Origin: Anisus vortex
Taxonomy: Eukaryota > Mollusca > Gastropoda > Planorbidae
Assembly (NCBI GenBank): GCA_949126835.1
Contig: OX421494.1
Coordinates: 57,044,358-57,108,357, forward strand
Direction of reading: 5' to 3'
Length of the DNA stretch: 64,000 nucleotides
The notes beneath the pieces were generated by a model, which was not told where the DNA came from, made no database searches, and was given only the letters and a program-made list of their open reading frames with translations. A program made the translations under genes and the position numbers. Every line of letters begins with the position of its first letter. The stretch's first letter is position 1. Below, piece by piece: positions 1 through 64,000 of the stretch.

Positions 1-931
1 ATGTGTATTCACTTATTGCATGTCATTTTAAACTATGTGTATTCACTTATTGCATGTCATTTTAAACTATGTGTATTCACTTATTGCATGTCATTTTAAA
101 CTATATGTATTCACTTATTGCATGTCATTTTAAACTATGTGTATTCACTTATTGCATGTCATTTTAAACTATGTGTATTCACTTATTGCATGTCATTTTA
201 AACTATGTGTATTCACTTATTGCATGTCATTTTAAACTATGTGTATTCACTTATTGCATGTCATTTTAAACTAGTGTATTCACTTATTGCATGTCATTTT
301 AAACTATGTGTATTCACTTATTGCATGTCATTTTAAACTATGTGTATTCAGTGTATTCACTTATTGCATGACATTTTAGACTATATGTATTCAGTGTATT
401 CACTTATTGCATGACATTTTAAACTATGTGTATTCAGTGTATTCACTTATTGCATGACATTTTAAACTATGTGTATTCAGTGTATTCACTTATTGCATGT
501 CATTTTAAACTATGTGTATTCACTTAATGCATGTCATTTTAAACTATGTGTATTCAGTGTATTCACTTATTGCATGACATTTTAAACTATGTGTATTCAC
601 ATATTGCATGCCATTTTAAACTATGTGTATTCAGTGTATTCACGTATTGCATGCCATTTTAAACTATGTGTATTCAGTGTATTCACTTATTGCATGTCAT
701 TTTAAACTATGTGTATTCAGTGTATTCACTTATTGCATGACATTTTAAACTATGTGTATTCAGTGTATTCACTTATTGCATGCCATTTTAAGTATGTGTA
801 TTCAGTGTATTCACTTATTGCATGCCATTTTAAACTATGTGTATTCAGTGTATTCACTTATTGCATGCCATTTTAAGTATGTGTATTCAGTGTATTCACT
901 TATTGCATGTCATTTTAAACTATGTGTATTC
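1..931. repeat. 34/43-bp minisatellite in an intron
   Basis: Tandem units of 34 bp alternate with 43-bp units that carry an extra GTGTATTCA. The left part (about 1-345) is almost all short units; from about 345 on the long units dominate, with more point differences. The array starts before the window, so its full length is unknown. It lies in the intron just upstream of the first visible coiled-coil exon and ends about 35 bp before that exon's acceptor. The reading frames across it are products of the repeat, not genes. Confidence 0.95.
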
Positions 932-968
932 ACTAATTGCATGACATTTCTTTTGTTTTGTCTCCTAG

Positions 969-3900
969 ATTCTCTACAAACAAAATTGGGAATCTCCAAA
1001 CAGCTTTAGATGAAAGAAAAGGGGCATTTAACTCCTTAGCTGCTAAGTAAGTTCTTACCTCCCTTGTGAAGACACAAACATGATTAATTTTTTTTAAATT
1101 ATTCATCAGTGTCTTCATTCTTGCTTTCTCTGACAAGTATTTCTGTAACTAAAGGATTGTTTGCAGCAAAGTGTGAAGTGATTAGAAAGTCATTAGAATA
1201 TTTTTTACAGATGATAAATTATATAAATATAAACAGTTTACATTTTCTAATTTCATTTCTTAAAATTATCTTTATCAAATCCTTCAGAAATTATTGTTTT
1301 GGTTTTACAGTTTTAATTAAATGGAATAGAAAAGAATGCATTTAGTGTGAACATAGGCATCAATTGTAATGTTTCTTTAAATTTATTTCTATCTGGTTGG
1401 TGAATAAAAAAAAAAGAGTTGTGTTTTTGTTAAATTAATTCTTAATGTCTAATCTATTAACTTTCAGACTGTCGATGGCAGAAACAGAACTGGCTCTGTC
1501 TGAACAGAAGGTGAATGACTATAACTCGACCTTAAACAGAATTAAGGTAGAAATGCAGGAGTTGGCGGCAAACCATGTTAATGAGATGCGCAAAGAAAAA
1601 GAAGTAAATTCATTGTTTACATTGTTGTTGTTTCTTTTATTTCAAATAATATTTAAATTTTTTGTTCTTTCAATTTCTATAACTCACAATTTCAGTAAAT
1701 AAAATGTTCCAAATAAAATGTTTCAAATAAAATGTTCCAAATAAAATGTTCCAAATAAAATGTTACAAATAAAATGTTACAAATAAAATGTTACAAATAA
1801 AATGTTACAAATAATTTTTTGTCCATATTTTACAGGATCGAGCCAATGAAGAATTAAAATATTTAAAAGAAATTTCTGAGACTCAAGACAAAAATATGCA
1901 GTTACATAACAAGGTAAGTTGACCTTTGACCTTTTATTTGTCTTTGTCTTCTTACTTATTTATTTACTTACTTCCCATAATGCCGTTGGAGCATAAGGCA
2001 ACAGCAGAGTCTTCCCATCTTTGTCTGTCACATGATGATGATGATTTATATAGCGCGCCTATCCATGCTATGTTAGCATGCTCAGTGCATGCTCACGTGC
2101 GACAATTCTGATTGTACACCAGGAGTGAATCAATTCTTTGTTGGATATTTTATTTGGTCAGAACATTTTTATTATCCTCCTGAGGTTTTTGAAATGGAAA
2201 GTTGGAGAGCTTGGCAAGTTCCTGTTGTATCATGCGTCAGCATTCGGCACCTTATAGAAAAACAGGAAGGCCACAGCTGTTGTAGATTGTTAAATTTGGT
2301 TCTGGTACTGTATTGAAATGATTTTACTTCCTCCATGCACTGATCTTGTTTTACATTTGAAGGTTGAAGATCTGGAGAGAAAATGTCGCCAGCAACAAGA
2401 ACAAATGTATGATCTGAAGGAGCAAGTCACTCACCTGCAGTCTGAGCTGACAATGAAAGGTTCACAATATGAAGGTTAGCAGCCAGAAGAAATACTTTAG
2501 TCTTACAAGATATGTTTTCATTACAGATAGTTTTTCTTAAGCTCATACGACCAATAACTTATAAGAACAATAACTTATGAGACCAAAAACTTAAAGGACC
2601 AATAAATTTAAAACAATAACTTATAAACCAATAACTTATAAGACCGATAACTTATAAGATCAAGATCAATATCTATGGGTGTGTGGCATAACAAAAGGTC
2701 TTCACAATCTAATGCACTACTTTGCATCACAACCTGCCGCTAAACGCTCCATTAATAATACTTAAACCTTTGCTTGTTAATTTGTTGTTTTTTAATATAC
2801 TTTTTTTATTTCATATCATTAGTAATGAATACCGCCACATGCCACTTTTGACATTTTCAAATAATAATTCCACATGCCACTTTTGACATTTTCAAATAAT
2901 AACTCCACATGCCACTTTTGACATTTTCAAATAATAACTCCACATGCCACTTTTGACATTTTCAAATAATAACTCCACATGCCACTTTTGACATTTTCAA
3001 ATAATAACTCCACATGCCACTTTTGACATTTTCAAATAATAACTCCACATGCCACTTTTGACATTTTCAAATAATAACTCCACATGCCACTTTTGACATT
3101 TTCAAATAATAACTCCACATGCCACTTTTGACATTTTCAAATAATAACTCCACATGCCACTTTTGACATTTTCAAATAATAACTCCACATGCCACTTTTG
3201 ACATTTTCAAATAATAACTCCACATGCCACTTTTGACATTTTCAAATAATAACTCCACATGCCACTTTTGACATTTTCAAATAATAACTCCACATGCCAC
3301 TTTTGACATTTTCAAATAATAACTCCACATGCCACTTTTGACATTTTCAAATAATAACTCCACATGCCACTTTTGACATTTTCAAATAATAACTCCACAT
3401 GCCACTTTTGACATTTTCAAATAATAACTCCACATGCCACTTTTGACATTTTCAAATAATAACTCCACATGCCACTTTTGACATTTTCAAATAATAACTC
3501 CACATGCCACTTTTGACATTTTCAAATAATAACTCCACATGCCACTTTTGACATTTTCAAATAACTCCACATGCCACTTTTGACATTTTCAAATAATAAC
3601 TCCACATGCCACTTTTGACATTTTCAAATAATAACTCCACATGCCACTTTTGACATTTTCAAATAATAACTCCACATGCCACTTTTGACATTTTCAAATA
3701 ATAACTCCACATGCCACTTTTGACATTTTCAAATAATAACTCCACATGCCACTTTTGACATTTTCAAATAATAACTCCACATGCCACTTTTGACATTTTC
3801 AAATAATAACTCCACATGCCACTTTTGACATTTTCAAATAATAACTCCACATGCCACTTTTGACATTTTCAAATAATAACTCCACATGCCACTTTTGACA

Positions 3901-6900
3901 TTTTCAAATAATAACTCCACATGCCACTTTTGACATTTTCAAATAATAACTCCACATGCCACTTTTGACATTTTCAAATAATAACTCCACATGCCACTTT
4001 TGACATTTTCAAATAATAACTCCACATGCCACTTTTGACATTTTCAAATAATAAATTCTTATATAATTTGGTTAACATTCCCCCCCCCCTTTCCTTTTTT
4101 GCTTTAACAATTTCACCTGCTGAATCTGGACCACAGCTACAAAAATTAGCCAATCCTGATTTATACTGTATGGCCTGTTTAGATATTTTTCATCTTGTTT
4201 ATTTAGAATTGTATTGATAGTTCATTGAAATTTTTTTTTAAATTTATGTTTAATTGTGGCTTAGAGATTATTTGTGTAAGAATTGTATCAATAATGCAAT
4301 TAGAGTTATTTATTATAGCTCAGAGAGTATTTGTTTGTGTCTTTCTAAATATTTCAAGTAAGCATTTTCCTTCACATTTTGACACCTTCTGGAAAAATCC
4401 ATTCTATCACTTTCTGCCACACAACCTATATAAGGCAAACAGAGGTGGAGTTAGTTGTTGTTTTACAAATATTAAAGAAGTTATTTATTATCGAACAGTG
4501 AACATTAGTATTAAATTCTTCTATCAACGCTTATCGAGTGGCTTGAGTGTATTATTTCCTATTGAACCAGACACTAGAAAGAAGACCTGGGATGAAATAA
4601 CTGCTACAAGAGTTGTTTTTAAATGTGTATTGTCATATGAATACAATTCTTCATTGACTGATTGATTCATCAAATTTTCTTCAAGCACGACTCGATGAAA
4701 TGTTCAATTTTGGTCAGTGTGTTTTTTTTAATAGGTACATTCATGGTGACCTGAGTTTAACGCTAACCCTGTTCTTTTTTCCTCAAACTCTACAGAGAGA
4801 ATAACTCAGGAAAAACTACGTCAGAAAGAGGCTATGAGAGATTTGGAACAATACAAACAGAAAGAGGTGAGTGTCTTTAAAAAACAACTGATGAAGTTAA
4901 GGTTAGGGTTTAGTGACTGAAGGGACAACACTCTTTGATGACTTCTATAAATTAATAATTTTTAAATATTCTATGTCTTATTTGGTAGTTGGTTAATTTA
5001 AAATATGTAATTTTTTTTTTCAATCGAGAGTTATCTTTCTTTAAAAAAAATGTTTTTATAAGTCTAAGTTATCACTTTCAACAGTAGTACTTGCTATGAA
5101 CATAGAACTTGTAAAGAAAACTTAATAATGGTGTCCACTTGCCAGATTGCCCACATGAAACAAGAAAGTGATGACATGGAGAAAATACTCAGGGACAGAA
5201 TTTCTAAACTGGAGTCCCAGCGGCTGGACATGGAGGAAGAAATAAGTCGCCTGAAATCGACTAATGTGTCAGACAAGCTGAATGCAGAAGAACAGCTGTC
5301 AACTCTGAAGCATAGATTAAAGTCAGAAGAGGTTTGCATTGCATTGAGATTTATCATTTAAAATTGAGTTATTGAATAAATGTTAAGATCAGTTTCTGCT
5401 GGCTGGTACATAGTAGCTGGACAAAGTGTCCTGTTCAATTTAATTCTTGTCAAAAGCTTCCCTAACACTTTACATTGAGTTTCGGCTCATGTCATTTTAA
5501 ATTATTTTTTTAAACCGAGATAGGGGATTGTGTGGCCTTTAAAGACAAGTCACTTTTTTCCTATATAAGCTTAATACCTTACAAAATAGAAATATATTTT
5601 TGCTGACCAGAACAATATAGATCCCAACTTCTTCATGGTTAATCAAGTACATTCAATAGGGATTTAACAATGTGTACAGACAAAAAAAGAAAGTTAATAA
5701 ATGATTTTGGGGGTTGGGGTGGAGATTTGTGGCTTAGAATAGAATGTGTTGCTCAGGGCTTATCTGCTCAAAGTATCAGCTTGATAGGAATGCAATCATT
5801 GCATCATGCAGTCATTAAGTCTGAAGGTTGTGTAGCCAGATACATGCATACATACATTTAAAGTTTTGCAAAGTTAATAAAAAAGATTTAAAAAAAATAA
5901 TGTTTTATTTTTCATAAATGTATCCCTCATTTTATTTTGTATTTTTCAGGAACAGCGACATATTCAACTGGAGGAAAAGATTCGTGTTCTGCAGACTAGC
6001 AGGGATGAGCTCCAGAGTCTGACCAATCAGCAGATGGCAAACATTTCACAGCTGCAGCACAAAAACAGCAACCTGCAAATGGAAGTGGAAAATCTAAGAC
6101 GGCAGATGGATGAATTGAATCAGGTTTGCTCTTTTCAGTGGCCAGTTTATAGCTGAGATTTAAGACCATTTGAATAATGTTTTGGCTTTCATCTTGTTTC
6201 ATAGTTATTGTTATTATTTTATTTCATTTACTTTTCTGGTTTTAGGAACTGGCTCAGAAAAATAATTACACAATGACTGAAGTTGGTAAGGTTAAAGTAG
6301 AACAGAACAAATTACAGAACAAACTTGACCAAGAACGGTCAATTCAGGCAGAACTTAGAGAAAAACTGTCAGCAGTAGATACTCAAATGTCTGGTGAGTT
6401 TTTCTTCTTTTATTTATGTTAAGTAAAGTGAAATTTCATTATAAATATAATATAATATAATTTTATAATATAATATAATATAATATTATAATATAATATA
6501 ATATACTGTAATAATGTAATATAATATAATATAATAGTAAAATATAATATTTTATTTGAATTTCTGGCTGTTGATAATTCCGTTTTCCCTTAATTCCCGT
6601 TGTAGTCTTTGTTATAGAAGTGAATTCTTTTGTTCTACTATCTGAACCGTTAGAAAAATATTTAATTTCTTCCATTGATCAAAGACTATCATAAAATGGA
6701 CCGCTTGCTATATTTTTAGAGCTGAAATGTTAGTTTGTGCATGTGTGGCCTTCAATATGTCCTCAAGTTTTCCAGTGCACGTCAAAACCTATAATGAGCT
6801 GGACCACTTGCTCTATTTTTAGAGTTAACACTTGTTTTTTTCGTGCGCACACTGCCTTTAATGACTCCTAAACTTCCCTAAAGACTTCCGCTGTATACAA

Positions 6901-8024
6901 CTTTTGATTTTAATCTTACTTTTCCATTGAGAAAATCTTAGCTAATTACTGGACCAGAAGTCTAGAGGATTTTTAATTCAGAAAAAAAAGTTGTTTTTTC
7001 ATGTGCACAATTTGAGTGATTTCAGCCTATAAGGAATTAATATTGTAAGGGGTCAATGTTGTAAGGGGTCAATGTTGTAAGGGGTCAATGTTGTAAGGGG
7101 TCAATGTTGTAAGGGGTCAATGTTGTAAGGGGTCAATGTTGTAAGGGGTCTATGTTGTAAGGGGTCAATGTTGTAAGGGGTCAATGTTGTAAGGGGTCAA
7201 TGTTGTAAGGGGTCTATGTTGTAAGGGGTCAATGTTGTAAGGGGTCAATGTTGTAAGGGGTCTATGTTGTAAGGGGTCTATGTTGTAAGGGGTCAATGTT
7301 GTAAAGGGTCAATGTTGTAAAGGGTCTATGTTGTAAGGGGTCAATGTTGTAAGGGGTCAATGTTTGTTACTTATGAAGAGCAAGACTCATAGGGCACAGT
7401 GACCTAGTGGCATCGCATTGGGCTGGCGTATTGAATCCTGGTGAAGGCTAGGATTTGTTCCTGGGTTTGGAGGGTGTTCTTGAGTCTATCCAGCTCTGGT
7501 GGGTACCTGACCTTAGTTGGAGCAAAGTAAAGATGGCTGGGCATTGTCCTAGCCACACAATCCACTAGTATGCCATGGTCACATGAATTGGTGGACACTG
7601 CTTCACCAGCCCTGTGGAACAATTTGGTCTGAAAGGATTACTTCTAAGAGGTAGACTCACACCTGGGTAATCTACCAGGATCTGGACTTTGAGTTTTCTT
7701 CACCTCTTCCCACATAGTGAGTCTTATGACATACTTGAAGAATTGATTGACTTGTTACAATACTAGAAGTAAAAAAAATATTTTTATATTATTATAATGT
7801 TATTATTGCCTTAAACATTGCTGCGTTTTGTCACAGAACAAATGTTGAAACACAGAAGACAAATAGAAGAAAAGGATAAAGAAATGGTTCTGCTGGAGGA
7901 AAAGTTGAAAGGTCGTGACCTGGAGCTGGTGCGTCTCAGGGAAGAGGAAGCTCAGCGAGTGCAAGTTTTACAGTCAGCCATTTTGAACTATGTTGGGAAT
8001 AAACATGGAACTTCCTCTCGGTAA
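969..8024 (+). CDS. Coiled-coil protein gene, 3' nine exons (partial)
   Basis: Nine exons join in one open frame: 969-1046, 1468-1603, 1836-1913, 2363-2474, 4796-4866, 5146-5331, 5950-6123, 6246-6393 and 7837-8024 (TAA stop). Every intron starts with GT and ends with AG, and the phases match at each join. The visible 389 residues are almost all charged heptad-type helix, rich in E, K, Q, R and L, with no membrane segment or signal peptide. The last exon has a clear dimer-forming stretch (EEKDKEMVLLEEKLKGRDLE) and a short non-coiled tail ending in GTSSR. The first visible exon opens in mid-codon, so the gene continues to the left. A coiled-coil structural role, for instance at a centrosome or cilium, is plausible, but I do not recognise the orthologue and give no symbol. 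Exon coordinates are much surer than function. Confidence 0.85.
1696..1814. repeat. 14-bp AT-rich tandem repeat
   Basis: About eight copies of a 14-bp unit of the type AAATAAAATGTTCC, drifting to ATGTTAC in the second half. It sits in the intron between exons 1468-1603 and 1836-1913 and ends about 20 bp before the next acceptor. It repeats AATAAA many times inside an intron of the coiled-coil gene. Confidence 0.9.
2828..4052. repeat. 35-bp minisatellite, nearly identical copies
   Basis: About 34-35 head-to-tail copies of a 35-bp unit containing CCACATGCCACTTTTGACAT. The copies are essentially identical apart from the first unit and one copy near 3561 that lacks about 3 bp. It lies in the 2.3-kb intron between exons 2363-2474 and 4796-4866. 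Such uniformity points to recent expansion or gene conversion, or to assembly extrapolation. Confidence 0.95.
4053..4795. other. Rest of the same intron, no element recognised
   Basis: AT-rich intron sequence. It includes a C run near 4081. I see no exon, tRNA or transposon signature; open frames here lack splice and composition support. Confidence 0.6.
6428..6552. repeat. TATAA-type simple repeat
   Basis: Simple repeat of TATAATATAA type, about 120 bp, in the intron following exon 6246-6393. No function suggested. Confidence 0.85.
6682..7012. mobile_element. Decayed MITE of the GGACCGCTTG family
   Basis: It begins AAAGACTATCATAAAATGGA followed by CCGCTTGC, the same terminal motif as the cleaner copies at 33363 and 46752. 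It also has the internal motif TTCCATTGAGAAAATC shared with them. A second diverged start motif (GGACCACTTGCTC) near 6800 suggests one copy inside or beside another. The right end is eroded. Confidence 0.55.
7026..7363. repeat. 16-bp minisatellite
   Basis: About 21 copies of a 16-bp unit, GGTCAATGTTGTAAGG, with GGTCTATG and AAAGGGTC variants interspersed. It lies in the last intron of the coiled-coil gene. Confidence 0.93.
7392..7645 (+). mobile_element. tRNA-derived SINE, family C, forward copy
   Basis: It starts GGGCACAGTGACCTAGTGGC, which looks like a tRNA A-box region, followed by a weak B-box region. The body contains GGTACCTGACC, CACACAATCC and GGAACAATTTGGTC, all found again in reverse copies at 9862, 16966 and 63660. 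About 250 bp long; it sits in the last intron of the coiled-coil gene. Confidence 0.7.
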
Positions 8025-9690
8025 AACATGAAAATAGTCATCTGTCATGTCATGGTCATAGAAGAAATTATTTGCTATATTTATTTATTTAAAATATTTG
8101 CATAGTTTTTTTTCTCAATTGTTTCTAAATGAGACAGAAATTTAAATCACCCAATCAAAAAAGACCAATATTAACTCTTATTAACAGCCTTTATTTCTAT
8201 TGGTCGAAATGTCACTGTATGTACAATTTATTTATAGAGCCTTAGTTAGCCTCTTTCTGTACAAGTAGTGAATCGATAAATAGAAGATCAATGTCTACTT
8301 ATGGGCTTTTATGTTTACTGGTGAGTTTACTGGTGAGTTTACTGGAGAGTTTACTGGTGAGTTTACTGGTGTGATGAAGTAGACATTGTTAGTTTTAGAG
8401 ATCTCGGTATATACCATGGAGCTGAGCAGCCGGGTACAAATCACATGCCACATTAGTTGTTTTTACCCAATCAATGTTTGCAAGCTGGTGAAAGTTCAAG
8501 TCGATTCACTCCCTGTAGATCTGAACCTAGGTGCTTTCATATCTCGAGTCAGTGCTACGTCATCACATCAATGTGACTCAATGTAAAAACTGACTTGTTC
8601 TTCTTCCACGTCACACCATGAACTCTTGATATTTAACTTCTATATATTATTTTTATAATTGTAGATGTATATGTATATATATATGTATTATATCAAATAT
8701 CATATATAAATAGAGAGAGAGCTTTAAGTTGTTTCTGTGTTGTACACTTGCCTCTTGCAATATTTTGTAATACAAAACTTCCATCCATTTTCTGATCATT
8801 TTAGTCCATAGAAGTAGTGCAGCAAGACTCAACAGATAATTTTGGCTGTAACTTACCAATGTCTTGTGTCCTTTTTTCTCCTTTTTTGGTACCCAGGAAA
8901 AGACTCCCCCCCCCCACCCCCCACCACCACCACCCCACCACCACCACCCCACCCCCACCACCACCACCCCCCACAGTAAAAAGTGGATTAAAGAAAGGAA
9001 TGGGGCGGGGCAAGGGGGGAGGTAGGTGACAGTAAGGAAGGAATGGGAAAATAAACTTGTGTTGACTTATTAGAGTTTGGTTGCTTGGATGAAACTTTTT
9101 GTGGTCAGGCAATCTGTGATATTTACTGTAGTATGAAATCATTTGATATTTACCGTAGTATGAAATCATTTGATATTGTTACTTTATATTTGTATACATT
9201 TATTAGTATTGATTTAGTAGCCAACAGTTTTAGAAGACTTATGTGGAGAATAAAATTAATGGGTGTGGAGTGAATTCCATTATTTACTTTATATTATCAA
9301 ATATCTGATTCTTGTATTATTTTTGTCATTAAGATCTGCTTCACAACATTTACCTACAATGTTCACTATTTTCATAATAACACCACAGTTGGCAGCCATC
9401 AACAAGCTATCCCTTTTTATAATTGTTGTGTCAATATTATGTTTTGCATTAGTTTGTTGCCAACTTATACTTCACTAAGTCCATAAATTAAAACATTAAA
9501 CGTTAAAATAATCATAATTTAGACATTTTGTTTGGTGTTGTTTTTTATATTAATTTGGAACTAAAAAAATTTTAACAGTTTAAGCTCAATGTTTGTTTAC
9601 AAGTTTTAGTTGCAGGTGGTAGAGACTCTTTTATTCTAAAGTTAAAAGTTAAAGGGTTCAGCAAGCTTCTTTTTTTAATAGATAGCGTAG
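8025..9690. other. 3' flank of the coiled-coil gene
   Basis: This is 3'UTR plus intergenic sequence; the boundary is not visible. Candidate AATAAA signals are at 9050-9055 and 9249-9254, rather far from the stop. A 12-bp repeat (TGAGTTTACTGG, about five copies) lies at 8318-8372. A C/CA-rich tract lies at 8907-8973 and produces spurious proline- and glycine-rich frames. No further gene recognised. Confidence 0.5.
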
Positions 9691-9695
9691 GAAAA

Positions 9696-9757
9696 TAGTG
9701 CGTAAGACGCAATAATCTTCTTTATAGAAGGAGCGTCTGTAATGTATAAGATATGAT
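9696..9757 (+). mobile_element. LINE 3' tail fragment (family A)
   Basis: Only the 3' tail is present: ACGCAATAATCTTCTTTATA then GAAGGAGCGTCTGTAATG and a TATAAGAT end. The CTTCT/AGAAG pair can form a small hairpin. The same tail ends all family A copies in the window. Confidence 0.75.
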
Positions 9758-9861
9758 CAGTGATGCTGACTCACTATTGTAATGGATGTGACATTATCCA
9801 AAGGTTAAATTGGCGTGATTATCCGTAATAATAATTGTAAGTGTAAAAAGTAAAGTATCCC

Positions 9862-10105
9862 GTCGGACCAAATTGATCCATAGGGCCGGTGAAGCAGCGT
9901 TCATCAGTTTCTGTGGTCACGGCTTACTAGGGAATTGTGTGGCCAATACAATGCCCAACCGCCTACTCCAAATAAGATCAGGTACCTATCAGAGCTGGGT
10001 AGACTCAGGGACTTCCTCCAGACCCGAGATCATATCCTTGCCTTCACTAAGATTCGAACCTAGGATCTCTGTTACTGCAGGCGAACGACACAGTGCCCCA
10101 TAATT
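9862..10105 (-). mobile_element. tRNA-derived SINE, family C, reverse copy
   Basis: In reverse orientation it begins with GGGGCACTGTGTCG, then a B-box-like GGTTCGAATC motif, and ends near GGGACGGGATAC. It shares GGTACCT, AGAGCTGGGTAGACTCAGGG and CACACAATTCC (reverse) with the copies at 7392 and 63660. Confidence 0.75.
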
Positions 10106-13100
10106 ATAAAAAAAGACCTACAAAATTGATATAATCAACACATGTGTAATCTTTCAATAAATTATTATACTTTGCTTATGATCCTTGAATAACTACAATA
10201 CAGGATTATACTTATATATTATTCACACAGCACACACGTCTTCATAGTCTCAGTTTTCTTACTGGTACTACATTTCATAAATCATACCTACAGGACTACC
10301 CCTAAAATATGGTATTAAGAATCCATGTTCTCCCAACCTTTTCTTTTTGTTTTAGTGAATCCACAATAAAACGTACTAGCCTATTTTTTATTCAAAGCAT
10401 GAGTATTTTGGACAAGCTCAGCATAGAATATGATACTTGACAACATGCTTAAAAATTATGAATGGTAAGACTGATTAATTGTTTTATAAACATTTTTTAG
10501 CCAGTTGGTTGATCAAATAAATGAAACAACAGTTGAACTAGAAACTCAACAATGACCAACCACTTGTAAAAACAAAAGAGAGTCATGATACAACCTAACA
10601 TGAAAAGGTCATGATACAACCTAACATGAAAAGGTCATGATACAACCTGATATAAAAGGATGGAGCAGAGAACTGGGGACAAAACACCCAAAAGTCGCGA
10701 CTTTAAAACCAGTAGGTACCGGTAGGCCTTTTTGAACGATTCGTTTTCACCTATTTATTAAAATAGCCCAATAATTCTCATCGCCACACAAGTGTTTCTG
10801 TAATCAGGCTTTGAGAATGTAGCTATGTGCTGACCACATAATCCCTATGCAAGTTTCCGCCTCATAAACTGTTAACTCTACTACTACTTAGCCAACTCGT
10901 GATATACTGACTCCTAAAAAGTTGGCTTTCGTTGTATCTTTTTTTCTGTTATTTTAAAAATATCTTTATTTACTTTTTCTTTGGCTTATCTTATTCATGA
11001 AACCACCATTTTTTTTTTGTGAAGATAATAGAAGGCTATTAGATAAGAATAGGAAAGAAATACTGAAAAATGTTTTAAGTGTTTTTATACGAGAAGAAAT
11101 GGTTTGATCATAAGACGCTGGGAAACCAGCATATGTTTACTTTTAGCATACCATTTTCAATTTTGATAAACAGCTGAAAGATTGTGAACTCTAAGGTGTA
11201 GGGTCTTGAAAGAAAACACATCATAGTTCAGTTGTTGAACATTAACTAAACTTTTAGTGGGACAAGTTACACAGGAGGCCAGGGTAGCACGTGATCTTAC
11301 AGCACGAGGAAAACAAACAATACTGACCACTGATCCTTAACACACACACACAGTACATTGTAAACACGTAGGACACTATAAACTCATCGTCTGCTTCTGT
11401 AACATAACAGAAAAATATAGGGCCCAGGCATATTGTTCAACTATAAGCCTTTTTAGTTTGACCCCGGAAAAGGGGCGTGGCCATGAGACTCACTGACATA
11501 TATTTCTTTTGGGGGCACAAAGATTTTTGTTCCTTCTTTCCGTATAGTATTTTACTAAAGGTGTTGGGTTTTTTTAATGTTATTATAGTTGTTTTTGAAC
11601 TTTAAACCATAAAAACACATGGAGATCTTAAACTAAGAACCTAGGAAGGGAATTGTTAAAAAATAACGTTTAGAGATTCTTTATTTTTTAAAGAAAATAT
11701 TTTTTTTAGACCTGGACTCTATGCTTTGGACCTTAATATTATGGTCGATTCTATCGTGATCACTGTGTCATTACTTTTTTGTTGAGTTTCTTCAATGAGA
11801 ATCAATGTAAAAAAAAAAAATTACGTTTAGAACTAGTTTTGTATCGAAAAAAAAATAATTAGGCCTATAATGCTTTTATTACTGTAGGCTATTCAAGCTA
11901 TTGCTTAACTTAGCCCTAGACCTAGATCGCTCGTTTTGATTAATAAAAAAGGCAAATATAATTCTAGATATATTTCATGTTGAATGTCCAGAATGTTTGA
12001 TAGAGACAGACGCATAAGACTAAGAGCCGATGCATCTTCACGAATAGGCCTATAAAAACCATAGCCATAGGCCATAGCAAATATTATGTTAAACTTTAAA
12101 AAAATATATATTGTTCGTAGGAAGAGGCTAATATATATATATATATATATATATAGGCCTATGTCGTATAGTCGGATCTATGACCGTATGTCGGCGTAGG
12201 CCTATGCCTATGTCTTTTATGTTTTCCATATTGAATATGATATATTATAGCCTAGATATAGATATAGATGATATAGGCATAGGCCTATATTATAGGCTCC
12301 TATAGGCCTATTCATATTGTGACTTATTGTCCTTTCATTAGTCCTATGCATGAAATATTATTCAATAACAGGCCTATAGGCCTAACTAAAAATTCATGAA
12401 GAAAACACGCACCAGTTTGCAAATATCAAATATATAGCATAGCCTACCTTCATATTCGCTTAATTATTTCATGCAATCGCAATCGGTTAATCAACACTTT
12501 TCTATAGTAAATAGTAAATATTTTCAATTATTTAATAGTTTAAACGGTTTGAGCTTATAACCTTTAGGCTACTATAATAGGCTAGTACTAATAGGCTAAT
12601 AGTAATAGGCCTAGGCCTATAGGCAGGCTAATAATTAGGCCTATTATTATAGTAAACTATATGTGATAAGCCGATTCGATATGCTATATTATATTAAATA
12701 ATAGCTATTATAATTTATAGGCCTATCCTATAAGCCATAAGCCTATATTTATAATTTATATAGGCCTTTAGGCTACTTTAGCTTAGCCTATTAGGGCCTA
12801 TAATACTATATAGCCTATAGGCGGCTATAGTCCTATAGCTAGGTCTAGGCCTACTAATATGTTATAATCCCGCCTAACTACTTCTACATACAATATTTTA
12901 ACGATAAAACCCCAGAACAAGTCAAACAATAGCATAGGCCTATGGGACATAGACCTAGGCCTTTTCAGAATCAAACTATGATGAGCTTACTTTGGCTTTT
13001 CAAGGTTCTTTTGTGACATCGAAATCGAACGATAAAAAAAATTAAAATAATTAAAAGTTACGATTTCTATTGCTACAAATAATAACTTAATACAATATAG

Positions 13101-14500
13101 CCTACGCGTTGATACTTCAACACAAACAAAGCTTTATAAATATATAACTATGTTAAATTTTATTTGTATGCTTAAAGACGATTTACTGATCGCTCGACGC
13201 CAATCTGTATTAACATGGTATGGTGACATGGTTGATGGTAACTGGTAACCATAGACGCATTAGGCCTAGAATGTATAATTAATGTTTTTTTGGTTAAAAA
13301 CTGGTTCAAAAGGTAAAAGAAAAGTACAGTTCGCTCCCTAGCTTCTGGGTATAAAGTTTTTATGAATTAGTTTTTTTGTAAAATGAAAAGCTAATATAAT
13401 TACGCCCAAAAACCACTAGGCCCCCAGTAAAATAACAAAGGCGAAGAAGGTTTTATTGACAACTTCTGCCCCCTAGCTACTGCGCATGCCTAGACATTGA
13501 CCTCTTTTTTGGAATAATTAATAAAATGAAAAGGTCTATAGTACCGGCACTTTGAAATCTATAGTCTTACCTGTTTACCTACTTAGACCCGGTTTGGCAC
13601 TCTTAGCACCAAAACTGAAATACTCTATGTACGGTAGGTCATCGCTCAATGGCGGTAGAGAAATAGTTGCCTACTATTGTTGTTTAGTGGTTGGTGGAAG
13701 CGGGGAGGGGGCCGATCTAGCTTGAAAACAGCTCACACGCAAACTCAAGCTGAACAGGGCTCAAAGTCCCTCGGTGCCAGGGTGTCTTGTAAGCGGTGAC
13801 TAGGATCAGCCTTTTGTGGCGTCCTTACAGAATGGTGTTAAGTCTGTAAGTATTTTATATTTATATGCAAAAAACACTATACTCTATACTCCTATTCCTA
13901 TACTCTATACTCTAGCATTGCACGGTTCTCAGTCGATGGTACCTGAACCCCTGTAGGCACGCAGCAGTCTGCTGGGGGAGAGGGGCACGCGAACATTACC
14001 TTTACATTGGTAAGGACTAATTGCAGGAATATACACAATCGTGTTATTTATGAGTCGCGTCGGCACACACACACACAACAACAACAAAAACTGAAAAGAA
14101 AACCAACACACTAATGGAGGTACAAAAGAAGTCCTTCTGACCTCGCTCCTATTAATCTTTGGCGCCTACACTGTGGAACAGCAAACTCCAGATTTGATGC
14201 ATTCTCAGTCCAAATATCTCTTAAATACAAGTTACCAGATCTTTCTTTTTAGATAGTGTTATTGTTCATCTCCCTCAACAACACCAGCGACTGAATTAAT
14301 TGTAGAAATAAAGTGAACTCAGCATGCTAAATGCAATTACATGGAGAGGTATGCTATATAAAAGACCATCGGTACCATTCATTAGTGAAGGGGTACGGGT
14401 GTGAAAAATGTTTGGGGACCTCTGCTCTAGCTCAAGCATCTGCTCAGTCTGTGTGAGTATGTGCATATGTGTGAGCATGTTTGTATGTGTGTGTGTTAAG
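10106..14500. other. AT-rich intergenic stretch without a recognised gene
   Basis: No exon series, tRNA or transposon ORF could be supported. Between about 11860 and 13000 the sequence is crowded with the palindromic word AGGCCT and variants of TATAGGCCTA, with a TA run at 12131-12155. Around 13660-13830 composition is more mixed, but no splice-consistent exon was found. It lies between the coiled-coil gene and the first GPx gene, so it may hold regulatory sequence for the latter. Confidence 0.5.
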
Positions 14501-14509
14501 GTTGAATAT

Positions 14510-14810
14510 GTGTGTATTGGTGAGTACGTGTATATGTGAACATATGTATTGGTGAGTACGTGTATATGTGAACATATGTATTGGTGAGTACGTGTATATG
14601 TGAACATATGTATTGGTGAGTACGTGTATATGTGAACATATGTATTGGTGAGTACGTGTATATGTGAACATATGTATTGGTGAGTACGTGTATATGTGAA
14701 CATATGTATTGGTGAGTACGTGTATATGTGAACATATGTATTGGTGAGTACGTGTATATGTGAACATATGTATTGGTGAGTACGTGTATATGTGAACATA
14801 TGTGTTTGTG
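14510..14810. repeat. 32-bp minisatellite, GT-rich
   Basis: Nine copies of a 32-bp unit containing TATTGGTGAGTACGTGTATA. Copies are almost identical. Each contains GGTGAGT, a perfect splice-donor-like word on the plus strand, but there is no exon here. The long minus-strand frames rich in H, T and I are repeat by-products. Confidence 0.93.
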
Positions 14811-15054
14811 AGAGTGAATGTATTGTCGTTCTCGGACAGTAATGAGAATTAAATAACATATGCAACCAGAAGGCGTTGGGCTATAGTTAAACAGCTATTG
14901 GAAATAAAGTAGAGTTAAGGCTTATATATATGGCGAAGACTGTGACATTTCCTCCACAAATTATGCAGAAGTAAACAAGAAACAGGAGTTTTACTGTAAA
15001 TGTCTCATTGTTAAGATAAGCATAGATAAGACAACAGCTTGTCTTCTGTAAACA

Positions 15055-15063
15055 ATAATAAAG
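15055..15063 (+). promoter_or_regulatory. Weak TATA-like element of paralog A
   Basis: ATAATAAAG lies 45 bp before the ATG, close to the spacing of the clearer TATA boxes of paralogs B and C. An alternative is the TATATATA run at about 14924, 184 bp upstream. Position alone supports this call. Confidence 0.3.
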
Positions 15064-15107
15064 AGCCCGACCATAGATCCCGCTTCAGTTGGATTGAAGA
15101 CTTGGCC

Positions 15108-18100
15108 ATGGGTTGGCCGGACACCTACACCAGCGGTCTGCTGGCCACTTTGTGTGGCTTGTTGGCCATGGTGAATGCAGGAGTTATGATGGTGAGTTTA
15201 CACTAAGATTGGGTTCTGTATATAAAGGACTATTATTTCAAGCTTTTTTGCGTAATTTATCTTTGTTTATTTAGTTATTATACACGGCAGTAAATTCTTT
15301 TAATGTACAGATAGGCCTACACACAGAAACTTAGATATAAGCTTACAATTCAACTAATCGAATATATTAGGCCTACTGGACATAGGAATAAAAACACATT
15401 AATGTCTTTTATCATAAGCAAAGGCTGGAATCTGGCAATGATCAAACAGCCTATGGCTAGTTATGTTCTTTAATTAACCCTTTCACTGTCAACTGGGGTG
15501 TAATCCACCCGGAGAGGGACTTCTATTGCTCATAACTTTTTTCTCGTTTTGATAATTGTCCTCATATTTTACCTAATCCTCAATGTCCTTGACATGAACA
15601 CGTGAGACTATGAAAATATTAAAAGTATGATTAAGAAATTATTTTTTTTTTGGGGGGGGGGGGGGGGCAGCTAAACTTTTTTTTCTACATTCCCCGGCAA
15701 CTGGGCGTAACACACCCGTATATAATTTAAGAGGGGAACAACCCTCTGAACTAACTAGTTGACATTTTTTATTGAGTTGTTTGATGTTCTGCTGATTATT
15801 TGAGAGTGTACAAGTCCACAAAATACATTTTAAAGGTCAACAATAAAAAAATTAGTCGTCTGACTGAGCATATATGGCCTGCCAACTATAAATAACATAA
15901 GTTTAGTTGATATAATATATTTTAAAACAGAACTATCTAGTGTATACATAAAAATAAGGTCTTTGCATCTCGCTTGCACAACTTTTACATACAATAACTG
16001 ATCTTTATTTGCAAATGTGTTTGCTACACTTGCAGTATTGAGATTTTTTCATTCATGACATTTCATTGAGTGCAGTGTAGTAAGTGTACACCTAGTTTGC
16101 TTTTTCGCTGTATTACTTGCCATATCGGTTATCATTGCCATTTTTTGTCGCAGTTGATATGGTTTAATTAGTTTGTTGAAGTTTTGTTTTAACGCCAATT
16201 AAAACACTGCCAATGTTCTGCCTCACAATATCTTGGTGTGCTGGGGTAGATGACCGGGTAATACAATTTTACATCATATAGGCCTAATCCTATAATGTTG
16301 AAAAGAAAATGGGTATAATTAAGTCAAATTTATATAAAAGTAAGCCTATAATGAAATATAATATAGGCCCTATATAATAGGCTATTGAATATATTTATGG
16401 TACGCCTAGATATCCTTTCTCATTTTACTATAGTAGCGTCTCTAGCGACCGCTGCCTTGCGTCGAAAAAAAATGGCAGAATCGAGCTTCACTTTTAGTGA
16501 CTGCGCATATAGGCATTGCGCATTCTGTTCTATAGCTATTCTGTGGGAGTTGCTTGCAGTATGTTGAAACTATATGCACCAACCTATAAAACCAACCAAC
16601 TGCTCATTCACATCAATGTTCTCCCAGTAACATAATACTTTACTAAACTACTTAGGAATGCTTCTCAGATATCTCTTACGTGAAAAAGATGTCACATGTC
16701 TGAGAGATTGACAGTCAACAGAAGCTTTTCTTTTCATTTCAATCACATCGATTCTTTGCCAAGAATCTCCTTCTACTTTCTTGCATTCCCTGTTGACGAA
16801 GGCTAGATCTACTGTTGGTAATCATTTGTTCACTATATTAAGAGTTCCTGTGTGATCTGTGCAGTAAATTTGATTCCTATGGGTTTTTTTTAGTATGCAT
16901 CATAGGCAGTGTTTTATTATTCAAAGGTAATTATTAAATTATTATATATGATTTAATCCATTGGTGAAGCAGCATAATAGGAGATTGTGTGACCAGCACA
17001 ATACCCAGGCAATTTACGTCTCCACAATTAATTTCAAGTACCTAGCAGAGTTAAATCTTCTTAGAAACATATTTTTTAGGCCCGGGAAAAAATCATAGCC
17101 TTCGCAAGGATTTAAACCTCGAACCTTCGGTACGCCAGTCCAGCGCGCTGCCACAAGACCACCGTGTGCTAAAATGTACAAAAAATCATTATTGATGGCC
17201 ATTTATTGTTGAATAAGACTATAGGTGTAACTCGCCCAGTTGCCAGGAATCATTATAAATATTTTCCCTTACATCATGAGTGTACGGGTGTGTTACACCC
17301 AGTTGCCGGGGACAGGTTATGATCAGGAAATATGTTGCCGTAGAAAGGGTTAAGATGGTTTTGTCCCGAAGGACACGTAAATATAATTTCTTGCCGATTA
17401 GCATTTGACTACAGAATGTGTGGCTCTCGAGCTAATCAATAAAATTTAAATTTGAAACCCTCCTCAAATTGCAAGTAGATGCGTACATAGATTAGATATA
17501 TATATTACATATGCGGAACATCTGTTACATACTAGATCTATAAGATTTAAACCTAAAATAAACAAAACAAATAAACTATTTTAACTTAGTTGGCCTTTAA
17601 ATTTAAGCATACCATGCTAATAACGCCAAGTGTTAAGAGGGATTAAAGATAATTATAGTTAGAATCTACTAGAAAGTCTCTTTAAAAACCCGGACGAGCC
17701 AAAGCTCTTTACTCCGGGGCGTAACGCATTAGAAATGAGTATAACTCTGCCCGGGTTCCAGCCACCCCACGGCACGCCGAGGCGTGGCGTGCCATGTAAA
17801 AGGGAAGGCTTCCGCAGGCCAGAGACCGTTCGCTGCGGTTCCCCTAAGGATCATTATCGTGGTGGCGCGCCCGTATATCTGCATTGTCACCCGGTAGCAC
17901 AAATCCTATACTATAGGAACAGGCATCCAGGCACCGGGTGGGTCGTGAGACATGTTGCAGCATCCATTGCTTCCTCCCCACCGAGACCCCGTGGCCTCTC
18001 GGCAGTGCAATGAATCTCGGACATGCTGCGGGGGCTGTCCCCCATGCGTTAGCCCGCCGGTGTTTTCTAAAAGAAAAGTACTGGCGGTTTAGATAGTCGT

Positions 18101-21100
18101 GGATGTGCGCGTCCGCCAGAACACCTAAGTTAGCACTTCCAATGATATAGGGAGAGATAAGCAAAGACATCATTGGTCATTTGTAGAGATTTATTTTATG
18201 ATGATAGGTGGATAGGCCCTATATTAATATTATGTACTTTAAAAAAAATGTATTCATATAAACCGCATTATATTAATGTATTCTGTCTATTCCCACGTAG
18301 GACTGCAATCAATCAGCAAACGACAACAGAACTATTTACGATTTTTCCTTGAAGAATGTCCACAAGAATATGACAATCGACCTTAGTGATTACAAAGGAA
18401 AGGTAACTGATGATTTACTCATGAAGTTTTATATTTTTTTACTGCTGAACTAATAACTAATAATGATGACATTTGTATAGCTCTGCCAACAAACATAATG
18501 CAAGCTCAGAGCGCAGTTAACATACAACTAAGAACACGGATACATACTATTGGCTAAGAGATAAAAAACTAAATGATGATTCAAAACTTTATAAACATAG
18601 AACAAATCAAACAACTAAAACAAAATAACCGACCTAACATATTGATAAGATAGTAGGGCTCTAAAGCATGTTAACTAAGATAAATATTGCGCTCTAAAGT
18701 TTTGTTGCTGCTCTGATCAAAGCTGCCATCAGTATTATACACTGATCTATATATCAGTGGTATTATGCTAAGAAGGGAAAGTCCATAAAAGACGTCATCC
18801 GAGCTTATGGACAAAGAAATTATTACTGCCACAACTTTTAAACATCCTACTTTTGTCACATATTGTTGCCTCAAAAGGCAAAGGAGGTCTATTTTAAACA
18901 GCTTCTAGAACACATGATTCAAAGCCGTGTATTATTTAGATTTAGAAGTTGCTATAAATATCATATTAAATTTGAAACATGTATAAGGAAATGTTTTCGT
19001 AAAAAATATTTTTAATATATAGCCTACGTTTATATCATTAGCACATTTGCTGCCAACCTATTATCTTTTAATTGTAAGTGTATACATTTTTTTTGTTCAT
19101 CTTAAATTGACTCCTTTTTTATGTATTCCGTCCACAGGTTGTCCTTATTGTCAATGTGGCAACTTACTGAGGTCTGACTCCCCATTACTTTGGAATGAAT
19201 GCACTAAGTTCCCAGTATGGTAGTCAGGGCTTTGTAATTCTCGGCTTCCCTTGCAACCAGTTTCTCAAGGTACCTTACTCTTTAGCATAATTAACTCAAA
19301 TACTTTCCCTTTCGAACCCGTTTATTTAAGCTTAACTTTGCATGTTGGGATATATAAAAAGGATCGCCTTGCAACATGAACAGTTGCCATGGAGATATTC
19401 TGAAATTAAAGTCGACCAAAAGGGTTGAAATATGTAATATGCAGAAACAAATAGATTTCCCTCTCTATTCTGAGAACTATGAATCTATTTGTCTTCTTAG
19501 TTTTAAAATAACTTTAGTTTTAAATAATTGTAAATCAATATTGTTGTCTATACTGGCATAGATCCGAATTACTTACTGGTAATAGCTTAACCTTTTCGGT
19601 ATTTAGATTTATCGTTCATTGTTCTTCTGTCAATCAGACATTATCAGATACTATTACCTTTGACTGCGCTTCCTCCATAATAGCCTAGTGCGGACAAAAC
19701 TAGCTTATAAATAGCCTAGTGCGGACAAAACTAGCTTATAAATAGCCTAGTGCGGACAAAACTAGCTTATAAATAGCCTAGTGCGGACAAAACTAGCTTA
19801 TAAATAGCCTAGTGCGGACAAAACTAGCTTATAAATAGCCTAGAACATTAGCATGGGAGCCTGTAACACTTTGCTTTATTCCATATAATAATGCCCTACA
19901 CATTTGGCTTAATGTAAAAGTTTTGGGTTAGTTTAGTGCTATTGTTCCCGTGTGGTATTCGGGCAGGGAATGGGTTGCCTGATCAAACCAGGAAAACCAG
20001 TAACTTAACATCATTTAAAACACTCAATAGAAATGCAGGACTAGACACAAACCACGGATGTGCGTAGGACGCAATAATATTTTTTTTATAGAAGGAGCGT
20101 TTGTAATGTATAAGATAAGCTATAATGTTCATATAAAATACTAAAAAGTTAGTTTGAAAAATAAAGATTTAGGAATAAATTTTACGTCACTGGTTAAGCC
20201 AGCAAGAGTTAATTATACCAAAGACTATAAAAAGATGGACGCTTGCGCTATTTATCGAGCTGAATAGTTCGTTTGCGCATGCGCGGCCTCCTATTTGCAC
20301 TCAAGTCTTCCGTTTTAAATACAATTTAAAAAACGCCCCTGCGTAGAGTATAACAAGAAAATTTAAGAATTGCACAATTGCTAGCAGGCATTATAGTTTT
20401 TAATACACATTGGTAGATTTCAGGAGTGTAGCGTTTGTTAATATAGACATTACCTTGCAAGTTTACAATTCTTCCTATTTATTTTTTTTCCAGCAAGAAC
20501 CTGGAGCCAATGGGACAGAGATCCTGAACGGGGTGAAGTATGTTCGCCCTGGTGGCGGTTTCGTCCCCAACTTTCAACTTTTTGAGAAAATTGATGTCAA
20601 CGGGGCACAGGAGCACCCACTCTACACTTACTTAAAGGTTAGAATTAAGAGTTGCAGCCTTTTATTAGCACTTCACTCATCTGAAAGATAATTATACGTG
20701 TATTATGTATTATTAAATCCGATGACAGTGGAACTAACGTTTTTGAAACTTGAGACCCCTTTACATTCAAGACTAATATTGTTTGGTGCAAGAGTATTCA
20801 AACTAAGCGTTGTGAAGCAGACGATAAAATGTTGACCTTTTCTGTGTTCCAAAACTCCTTTGTTTTCTTCTACAGTCCGTGCTAGACTCTATCTCTTGCA
20901 TAAAGTTGACCGTCTATAGACTCTTATCTCGTGTATAAAGTTGACCGTCTATAGACACTTATCTCTTGTATAAAGTTGACCGTCTATAGACACTTATCTC
21001 TTGTATAAAGTTGACCGTCTATAGACACTTATCTCTTGTATAAAGTTGACCGTCTATAGACACTTATCTCTTGTATAAAGTTGACCGTCTATAAACACTT

Positions 21101-24100
21101 ATCTCTTGTATAAAGTTGACCGTCTATAGACACTTATCTCTTGTATAAAGTTGACCGTCTATAGACACTTATCTCTTGTATAAAGTTGACCGTCTATAGA
21201 CACTTATCTCTTGTATAAAGTTGACCGTCTATAGACACTTATCTCTTGTATAAAGTTGACCGTCTATAGACACTTATCTCTTGTATAAAGTTGACCGTCT
21301 ATAGACACTTATCTCTTGTATAAAGTTGACCGTCTATAGACACTTATCTCTTGTATAAAGTTGACCGTCTATAGACTCTTATCTCTTGTATAAAGTTGAC
21401 CGACTATATCAGACTTTGGGCCCATCAAAATCTTGACCTGCATGGTGATACTATAAAACAGTACCTGGTTTCTCGCTTGTCTATGGACAGGACTGTGACA
21501 GTAGTGATTTTGTAACTTTGTGTAAATGACTGTGTGATCAATTTAACACAAACTGAAACTTAGTGACACATAATGGACTGTATTATTGTAATTTGTTAAC
21601 CAAACTGAGTGTTGTTATTATATTGACTGACTGGACTCTGTGAAATGTGTTCATGAATGTCTTGTTTGAGTGTAGGAATAGGCTAATGATTGAATGTCTG
21701 TAAGAAGGAGCTATAAAAGGATTATAGAATGAGAATACACGCTTTTTTAGTTCTTTTTTTTACAATGACATTGTTGGAAGATGTGCTCTGGTTGAGTCAA
21801 AGGACCATAAAAAATATATAGATATAATATTTTGTCTTAATTTTACGTCGCTTTGGTCTAGAAAAATCAACATAACTAAGCTTACATTATAAGCTTACTA
21901 AAATTCAAAATTTAGAATTACATAGGCCTAGACATATTTTTTGAAGTTTTAGGCATTCGTTTTTTATCAGCTCTAGATCTAATTGCGGATAAAAGTTTAA
22001 AAAAAAACTGCCCCAAGCTCAAGCTTTTAGCTCTGCTTCAAAAACCTGTTAGAAACATTACTGCACGAGACATTATATCAAGGGTGTGGGGTGTAACGGG
22101 AGGGGAAACTTGAAGCAGACGTGTAGTTTTGCACGTTGAGTGACGGGCCTTTAAGAAATTATATGATTTAGAGGAAATAGAAATCAATATTATAAATAAC
22201 AAATACATGTTTGTCCAGAGAGGCGGGAAATCTAAATACACCATTCCTGCTTGACTGCCAATTATTAATTGACTATTCCGTGCGCACTGCCCTCTATAAT
22301 ATGGATTTTCTGTCACGTGTCTATCACTTTGAAGTCTGCAATCAGCTATTGTTTGGACTTAAAATTAGGCTTTAGAAAAACATCTGCTATACGCTAGGTA
22401 ACTGATGATTCTTAATCTACCCACATATAGCCTAGGCTAGTGACAAAGGTCTTACACAAACCATAGACTATAGGCCCTAATATATTATAGTCTATGCACA
22501 AACAAATAAAAAAAAATACATATTTTTATAACGCTATTCATAACAAAGTCTTCGAATGCGCTTTACATTTACCATAATATGTTATTTAAAAAAAACACAC
22601 GAATAAGTGTGTTTATAATTTGTTTTAAAAATGTCAATACTGTCAGCTTGTTGAAATGTATTCGGAAGTTCATTCCACAACAGAAGTGGTACACATAATG
22701 AAAAAAAGGAAAAAGAGGGGAACATGTTAAACTGCCCAATGGAAATTGGGATAACCCTTGCGCCCTGACCTCCACTTCAGGAATCAACTAGGCGGCCCGC
22801 CATTTACCGTCTTAGTGACACCAGCTACGTAGTACATGTCACTGACATTAATATGTGTGTGAAGTTTCTGTTGGTGTTAAATTAAGATAAATAAAGTTCC
22901 ATCCAGTTTGTTTCATATCAAGGAATTAGGGCATATCGTTGTTTTTTTTATAAATCTTAGTAAAAAGTAGGCTAAAGCTGTATGAGAGAAAAGCTAATTA
23001 TTCAATAGTTTTATACGTTTTACAGACGTTCCTTCTAGATAGAATATTTTTACGTCCACTAGACCCAAAACTCATGCAGGGCGGCAGGGATCGGTCGGCG
23101 GCTGGGATAGAACCCGCGACGTGTTGGTTGATAGTCGGTGAACTAACCACTGTGTGACAGTAATAGTAACTTGTGTAACTGTGAGTGTGTAAGGGACGGA
23201 ACACTCATATTATAAACTGACTGAGACTTAGTGACACACATTAGACTGTATTATTTAATGTGTTGACGGGACTTAGTGACCGGATATCTCTGTGTTATTG
23301 TTTATGCGACTGGCTGGACAGAGTGAGTTTTATACATGGATATCTTTTGGAGGTGTATGAATAGGGAGTGATTGCCTGTGATGTGCTAATGCAATGTACT
23401 AAATTGTACTATAAAAGGATTGTAGAATGAGAATAACGATTAGTTGTCAAACAAAACTATTGGTTAAAGATGTACATTCACACACAGGACCAACATAATC
23501 GTTTTAAAAAAGCATCTCCTCACAAGACACTGGGACAGGAAATAGAACAAAATTTATATATTTGTATTGTTTCACTGTTTGTACTACACAGTGTTCATTT
23601 ATTTTTGTGTTGTTTGCTGATAGTCCCTAATATTCAATTGATGATAGCGAAAACACAATAAATTGTCTAGTAATAGACCCAAAATAGAATGATGTTGGGA
23701 TACAATAAAAATGAACATTCTAATTAGGGAGTACAATAACGTTTGGTACAGCTGTATGATCCGGGCATAGAATGGGTTGCCCGAACACTTTATCTAAACC
23801 AATAACTTAACAGCATTTTAAAATACTAATCAAAATGCAAGACTAGACTTAGCACACGAATAAGCGTATGACGCAATAATCTCCTGTATAGAAGGAGCGT
23901 CTGTACCTGACACTCTAGCATGGAATGGGTTGCCTGAAAAAAAAACAGGAAAACCAGTAACGTAACATCATTTTAAACACTAATAAAAATGCAGGAGTAA
24001 ACTTGGAAAACGGATGAGCGTAGGACGCACTAATCGTCTTATAGAAGGAGCGTTTGTAAGATATAAGATAAGATCATACACTGTGTGACTTTTTTGCATT

Positions 24101-24394
24101 TTTGTACCATCTTTAATAATAACTTTACAATTGTTCTAGCGGGTTTCTTTCTTTTTGCGTCACTAGAGTGTTTGCCCTCCGACAGGAGTGACCTTTAACC
24201 CAGCCACGCTGTTCTATTCACCAATCAAAGCCAGCGACGTGGCGTGGAACTGGGAAGTTTTCCTGATTGGCTACAACGGGAAGGTCGTCAAGCGCACCAT
24301 CCCTCAAACTGATCCTGACAAACTGGCAGCCGACATAGAGATTGAACTGGCGCGCGCCAGAAGCGCTATCACCAGCCCACCAATTATTGGTTAA
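15108..24394 (+). CDS. Secreted selenocysteine glutathione peroxidase, paralog A
   Basis: Five coding exons: 15108-15191, 18301-18402, 19138-19269, 20494-20637 and 24167-24394, all with GT/AG introns in phase 0, give 229 aa. Such enzymes reduce hydrogen peroxide and lipid peroxides with glutathione or another thiol; this one should act outside the cell. Residues 1-28 form a hydrophobic signal peptide ([16 protein letters not shown]). Exon 3 reads NVATY-UGA-GLT, placing selenocysteine at residue 73. The remaining catalytic residues are Gln103 (FPCNQF), Trp181 and Asn182 (VAWNWE). [13 protein letters not shown] is the loop of the tetrameric GPx1/2/3 class, absent from GPx4. Possible N-glycosylation sites include NRT, NMT and NGT. 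A SECIS candidate lies 1.27 kb past the stop. Length and motifs match extracellular GPx3. It is first of three tandem copies. Read with UGA as stop it would look like a pseudogene. Confidence 0.93.
16966..17168 (-). mobile_element. tRNA-derived SINE, family C, in paralog A intron 1
   Basis: The reverse strand begins GCACACGGTGGTCTTGTGGC, then AGCGCGCTGGACTGGCGTAC and a B-box region GAGGTTTAAATCC. It is the clearest tRNA-like head of family C. Its 3' part shares CACACAATC with the other copies. Confidence 0.8.
17689..18075. repeat. GC-rich dispersed repeat D, copy 1 (18S-like)
   Basis: A GC-rich island in the AT-rich intron 1 of paralog A. From about 17783 to 18020 it matches copy 2 at 43148-43432 closely. 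Shared words include CTGCGGTTCCCCTAAGGATC, CACCCGGTAGCACAAATCCT and CCTCCCCACCGAGACCC. The segment 17794-17857 resembles the 3' end of 18S rRNA, including AAGGATCATTA. Strand is not certain because no promoter or tail is evident; the rRNA-like part reads on the plus strand. Confidence 0.7.
19168..19170 (+). other. UGA selenocysteine codon, paralog A
   Basis: In-frame TGA at residue 73 between TAC and GGT, in the motif NVATY-U-GLT. The frame continues for 156 codons with correct splicing into conserved GPx sequence, so this is recoding and not termination. Confidence 0.93.
19677..19845. repeat. 31-bp tandem repeat, five copies
   Basis: Five near-identical copies of a 31-bp unit containing AGCCTAGTGCGGACAAAACT, in intron 3 of paralog A. 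Confidence 0.93.
19943..20127 (+). mobile_element. LINE 3' end, family A, 5'-truncated
   Basis: It begins with the end of a LINE ORF (frame reading roughly [20 protein letters not shown]) and runs through a short 3'UTR to the tail hairpin region and GTATAAGATAAG. In intron 3 of paralog A, same orientation as the gene. Confidence 0.8.
20219..20340. mobile_element. Half of a GGACCGCTTG-type MITE
   Basis: It starts ACCAAAGACTATAAAAAGAT followed by GGACGCTTGCGC, which matches the left end of the copies at 46752 and 33363. The right end is missing. Confidence 0.55.
20884..21405. repeat. 35-bp minisatellite
   Basis: About 15 copies of a 35-bp unit containing AAAGTTGACCGTCTATAGAC. It begins about 250 bp into intron 4 of paralog A. 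Copies differ by few substitutions. Confidence 0.94.
21484..21760 (+). mobile_element. LTR-like dispersed repeat, copy 1
   Basis: It shares several blocks with 23148-23470: CTGTGACAGTA, ACTTAGTGACACA, GACTGTATTATT and, near the end, CTATAAAAGGATTATAGAAT. The TATAAAA before the end, the TGTGACA start and the lack of an ORF fit a solo LTR, but the exact 3' edge and target duplication were not found. Confidence 0.45.
23018..23153 (-). mobile_element. tRNA-derived SINE, family B, in paralog A intron 4
   Basis: The reverse strand has AGTTCACCGAC and the B box GGGTTCTATCCC. It ends with the tail ACGTAAAAATATTCTATCTA then GAAGGAACGTCTGTAAAA. The head is truncated compared with the copy at 28613. 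Confidence 0.8.
23148..23470 (+). mobile_element. LTR-like dispersed repeat, copy 2
   Basis: It is the partner of 21484-21760, with the same order of blocks and the same CTATAAAAGGATTGTAGAAT near its end. It lies directly against the family B SINE. Confidence 0.45.
23756..24076 (+). mobile_element. Two LINE 3' ends of family A in tandem
   Basis: Copy one spans about 23756-23910 and copy two about 23911-24076. Both run from the CATAGAATGGGTTGCC or CATGGAATGGGTTGCC ORF-end region to the GAAGGAGCGT tail. The second ends only 90 bp before exon 5 of paralog A. Confidence 0.75.
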
Positions 24395-25659
24395 CTTTCA
24401 ATACAATGTATTTTTTCCTTTTTTTAAAAAATACTAACATTATAAATAATTTTATATTATACAATTTTTTTTTCAAAATGATTAAAGCCACAATTTGTTT
24501 TTTTTGTATATTTTATAATAAAACAGATAACACTAGACATACACAAATAATTATTATTTAATATAAATTTAGCCCCCATAACAGAAATAATAAAATAGTA
24601 TATAGATCAATATCGTAGTATTATTTGACCAGAGTTCTATTATCAATTGTTTGATATGATTATGCTATAAGCTTAGGCCTATTTTTCATTACTCCCTTTC
24701 TATTAACTCACACTGTCTGTCTGTCTGCTTGTCCTGTTGGTTGTTAGCAAAACTTTGCATGGATTTTTCAACCACTTCCCGTCGTCCAATCGAGCTGAAA
24801 CTTGGGCAGCGGACTCGTCTCGATTAACAATACATTATATAAAATTTTCAGCATCATAGCCTTTGGAATAGTCACTAATACCTTCGACCAAATTGCGAAT
24901 CAAAAGAAAAAAAAACATGGCTGCCTCTACCGGAAGAGACGAAAGTAAATAAACTTTTCGGATATGTTCGTTTTTACGAAATAAATAGAATGAAAACGAC
25001 ACAATGTAGCTGAAACAAAGCGAGTTATCTTTTTATGGTTTTTGCGGGCCAAAGCTAGAAAAAAAAAAGGATGCGCAAATTTTAGTGTGGAAATTCATAA
25101 GGTATGATATCACTTATATTTATTTTAATCTATCAAAATATAAATTAAATATAAACTTAGTTTACAAAGAAATGGAGTATAATAAAAACATTGTTTTTAT
25201 GGGTTAGTTTATTTCATATTAAGGGAGATAAAAAATATAACTACTAGCCACTAGAAAAAAAAATTATTGAATGAAGAAGGGTGGAGCTGATTTTGTGATA
25301 AGGGAAATAACTTTATATTTTTATTGTTACACTATTTAAAGAGTTATCTTTCATTCAGTATAATATGATGTATTATGTTATGTACCTTGTTCTTACTAAT
25401 TATTAAATTGATCAATACTCTTTTTAAACCAATAATTTAATGCTGTAATTTTTAAACATTACTTTCCTATAATATACCCAACTAGCCTTTAGCTAATACA
25501 ACAATAAATAATAGAAATATGTCAAAAGTTGAAATGTTAAACAAGCCGTAAACTTTTCCTACTAGTCTCAAAATTTCACGTCTGCCATAGTACTTAGTAC
25601 ATTATGACTTGTTTGTGTTCGCTTTGTTAAAACTTCGATGTGTACAGTTTTTTGACATA

Positions 25660-25725
25660 AAGATGTTATGACGTGCCTTCTATAAACAGTTTTCATTGGC
25701 TGCTGGATCGCACCGACACATTATT
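25660..25725 (+). promoter_or_regulatory. SECIS element of paralog A
   Basis: The 5' core ATGA is at 25668-25671 and the 3' core CGAC at 25714-25717, allowing the tandem G-A/A-G quartet. The helix between has GTGC opposite GCAC and TCTA opposite TGGA. Twelve bases after ATGA come the unpaired AAA, followed by a mini-helix CAG/CTG, as in type II SECIS elements. All three paralogs share this layout at the same relative place. Confidence 0.8.
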
Positions 25726-25796
25726 GACGTCATCAAGACTTGTGCATTCGTCTGGTGATTGTCGTAATGGCATTTCTTTTTTTTTTTTATTTGAAG

Positions 25797-25802
25797 AATA
25801 AA
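25797..25802 (+). terminator. Polyadenylation signal, paralog A
   Basis: AATAAA 80 bp after the SECIS core. It is the first such signal downstream of the SECIS. Confidence 0.55.
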
Positions 25803-27030
25803 ATGAAAACTGTACACATGGGACTAAAATATAAACGAAACATTTTTTTTTAATTTATAGACCATATATTAAATTATGTTTAAAAAAAAAGACATAATTG
25901 GCTGACAAAATATAAATGTTAAAAACTTTTCTTCATTTTTAATGCAAGTATAATGTATACAGAGACCATAGTCTAATAAAGTACATGTCCTACCAATCAT
26001 TTGTTCACTTTGAGTCTTTTTACTATTTTGTTGAGTAATCAATGCGAATTTGCGAATGAACACTCAGAAATCTTGTGTGAAGTTTGAGAGAGACACACAC
26101 ATTGTATGAAACTGTTGATGAGAAAGAAGTGTTAAAAAAATATTTGTTGAAACATTTTTGTATTATTGTGAATGCATGAAAGAATACTGGATAGTGTGAG
26201 GCTGCTGTTGCTGGCTGGTCTTACACCATACATTGAGCGTAAATTGATGACATTATTCATGGAAATATTTAGGTTATCATGGAATATAAATAATAGAAAA
26301 CTGAATTTAAAAACAACTCGTTCAAAGGACCATTACCAGAAATATTCATACACATCAAAGGTGACATAATTTTTAGGCCTAAATACATTCAATTTAACTT
26401 ATCAAAAGAAAAAAAAGCGGTTAAAAAGATAAGTAATTAAAAACTCACATAAAACATTGAATTATGGGAAATTCGACTCATGAGCTTCAAAGCTGACAAA
26501 GTGTGCAAACCACCGATACACTCCCATAAAGTGTTCTGTACCAACTGGAGCAGTGATACAACTCTAACATTTTCAGAGAAGCCAAGTTGTGCTCTTTATT
26601 AAAAAAAAACACCGGAAAAGCCAAGTTGTAATTAAAATGGTCTATGTGACTTATTTTATCCTCCTCCCAAGTTCATAATGAAAAAGCCAGGTTAGAATTG
26701 AAAAAGCCAAGAACTTGGGAAGAAAGCCAATGAGTGGTATCACTGCTCTGGAATCTTTGAATCTGGTTTCGATGGAGACCTCACAAACAACTGATGTAGT
26801 AATCACGTCTGGACTGAATGATAGAGACACAACAGCATTTAGAAGTCAAGGTTGTATCAGGTAGATGTAAGGAACAAGCCCCTAACGATAGAGCACACTC
26901 TTATAGTTAGACCTGCCTATAACCACAGTAGCTAGATAGTTTACTTTACCTACTAAAATATACACATAAATAATAACTTCATGATTATAAAGTGGATATC
27001 TTCAAACTTCAAAGATTTGTAGTAGAACCA
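25803..27030. other. Intergenic, no feature recognised
   Basis: AT-rich sequence between the end of paralog A and a MITE. No supported exon or RNA gene. Confidence 0.5.
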
Positions 27031-28379
27031 AATACTATACTAAGATGGACCGCTTGCTTTGATATTTCTGTTATTTGATAGCTTAAAACTTTCAGTTTTG
27101 GAATTTCCGATCGCACTAGGTCCTTTAGACCATAGGTTCTCAACGGGGGCGATATAACGGGGGCGATATCGCCCCCTGGGGGGCGGTGAGAAGCTTTAGG
27201 GGGGCGCTGACATTCCCGGGGGCGATTGGGGGGGCGGTGAAGGGCAAGTGGGCGGTACAAACGTACCTGATATATTTTAACACCTCAGCTATATGAATCG
27301 ATTAGTTTTTGGAGGATAAAATGTGATGTAAACAAAAGTGCCCCTAAATATCTGATATCCCCCAACAGTATGCCAAAATATTATTATATTAATAGGAAAT
27401 AGGAATCGCAGTGACTTTTCGATGAAGTAAGGGCCTGTATTTGGCAAATATAGTGTGCGGCCAGGTGGTCCTGAGGCTGGTTCACCGGACTGTCAACCCT
27501 GCTGATATTAATGATATTTTGATCTCAGTACCGAGATGTCCTTAATGTATTTTAAATCATTAATATTATCGAATGACTATTGTTAAGCGGTATAGATACG
27601 TAGTAATCATACAAACTGGGTAGTTATTGTAATGTTTGAAAATATACATATAAATTCTTTAGTCACATAATATTTATATAATTTTCCAATAGTTTGTACA
27701 GTTTGATCATTTCCAAATTATAAATTGTAAGCCATTTATTTTTTATTTAAAAAAAAAACCAGTAATATTAGCTCAAATAAAACGGGCTAATTATCTCCCT
27801 TTAACAAAAAAAAAAATGTTTCCACATTTGATTCAATAATGATGCCGAACAAGTTCTGTTTTGTAATATAACAAATAATACTTATTTTAGACATTCGGCT
27901 TTTGCAACCGAAATTGATACACAAATAAACAAATTGCTAGCAACACACCAGGCAAAAGATTCGCATTGATTTATTTAAACCTTTTGTTAAGGCAATTTTT
28001 TGAACTATTAATTATTACAATATGTTTCCTTTTCAGTTTTTTTAAAGATAATTAATCACACTAAATAGTCTAGTCCGCCTAAAAAAAAATGCGGAAACTA
28101 TAGTCCAGATAGGCGGAAGGGGGAGGGGGCGGTGAGCGGAAAAAAATTGTAAAAGGGGGCGGTGAGCCGAAAAAGGTTGAGAACCTATGCTCTAGACTTC
28201 TGGTTTAGTAATTCGCTATGATTTTCTCAATTGAAAATTAAGATAAAAATCGAAAGTTGTATACAGCGAAGTCTTTAGATACTTTTAGGAGTCATTTAGG
28301 ACAGTGTTATTGGCTGCGCACGGGGAAAAAAACACTACTCTAAATATAGATCAAGCGGTCCAACTTATTATAGTCTTTA
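27031..28379. mobile_element. GGACCGCTTG-type MITE, interrupted
   Basis: The left end is ATACTATACTAAGATGGACC then GCTTGC. The right end is AGATCAAGCGGTCCAACTTA then TTATAGTC, an inverted match. The internal motif TTTTCTCAATTGAAAATTAA is shared with the copy at 33363. It is split by the hAT-like element at 27131-28189. Confidence 0.75.
27131..28189. mobile_element. Non-autonomous hAT-like transposon nested in a MITE
   Basis: Terminal inverted repeats CATAGGTTCTCAAC and GTTGAGAACCTATG are typical of hAT elements. They are flanked by 8-bp duplications, CTTTAGAC and CTCTAGAC, with one mismatch. Both subterminal regions are rich in GGGGGCG words. No transposase frame remains. An internal block (about 27599-27740) recurs at 52384-52520. 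Confidence 0.85.
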
Positions 28380-28612
28380 ACATATTTTAACGTATTCTAG
28401 CTGCTAAATATATAAAAAAAACCACACAAGTCTTAAAAGCACCAAACCTAGAAATACTAACCAGGCGTGTTTGAAACTTTTTAAAGTTGGACCTTTGCCC
28501 AATGAACTAGATTTTGGACAAAAAGAATTCTAGATTTTATTAAGTAAGTAAAAATACTTTTCTTATCTTATAACTTTACTTATCTTATAAGTTTACTTAT
28601 ACTTATAAGTTT

Positions 28613-28768
28613 ACTGACGTTCCTTCTCGATAGAAGATTATTACGTCCACTAGGCCCAAAACTCCTGCAGGGCGACAGGGATCCGTCGGTGGCAGGGATA
28701 GAACCCACGACCTGTCAGTTGGTTTTTGGTTGACAGTCCGGTGAACTAACCGTTGGACCAGCCGGCTT
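28613..28768 (-). mobile_element. tRNA-derived SINE, family B, complete
   Basis: The reverse strand begins AAGCCGGCTGGTCCAACGGT (A-box region), then the B box GGGTTCTATCCC and the body GGAGTTTTGGGCC. The tail is GTAATAATCTTCTATCGAGA then AGGAACGTC. It is about 155 bp and the best full-length reference copy here. Confidence 0.85.
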
Positions 28769-29212
28769 CACTGTAGAGCTGTGCACTATAAATTCAGCTT
28801 AGTTTCGACCAACTCGGCTGGACTGTTAGTTAAAGGTGCGATTAAAAAAAAAAGTTAGAAAATGTTAAAAGTATTGATATATGTCTATCAATGTGTTAAT
28901 TTGTGATCTTAAATAGTTCAGTGGTAGCCGACTTGTGATAAGCTTTATCCTGAACGGATAAAGATGGTGTTGCCTAGTTGCCTACATTAATTGCCCATAT
29001 AAAATACACATACTCTTTTGTATCTACTACGTGAGTGTGTATGTACACTAATATACACAAAATGTACACACAAATTACATATGTGTGTAGCTAATAGATG
29101 TGTGTTTGTGTGTGTAGATGTGTGCAGGAATGAATGCCTGGTGTTGGGTACATTTGAGAGATTAAAATTTTTGCGACTTGTGAACTGAGAAAACATATTC
29201 ACTCAGTATTCT

Positions 29213-29385
29213 TATAGATTACAGACTCTCCTTCTATAAACAAAAAAAGAGTATTGCGTCCCACGCTCATCTGTGGAATGATTTTAGTTTTGCATCTTTA
29301 TTAATGTTTTAAATGATGTTACTGGTTTTCCTGGTTCGTTCAGGCAACCCATTCCATGCCCGAATGCCACTCGGGAAGAAAGAGT
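29213..29385 (-). mobile_element. LINE 3' end, family A, reverse copy
   Basis: The reverse strand reads TCTTTCTTCCCGAGTGGCAT then TCGGGCATGGAATGGGTTGC, and so on to AGAAGGAGAGTCTGTAATC. The open stretch encodes the conserved end [19 protein letters not shown] of a LINE ORF. Confidence 0.8.
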
Positions 29386-30225
29386 ACGTATATGTATTTG
29401 TTCTCGCATAAGGGACAAGGAAATTGTTTTTGTCTTTATGTTTATCTGAGCATTGCAACAGGTTGTTATTGGGTTGTTATTGGGTTGTATTTCTAAATTA
29501 GATTCTATTCTCAGATCCTCATATGTTGTTACACAAAGTGTATTGTCTGTGAGGTTTTATTTTTCCACGCAGTTATTCGGTAATCAATTGAACAAGTCAA
29601 AGTCAGGTTCGATAACAAAGATAAAATTTCTAGAAAGTTCATCAACGGCCCTAGTGTAAGTGTGCTATAGTCTTTATCAACAAGGTGTTAATATATGTAA
29701 AAAAATAAATATAGAATAGACCTAGAGTAGGCCTACTAAATTGACTAGGTGATAGTCTGATAATTAAATTTATTTATCGGGTTTTTTAAGGTTAACAAAC
29801 GAAAGTTACTGTTTAAAAGTTTAAGATGACATTAATTTGATCTTTATAAAGGTTATGTCAATTTTTAAACTCTAGTCTGTCTTTTAGGTGTTACTTTTGT
29901 CATTTACGATGTCATCTGGTCCAGACTAGGACTCCTGGAACTAAAGAAATGATATTGCTGTCTTTGACTTCTTGGACATCAGCAGTGCTGTCTGTATTAT
30001 AGTTGTGTTAACAGCCCCATATCAAGTTCTATACTTGCAGGAACCTCGGCGAGTGCCAAAGCACTACTCTAGAGCCTAAACGAAATAAGGTCAATCACGG
30101 AACTACTTTACTTTCATACTGAGAAGCAAAACTAGAGAAACCATTAAAAAATTAGAACACATTCAGAAAAGAACTGCCAGGTTCATTACTAGCGAATATC
30201 TAAGTATATAAGTAATATTTCTTCA
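29386..30225. other. Intergenic between repeats
   Basis: No gene supported. AT-rich, unique-looking sequence between two LINE tails upstream of paralog B. Confidence 0.5.
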
Positions 30226-31286
30226 CAAGTGGCATTCGGACATGGAATGGGTTGCCTGAACAAACCAGGAAAATCAGTAACTTCATCATCATCACCAATC
30301 CCTTGACCGTTGTAGTCGTTGGGGGGAGCGAATGGGCACCTCAGCAGTCAACGTTCTCCACTTTTGCCTACCTTGAGCGGTTGTCAATAGTTGTGTCAAC
30401 TGCAGCCCTGTCCAATATTTTATGTTGTCGAACCAGCATCTCAGCTGACGGTCTCTCCGACGTCCACCTTCTACAGTGCCCTGGAGGATTGTTTTTGGCA
30501 AGTTATTATGCCGCAACACATGACCGAGCCTTGTCAGTTTGCGCCGTTTGATTGTTGTCATTATGTTTTTTTGGAGGGCCTGCAATAGAGGATATTCTTT
30601 CCCAGACATACTCATTATTCCTGTGCTCTACGTAGGAGATTCGAAGGATTTTTCTCATGCATTTATTTTCGAATGCCTGCAACTTCTTTTCAGCTGCTAG
30701 AAGCAGCGTCCAGGTCCCATGTCCGTACAGTACAATGGTTCTGACAAGGGCTCTGTAAAGTCTGAGCTTTGTTGGGAGACCAATGCTTTTACTGGTCCAG
30801 ATTCTGTTTAGACTAGCCATTGCCGCCATTGCAGTCCCAATCCTGTCTCGAATTTCTGCCTTACAGCTTCTGTCTACGGAGAGGATTGCTATTTGAAATT
30901 CTTTATCTCTTCTAGTTGTTGTTGGTTCAATATGATACTTGCTCTTCTTGTATCTGTGGTGTTGATCATTATTTTACTTTTTTTCTGAGCTAATTTCCAT
31001 TCCGTATGCCTTTGCTTTATCTGTAAGCTTGTCTGTGAGCTCTTGCAGTTCTTTATTGCAGTTCTTTATTGCAGTTCTTTATTGCAGTTCTTTATTGCAG
31101 TTCTGTATTGGTGGAGTCTTCCACCAATGGAGATGGATAAATGGTAATCATCGAGTGTTGCATGATTTTTTTTTTCTTGGAAGATAAAACACTAATAAAA
31201 ATGCAGGACTAGACTTGGACCAGGGATGAGCTTAGGACGCAACAATCTTCTTTATAGGAGGAGCGTCTGTAATATAAAATAAGATA
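30226..31286 (+). mobile_element. LINE 3' end, family A, split by another LINE
   Basis: The 5' part (30226-30281, CATGGAATGGGTTGCCTGAA) and the 3' part (31184-31286, from AAACACTAATAAAAATGCAG to the hairpin tail) together make one normal family A end. They are separated by the reverse-strand LINE fragment. Confidence 0.75.
30282..31183 (-). pseudogene. 5'-truncated LINE reverse-transcriptase fragment
   Basis: The reverse strand encodes the end of a non-LTR reverse transcriptase: AKAYGMEISSEKSKIM, then LYRALVRTIVLYG, KKLQAFENKCMRKILRISY, and in a second frame KRRKLTRLGHVLRH and EGGRRRDRQ. A frameshift near 30560-30600 separates the two frames, so it is inactive. It ends with a GATGATGATGA tail next to the host element. 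The domain order (palm end, thumb, C-terminal RRKLxxxGHVxRH) fits RTE-like or related clades; I cannot fix the clade. A 13-bp repeat of CAGTTCTTTATTG lies at 31048-31095. Confidence 0.8.
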
Positions 31287-31595
31287 AAAATGAAGTTCAT
31301 AGAAAGACTTTAACACACACACAAAAAACTAAACTATTTTTAGTTACAGCAAATACCAAATGGAATTTTCCGATTCTTTCGGTGTGTATTGATAGTTTTT
31401 TTTTGGGTACAAAAACAAAATTTCAGCCTTGCGCCCCGAAACAAAAGTAGCAGAAATCGTGCAGTCATTTTGCAATTTAATAAGTCTTAGTACTAATGCA
31501 TCAACGATTTCAAGGTGGTGTGATAATTGTGATAACAGACCAAATCACTGTTTCTGTTTATCAAGGTCACAAAGATAAAATTGGTCGCCTAGTGG

Positions 31596-31604
31596 TATAA
31601 ATAG
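31596..31604 (+). promoter_or_regulatory. TATA box of paralog B
   Basis: TATAAATAG lies 59 bp before the ATG at 31663. It is a textbook TATA motif with room for a 5'UTR of about 30 bases. Confidence 0.65.
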
Positions 31605-31662
31605 ACTCTTCTGGTGAAGACTAGAATAGATCGAAGTTTGGATTTGCACTGGCCAATTCGCA

Positions 31663-34600
31663 ATGGGTTGGTCGGACACATACGCCCGCGGCCTGCTGGC
31701 CACATTGTGTGGTTTGCTGGCCGTTGGAAGTGCCGGAGTTATGTTGGTAAGTTCTTGTTGAGATTGTCTTGTGTCTACATTATCATTTGTATTTAATAAT
31801 TGGAAATACTTTAATAATCGTCAAGTAGGCCTATACAACATATCTATTTATCTATATAATAAATCTATCTATCCATTCATTTATCTATCTATCCATTCAT
31901 TTATCTATCTATCCATTCATTTATCTAACTATCCATTCATTTATCTATCTATCTGTCTGTCTCTCTAGCCTCTAAACCAGAGTTGGCAACCTGTTGATAA
32001 TATTGTGCCAAAGTAGGATTTATTATTTAGTCCGCGCGCCAAGATCCTAAAATTTAATCTGCTCTAGCACTCTATTTCCGAAAAGACATGAATAGCATTT
32101 TTTAGGTCTTCCGCGTGCCATTGAAAAAAGCTCTGCGTGCCAAGTCTGGCACGCATGCAGTAGGTTGCCGACCCCTGCAGTAAACTCTTTCTCTACATAT
32201 ATATTATAGAGGGCTAGAGAGAGAGATAATCTCTGTCTGTCTCTCTCTCTCTCTCTCTTTATATAGGCCTTTATATTACATAACCTTTATGATTATCTAT
32301 CTGTTTGTATATGTTTCAATCTCTCCTTCTAAATCTGCCATCCCTCATCCATCGCCCATCGATTTAACCATACATTTTATTATCTTTATATTTACCATAC
32401 AAAAATTATATCAAAACACTCATCCACTACCCAGCATGCATCCAACATCCATCTATTTATCCAACCATTCATCCAGATACTAATCTAACAACAACCCAGA
32501 GAACATGTAGCACTCCTCGTTTAAAAAAACACGCACACTCCTTTATATCGTGACACAAAACCTATCAACACTATCAACCGGCCATCAACACATCTGGCCC
32601 AATATAAAGGGGTGTCTGTGCTTTTTCACAAAACCTGTTTTTTCCGTGCCTCTCGGCGATCATAGCAGTCACCACAGAGAGAAATGGGGGGGGGGGGTAA
32701 CTGGTAGTAAAGTAAACAAACCAGTTGACCTCCTAAAATACAACTGTAACAACACATACGTTTTAATTTAACGATTTCATATAAAACTTAAATTAACATG
32801 AGAAGTTTTTAAGTATGAACATGAACTTTTGTATATTATACTTTGTATGAACACTTCTGTCTATTCGCACCCATAAATTTAGAGAACAAATGCATATAAG
32901 TACTCTTTCTTCCCGAATGGCATTCGGGCATGGAATGGGTTGCCTGAACAAACCAGGAAACTCAGTAACTTAACATCATTTAAAACATTAATAAAAATGC
33001 AAGACTAGACTCGGACCACGGATGAGCGTAGGACGCAATAATCTTCTTTATAGAAGGAGCGTCTGCAATGTATAAGATAAGATAAGATAATTTGTGCATA
33101 TTACACTTCGTATGATCACTTCTGTTTATTCGCACCCAGAAATGCAACCAACCAGAGAATGACAGCAGAAGTATTTACGACTTTTCTGTCCTGAATGTCC
33201 ACAAGAATGAAACCATCAACCTCAAAGATTACCGCGGAAAGGTGAATTAGAAAAAACTTTAAATTGTTGTACACTTGGGTGTAGTTTTTTTTAAACTGCT
33301 AGGCTAAATACAGATACAACCAATCATTTAGTTTAAGTTTCACACTTTCTCCGTAACAAATACCATAGACTATAATATACATGGACCGCTTGCTTTAGTA
33401 TTTCTGCTATATGATGACTCGAAACACTGATTTTCGGAATTCCCGATTCGTTGTTTCCTTTGCACTTCCGTTTTATTGAATCACTTCGATTTTCTCAATA
33501 AAAAATTAAAATTAAAATCGAAAGTTGTATAAAGCGGAAACATTTAAGAAACAACGAGGAGCGTAGAAGTAATTTCAGACAGCCTTCTTGGTAGCGCACG
33601 GAAAAAATGTTGATACAAGCTCTAAAAATAGAGCAAGCGGTCCATCCTATTATAGTCTATGCAAATACAACATAAATATTTCATGTCAAAACTTATTTAG
33701 AAATAGTTTTGATTTTCTACTAAACTTAGATCTAGTTGTGAAGAAGTTTATAATAGATGAACGTGTCCCGATAAAGAAGACCATAATCTCTAAACCCTCA
33801 TATTATCTTTAACTGTAAATAGTCGTATTAAAGAAAACTCGTTCTAATTTCTAATCGAATTTGATAACACGTTCTAACATGTTGAACTGTTGATAAATGT
33901 GATTTTAATTATTGTAAGAGTCTAAACGAAATATAAGAATCTTGAAATTAAAGTTACCAACTTTTATTATCTTGCTGTCAACTTCGACATTTTGGAGTTA
34001 AATTATTTTTATGTTTACGAATATGTTCTGATAAAATTTTTGAGTCGTATTAATCTATCCACAGGTTGTCCTAATTGTCAATGTGGCAACTTACTGAGGT
34101 CTGACTCACCATTACTTTGGAATGAATGCACTAAGTTCCCAGTATGGTAGTCAGGGCCTTGTCATCCTCGGCTTCCCTTGCAACCAGTTTCTAAAGGTAG
34201 ATTACTCTATAATGACTTACTTGGTTTAAATTCTCTCCCTTGCTAAACACTTTACATAGCTTCTAGAATTAGATGGTGTCAAAGGTTGGCACAGACTGTG
34301 ATGGTGTCATGAGGACTGACAGTCCATGCATTTAATGCGAAAGCCCCTCAATCAAAAGAAAAACACATTTAAATGTTATCTTCGGAAATATACAGCGTGT
34401 TTAAACTCAGTTTGGTATACAGTTTTTTTCAAAGCAGGACGTACTTTACAATATTAGAAAATTACATGAATCTTCAATAGTCTCTGTAGCCACGACATAC
34501 AAGGGATTGTCTGTTCAGCACATTGTCTGGATTGTACTCCGACTTAGATCTGAGTTAACTTGGAGAAACATTCAAATTAATACTTACACATCCTTACATG

Positions 34601-37600
34601 CTTACACCGGTAATAGATTCTGATACATTCACAGAGTCTAGCCAACACTTCTTTATTTCGATGGTTGTCTTATTCGTTGTAATTTTTTTGCTTTGTTTTT
34701 GCCTTGGCAGTATTTAGTTGATAGCTTGAAATTCTATAGAGGCTTAATCCTAAATATGTTTACATATAGCAAACAGTACATTATTATTAAATATGTTCCG
34801 GGATAGCTTAACTTGTGACTATCTAAACATTATATCAACTATAGAAACATGAACTAATATGTGCAACACACACTTTGTTTTTCTTCATAGGAGGAACCAG
34901 GAGCCAATGGGACAGAAATCCTGAACGGTGTGACGTATGTTCGCCCTGGTGGAGGTTTTGTCCCCAACTTTCAACTCGGTGAGAAGATTGACGTGAACGG
35001 AGAGTTTGAACACAAGCTGTACACGTACCTCAAGGTGAACTTTGACCTGTGTCCACAGAGAGACAAAAGAGAGAGAGAAAGAGGGAGAGATAGATATGGG
35101 AGTCAGTGAAAGACAGTGAGAGAGAAAGAGGGAGAGATAGATATGGGAGTCAGTGAAAGACAGTGAGAGAGAAAGAGAGATAGATAGATATGGGAGTCAA
35201 TGAAAGACAGTGAGAGAGAAAGAGAGATAGATAGATATGGGAGTCAGTGAAAGACAGTGAGAGAGAAAGAGGGAGAGATAGATATGGGAGTCAGTGAAAG
35301 ACAGTGAGAGAGAAAGAGGTAGAGATAGATATGGGAGTCAGTGAAAGACAGTGAGAGAGAAAGAGAGAGAGATAGATATGGGAGTCAGTGAAAGACAGTG
35401 AGAGAGAAAGAGGGAGAGATAGATATGGGAGTCAGTGAAAGACAGTGAGAGAGAAAGAGAGAGAGATAGATATGGGAGTCAGTGAAAGACAGTGAGAGAG
35501 AAAGAGAGAGAGATAGATATGGGAGTCAATGAAAGACAGTGAGAGAGAAAGAGGGAGAGATAGATATGGGAGTCAGTGAAAGACAGTGAGAGAGAAAAAG
35601 AGAGAGATAGATATGGGAGTCAATGAAAGACAGTGAGAGAGAAAGAGAGAGAGATAGATATGGGAGTCAGTGAAAGACAGTGAGAGAGAAAGAGAGAGAG
35701 ATAGATATGGGAGTCAGTGAAAGACAGTGAGAGAGAAAGAGAGAGAGAGATAGATATGGGAGTCAGTGAAAGACAGTGAGAGAGAAAGAGAGAGAGATAG
35801 ATATGGGAGTCAGTGAAAGACAGTGAGAGAGAAAGAGAGAGAGATAGATATGGGAGTCAATGAAAGACAGTGAGAGAGAAAGAGAGAGATATGGGAGTCA
35901 GTGAAAGACAGTGAGAGAGAAAGAGAGAGAGATAGATATGGGAGTCAATGAAAGACAGTGAGAGAGAAAGAGGGAGAGATAGATATGGGAGTCAGTGAAA
36001 GACAGTGAGAGAGAAAGAGAGAGAGATAGATATGGGAGTCAATGAAAGACAGTGAGAGAGAAAGAGAGAGATATGGGAGTCAGTGAAAGACAGTGAGAGA
36101 GAAAGAGAGAGAGATAGATATGGGAGTCAATGAAAGACAGTGAGAGAGAAAGAGGGAGAGATAGATATGGGAGTCAGTGAAAGACAGTGAGAGAGAAAGA
36201 GAGAGAGATAGATATGGGAGTCAGTGAAAGACAGTGAGAGAGAAAGAGGGAGAGATAGATATGGGAGTCAGTGAAAGACAGTGAGAGAGAAAGAGGGAGA
36301 GATAGATATGGGAGTCAGTGAAAGACAGTGAGAGAGAAAGAGGGAGAGATAGATAAGGGAGTCAGTGAAAGACAGTGAGAGAGAAAGAGGGAGAGATAGA
36401 TATGGGAGTCAGTGAAAGACATTGAGAGAGAAAGAGGGAGAGATAGATATGGGAGTCAGTGAAAGACAGTCAGAGAGAAAGAGAGAGAGAGAGATATGGG
36501 AGTCAGTGAAAGACAGTGAGAGAGAAAGAGAGAGAGATAGATATGGGAGTCAATGAAAGACAGTGAGAGAGAAAGAGGGAGAGATAGATATGGGAGTCAG
36601 TGAAAGACAGTGAGAGAGAAAAAGAGAGAGATAGATATGGGAGTCAATGAAAGACAGTGAGAGAGAAAGAGAGAGAGATAGATATGGGAGTCAGTGAAAG
36701 ACAGTGAGAGAGAAAGAGAGAGAGATAGATATGGGAGTCAGTGAAAGACAGTGAGAGAGAAAGAGAGAGAGAGATAGATATGGGAGTCAGTGAAAGACAG
36801 TGAGAGAGAAAGAGAGAGAGATAGATATGGGAGTCAGTGAAAGACAGTGAGAGAGAAAGAGAGAGAGATAGATATGGGAGTCAGTGAAAGACAGTGAGAG
36901 AGAAAGAGAGAGAGAGATAGATATGGGAGTCAGTGAAAGACAGTGAGAGAGAAAGAGAGAGAGATAGATATGGGAGTCAGTGAAAGACAGTGAGAGAGAA
37001 AGAGAGAGAGATAGATATGGGAGTCAATGAAAGACAGTGAGAGAGAAAGAGGGAGAGATAGATATGGGAGTCAATGAAAGACAGTGAGAGAGAAAGAGAG
37101 ATAGATAGATATGGGAGTCAATGAAAGACAGTGAGAGAGAAAGAGAGAGATATGGGAGTCAGTGAAAGACAGTGAGAGAGAAAGAGAGAGAGATAGATAT
37201 GGGAGTCAATGAAAGACAGTGAGAGAGAAAGAGGGAGAGATAGATATGGGAGTCAGTGAAAGACAGTGAGAGAGAAAGAGAGAGAGATAGATATGGGAGT
37301 CAATGAAAGACAGTGAGAGAGAAAGAGAGAGATATGGGAGTCAGTGAAAGACAGTGAGAGAGAAAGAGAGAGAGATAGATATGGGAGTCAATGAAAGACA
37401 GTGAGAGAGAAAGAGGGAGAGATAGATATGGGAGTCAGTGAAAGACAGTGAGAGAGAAAGAGAGAGAGATAGATATGGGAGTCAGTGAAAGACAGTGAGA
37501 GAGAAAGAGGGAGAGATAGATATGGGAGTCAGTGAAAGACAGTGAGAGAGAAAGAGGGAGAGATAGATATGGGAGTCAGTGAAAGACAGTGAGAGGGAAA

Positions 37601-40600
37601 GAGGGAGAGATAGATAAGGGAGTCAGTGAAAGACAGTGAGAGAGAAAGAGGGAGAGATAGATATGGGAGTCAGTGAAAGACATTGAGAGAGAAAGAGGGA
37701 GAGATAGATATGGGAGTCAGTGAAAGACAGTGAGAGAGAAAGAGAGAGAGAGAGATATGGGAGTCAGTGAAAGACAGTGAGAGAGAAAGAGAGAGAGATA
37801 GATATGGGAGTCAATGAAAGACAGTGAGAGAGAAAGAGGGAGAGATAGATATGGGAGTCAGTGAAAGACAGTGAGAGAGAAAAAGAGAGAGATAGATATG
37901 GGAGTCAATGAAAGACAGTGAGAGAGAAAGAGAGAGAGATAGATATGGGAGTCAGTGAAAGACAGTGAGAGAGAAAGAGAGAGAGATAGATATGGGAGTC
38001 AGTGAAAGACAGTGAGAGAGAAAGAGAGAGAGAGATAGATATGGGAGTCAGTGAAAGACAGTGAGAGAGAAAGAGAGAGAGATAGATATGGGAGTCAGTG
38101 AAAGACAGTGAGAGAGAAAGAGAGAGAGATAGATATGGGAGTCAGTGAAAGACAGTGAGAGAGAAAGAGAGAGAGAGATAGATATGGGAGTCAGTGAAAG
38201 ACAGTGAGAGAGAAAGAGAGAGAGATAGATATGGGAGTCAGTGAAAGACAGTGAGAGAGAAAGAGAGAGAGATAGATATGGGAGTCAATGAAAGACAGTG
38301 AGAGAGAAAGAGGGAGAGATAGATATGGGAGTCAATGAAAGACAGTGAGAGAGAAAGAGAGAGATATGGGAGTCAGTGAAAGACAGTGAGAGAGAAAGAG
38401 AGAGAGATATATATGGGAGTCAATGAAAGACAGTGAGAGAGAAAGAGGGAGAGATAGATATGGGAGTCAATGAAAGACAGTGAGAGAGAAAGAGAGAGAT
38501 ATGGGAGTCAGTGAAAGACAGTGAGAGAGAAAGAGAGAGAGATAGATATGGGAGTCAATGAAAGACAGTGAGAGAGAAAGAGGGAGAGATAGATATGGGA
38601 GTCAGTGAAAGACAGTGAGAGAGAAAGAGAGAGAGATAGATATGGGAGTCAATGAAAGACAGTGAGAGAGAAAGAGAGAGATATGGGAGTCAGTGAAAGA
38701 CAGTGAGAGAGAAAGAGAGAGAGATAGATATGGGAGTCAATGAAAGACGGTGAGAGAGAAAGAGGGAGAGATAGATATGGGAGTCAGTGAAAGACAGTGA
38801 GAGAGAAAGAGAGAGAGATAGATATGGGAGTCAGTGAAAGACAGTGAGAGAGAAAGAGGGAGAGATAGATATGGGAGTCAGTGAAAGACAGTGAGAGAGA
38901 AAGAGGGAGAGATAGATATGGGAGTCAGTGAAAGACAGTGAGAGAGAAAGAGGGAGAGATAGATAAGGGAGTCAGTGAAAGACAGTGAGAGAGAAAGAGG
39001 GAGAGATAGATATGGGAGTCAGTGAAAGACATTGAGAGAGAAAGAGGGAGAGATAGATATGGGAGTCAGTGAAAGACAGTGAGAGAGAAAGAGAGAGAGA
39101 GAGATATGGGAGTCAGTGAAAGACAGTGAGAGAGAAAGAGAGAGAGATAGATATGGGAGTCAATGAAAGACAGTGAGAGAGAAAGAGAGAGATATGGGAG
39201 TCAGTGAAAGACAGTGAGAGAGAAAGAGAGAGAGATAGATATGGGAGTCAGTGAAAGACAGTGAGAGAGAAAGAGAAAGAGATAGATATGGGAGTCAGTG
39301 AAAGACAGTGAGAGAGAAAGAGGGAGAGATAGATATGGGAGTCAGTGAAAGAGATAGTTATAGAAATCACAACTTGGCGCACAGAGAAAAACCATTCAAG
39401 ATCGTTCGTAAAAAAACAGTTTATCTTCTTGTTATGTCTCGGGTCTTCTGTCTTTTGTCTGGGGTTTGGTTCAGTATTAGGTAATACTTTCAAGCCACTC
39501 AATGAATGTTCAATGAAGAATGTATTACTTGAACTTACTTACAATAATTACATTAACGTGCACAGGTTTATAATGAATTGCTTCTTTAACACTCTACAAC
39601 ACAACAAAATCTCCGTGTGCTTTATTAAACTTTTGTGCAGGATTTCAGATTACGAAGGGAAATACGTGTAGAGATTACAAAAACACATTTTAGTATACAC
39701 AAATAATATTTAAAGCCATAATAAATAACTGCCAATTAATTATATCTACAATTATAAATACACAATATGAAAACGATTTAAATATGACATATATAAAAAA
39801 TATTACATATTGATCAGACTGCTATAGGCCTACTTTATACATACAATGGATTGCATATGGAATGACAGAGAGACAAACTAATGGCACGCTTCCCTAGCTT
39901 CTCCCCGTGTTTTCAATAATCATAATGTTTGAATTGTTTATTATGATCTTTAAACCACAACAAATTCTGATTTTAACGAAACAACAGGTAGCCATTAATC
40001 CAGCATACATCCAGTGATTCCATTGTTACGGTGTTTTAAATATGTAGGCTACAACAAATTAACAGGTTTTTTTATAGCCTACTACTTTACTCAAGGCATA
40101 AATGCAGGTTACCGGCCTTTGAACTACAGCCATATCTTCATTGTTAATTTGTAAAAAAAAAAAAAACAACTGTTAAACTTATCTCTCAGTGTTTAGTTAA
40201 ATTATGGAGACACGAACTGTGATAAAGTCTATTTGTGTTTGACAGCGACTCTAGCTGACCTTTGAACTAAACAGCTGGCTGCTGTTGTTTATAACCTCTA
40301 ACACTAAATGGCTTGCCTATACTTTCGCCCTTTCTTGTTATCTGATCAATTATTGGTGTCTGTTATATTTATGAGTGATACAGCACGTAGGCCTGAAAGA
40401 TATTTACTGGACTAAAACGTATTTAGAGAGTATCTCTTAGTCACACAAAAAATAAATAAAGACATTTTCCTTTTATAGAACCGTGACAAAAAAAAACATG
40501 AATATTACCAGTAGGCCTATTAGGGAAGAGTAACGATGAAATAGAGAGAGAGAGGGGGTGAGAGAAAGAGAAATGGGAAAGGCGAGAAAGAAAGAGAAAG

Positions 40601-41175
40601 AGAAAAGAAAAAGAGATAAAGAGAATAAAAGAGAAACAGAGAGAGAGAGAGAGATTAACGTTTCAGTGTGGTGAAACAGAAAAAAGGGAAAGAAAAACTT
40701 CGTATACAATATGAAAGTATTTACACCAACACTTTATATATTGGTCTAAATATTAGATTATATTCTTTAATATGGAACAGATATATTATTTATATTTAAC
40801 TACAATTAAAAACTAAAAGACCTTATCATTTGAATTTAGAACATTGTCAATAAAGAATTGTTTTAAAACAAACATTTCCTTATCAATTTTTATTTTTTAA
40901 ATTATAAACGCCATTTTGTTTACATGAATTTTATTCTTTTACTTCAGAGTAACTGCCCCCCGACGGCAACTTCCTTCAATCCCACAAGGCTGTTCTACAC
41001 ACCAATCAAAGCCAGCGACGTGGCCTGGAACTGGGAGGTCTTTTTGGTGGGCTACGATGGGAAAGTCATCAAGCGGGCCATCCCGCAGCTGGACCCTTTG
41101 AAACTGGCAGACGACATAGAGATCGAGCTGGCGCGAGCCAAAAGTGCCGGCCTTGACCTGGTCGTCAGTGGTTAG
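31663..41175 (+). CDS. Secreted selenocysteine glutathione peroxidase, paralog B
   Basis: Exons 31663-31746, 33140-33241, 34065-34196, 34891-35034 and 40948-41175, all phase 0, give 229 aa with exon lengths identical to paralog A. Signal peptide is residues 1-28 ([16 protein letters not shown]). Selenocysteine is residue 73 (TGA at 34095), Gln103 is in FPCNQF, Trp181-Asn182 in VAWNWE, and the tetramer loop [11 protein letters not shown] is intact. Possible glycosylation sites include NET and NGT. It is closest to paralog A; exon 3 differs at only three residues (H for P, L for F, and the linked bases), so these two are the younger duplicates. Intron 4 is 5.9 kb, mostly a 47-bp minisatellite. 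A SECIS candidate lies 0.93 kb past the stop. Expected role is extracellular peroxide removal; redundancy or tissue specificity relative to A cannot be read from sequence. Confidence 0.93.
31850..31965. repeat. TCTATCTATCCATTCATTTA-type repeat
   Basis: About five copies of a 20-bp unit built from TCTA and ATTC, running into CTGT repeats, in intron 1 of paralog B. Confidence 0.85.
31978..32177. mobile_element. Short hAT-like MITE
   Basis: The left end is CAGAGTTGGCAACCTG and the right end AGGTTGCCGACCCCTG, inverted to each other. Flanking 8-bp sequences CTCTAAAC and CAGTAAAC match at six of eight positions. The subterminal GTGCCAAGTCTGGCACGC motif recurs near 53200. In intron 1 of paralog B. 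Confidence 0.7.
32888..33092 (+). mobile_element. LINE 3' end, family A, best-preserved copy
   Basis: It runs from GCATATAAGTACTCTTTCTT through CGGGCATGGAATGGGTTGCC, then GGATGAGCGTAGGACGCAAT and the hairpin tail. It ends in a (GATAA)n microsatellite. The frame at the start reads [20 protein letters not shown], the usual LINE ORF ending. It sits 50 bp before exon 2 of paralog B. Confidence 0.85.
33363..33661. mobile_element. GGACCGCTTG-type MITE, complete
   Basis: Inverted ends: left CATAGACTATAATATACATG then GACCGCTTGCT; right AGCAAGCGGTCCATCCTATT then ATAGTCTATG. About 300 bp, no ORF, in intron 2 of paralog B. It serves as reference for the family. Confidence 0.85.
34095..34097 (+). other. 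UGA selenocysteine codon, paralog B
   Basis: In-frame TGA at residue 73 in the same NVATY-U-GLT setting as paralog A. Confidence 0.93.
35045..39355. repeat. 47-bp GA-rich minisatellite with higher-order structure
   Basis: About 90 copies of a roughly 47-bp unit containing ATATGGGAGTCAGTGAAAGA and a variable GAGAGA block. Rare variants recur at fixed distances: GATAAGGGAGTC at 36352, 37613 and 38962, and ACATTGAGAG at 36420, 37681 and 39030. So blocks of about 1.26 and 1.35 kb were duplicated as wholes. It begins about 10 bp after the exon 4 donor of paralog B and fills most of intron 4. Confidence 0.96.
39356..40947. other. Rest of paralog B intron 4
   Basis: AT-rich intron. A GA-rich, lower-order tract lies at 40540-40690. 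No exon or element recognised. Confidence 0.55.
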
Positions 41176-42091
41176 CTCCAGAATACATGGGATTTCCTTT
41201 TTAGCTGGTTTGGATTACCTTCCCCTGACGAATTAAGCAGAAATTTAAACTAAATTTGTCTGAACATTGTAATTGCATACTTTGACCTTTACAAACATTA
41301 AAAAATAATTCGAAATCTTAAAGCAGGTTACTTTTATTTCGAGGTGAAAATAGTGAAATACAAACTAAATAATGTTTGACACTGACCTAGTTTGGCGACA
41401 AATAACTATTGACTCCAGTCATACAAGCCAAAGATTCTGTTATTGAACTCTCCTTTACTAAAAAGACAACTGTAAGTTATATTGACAACTATTTTGATTT
41501 CACTTGGCTGTCTCAAAAACATGATTTTTCTGCTTTAATGACTTATGTCAAGAAAATCTATCTTTTGCGGTTGAAGGTAAATTGTGTAAGTTTAGTCTAA
41601 CATCTTTTAAAACACTGTAATTTCTTTTTTTCCTCCTGTATTCTAACTATACTAAATTTGGCCTATAGTTATCAAAACAATACTTTGTAAAGTTGAAAAT
41701 GAAGGATCAGCCTGGAACAAAAAGGAAGTAATTGCATGTATTTGTTGTTAAACCATTTCAAGTTGATTTATATATAGATCTATAAACGTAATATTTTTTA
41801 AAGGAATTTTAACACATCATTTTATGCTTATTTACTTAAAACTTTAAAATAACTTCGTTATTTTGTAAGAAAAATTGGAAAAGGTTAGCTTGCATAATCT
41901 CCTTTTCTATGTAAATATTCTGAGGATGATTTTAATGATCTAAAGTTAATTTAAAATTTGAAGTGAATATAATAGTATGTTTGTGTTGTTATAGGAAAGA
42001 AATTGATTTAGGCCTAAATATATTAAAGAGCTCCTCGTTGTTGCTATATAGTTCAGTGTGTACTGTTTCTATATATAAAAAAACAGAAAAG

Positions 42092-42157
42092 AAAATGTTA
42101 TGACGTGCTATCCATAAACAGTCTTGATTGGCTGCTGGATTGCACCGACACATTATT
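42092..42157 (+). promoter_or_regulatory. SECIS element of paralog B
   Basis: 5' core ATGA at 42100-42103, then 12 bases, AAA, mini-helix CAG/CTG, and 3' core CGAC at 42146-42149. The helix pairs GTGC with GCAC and CCA with TGG. It is nearly identical to the paralog A element, with a few loop changes. Confidence 0.82.
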
Positions 42158-42311
42158 GACGTCATCAAGACTTGTGCATTCGTCTGGTGATTGACGTAAT
42201 GACATTTTGTTTTGTTTTGTTTTTCCAAACCAGAAAATGTAAAAACTGTACACAGTGAACAAAACTATCAACGAAACAAAACATATTTTTAAACCTTTAA
42301 CAAATTGGTAA

Positions 42312-42317
42312 AATAAA
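42312..42317 (+). terminator. Polyadenylation signal, paralog B
   Basis: First AATAAA after the SECIS. Confidence 0.5.
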
Positions 42318-42439
42318 ATGTAGGCGTATGTTTATCATGAGATAATGTTTCTAGACATTCATTTATTCAATCAACAAGCAATTTTTCCTTTCTTTCTTAC
42401 ATTTATATTGCCTGTATTATATGTTTACTCAAAATAAAG

Positions 42440-42886
42440 TTTTAATTTCAACCTGGCTTAGCTGCAAAGTATTTTATTATTATTTCAATTGTTGGCGTTT
42501 CTTAATATAGTTTATAATATGGTCTACTTTACTGGAAAAGTTCAACTAAATCATTTTAGTAAAAAATTTTGCTCATTTATGAATACAAAAGATTTTAACA
42601 TAATCAAGATTAAAATAATAGGCCTAATAATAGATCTAGGTATAATGAAAATATTAGGCTTAATGGCCTATGGTCCATTTAATCAGCAATATTTAAGAAG
42701 TCATAACTGAAAAATTCACCATAAGTAAAAATCCGTGGCAGGGAAAAAAGATTAGGAAACTGTCTAGTTATAGTGGGAGATTAATGTAGGCTACATATCC
42801 CATAAAGCAATGGTCTCTTTGAAGTTATCTCAATGATCTATTAATGATGAAATATAACTTACAAATTGAGGCTGTCAACGTTATAT

Positions 42887-42934
<48 letters not shown>

Positions 42935-43147
42935 CCACATATCTCTTTAAAAGTATCTTTAAAAGTTGATAGTATGTGCAAATTTGTTTATTCAATGTAA
43001 TGGTTTGCCCCGCCAAAGCCGGGTAATTTAGCTAGTATCCCATCCAGTATTAGGCTAGAGGTTATAATAACTTTTTGGAGTTGTCGCAGACATTGTCACA
43101 ACTCGTCCCCCCCCCCCCTTTTATACCAAATTAAACGTTCTCTAGGA
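42440..43147. other. Intergenic between paralogs B and C
   Basis: AT-rich. It includes a (CT)n tract at 42893-42932 and a C run near 43109. No gene supported. Confidence 0.5.
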
Positions 43148-43432
43148 AACCCGCACGAGCCTTTCGGCCGAAAGCGTGGCGTGTCATGTAACAAGGGAAG
43201 GTTTCCACAGGCAAGCGACCGTTCACTGCGGTTCCCCTAAGGATCATTATCGTGATGGCTCGCCCGTATACCTGCACTGTCACCCGGTAGCACAAATCCT
43301 ATAAATATTATAGTCACAGGCATCCAGGCACCGGGTGGTTTTCGAGACGGGATTGCGGTGTCCATTGCTTCCTCCCCACCGAGACCCAGTGGCCTCTCGG
43401 CAGTGAAATGGATCTCGGACCCGCTTAATTTT
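43148..43432. repeat. GC-rich dispersed repeat D, copy 2 (18S-like)
   Basis: It matches 17783-18020 over most of its length. Positions 43187-43249 contain GTAACAAGG, GGTTTCC, CTGCGG and AAGGATCATTA in the order seen at the 3' end of 18S rRNA, with a small insertion and a diverged middle. The part after it, CTCGCCCGTATACCTGCACT onward, could derive from the adjoining transcribed spacer. Confidence 0.65.
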
Positions 43433-43915
43433 TAAACTGCATAATTTCATAATGTATAAAAGCTTTAAATAGATCTGACGTAAGCTTAATGGAACAGTTT
43501 TATCCTGAACCTTAAAGGGCTATTGATGTGGTCATTATTGACCAAAAACAGATAATGTAAACAGCTTGTCTTTACTGAGCTAATTAAAGTTCTATGTTCT
43601 ATTTGGCTAATGAACGTTTTAAGTTTTATTTACTGGACCTCTATTTAGTTTTTAGCACACTTGTTGAGTGCAGACAAATTTTAAAAAAATCAGAATAAAA
43701 AACAACAGACATCACTAAGTATTGGACCGGTTGATACAAATATTGCACTTCTAACAAGAAGCTAATTCCTGCAGAAAAAGTTCTACATTTAGGACCGCTT
43801 CAAAGGAAAACGTAGTAATAAGCCAGAAATAATTAAATTCTAACTAACTAAGCTTAATAAACACAGTACAATACCAATATATTACAGCACTGAGATTTGC
43901 GAATAAAAACGCTTT

Positions 43916-44040
43916 TATGACGTTCTTCTAAATAGAAGATAATTACGTCAACTAGGCCCAAAACTCCTGCAGCGACAGTATAGAACCCGCGACGTATCGG
44001 TTGACAGTCCGGTGAACTAACCACAGGACCTGCCGGCCTC
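43916..44040 (-). mobile_element. tRNA-derived SINE, family B, internally deleted
   Basis: Reverse strand: GAGGCCGGCAGGTCC head, B-box region GGGTTCTATACTG, then CAGGAGTTTTGGGCC and the tail with ATTATCTTCTATTTAGAAG. About 25 bp of the middle is missing. Confidence 0.8.
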
Positions 44041-44097
44041 ACAATTACACTTCTATTATTCGAAATGTTAGCACACAATAAAACGCATCTAAGCTCT

Positions 44098-44205
44098 CTT
44101 ACTTTACGAGCGGCATCCGAGCATGGAATGGGTTGCCCAAACAAACCAGGAAAACCAGTAACTTGACATCATTTCAAACCCTTATCAAAATGCAAAACTC
44201 AAAAC
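44098..44205 (+). mobile_element. LINE 3' end, family A, tail missing
   Basis: It contains GCATCCGAGCATGGAATGGG and the LINE ORF end [20 protein letters not shown]. The 3' hairpin tail is absent. Confidence 0.7.
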
Positions 44206-44394
44206 TACTGATCGTCCTTTTTCCTTTTCTATCTGACAATCGGGCATGTGAAATGTTTGACCAGAATAGCAGTACAAAACCTGGTTTAAAACATTTGACT
44301 AAAGTCACTAACTTAACCAGCAAGGGCGGTAATTAAGTCATTGACAGGACATAAACAACAGGGAAAGAAAGTACAAGATGGCGCCTGGTCTAAG

Positions 44395-44403
44395 TATATA
44401 AGG
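44395..44403 (+). promoter_or_regulatory. TATA box of paralog C
   Basis: TATATAAGG lies 41 bp before the ATG at 44444, which implies a very short 5'UTR. Confidence 0.6.
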
Positions 44404-44443
44404 CGGTTGGACAACGCTAAGCAAATTTTAAACCGCCTGCAAC

Positions 44444-44790
44444 ATGTGGACGCTATCGTCTGCTGTGTTTGGCGGTCTGCTGACCACTTTTTGCGGTCTC
44501 ATAGCCTTGACTGGATCGAACAGTATTTTGGTAAGGCATTTTTTTATTAATGTCATTTGACTATTTTAAAACTATTTAGTTTATTTAAACATTTAGATTA
44601 GTCAATATTTATTTTTCACTCCAACGTTTTCGTTACTTTTAAAAATGTTTTTAACCTGATGAATATTTTTAGAACTGCAACCAGCCCAAGAGTGACAACA
44701 GAACAATTTATGATTTCTCTATGAGAGATATTGAGGAAGACAAACTGATTAATCTGAATGATTATCGAGGTCAGGTAAGAAGGCCACTAA

Positions 44791-44852
<62 letters not shown>

Positions 44853-47800
44853 TAATCCATCTCTTTATCTTTTTTCTATCGATCTATTTATCTGTCTATT
44901 TATATATCAAACGTTGTATCTATCTATATGTCTGTCTATATGTCTGTCTATCTATGTATATCTAACTGTCTATCTATCTATATTTCTATCTGTATGTCTG
45001 TCTATATATGTATATCTAACTGTCTATCTATCTATATTTCTATCTGTATGACTGTCTATCTATCTATATTTCTATCTGTATGACTGTCTATATATGTATA
45101 TCTAACTGTCTATCTATCTATATTTCTATCTGTATGTCTGTCTATCTATGTATATCTAACTGTCTATCTATCTATATTTCTATCTGTATGACTGTCTATC
45201 TATCTATATTTCTATCTGTATGACTGTCTATCTATCTATATTTCTATCTGTATGACTGTCTATCTATCTATATTTCTATCTGTATGACTGTCTATCTATG
45301 TATATCTAACTGTCTATCTATCTATATTTCTATCTGTATGACTGTCTATCTATCATCAATCTATTTATTGTATCTATCATATATATCTTTATCATTTAGC
45401 TATCTATCTATCTATTGGTCTATACATCTGTCTATCTATCTATCTATTTATCTATGTATCCATCCATTTACCCATATATCTATATATCCATTCTACTTGC
45501 TGTCTTTGATCAGGTTGTCTTGATCGTCAATGTAGCAACCTACTGAGTATTTACCCACCAGTATTTTGGTTTGAATGCACTCAACTCAAGATACGCTGGT
45601 CGAGGTTTTACAATATTGGCTTTCCCGTGTAACATATTTAGCTTGGTGAGTACACTTATCATTTCCTGTGTAACATATTTAGCTTGGTGAGTACACTTAT
45701 CATTTCCCGTGTAACATATTTAGCTTGGTGAGTACACTTATCATTTCCTGTGTAACATATTTAGCTTGGTGAGTACACTTATCATTCCCCGTGTAACATA
45801 TTTAGCTTAATGAGTACACTTATCATTTCCCGTGTAACATATTTAACATGGTGAGTACACTTATCATTTCCCGTATAACATATTTAGCTTGGTGAGTACA
45901 CTTATCATTCCCCGTGTAACATATTTAGCTTAATGAGTACACTTATCATTTCCCGTGTAACATATTTAACATGGTGAGTACACTTATCATTTCCCGTGTA
46001 ACATAATTAACTGGGTGTGCACAAGTACACAAGTCAGTACAATTTCCAGATTTCCTGAGTAGTGTCTATAGCTAGTTTAGACCAGCCATTATTGATTACC
46101 TGATATATATGTGCATATAAAAAAGGTTAGAATAACGCATTAACAATCTTTTGAGAAACTAGCTTTAACAACCATAACGTTTAATTTAAGTTGTCTATGT
46201 TAGTGCCGGACAGGAAACGCAAATATGTAGGCCTCAATATAGTTGACCTACATTTCATGTAAACTGAAACTAAGGAAAAATTTAACAAAATTGGTTTCAC
46301 TAAGTTGGCATTTGCTTGCGCTAGAATCTACTTGTATTTGTGCATTCTCAAATTCTTGTTAATATATTAAACATTTCTGGAATGGGGTTAGGCTCGTTCG
46401 GCTTCTTGACCTATTCGACCGTTGCCTCGAGCCTACTCCCATATCATGTTACTTTGGGTCCTCTAGTATGACTTATCGTCCCACGTGACTTGCTTCTTCT
46501 TCCGCAGCAAGAGCCAGGGGAGAACGCCACGGAGATACTCAACGGCATCAAGTATGTGCGCCCTGGGGGCGGCTTCACGCCCAATTTTAAACTGTTCCAG
46601 AAAGTTCTTGTCAATGGGATGAACGAGCATCCGTTGTATTCCTATCTGAAGGTAATCTAACACATCATTCAATGTGTACATTGTTGTTTTAGAATATTGA
46701 AAGATGTCCTTTACACATTAGGGCGCCAATCGGGGGCATAACGTGTAAGTCAGACCAAAGACTATAATAAGATGGACCGCTTGCACTAATTTTAGAGCTA
46801 ATAGGTTATTTTTTTCCCGTGTGCATCCAATAAGGCTTTCTTAAATTACTTCTACGCTACTACGATTGTTTTAAAGGTTTCGCGGTATATAACTTTCGAT
46901 TTTAGTTTTAATTTTTCATTGAGAAAATCATAGCGATTCACTAAACCGGAAGTGTAGAGGACTTAGTGCGTTCGGAAATTCCGAAACTAGTGTAAGTGTT
47001 TCAAGTTATTATGGTCTTTGGTCACAAGTCAGACGTACAAAATCGCCGAAGAGCTAATCATATTGTCAGCATTGTTGTATTATCTTGTATGTTACAGACG
47101 CTCCTTTAACACGGATGATTATTGCCAATAGGCCTATACACTCAAGTATTATCTTGTATGTTACAGACGCTCCTTTTACACGGATGATTATTGCCAAAAG
47201 GCCTATACACTCAAGTATTATCTTGTATGTTACAGAAGCTCCTTTTACACGGATGATTATTGCCAAAAGGCCTATACACTCAAGTATTATCTTGTATGTT
47301 ACAGACGCTCCTTTTACACGGATGATTATTGCCAATAGGCCTATACACTCAAGTATTATCTTGTATGTTACAGACGCTCCTTTTACAAGGATGATTATTG
47401 CCAATAGGCCTATAAACTCAAGTATTATCTTGTATGTTACAAACGCTCCTTTTACACCTTTGATTATTGCCAATAGGCCTATACACTCAAGTATTATCGT
47501 GTATGTTACAGACGCTCCTTTTACACGGATAATTATTGCCAATAGGCCTATACACTCAAGTATTATCTTGTATGTTACAGACGCTCCTTTTACACGGATG
47601 ATTATTGCCAATAGGCCTATACACTCAAGTATTATCTTGTATGTTACAGACGCTCCTTTTACATGGATGATTATTGCCAATAGGCCTATACACTCAAGTA
47701 TTATCTTGTATGTTACAGACGCTCCTTTTACACGGATGATTATTGCCAATAGGCCTAACACTCTTAGTATTATCTTGTATGTTACAGACGCTCCTTTTAC

Positions 47801-50107
47801 ACGGATGATTATTGCCAATAGGCCTATACACTCAAGTATTATCTTGTATGTTTCAGACGCTCCTTTTACACGGATGATTATTGCCAATAGTCCTATACAC
47901 TCAAGTATTATCTTGTATGTTACAGACGCTCCTTTTACACGGATGATTATTGCCAATAGGCCTAATATACACTCAAGTATTATCTTGTATGTTTCAGACG
48001 CTCCTTTTACACGGATGATTATTGCTAATAGGCCTATACACTCAAGTATTATCTTGTATGATACAGACGCTCCTTTTACACGGATGATTATTGCCATTAG
48101 GCCTATACACTCAAGTATTATCTTGTATGTTACAGACGCTCCTTTTACACGGATGATTATTGCCAATAGCCCTATACACTCAAGTATTATCTTGTATGTT
48201 ACAGACGCTCCTTTTACACGGATGATTATTGCCAATAGGCCTATTCATTCAAGTATTATCTTGCATGTTACAGACGCTCCTTTTACACGGATGATTATTG
48301 CCATTAGGCCTATACACTCAAGTATTATCTTGTATGTTACAGACGCTCCTTTTACACGGATGATTATTGCCAATAGGCCTATACACTCAAGTATTATCTT
48401 GTATGTTACAGACGATCCTTTTACACGGTTGATTATTGCTATTAGGCCTATACACTCAATTGTGGAGTAAAAAATGATGCTTTTTTTTTCTTGTTGTTCT
48501 TTGTAATCCGATTTCGTAGACTTTTTAAAAACTTTGGGCCCAATTAAATTAACACCTATTGTGACAAGGAAGAGATGACATTACTGGACTTGTTGAACTT
48601 ATTCAGGAGGAAACGGGTAACCCACTTGTCTTTAGCCTAGCATTAATGGGAACAGAGCCGCATTATTATGCAAACCCACATCTCCTTCCTCACCAAAATC
48701 TGCTTCTTCCATCTGCGTCGTATTGCCGCCATCCGTCGTTATCTCACCAAGGAAGCTTGTGTTAAGCTCATCATCTCTCTCCTATTTTCCCGCTTGGACT
48801 ATTGTAATTCGCTTTTGGCTGGTCTCCCGGCCTCCTCCCTTCAAGGACTCCAACGTATCCAGAACTGCGCAGCCCGACTAGTTCTCAAGAAGAAGAAGTC
48901 AAATGATATCAATCCTCTGCTCCGATATCTGCACTGGCTACCCATCAACAACCGGATCTCATATAAGCTGGCTTCCCTCTGTTATAGGTGCCTGAATAAC
49001 TGCGCCCCGGATTATCTTCGCTCTTGTATGGAGCTCTACACCCAGTCCCGCCCACTTCGTTCGGCATCTGACGCGCTTACTCTGCGGATCCCTCGTGTGA
49101 GGCTAGTGTCCGCTGGCGAACGTTCATTTTCCTACGCAGGACCGTCCGCTTGGAATCACCTCCCACTACAGCTTCGCCAGAGCCCTAGCTATGACACCTT
49201 CAGGAGCCGGCTGAAGACTCACCTATTTCGTCAGCAGAATTAGCGTATTACTATATATTTCGTTGTCTGTCTGTATTCTGTAACTGTCGTCTGCGCATAG
49301 AACTGTCACCAACGGGATATGCGCTATATAAGCACCGTTATTATTTATTTATTATTTATTTATATTATTGGCAAAGCATTTTGTTATCTGTAGTATAAAC
49401 ATGGTGTAGTTTGTTGTGGTTGTTTTGAATAGCGATAAAGAATCTATTATTTATTATCGACCAGTGAAGTGGAATCTTATTATTGTACATTACTTTCTAG
49501 CATTAAATTCTTCTTTAAACTTTCATCGACAATTGGTAATACTTAAGTCTTTGATTTTGACTACTCCCAGCTTTGAACAAAGTTTAATAAGAGTTCAAAT
49601 TACTTTTTATTAGCTTTTTCGTAGAAACAGAAATTCTTAATAGGCAGCATAATATTGGTCCTTCCCAAGGAACCACCCATAAAGGGTAAACTTCTTCCAT
49701 TACCGCCTTCAGGAGAGGCGTTCGATGGGAGTTTGATGGTAACACAACAGTTGAAACATGAAGCGTTTAAAAATAGGGCTTCTATATTATATTATAATAT
49801 TTAAGTCTACATTATAGATCTATATTCTAATTATTATTACTATTTAAATAAATAGTTAGATGTAGGTTTTCTTTCGTAAAGACTTCACTGTACACTTTGA
49901 ATCTTGCAGAGTAACTGCCCGCCGACGTCTGCTACGTTCAACCAATCCACGCTCTTCTATACCCCCATTTCAGCCAATGACGTGGCGTGGAACTTTGAGA
50001 AGTTTATCGTGGGTAAAGATGGCCGTGTCCTTCACAGAGCGCACCCATCCACGGCGCCCGACGCCTTGGCGGCCTTCATCGAAGCAGAACTGTCCCGCGC
50101 ATCGTAA
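44444..50107 (+). CDS. Divergent selenocysteine glutathione peroxidase, paralog C
   Basis: Exons 44444-44530, 44673-44774, 45514-45645, 46508-46651 and 49910-50107, all phase 0, give 220 aa. The N-terminus is a hydrophobic signal-like segment ([16 protein letters not shown]). Selenocysteine is residue 74 (TGA at 45544), Trp182-Asn183 are kept in VAWNFE, and the tetramer loop [11 protein letters not shown] is present. Two active-site changes stand out: the catalytic Gln is Ile104 (FPCNIF), and Gly after Sec is Val. A possible glycosylation site NAT matches the NGT of A and B. The C-terminus is about ten residues shorter. Despite these changes all splice sites, the frame and a SECIS candidate remain, so the gene looks maintained. 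Activity may be weakened or redirected; this is inference from the catalytic residue. It is the oldest or fastest-evolving member. Confidence 0.9.
44790..45490. repeat. CTAT tetranucleotide-rich tract
   Basis: About 700 bp of (CTAT)n and derived longer units (for example a block with ATTTCTATCTGTATGACTGT repeated several times). It fills intron 2 of paralog C almost from donor to acceptor. Confidence 0.92.
45544..45546 (+). other. UGA selenocysteine codon, paralog C
   Basis: In-frame TGA at residue 74, NVATY-U-VFT. The following codon is GTA (Val) instead of GGT (Gly). Confidence 0.9.
45623..46012. repeat. 41-bp array made of the exon 3 end and its splice donor
   Basis: The last about 20 bases of exon 3 (TGTAACATATTTAGCTTG) and the first about 21 of intron 3 (GTGAGTACACTTATCATTTC) are repeated in tandem with a 41-bp period, eight extra units after the genuine one. 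Donor-like junctions recur at 45682, 45723, 45764, 45846, 45887 and 45969. The units at 45805 and 45928 have AATGAGT and so lack the GT. Units 5-6 and 8-9 are alike, so a 123-bp block was also duplicated. Confidence 0.93.
46752..47023. mobile_element. GGACCGCTTG-type MITE in paralog C intron 4
   Basis: Left end GACCAAAGACTATAATAAGA and right end TTATTATGGTCTTTGGTC are inverted copies. It contains TTTCATTGAGAAAATCATAG as in the other copies. About 270 bp, no ORF. Confidence 0.85.
47070..48462. repeat. 69-bp minisatellite derived from a retrotransposon tail
   Basis: About 20 copies of a 69-bp unit. It contains GTTACAGACGCTCCTT and GATTATTGCC, which is the reverse complement of the family A LINE tail (GAAGGAGCGTCTGTAATGTA), followed by AATAGGCCTATACACTCAAG. 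Because 69 is a multiple of 3, both strands show long open frames of a 23-residue repeat; these are not genes. In intron 4 of paralog C. Confidence 0.92.
48650..49370 (+). pseudogene. 5'-truncated LINE with reverse-transcriptase C-terminus
   Basis: The open frame 48668-49243 (191 aa) encodes the C-terminal part of a non-LTR reverse transcriptase: [47 protein letters not shown], and [20 protein letters not shown]. This motif set is usual for the CR1/L2/Rex-like part of the jockey superfamily. The palm with the catalytic aspartates is missing, so it is a dead 5'-truncated copy. The 3' end is GCGCTATATAAGCACCGTTA plus an ATTT repeat. A reverse copy lies at 55172-55690. It is in intron 4 of paralog C, in gene orientation. 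Confidence 0.87.
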
Positions 50108-50337
50108 AATCTGGGGGTGGGGTTGAACATATATGCTGATTTAGTAAATACCTTGATCAATGTTAATATAGGTCGATAGGTTTAATAATAATATGCATGT
50201 ATCATTCTTATGTTATTGTTGATGGTTATGTACAAATGTTTAATCATAAATGTTTATAGGCTAGAGAGGTGGAGAGGCAATAGTAGGACTTATGAAGTAC
50301 GACTAATTATAAAAAGACTTTTAAAAAAAATATATAT

Positions 50338-50895
50338 TATAGCGTCACAATAAAATAGAGTCACAAAAGATTATAGCGTCACAATAAAATAGAGTCACAA
50401 AAGATTATAGCGTCACAATAAAATAGAGTCACAAAAGATTATAGCGTCACAATAAAATAGAGTCACAAAAGATTATAGCGTCACAATAAAATAGAGTCAC
50501 AAAAGATTATAGCGTCACAATAAAATAGAGTCACAAAAGATTATAGCGTCACAATAAAATAGAGTCACAAAAGATTATAGCGTCACAATAAAATAGAGTC
50601 ACAAAAGATTATAGCGTCACAATAAAATAGAGTCACAAAAGATTATAGCGTCACAATAAAATAGAGTCACAAAAGATTATAGCGCCACAATAAAATAGAG
50701 TCACAAAAGTTTATAGCGCCACAATAAAATAGAGTCACAAAAGATTATAGCGCCACAATAAAATAGAGTCACAAAAGATTATAGCGCCACAATAAAATAG
50801 AGTCACAAAAGATTATAGCGCCACAATAAAATAGAGTCACAAAAGATTATAGCGCCACAATAAAATAGAGTCACAAAAGATTATAGCGTCACAAT
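50338..50895. repeat. 34-bp minisatellite in the 3'UTR, AATAAA in each unit
   Basis: About 16 copies of a 34-bp unit containing CGTCACAATAAAATAGAGTC. The later copies have GCGCCAC in place of GCGTCAC. It starts 230 bp after the stop codon of paralog C and lies wholly between stop and SECIS. Confidence 0.94.
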
Positions 50896-51557
50896 CAATA
50901 TATAGATCTAGCGTCACGAAAATGTAGTGACTCGTAGATCTAGTCATCCAGTCCAAGTTTTACTTCAAAGTTTTTGAACTATAAATACATTAAAATTTTT
51001 GTGCTGAAAACTGATCTAGACTTTATCTATAGACTACATACAGAGATTATCAGATGAGCGGGGAAATATTTTTCTTTTAAAATAATATACAGGTCTAAGC
51101 ATAATATGTTACTATAGTATAGTACTATAGAGTATAGACCTAATGAAGATAACGCGTGTCTTTATAAAACATGTCCCTGGAATCTCGGCCCACCAATCAG
51201 GGACATCACAACAAGTCCCACTATTCCAGAATTTTAAAAAAAAAAATATATATTATAGGCTTAATTTGTACATGCTTACATGTCATTGTGTGTGACCTTT
51301 AGCCTTTCTTACCTGGAAAAAAGTTTGTAACGTTTTTTTTTAATATTTAAAAAGAAAGTTTTTTAAATATCACCAACTGAAACTAGACGCTAGTCTAGAT
51401 GAAAGCATATCTATTTATAAAATTTATTTTATTTTTGCTGTTAAAATGGATTTTGAAAAGTTGCTGTGCAGCTGTAAAAAATTAGTTTTAACTTATGTTC
51501 AAGATGGCGACATTTATATTCTGATAAAAGATTTTTGTTTTGTTTGCTACACTTTGA

Positions 51558-51622
51558 AGGAAAATATATGACGTCATGTCCATCAACAGCGCCGCTGCTG
51601 GACTGCACTGACATGTATATGA
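51558..51622 (+). promoter_or_regulatory. SECIS element of paralog C
   Basis: 5' core ATGA at 51568-51571 and 3' core TGAC at 51609-51612. GTCC pairs with GGAC, with internal mismatches below; unpaired CAAC is followed by a perfect mini-helix CAGC/GCTG. Outer helix ATAT opposite TATAT. The sequence differs considerably from A and B but the pairing scheme is the same, which supports a functional fold. Confidence 0.8.
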
Positions 51623-51716
51623 TCCACGTTACGGACGACGAGTGCATTCGTCACGTGACTTGGCATAACGATTCTTCCGGAAGTGCAGCAAATGTAACAA
51701 TCTTTTATGTTTATAA

Positions 51717-51722
51717 AATAAA
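51717..51722 (+). terminator. Polyadenylation signal, paralog C
   Basis: First AATAAA after the SECIS, about 105 bp past it. Confidence 0.5.
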
Positions 51723-51829
51723 TTTGTTTTCCATAATAATAAAAAAGTTATAGAAAAGTATTACATTGTTCAAACATGTGTATTAGCATTCTTTACTTGT
51801 TTGTCAAATACATAATATTGGAATCGGGG

Positions 51830-53240
51830 CCGGCTCATCCATGTAGGTGAACTAGGCAGCCGCCTACTTTATGGCGCAAAGTTTTTGGGGGCGCAAAATT
51901 GAGGATTTTTTTAAATTCGGGGATTTAAAAATATAAATTATATTAAAGTTTAGTTCTTTTGCACGCTACTAGCATTGGCAGATGAATTACTTGGTAATGA
52001 AAGACGAAGGGTATTTTATTTAAATTGTCTTAGAATATAGGAAAGTATGCCCTAACAGTAGTCTACTTAATTTGGCAACCTCGCTGTGCGTAGCGGATTG
52101 CAAAAGGGCAACACCTCACTTCCTCCGGCTAGGGTTGCCAGATTCTGATACATGGGTACCAGGCCCCACAAGAGGGGGGTACAGTCGGTGCGCCGTACTG
52201 GGGCCCATAAGAGCTTAGGGGGCCCATGAATATAAAATTTTAAAATTAAATTGTCAATTACTCAAGTAATAGCTTTTAAGTCTTTATTATTTGATCTCAG
52301 AATAACTGAGATTATGTTAACATATTATTTTATCCCAAAGGTAGAAAAACGGCACTTTATCACTGACGGTAAGAGGAAGTGATACGTAGTTATCATACAA
52401 ACTGGGTAGTTATTGTAATGTTTTAAAATATACATTTACATTCTTTAGTCATAAAATATTTATATAATTTTTAACTATCTTGTGTAATTTGATCATTTTA
52501 GAGTTGTAAGCCATTTTATTTCTAATAGGAAACAAATAAGAAACATATTATAAATTGTAAAGAAAAAGGGTTAATTATCTCCCTTCAATTAAATTATCCA
52601 AATTTGATGCTAATAATACTAAACGAGTTAATTGTTTTAATATAACTATTTTACTTCTGAAAATGCTCATCTATCTTCATTGGCCTTAAATTAAGAAAAT
52701 AGTTAAATGTTTTGAAATTGATTTCACGGAAAAAATATGTCCAGTTTCAATGCAAATCCATTCCAGTGGCCCAACACTTCCAGTGCTTTTGGACCCAGTG
52801 TTGTAAATGTAAACGTGGTTGCCCATGTCATTCAAAAAAATTGGCTTCAACAGTCAGTTCTCCTCATTCAATAATGGATTTTTTTTCTTTAATGTACATC
52901 TTAATTGCTTCCAAACAAGAAACGAATCTATCCAAGACTTTACCTATACTCCGTGTGACTTTCTTCTAGAAGGGACTTGAGAATCTATACAATTGACTAT
53001 CTTAACAATAGATTCAATCACAGATCGCAAGTCCAATGATGGGAGCTTTGCATACAAACATTCCTGAACTAAAACAGTTGACGTCCAGTGTGATTCCAAT
53101 GTAGTTCGCCATGCAGCACCCACTAATTACGTTGACATACTTTGTTTTCACAATATTCTTGGAGGTCTCTAGCGTGCCACTGAAAATCGTTCTGCGTGCC
53201 AAGTGTGGCACGCGTGCCTTAGGTTGCCAACCCCTAGTAT
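51830..53240. mobile_element. hAT-like remnants
   Basis: The left part has GGGGCCGGCTCATCCATGTA and CAGCCGCCTAC, a pattern common at hAT ends. A block at 52384-52520 matches the inside of the hAT element at 27131. The right part, 53170-53236, ends GCCTTAGGTTGCCAACCCCT, as at 32161. Several old elements are probably overlaid; borders are uncertain and no transposase domain was recognised. Confidence 0.5.
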
Positions 53241-55171
53241 ACTTGAACATTTAGTTAAAGATTCAAAGAAGCCTCTAGTTGTAATATAGGGCCTATTTAT
53301 TTTCGATAGCATTTAGGATCTATTTTTATTATTTTTCTTATCTTATCTTGTCTCCTTAGACACTTACTAATATAGACCTATATATATATATAGAGAGAGA
53401 GAGACTTGTAATATTATTTGCATGATCAATAGGCCTACTGAAGCGGGGGAACAATTACAATAATTTAAACTAAGACATAATATTAATATGTACTTGATTA
53501 ATGTATTTCTGTAATAGACCTGTATGTAAGGCTGTGATTGAAATGATTAGGCTACTCTAATGGTAAATGGTAACACTTATGACAGTTTCACAAAATGGTC
53601 CCCAGACCTTTTAAAAAGATTCGTGATTTTTCAAACGTATGTAATACAAATAATACAAATAAATCATCTAGATATGACTAGTGAAAGAAAAAAAAAGTGG
53701 GACGGGGGTGGGGGCCCAGAAAAGATCTTGTACCGGCATCTTTTTTTTCTCTCAAGGGCCCTGATGGGTACCAAAAGAAGGACACAGAGAGACAAAAAGG
53801 AGGACACATGGGTAGCCTGCCAAAAGGAGGACACATGGGTACCAAAAGGAGGACACATTGAGTGTTTCATTTAAATTTTTAATCATTTAAATGTTTTTAA
53901 TTGAATGCAGATGTAACAAGCAATCAGTACAGTTTTACTACACCGGTTGCCAATAACTATCTATTAGTAAATTAACCGAGAAAAAGAATTGTAAAAAAAT
54001 AAAATAAAATGTAAACTCAATTGACTTTTTTTTACAAAATGCAACAATAATATATAATTATTGGAGAATCAAACAGTGAATTCTACAGTTAGTACTAGTG
54101 ATGGGACGATTAATCGGAATCGTATCGGAATATCGGGATTTTTTCGAAATATCGGGAATCGTATCGGAGCTGAATTATTCAGAATCGATTCCGATACCAA
54201 AACGATTCTTAAATATACAGGGCGTAAGATAAAAAGCTGTAACACAGGAGTGCATTGTGTGGGTTACATGTGAGATTTTTCAAGTTGTACTTTGTAAGAA
54301 TGATGCCCTTTACAGAGCTAACTGAATGTCTGTGTCTTTCCTTTCTCCATTGAGCGTTTATCAATGAGATAACACTCTTTCCACATTACCGTTGTGTCTA
54401 GGGATACAGAAAAGAAAGTTCACACATTGTTAGTAACTAACTCTGAAAAGCAACATGCATTTGGACAATTTTGAAGAAAAACAAACTCCACTGCTCATGC
54501 AAGAGTCTTTAAAAAAACTATTCAATCTTTTCTTTTACGAATTATGAGATTGCAATATTGAACAAACAATTTCACGGCATAAAATTACAAGGAAATTGAA
54601 TAAACTTCTCAATAGTTAGCGCAATTTTCACCTTCTTAATTAATTGAACTATATCCTACTTGTAAACTAGGACAAAAGTTTTCCGATGTGGCTGAATAGT
54701 TCTTGAAAAAGGACCTACTTAAAATTATTGACAGTAGATAAGAACATAACAAGTGAAAAAAGGATTTTAAAAATCTTTGGCTTACAAAAGCCGGACATTT
54801 TAAGTGTTTTTAGCTTTGCCTGCCGGACGGAGGACACGGGGCTAAAAAGGAGGCCACACCCTGAATACGATGCGGCGGCGGAATATCATAGTGAAGTGAC
54901 GTGACCGTGACCATCAAGTCAGTTCGTGAATCGTAGGCCTAAGTCGTGAGGGCGCTGAGTTGTTTTCAGTTGCATTTGCAATACAATTGTTGTTTTTGTG
55001 CATTTTTAGACTGTTAACTACGAAGACGAGTACATTAAAACCCCTAAGTGACACGAGATGGTCTAGTCGAATTGATGCACTATAATAACAGTAATAACAC
55101 CTCTGCGGTACCAGTTATATCATGTTTGTAATGCTTTAGAAGAGATTTCTGAAGACACTAATTGGATCTAG
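53241..55171. other. Intergenic, few recognisable elements
   Basis: No gene supported. Near 53765-53870 a GGAGGACACATGGGTACC-type unit repeats three times. At about 54097 GTGATGGGACGATTAATCGG followed by CGGAAT repeats looks like a DNA transposon end. The rest is AT-rich unique sequence. Confidence 0.45.
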
Positions 55172-55690
55172 TGGCAGTAAATAAATAATAAATAAATAAT
55201 AACGGTGCTTATATAGCGCATATCCCGTTGGTGACAGTTCTATGCGCAGACGACAGTTACAGAATAGAGACAGACAACGAAATACGTAGTAATACGCTAA
55301 TTCTGCTGACGAAATAGGTGAGTCTTCAGCCGGCTCCTGAAGGTGTCAAAGCTAGGGCTCTGGCGCAGCTGTAGTGGGAGGTGATTCCAAACGGACGGTC
55401 CTGCGTAGGAAAATGAACGTTCGCCAGGGGGACACTAGCCTAACACGAGGGATCCGCAGAGTAAGCGCGTCAGAAGCCGAACGAAGTGGGCGGGACTGGG
55501 TGTAGAGCTCCAGACAAGAGCGAAGGTAATCCGGGGCACAGTTATTCAGGCACTTATAACAGAGAGAAGCCAGCTTATATGAGATCCGGTTGTTGATGGG
55601 TAGCCAGTGCAGAGATCGGAGCAGAGGAGTGATATTATTTGACTTCTTCTTCTTGAGAACTAGTCGGGCTGCGCAGTTCTGGATGCGAAG
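55172..55690 (-). pseudogene. LINE C-terminal fragment, reverse copy
   Basis: It is a reverse-complement relative of 48870-49365: the same GCGCATATCCCGTTGGTGAC 3' end, the ATTT tail (here AAATAATAAATAA) and the same reverse-transcriptase end. The sequence similarity stops at about 55690. It has small changes and no intact palm domain, so it is a dead copy. Confidence 0.85.
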
Positions 55691-55989
55691 GTAGAAGCAC
55701 TTGGGTTACTTAAAAATATATCAGACTTCAAGTTTATTGTTGCACTTGTCACATAGCACAACGTTTTGTTTCAAGTAAACAAAACGTAAGATACTGCAGA
55801 AAAGGACTTTAATCTCCAGAGAGCACTTGGTTACCTGAAAAAAAAAACGAAGAGTTTTTGGTTACAGCTAGACTAGATGTGATTTAGAGTTCAATGGAGT
55901 TATGGTTGATTCTAATGAAGTAGGGCCTAGCATAAGAAGTTGCATGGAATAGAACCATTATTTGACAAAGAGAAGGTCCGAATTTTAAA

Positions 55990-56572
55990 AAAAAAAGAAG
56001 AACATGGTTGATTACAAATTAACAGATGAATCTGTAAATATTGCAGTTGACCCCCTCAGAAAGTTTCAAGATCCACTTTTATGTTGCTGCTTTAGACACA
56101 GCTGTTTATGCGGTAAAAGAAAGATTTCCCCATTTAAATAAAGTATCTGGTGTCTTTGGATTTTATTTCAACATTGCTGACCTTAAAAACAAGACTATAT
56201 CAGAGGTTTATTCGATGTGCGAAAACTTGGAAAAACCATTAAAAAATGAAAACTATGAAGGTTTGAATGATTCTGACATGCTGTTGTACGACAGTGTTCT
56301 GAACTAAGAGCAGTTTCTCATCATATCCATGACTCAGTATCACACCCTGAAGAAGTCCTAAACTACATTTACCAACAGAATCTTGAAAATGGATTTCATA
56401 ACATTTGTTTAGCCCTTCGTATTTTGCTTACGTTGCCACTTTCTGTAGCTAGTGCTGAACAAAGATTTTCAAAACTTAAGCTAATTAAAACCCATCTGTG
56501 TAGTACAATGTGTCAGGAGAGACTTGCGGGTCTGGCGACAATTTCTATTGAAAGTGAGATAACTTATAGTTT
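55990..56572 (+). pseudogene. hAT transposase C-terminal pseudogene
   Basis: Two frames join across a break near 56290-56305. The first encodes KIHFYVAALDTAVYAVKERF, the second LPLSVASAEQRFSKLKLIK, the hAT-type dimerisation domain as found in ZMYM1/TTF-zinc-finger hAT proteins. There is an in-frame stop at 56307 in the first frame. It is cut at its right end by a family B SINE at 56574. The catalytic N-terminal half is missing. Confidence 0.8.
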
Positions 56573-56573
56573 A

Positions 56574-56718
56574 CATACGTTCCTTCTAGATAGAAGATTA
56601 TTACGTCCACTAGGCCCAAAACTCCTGCAGGGCGACAGGGATCCGTCGGTGGCAGGGATAGAACCCGCGACCTGTCAGTTGGTTTTTGGTTGACAGCCCG
56701 GTGAACTAACCGCTGGAC
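56574..56718 (-). mobile_element. tRNA-derived SINE, family B
   Basis: Reverse strand: TCCAGCGGTTAGTTCACCGG head, B-box region GCGGGTTCTATCCC, CAGGAGTTTTGGGCC, and tail GTAATAATCTTCTATCTAGA then AGGAACGTA. It is almost identical to the copy at 28613 and sits on the end of the hAT pseudogene. Confidence 0.85.
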
Positions 56719-56740
56719 TTTTCTTTTTCCATATGCCAGA

Positions 56741-56968
56741 ACAAATGCGTATAAGCACGACTCTCTCTTCCCGAGTAGCATCCGGGCATGCAAATGGTTT
56801 GCCTGAACAAACCTGGTAAAACAGTAACCAAACGTTAATGTAAAACACTGGGCCTAATCAAAATTCAAGACTAGGCCTATACTCAAACCACGGATAGGGC
56901 CTAATATAGGCCTAATCATAGGTCGCAATAATCTTTGCTTAGAATGAGCATCTGTAACATAAGTAGGC
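56741..56968 (+). mobile_element. LINE 3' end, family A, diverged
   Basis: It contains TCTCTTCCCGAGTAGCATCC and GTTTGCCTGAACAAACC, with AGGCCTAATATAGGCCTAAT insertions in the tail region and a diverged end AGAATGAGCATCTGTAACAT. It is the oldest-looking copy of the family. Confidence 0.7.
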
Positions 56969-56969
56969 C

Positions 56970-58319
56970 TATAGGATATGCAATTCTAATGTTGATACCT
57001 AGGTGTCTAGTTTTGAACCGTTTATAGTCCGGTATTCCAGCAGACTGTCCGGTTAATATTATAAGAAATACAAGACAATTATTAAAAGTATCCTAGAGTT
57101 TTACTAAATTTGCCTATGGGCGGGATATATTTATTTATAGCCTACCGAGAGAGGAAGGACGACGCGTGGGACGACGGGAAGGTGTCCGGTATTTTCTGGC
57201 CACTCTAGATGCAATGCTCATATGAAAAGAATTAGTGTCTGTAATTATAAGATGCTTAATTAAAAGTTACTTAAACAAAAAACATAAAAAACATAAACAT
57301 CATCATCAATCCCATGACATAATAAGTAATAAGGTAGGCTATGCGATAAAAAAAATAGTATAGGCCATAGGCTACATTGCAAAATTTGCTGTCTTATACA
57401 TGTCAGGGGTGTTTAGAGCGTTCTTAAACTTCGGTGCTAAAAGAGTGGTTGTCAGGTAAAAATGCTAACATGGCGTCCGCTTAAATTAAATTGAAGCTTA
57501 TAATTATATATAAATGCCTATGCACTTTATATTTATAGACTTACATTGAACTATATTTTGTGTAAAGAGTAATTGTCAGGTAAAAAATGCTAACCTGGTG
57601 TAATTTAAAGGTTAATTTGAATCAAATACACTTTTTTTTTTATTAATGCCTACTCCATATCATATTTTGCATTTTCAAATTTAAAATTCTTAAAAAAAAT
57701 GAACACTCAAACTCTAACAAAATACCAAAAAGGTAGAGTACTAATTCAAGTAAATGTAAAAACGTTTAAAGCATAGAGCGACTAATAATACCACTGAGGG
57801 TATAATCAATAATCCATTCAGCAGTAAAAGTATTTATATAGGATATAGGCCTACAATAAAGTTATAAGTCATAGGCATAGGCCTAACTTGTTATGTATAT
57901 AAGTATAAGGTAGGCTTATACTTATTGAAATTATCAGTTGTACACTTTTTTACAGTTTACACTTTGTTTTGTAGGCCTACATGTGTTAAAACATAACTTA
58001 GACTAAATAAGTTAGCAGAGTAATATAAACAGTTAACACAGGACACAGGTCACAGTTTTCATTAACATGTTACATGTTTGAGTTTCATTGAGTCAATTAT
58101 CATTAGAATCTTAGGCCTACCATTCTAATCTTATATCATACCTATATGCTACAGACAACTATGTCTGAATGTCTATGACAACAATGGTGAAATATTTTTC
58201 AAAACACTGTTCTAATGTTATGTAAATAAACCTATTTGATTTTGATATGGTTGTAGTTGTTTTACCTCTTGTGTATTACTTGACAATGAAACTTAACTCA
58301 TTGAATAAATTTTGAGTTT
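56970..58319. other. Intergenic AT-rich stretch
   Basis: No gene or element recognised. Dispersed AGGCCTA words are present. Confidence 0.5.
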
Positions 58320-58514
58320 CAAATGCATATAAGTACTCTTTCTTCTTGAGTGGCATTTGGGCATGGAATGGGTTGCCTGAAAAAAACAGGAAAACCAGTA
58401 ACTTTACATCCTTTAAAACATTAATAAAAATGATAGACTAGACTCAAACTATGGTTGAGCGTAGGACGCAAAAATCTTATTAATAGAAGGAGTGTCTGTA
58501 ATATATAAGATAAC
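58320..58514 (+). mobile_element. LINE 3' end, family A
   Basis: It runs from AAATGCATATAAGTACTCTT through GGGCATGGAATGGGTTGCC to AGAAGGAGTGTCTGTAATAT and ATAAGATAAC. Confidence 0.8.
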
Positions 58515-59293
58515 TTTTTGAGATGGGAGTTATTTTCTTGTTTTTAAAAAGACATATTTTTACATTAGTGTGTGTTTAAAATGGATAAAACTTGCGCTTT
58601 ATAATTCTAAACATAGACAATTTGCATTAAAAATGTTGGAAATTGAATAAACTAAATTGAGAAATTAAAATAAATAGGTAATTTATTTTTCATAAAAAAA
58701 TTTATATTCTAGCAGAGAGGGTTTTCAAAAAACTTCAGAGCCGCTAAAATATTCCATCTGTCAAATCTTTCCACAGTATAATTTATAAAGGAATGTTCAC
58801 TTGGAAACATTGAAAATGTCCTAGAGACTATTTTGAGTATTTGTTTGAGCCCTACAAATGCAGTTTTAGTTATGCAAAGTCATTCAGGCTGGCATAAGGG
58901 ATGCACTCATTTCAGAAACATTGCTCTTACTTATAAAATTATTAACCATTAAATTATTAACAAATTCTTTTGAAGATAAAAACAAAAATTTATTTCCCAT
59001 TTGACTACTATTATGTGAATTGTTTTTACATATATTTAGAAACATTGATTGAGCCTCGTATGCAGTTTACTGACATGGAAGCTGCTGTAGGCCATCATGT
59101 AAACAAATACAACTATTCTACACATAAACATTAATAGAAGTATCCAGTCCACAAAACATAATAGAAGGCTGAACACTGAATTCTTGATTTAAAGGGTGAA
59201 AACATTATTAGCTTAAAAAGTGAAATGAAAATCAACAGATATACATTTTCATTCTGTGTGTGATACATATAACCTTGAAATGTGTCAATTAAA

Positions 59294-61075
59294 CTCATTC
59301 ACTCCGTAGCATTTTAGGGATAGGCATTTTCGGATGAAAAAATTAGTCTATGCGGTTTTGGAAATTCTCGAATTGTGATGTTGTAATGATTTAAAGTATT
59401 GCAAGTTATATATGAAAATGACCAGGAATAAAATCCCTTCAATTATATTTATATAAAAAAAATATTTTTAAAAATGTTGAATTACTTATATTTAATTAGG
59501 TCTCAATATTCTTCTCTATACTGCTCCGATACGCCTTCAAGGATAGTAGTGATGGAATCTGGTTACACACCAGAGCAGATGGAGGACTTTTCAACACTGC
59601 CCGTCTCCGAGCCAAAACCAAAACGAAAGAGGTCCTAATTCGCGAGCTACTTTTTGCTGACGATGCGGCCCTGATATCACACACAGAAACAGGCCTACAA
59701 CAGCTTGTGTCAAGCTTCGCCAACGCCTGCAAAGAATTCGGCCTGCAGGTGAGCATAAAGAAGACAAATATCATGGCCCAAGACACATGCTCCGTTCCTA
59801 TCATTACTATAGAAAACGAAAACCTGGAAGTTGTGGACTGTTTCACCTACTTGGGGTCCAAGATTTCCAGCTCATTGTCCATAGAGGATGAACTAAATAG
59901 CAGAATCGGCAAGGCAGCTGCCACAATGGCTATACTTGGTAAACGGGTTTGGGAAAACACCAGGCTGACAGAAAGGACCAAACTATGTGTCTACCAGGCC
60001 TGCGTCATCAGCACGCTGCTTTATGGTAGCGAATCATGGACAACCTATGCGTCCCATGAGCGCAAGCTAAATAGCTTCCACCTGAGGTGTCTGCGTCGCG
60101 TCCTTGGCATTAAATGGCAGGACAAAGTCCCTAACAGTGAGGTATTGACGCGCGCCAGCGCCCAAAGCATGTTCGCAGTCCTCAGTGAAAGGCGCCTAAG
60201 ATGGCTAGGACATGTAAGAAGAATGAGTCCAGGCAGAATCCCAAAGGACCTCCTATATGGAGAATTGGCATCTGGGAAGAGAAAGACAGGTCGCCCACGC
60301 CTCCGCTATAAAGATGTCTGTATGAGAGACATGAGAGCAGCCAGAATAAGTACAAGTGACTGGGAGGAGAAGGCAGAGGATCGGTCCACCTGGCGCACTG
60401 CTGTCAGGAAAGGGGTTAAAACGGCAGAGGAAAATAGAATGGAGGAGAGCATAAATAAAAGGGCTAAAAGAAAAGCGGAAAAAATAGGACCCACAGAACA
60501 CGTGTGCAAAGGCTGTAAAAAAGACTGTCATTCAAGGATAGGCCTGCTCAGCCACACGAGGAAGTGCAACCTCGAATCACGGTGATGCACCATCGTCTCG
60601 CGAGACGGAAGGATGCCATTGAATTAGGTCTCTTAAAAAAATTTCAATCTTTAGAAAAAAACAAACAAAGTTTTCTTCTTTTATAAGGGGACTTAGTTGT
60701 CATAGTAACTTTGATCTAAGCAATCATGTTCTAAATATTAATTTCTAAACAAATGTAGAAAGTTTCAAAAAAATTTATAGAATGGTTTTTTATTTATACG
60801 CTCTGCGGCTCTATCGTGCAACATTTGTTACAAAAATTGTACCCAAAATGTGCTAATATTTATTTTAAAAAATGATTTAAATCAACATATAGAAACATAA
60901 ACAATAACAAAGGAAGTTACAATTGAATACATTAAAAACTAGAATCAGGACAAGTAATATTAAAAGTGGGATTATAGAAAAAAAGACACAAATTATACAA
61001 AGCCACTGACAGTGGCTCGCCGGAGAGAAAAACAAATCCACGAGCCATTGTCAGTGGCTCAGCGGAGTGAATGAG
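59294..61075. mobile_element. TTAA-flanked inverted-repeat element, interrupted
   Basis: The left end CTCATTCACTCCG and right end CGGAGTGAATGAG are perfect inverted repeats, each flanked by TTAAA as a target duplication. This is like piggyBac-type insertion at TTAA. Without the inserted LINE it would be about 0.65 kb, with no transposase frame. Near the right end, GCCACTGACAGTGGCTCGCC and GAGCCATTGTCAGTGGCTC form repeats. Confidence 0.75.
59500..60585 (+). pseudogene. 5'-truncated LINE reverse transcriptase, long open frame
   Basis: The frame is open from 59500 to the stop at 60585 (an ATG is at 59707). It includes the catalytic palm motif LLFADDAAL near 59647, then CKEFGLQVSIKK, VVDCFTYLGSKISSS, and thumb-like LCVYQACVISTLLYGSESW. 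Further on are RRLRWLGHVRRM and a C-terminal zinc-binding CKGCKKDCHSRIGLLSHTRKC-like motif. The endonuclease and N-terminal RT are missing. Lack of stop codons and a clean 11-bp target duplication (AATTAGGTCTC at 59494 and 60620) show it is young. The 3' end has CGTCTCGCGAGACG, a palindrome, and no poly(A). The clade is RTE-like or related; unsure. Confidence 0.88.
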
Positions 61076-61265
61076 TTAAATACCAGATCCATTTAATCAA
61101 TGATTTACATAACCCAAATATTTTGCCCTATCAACACATTTGTTTCCTGCCTTACTGATACAATTAGTACATTTTTCAAACATACACACAGGAAAAAATG
61201 GCAGAGTCACATTTTGTAATTAATTGTCCTATATCTAGTCATACATAGTATGTACTGAAATACTT
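60632..61265. other. Right half of the TTAA element and flank
   Basis: No gene. It contains the right half of the TTAA element to 61075 and AT-rich flank to the next array. Confidence 0.6.
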
Positions 61266-61580
61266 TTCAAGTGAAAATAATAAGGGCAATAACCTTAGGA
61301 AAATTAGAAAAGAAAAAACTCGTACAAATAATAAGGGCAATAACCTTAGGAAAATTAGAAAAGAAAAAACCCGTACAAATAATAAGGGCAATAACCTTAG
61401 GAAAATTAGAAAAGAAAAAACCCGTACAAATAATAAGGGCAATAACCTTAGGAAAATTAGAAAAGAAAAAACCCGTACAAATAATAAGGGCAATAACCTT
61501 AGGAAAATTAGAAAAGAAAAAACCCGTACAAATAATAAGGGCAATAACCTTAGGAAAATTATAAAAGAAAAAACTCGTAC
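61266..61580. repeat. 51-bp tandem repeat, six copies
   Basis: Six copies of a 51-bp unit containing AATAAGGGCAATAACCTTAG. The unit is a multiple of 3, so open frames on both strands are repeat by-products. It lies 155-470 bp upstream of the ATG of the CCDC57-like gene. Confidence 0.93.
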
Positions 61581-61735
61581 AATGAAAAAAAGAGGCATAT
61601 TATAGTCCTTTGTTAAAATTGGAAAAACTCTAAACTACAAAAGTGTGACTGCCATTTTTTCCTGTGTGGTCTTCATATGTTAAATATATATTTAGACGAA
61701 AACATTTGAGGCATATTTTTTTACGTTCCAGTAAA

Positions 61736-63450
61736 ATGGATGAAAATACATCATGGAGACAATTGGCTGATCAAAAGGAGAAGGAATGGAGGCAGGTTTT
61801 GGAAAGCAGGTATTTTTATTATGTTTTATTATCATCAAAGTATAGAAAATGTATTATTATGAATTACTGATGTTTGTTTTATCCACACGGCCAGCTGGTC
61901 CTTTGTCTAGTACACTGGATTTACCCACACGGCCAGCTGGTCCTTTGTCTAGTAGACTGGATTTACCCACACGGCCAGCTGGTCCTTTGTCTAGTAGACT
62001 GGATTTACCCACACGGCCAGCTGGTCCTTTGTCTAGTAGACTGGATTTACCCACACGGCCAGCTGGTCCTTTGTCTAGTAGACTGGATTTACCCACACGG
62101 CCAGCTGGTCCTTTGTCTAGTACACTGGATTTACCCACACGGCCAGCTGGTCCTTTGTCTAGTAGACTGGATTTACCCACACGGCCAGCTGGTCCTTTGT
62201 CTAGTAGACTGGATTTACCCACACGGCCAGCTGGTCCTTTGTCTAGTAGACTGGATTTACCCACACGGCCAGCTGGTCCTTTGTCTAGTACACTGGATTT
62301 ACCCACACGGCCAGCTGGTCCTTTGTCTAGTAGACTGGATTTACCCACACGGCCAGCTGGTCCTTTGTCTAGTAGACTGGATTTACCCACACGGCCAGCT
62401 GGTCCTCTGTCTAGTAGACTGGATTTACCCACACGGCCAGCTGGTCCTTTGTCTAGTAGACTGGATTTACCCACACGGCCAGCTGGTCCTTTGTCTAGTA
62501 GACTGGATTTACCCACACGGCCAGCTGGTCCTTTGTCTAGTACACTGGATTGTCAACAAAATGGCCTGGGTTCTAGCCGCCGCTGACCAATACCTGCTGA
62601 CCAATACCTGCTGACCAATACCTGCTGACCAATACCTGCTGACCAATACCTGCTGACCAATACCTGCTGACCAATACCTGCTGACCAATACCTGCTGACC
62701 AATACCTGCTGACCAATACCTGCTGACCAATACCTGCTGACCAATACCTGCTGACCAATACCTGCTGACCAATACCTGCTGACCAATACCTGCTGACCAA
62801 TACCTGCTGACCAATACCTGCTGACCAATACCTGCTGACCAATACCTGCTGACCAATACCTGCTGACCAATACCTGCTGACCAATACCTGCTGACCAATA
62901 CCTGCTGACCAATACCTGCTGACCAATACCTGCTGACCAATACCTGCTGACCAATACCTGCTGACCAATACCTGCTGACCAATACCTGCTGACCAATACC
63001 TGCTGACCAATACCTGCTGACCAATACCTGCTGACCAATACCTGCCGTCCTGCAGGTGTTTTGGGTCCATGACGTAATAATAATCTTCATTCTAGAAGAA
63101 ACGTCTGTAAACTTCTAAATCACATATTTTCTCATAAACAGTTTTGGTCTTATTTTCCGGTAAAAAGTATTTGATCAAAATAAATTACATTAGGCATTTC
63201 TTGTGTAAATCACAGTTTTTCCACAAAAATAAATTGTTTACTAGTATGGATAACATTGATACTACAATGGATTTTACAATAACTTTACATTTCAGACTCA
63301 ATACATTGGATGTGGAATGCAAAAACAAAGATAAGCTTCTCGCCGAAGAAGTTTCCAAATTTAATGAGTTGAAAGAACATTTCAAATATAATTTGAAGTT
63401 GTTGGAAGAGAGAGACAGAGAGCTGGAGAAATATGATTGTTCATTTGCTG
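61736..63450 (+). CDS. CCDC57-like coiled-coil protein, first two exons (partial)
   Basis: Exon 61736-61809 starts at an ATG and ends in phase 2; exon 63296-63450 continues the frame and ends at a GTAAGT donor, leaving the rest off the right edge. The 76 visible residues begin MDENTSWRQLADQKEKEWRQ and include HFKYNLKLLEERDRELEKYD. The pattern of an E-W-R-rich start followed by YNLxxLEERDxELERYD is what I recall of CCDC57, a centrosome and microtubule-associated coiled-coil protein involved in centriole duplication. Recognition rests on this stretch only. An AG acceptor-like TTCCAG just before the ATG suggests an upstream non-coding exon. The 1.5-kb intron is nearly all repeat. Confidence 0.7.
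61883..62553. repeat. 42-bp array derived from a SINE head
   Basis: About 16 copies of a 42-bp unit containing CACGGCCAGCTGGTCCTTTG, with variants TAGTAGACT and TAGTACACT scattered through it. 42 is a multiple of 3, so three frames stay open on both strands; none is a gene. Confidence 0.94.
62578..63043. repeat. 14-bp array inside the SINE
   Basis: About 33 essentially perfect copies of CTGACCAATACCTG. The minus-strand frames made of Y, W, S, A, G, I, Q and V come from the repeat, since three units equal 42 bp. Confidence 0.96.
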
Positions 63451-63659
63451 GTAAGTTATCAGTTTAAAAAAAAGGTTTAATGACTCAGATAACTGTGGCT
63501 AGTCATTGAGGCTACATAACAACTGTATATAGTAGATGGGGATCATCAACTAGAACCTGCTACGCTAGACCAACCAGTTCAAATGCAAAAACAATTTTTT
63601 TAAAAATTAGTATTGGTTTTAGTTTTGTTCAGTGTACTTGACATAGAGATTAAAAAATA

Positions 63660-63908
63660 ACAGTGGCGTCAGACCAAATAGTTCCATAGTAAAGTAGCGC
63701 TCACCCATTTCTGCCACGTCATACTAGGGGATTGTAGGCCCAGCACAATATATTGCTCAGCCACCTTGACTTTGCTTTAACTAATGTCAGGTACCCATCA
63801 GAGCTGGGCAGACTCAGGGACACCCTCCAGACCTGGGAACAAATTCTAGCTTTTACCAGGATTTGAACCTAGGACCTTCAGTATGCCAGCCTAACGCACT
63901 GCCGCTCA
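63660..63908 (-). mobile_element. tRNA-derived SINE, family C, reverse copy
   Basis: Reverse strand: TGAGCGGCAGTGCGTTAGGC, B-box region AGGTTCAAATCC, then TCTGGAGGGTGTCCCTGAGT and CTGCCCAGCTCTGATGGGTA. It ends near GGTCTGAC. It is the best-preserved family C copy with 7392. Confidence 0.8.
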
Positions 63909-64000
63909 GACAATCCTTGAACAATACTTTGATTAAAAAAACTATTGGCATACAAGATCTTGTTGTAATAAAGCAATATTCCTTGGTGGCCACATTTTTT

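What the first reader, a model, noticed from the sequence alone, without database searches (positions are those of the whole stretch)
15108..51722. Tandem cluster of three secreted selenocysteine GPx genes
Three GPx genes lie head to tail over 36 kb. All have five exons, all introns are phase 0, and in each the UGA falls at the same place in exon 3. Exon lengths of A and B are identical (84, 102, 132, 144, 228 nt). A local set of secreted selenoprotein peroxidases would be notable in a snail, where extracellular peroxide handling matters in haemolymph defence. UGA-as-stop annotation would hide all three.
Basis: partly seen in the sequence, partly recalled or inferred. Interest (0 to 1): 0.8.

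Follow-up and report, generated by a model that had tools for sequence, protein, structure and literature searches.

The report
Snail selenium-peroxidase trio, one altered
A snail genome carries three neighbouring genes for selenium-using, probably secreted peroxidases; two look standard, but the third, like relatives in other snails, lacks a residue long regarded as part of the enzyme's catalytic machinery while keeping the selenium codon and an RNA signal for it.

Summary
Three head-to-tail + strand GPX genes (A, B, C) each have five exons, phase-0 introns and an in-frame UGA at codon 11 of exon 3. I add what the finding did not give: each gene has a SECIS-like element 0.9-1.5 kb after its stop. 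A model built from A and B alone finds C's at E=2e-5; the next hit in the window is E=0.57 (E-values rough). Coding sequence past the UGA is under purifying selection (A-B dN/dS 0.19-0.24). The selenoprotein reading is well supported; tandem selenoprotein clusters are already known in invertebrates (PMC3473315).

The unexpected part is gene C: the catalytic Gln (FPCNQF) is Ile, and Sec is followed by Val, not Gly. Orthologues in Biomphalaria and Bulinus also have Ile. Among 191 retrieved tetramer-type GPX proteins, 53 of 186 readable lack Gln (two doubtful), whereas Trp and Asn are present in 256 of 256 retrieved proteins. One Gln-less Sec-GPX is tabulated for a ciliate (PMC7409322), so this is a new variant, not a new kind. 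A and B exon 3 also look homogenised, probably by gene conversion. Secretion, expression and activity are untested.

The parts
15108..24394 (+). Gene A coding span; exons 15108-15191, 18301-18402, 19138-19269, 20494-20637, 24167-24394; 229 codons including Sec, plus stop
   Evidence: GT-AG, phase 0, Pfam GSHPx 1.5e-38
19168..19170 (+). Gene A in-frame UGA (Sec codon)
25661..25726 (+). Gene A SECIS-like element, 1.27 kb after the stop
   Evidence: training sequence of model R1
31663..41175 (+). Gene B coding span; exons 31663-31746, 33140-33241, 34065-34196, 34891-35034, 40948-41175; 229 codons including Sec, plus stop
   Evidence: Pfam GSHPx 5.2e-36
34095..34097 (+). Gene B in-frame UGA (Sec codon)
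42093..42158 (+). Gene B SECIS-like element, 0.92 kb after the stop
   Evidence: training sequence of model R1
44444..50107 (+). Gene C coding span; exons 44444-44530, 44673-44774, 45514-45645, 46508-46651, 49910-50107; 220 codons including Sec, plus stop; catalytic Gln replaced by Ile
   Evidence: Pfam GSHPx 1e-36
45544..45546 (+). Gene C in-frame UGA (Sec codon), followed by Val where A and B have Gly
45634..45636 (+). Gene C ATA (Ile) codon at the catalytic Gln position (FPCNIF), codon 41 of exon 3
51562..51621 (+). Gene C SECIS-like element, 1.45 kb after the stop
   Evidence: E=2.1e-5 with a model that did not include it; B block against C flank: local score 49, maximum 30 of 200 shuffles
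19138..19269 (+). A exon 3, 95.5% identical to B exon 3 (34065-34196) against 72-82% in the other four exons: probable gene-conversion tract
45621..46017 (+). 41-nt minisatellite, 9.7 copies, whose unit contains the last 25 nt of C exon 3 and its splice donor
35071..39352 (+). 47-nt purine-rich minisatellite, about 92 copies, starting 37 nt after B exon 4, inside intron 4

Best explanation
A, B and C are tandem-duplicated genes of the animal GPX3/5/6-like group (tetramer-type, probably secreted). The UGA in exon 3 is decoded as selenocysteine with the help of a SECIS element in each 3' UTR. A and B are standard Sec-Gln-Trp-Asn peroxidases. C keeps Sec, Trp and Asn but has lost Gln: the selenium itself does the peroxide chemistry, and loss of Gln probably makes the enzyme slower or differently tuned (or shifts its substrate or reductant) and not dead. 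Shown: gene structure, UGA position, SECIS-like elements, constraint after the UGA in A and B, Gln-to-Ile in C and in its orthologues. Inferred: transcription, Sec insertion, secretion, and the catalytic effect of Gln loss.
For: Gene structure and Pfam matches; nearest solved structure of C by sequence is human GPX3 2r37, E=1.4e-48. SECIS: the A and B 3' flanks share a block 85% identical over 187 nt; model R1 from A+B alone hits C's 3' UTR at E=2.1e-5, next best 0.57; B block against C flank scores 49, maximum of 200 dinucleotide shuffles 30. Downstream constraint: A-B post-UGA dN/dS 0.187 (NG86) or 0.239 (YN00) over 156 codons; differences at codon positions 1,2,3 are 5,5,18 in exon 4 and 17,14,32 in exon 5. 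C groups with B. glabrata P0005 and Bulinus P0006, support 100/98, all with Ile; B groups with B. glabrata P0001/P0037, 97/87; A and B. glabrata P0015 lie in the same A/B clade, 98/88, their own branching unresolved. Gln is replaced in 66 of 251 readable rows, while Trp and Asn are kept in 256 of 256.
Against: No Rfam family reached its threshold in the window, and permissive searches of the three 3' UTRs and of 91 nt around B's element gave no SECIS family. Folding energy is unusual only for B: z = -0.68 (A), -2.61 (B), -0.97 (C). In C's element two pairs of the upper helix are non-standard in the A/B register. A's block against C's flank scores only 33, shuffle maximum 29. dS between C and the others is saturated, so there is no dN/dS for C. 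No transcript, protein or read data were available.
Confidence: 0.77

Rival explanations
1. C is a decaying or catalytically dead paralogue kept for another role (for example a decoy, a subunit in mixed tetramers, or selenium storage).
For: Loss of a tetrad residue and Val after Sec; two non-standard pairs in its SECIS helix.
Against: Open frames, intact splice sites, Sec codon and SECIS-like element all kept; orthologues with the same Ile in Biomphalaria and Bulinus; Trp and Asn kept in all 256 aligned proteins. A dead enzyme has little reason to keep a costly Sec codon (inference).
Confidence: 0.2
2. The UGAs are real stops and the genes are truncated or pseudogenes.
For: UGA is in frame in all three; public models of relatives mostly start after it.
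Against: Purifying selection after the UGA in A-B, SECIS-like elements, same UGA position in three diverged copies.
Confidence: 0.03
3. Gln-to-Ile in C is a sequencing or assembly error linked to the 41-nt minisatellite that begins in exon 3.
For: The codon lies inside the first repeat unit.
Against: Independent records of B. glabrata (P0005), Bulinus (P0006) and Elysia (P0003, P0009, P0010) also read FPxNIF.
Confidence: 0.03
4. The near identity of A and B exon 3 reflects selection on an RNA element around the UGA (a Sec redefinition element), not gene conversion.
For: The excess is centred on the Sec exon and ends within about 20 nt of its borders. B-C synonymous identity is also somewhat higher in exon 3 (14/29) than in exons 2+4 (15/51), though not significantly (p=0.15).
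Against: A-C shows no exon-3 excess (14/29 against 23/54, p=0.65); an RNA element around the Sec codon would be expected in C too.
Confidence: 0.2

Closest known systems
Vertebrate GPX3 (and GPX5/6), extracellular tetrameric glutathione peroxidases
   Same: Best solved-structure match of C (2r37, E=1.4e-48); VRPGGGF loop present; Sec, Trp and Asn present; N-terminal hydrophobic segment and sequons.
   Different: Invertebrate paralogues in tandem; C lacks Gln and has Val after Sec.
Ciliate SteGPx2 of Stentor (pattern SXU/X/W/N in Table 2 of PMC7409322; passages and table seen)
   Same: Predicted Sec-GPX with Gln missing and Trp and Asn kept.
   Different: Ciliate, one predicted sequence of seven listed for that species; here a gene C lineage in snails and many further records with Ile, Val, Leu or Asn. 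The same table gives SteGPx3 and 6 as CXU/X/X/N, with Trp missing too.
Gln-substituted Cys GPX (mammalian GPX8 with Ser, two plant GPX with Glu or Gly, as stated in PMC7409322, passages)
   Same: Tetrad Gln replaced. [quoted passage not shown]
   Different: Those lack Sec; C has a Sec codon.
Tandem selenoprotein clusters of invertebrates (deiodinases in amphioxus, Trichoplax and Lottia; a GPX pair in Nematostella; PMC3473315, passages)
   Same: Clustered selenoprotein copies, some with their own SECIS.
   Different: Here three complete GPX copies, each with a SECIS-like element, in a heterobranch snail; one copy of the Nematostella GPX pair is incomplete and lacks SECIS.
Crayfish CqGPx3a/b (PMC8872551, passages)
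   Same: Two invertebrate Sec-GPX3 described as extracellular, with type 2 SECIS.
   Different: PCNQF motif kept.

Membership tests
Glutathione peroxidase family (Pfam GSHPx) | Whole-domain profile match above the curated cut-off | tested here: met
   131.1, 123 and 125.2 bits for A, B, C against cut-off 27
Canonical Sec-GPX (genes A and B) | Catalytic tetrad Sec-Gln-Trp-Asn | tested here: met
   all four positions present, Sec as UGA codon
Canonical Sec-GPX (gene C) | Catalytic tetrad Sec-Gln-Trp-Asn | tested here: not met
   C has Sec (UGA), Ile, Trp, Asn; so C is in the GPX family but is not filed as a canonical tetrad GPX
Eukaryotic selenoprotein | In-frame UGA at a position where homologues have Sec or Cys | tested here: met
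[quoted passage not shown]
   A+B model finds C; block shared by A, B, C. Met on homology, position and core motif; Rfam did not recognise it and SECISearch was not available
Eukaryotic selenoprotein | Selenium incorporated in the protein | not testable with these tools
   needs mass spectrometry or selenium labelling
Tetrameric GPX1/2/3/5/6 group | Oligomerisation loop, absent from GPX4/7/8 | tested here: met
   VRPGGGF loop in all three, aligned to human GPX3 for C. That this loop marks tetramers is recalled
GPX3-type secreted enzyme | Cleavable signal peptide and extracellular location | tested here: inconclusive
   N-terminal hydrophobic peak 1.89, 1.93, 2.08 against internal maxima 1.67, 1.56, 1.80; 4, 3, 3 sequons; no predictor available

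The most novel reading that the evidence does not exclude
Heterobranch snails (and some other invertebrates) carry selenium peroxidases that have dropped the catalytic Gln, more than once, for Ile, Val, Leu or Asn while keeping Sec, Trp and Asn unchanged. If these are active, Gln is dispensable to a selenium-based (as opposed to sulphur-based) GPX, or the change has created a retuned enzyme; surveys that look for the full tetrad may overlook them.
Probability: 0.45. Interest if true: 0.62.

Novelty: new variant of a known kind. Interest (0 to 1): 0.45.

Why it matters
The Sec-Gln-Trp-Asn tetrad is treated as required for GPX activity: for its six newly surveyed species the metazoan study PMC9925728 scanned candidates for the full tetrad 'required for GPX activity' (passages). 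A natural set of Gln-less Sec enzymes, next to complete paralogues in the same cluster, would let one test directly what Gln contributes when the catalytic atom is selenium. The case also shows how snail selenoproteins are hidden by annotation. It bears on the suggestion in PMC10875847 (passages) that B. glabrata may have lost Sec capacity because no tRNA-Sec was found: B. glabrata records P0005 and P0015 start a little after the Sec codon and P0037 starts at exon 4, as happens with an unrecognised UGA. This is indirect; their DNA was not seen.

Tried and rejected
Rfam searches for SECIS in the whole window, in each 3' UTR and in a 91-nt slice found no SECIS family. My own SECIS pattern scan gave 11 + strand and 4 - strand hits, was not discriminating, and missed A and C. 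A second stem-loop 3' of the SECIS seems shared by the three copies, but its folding was not exceptional (z -1.19, -0.36, -1.71), so I do not claim it. A regex count of the Gln position disagreed with the alignment in 16 rows and was replaced by the alignment count. The 115-row quick tree was followed by a 54-row tree with two support values. Structure prediction was not run: the spliced C protein is not read letter for letter from the window, and the Gln-less full-length database proteins that I looked at carry Trp at the Sec position. The organism was not identified to species.

Rows not counted or doubtful: in the count of named heterobranch records I left out two records with C at the Sec position, Bradybaena P0034 and B. 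glabrata P0242, which keep Gln; P0034 lies outside the clade on the tree, P0242 was not placed. P0007 and P0091 are counted as non-Gln in the 53 and the 66 but are doubtful alignments. The tree (115 rows) left out P0007, P0121, P0128, P0160, all of P0057-P0120 and all but 11 of P0169-P0211; proteins P0212-P0256 came later. The tree used 54 rows chosen by me out of the 256 proteins and 3 window genes. Search lists were capped at 120 rows each.
Full report
WHAT IS THERE. The window holds three glutathione peroxidase genes head to tail on the + strand. A tblastn scan with human GPX3 (recalled sequence) and exon modelling give five exons each, GT-AG borders at all 12 introns, all phase 0, and a UGA at codon 11 of exon 3 at 19168, 34095 and 45544. 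A and B have identical exon lengths; C differs in exon 1 (87 nt) and exon 5 (198 nt). All three match Pfam GSHPx far above the cut-off.

IS THE UGA SELENOCYSTEINE? The finding did not mention SECIS elements, the defining test. Comparing the A and B regions showed, besides the exons and dispersed repeats, a strong 3' block: A 25660-25842 against B 42092-42278, 85% identical over 187 nt. It contains an AUGA...GA core with an AA-bearing apical loop. A covariance model built from A and B alone finds a third copy at 51562-51621 in C's 3' UTR with E=2.1e-5; the next match in 64 kb, both strands, has E=0.57 (calibration was short, so E-values are rough). B's block against C's 2-kb flank scores 49, against a maximum of 30 in 200 dinucleotide shuffles; A's block scores 33 against a maximum of 29. 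The elements lie 1.27, 0.92 and 1.45 kb after the stops, and AATAAA or ATTAAA follows within 200 nt. Against: Rfam reports no SECIS family, folding energy is unusual only for B, and C's upper helix has two non-standard pairs in the A/B register. Coding constraint continues past the UGA: A-B dN/dS is 0.187 (NG86) or 0.239 (YN00) over 156 codons, and third positions carry the most differences; C is too diverged for this measure. I regard Sec decoding as very likely, though no expression data were available.

RELATIVES AND HIDDEN ANNOTATION. Of 13 named records of this heterobranch clade (P0001, P0003, P0005, P0006, P0007, P0009, P0010, P0012, P0015, P0016, P0037, P0122, P0172), 12 lack the Sec codon because the model starts after it or omits that stretch; P0007 counts among the 12, its exon 3 replaced by low-complexity sequence. 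PMC12822975 (passages) reports widespread misannotation of this sort for vertebrate selenoproteins. On a 54-row tree C groups with B. glabrata P0005 and Bulinus P0006 (100/98); B groups with B. glabrata P0001/P0037 (97/87); A and B. glabrata P0015 fall in the same A/B clade (98/88), their own branching unresolved. Counterparts of the three copies therefore exist in Biomphalaria; whether they are tandem there was not tested.

THE UNEXPECTED PART: GENE C LACKS THE CATALYTIC GLN. GPX chemistry is described with a tetrad Sec/Cys-Gln-Trp-Asn (PMC7869902, PMC10779653; passages). A and B have all four. C reads FPCNIF in place of FPCNQF (ATA at 45634-45636), and Val-Phe-Thr in place of Gly-Leu-Thr after Sec. 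Orthologues P0005 and P0006 also have Ile. By alignment over all 256 proteins the position is Gln in 185, another residue in 66 and unreadable in 5; in the 191 proteins with the tetramer loop it is Gln in 133, other in 53 (Ile 21, Asn 16, Val 5, Leu 4, Asp 2, Ser 2, Glu 2, Ala 1) and unreadable in 5. Two of the 53, P0007 (Val) and P0091 (Ala), are doubtful alignments. Trp and Asn are present in 256 of 256. Among the 13 named heterobranch records above, 10 are readable and 8 lack Gln (Ile 5, Leu 2, Asn 1); adding two records with C at the Sec position that I set aside (P0034, P0242; both Gln) gives 8 of 12. The 9 named non-heterobranch gastropod records that I identified (P0121, P0146, P0152, P0153, P0157, P0162, P0178, P0196, P0202) all keep Gln. 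Gln is also missing in two records of the bivalve Potamilus (P0233, P0247) and one of the isopod Idotea (P0046).

SEC AND GLN LOSS TOGETHER. In 43 tetramer-type rows the Sec position reads Trp, which I take to be UGA translated as Trp by the source's gene caller (their DNA was not seen); 17 of these 43 lack Gln. Of 32 rows with C there (Cys, or Sec rewritten as C by the tools), 1 lacks Gln. With the Gln column masked, the least number of Gln/non-Gln changes is 11 on the 115-row quick tree and 6 on the 54-row tree; the order of the deep snail branches is unresolved, so I do not state how many losses and regains occurred. The pattern suggests that Gln is evolutionarily labile where the catalytic atom is selenium, while Trp and Asn are not.

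HOW IT PROBABLY WORKS. Shown: architecture, SECIS-like elements, constraint past the UGA in A and B, and Gln loss shared by C and its orthologues. Inferred: A and B act as ordinary peroxide-reducing Sec enzymes. In C the selenol, being more acidic and nucleophilic than a thiol (established chemistry, recalled), reacts with peroxide using Trp and Asn alone, with altered rate or specificity. The rival that C is catalytically dead remains open (0.2).

EXON 3 HOMOGENISATION. A and B exon 3 are 95.5% identical, the other four exons 72-82%. Among codons for the same amino acid, 38 of 42 are identical in exon 3 and 92 of 139 elsewhere (Fisher p=0.0016); a scan-permutation test gives p=0.006. The matching stretch extends 7 and 15 nt into the introns. 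The control comparison A-C shows no exon-3 excess (14/29 against 23/54 in exons 2 and 4, p=0.65); B-C is somewhat higher in exon 3 (14/29 against 15/51) but not significantly (p=0.15). This favours gene conversion between A and B over a conserved RNA element, without proving it. C, with Ile, has not taken part in this exchange.

KNOWN OR NEW. Clusters of selenoprotein genes, including a GPX pair, are in print for invertebrates (PMC3473315, passages). A Gln-less Sec-GPX with Trp and Asn kept is tabulated once, for a ciliate (PMC7409322 Table 2); the same paper states that the tetrad is conserved in all characterised GPX except GPX8 and two plant enzymes. Searches for the motif strings FPCNIF, FPCNNF, FPCNLF, FPSNIF and FPCNVF (one paper, on meat proteins, seen as listing only), for snail or mollusc selenoproteins and GPX, for tetrad variants and for GPX clusters showed, in the listings and the passages that I read, no report of Gln-less GPX in molluscs. 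The library holds open-licence papers only, and most listed papers were seen as listings.

ORGANISM. The nearest named proteins are planorbid (Biomphalaria, Bulinus), and C is closer to B. glabrata than to Bulinus, so a planorbid-like freshwater snail is likely. Species was not identified, and the host genome could not be queried.

Noticed in passing
window 45621-46017: A 41-nt minisatellite whose unit is the last 25 nt of C exon 3 plus its splice donor, repeated about 10 times; of 7 intact GTGAGT donors only the first keeps the frame without a stop. A possible source of mis-splicing or length polymorphism.
   Followed up: partly
window 35071-39352: 4.3-kb purine-rich 47-nt minisatellite (about 92 copies) starting 37 nt inside B intron 4; GC skew 0.69 in 36001-40000.
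   Followed up: no
window 47077-48459: 69-nt minisatellite, 20 copies, in C intron 4, open in one frame for 470 codons.
   Followed up: no
window 59500-60582: Reverse-transcriptase fragment (RVT_1 E=8.6e-7, just under the curated cut-off); a further possible retroelement piece (DUF6451, below cut-off) at 30509-30973 on the - strand.
   Followed up: partly
window 56277-56690: hAT transposase C-terminal dimerisation domain (E=2e-9, above cut-off).
   Followed up: no
window 5068-5358, 5881-6153: Probable coiled-coil exons on the + strand upstream of the GPX cluster; no Pfam family above its cut-off.
   Followed up: no
window 25720-25775, 42147-42205, 51618-51680: A second, partly conserved stem-loop just 3' of each SECIS, with GTGCATTCGTC in all three; folding not exceptional.
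   Followed up: partly
database records P0005, P0015, P0037 (Biomphalaria glabrata): Counterparts of C, A and B whose models all begin after the Sec codon: indirect evidence that B. glabrata also uses Sec, against the suggestion in PMC10875847 that it may not.
   Followed up: partly
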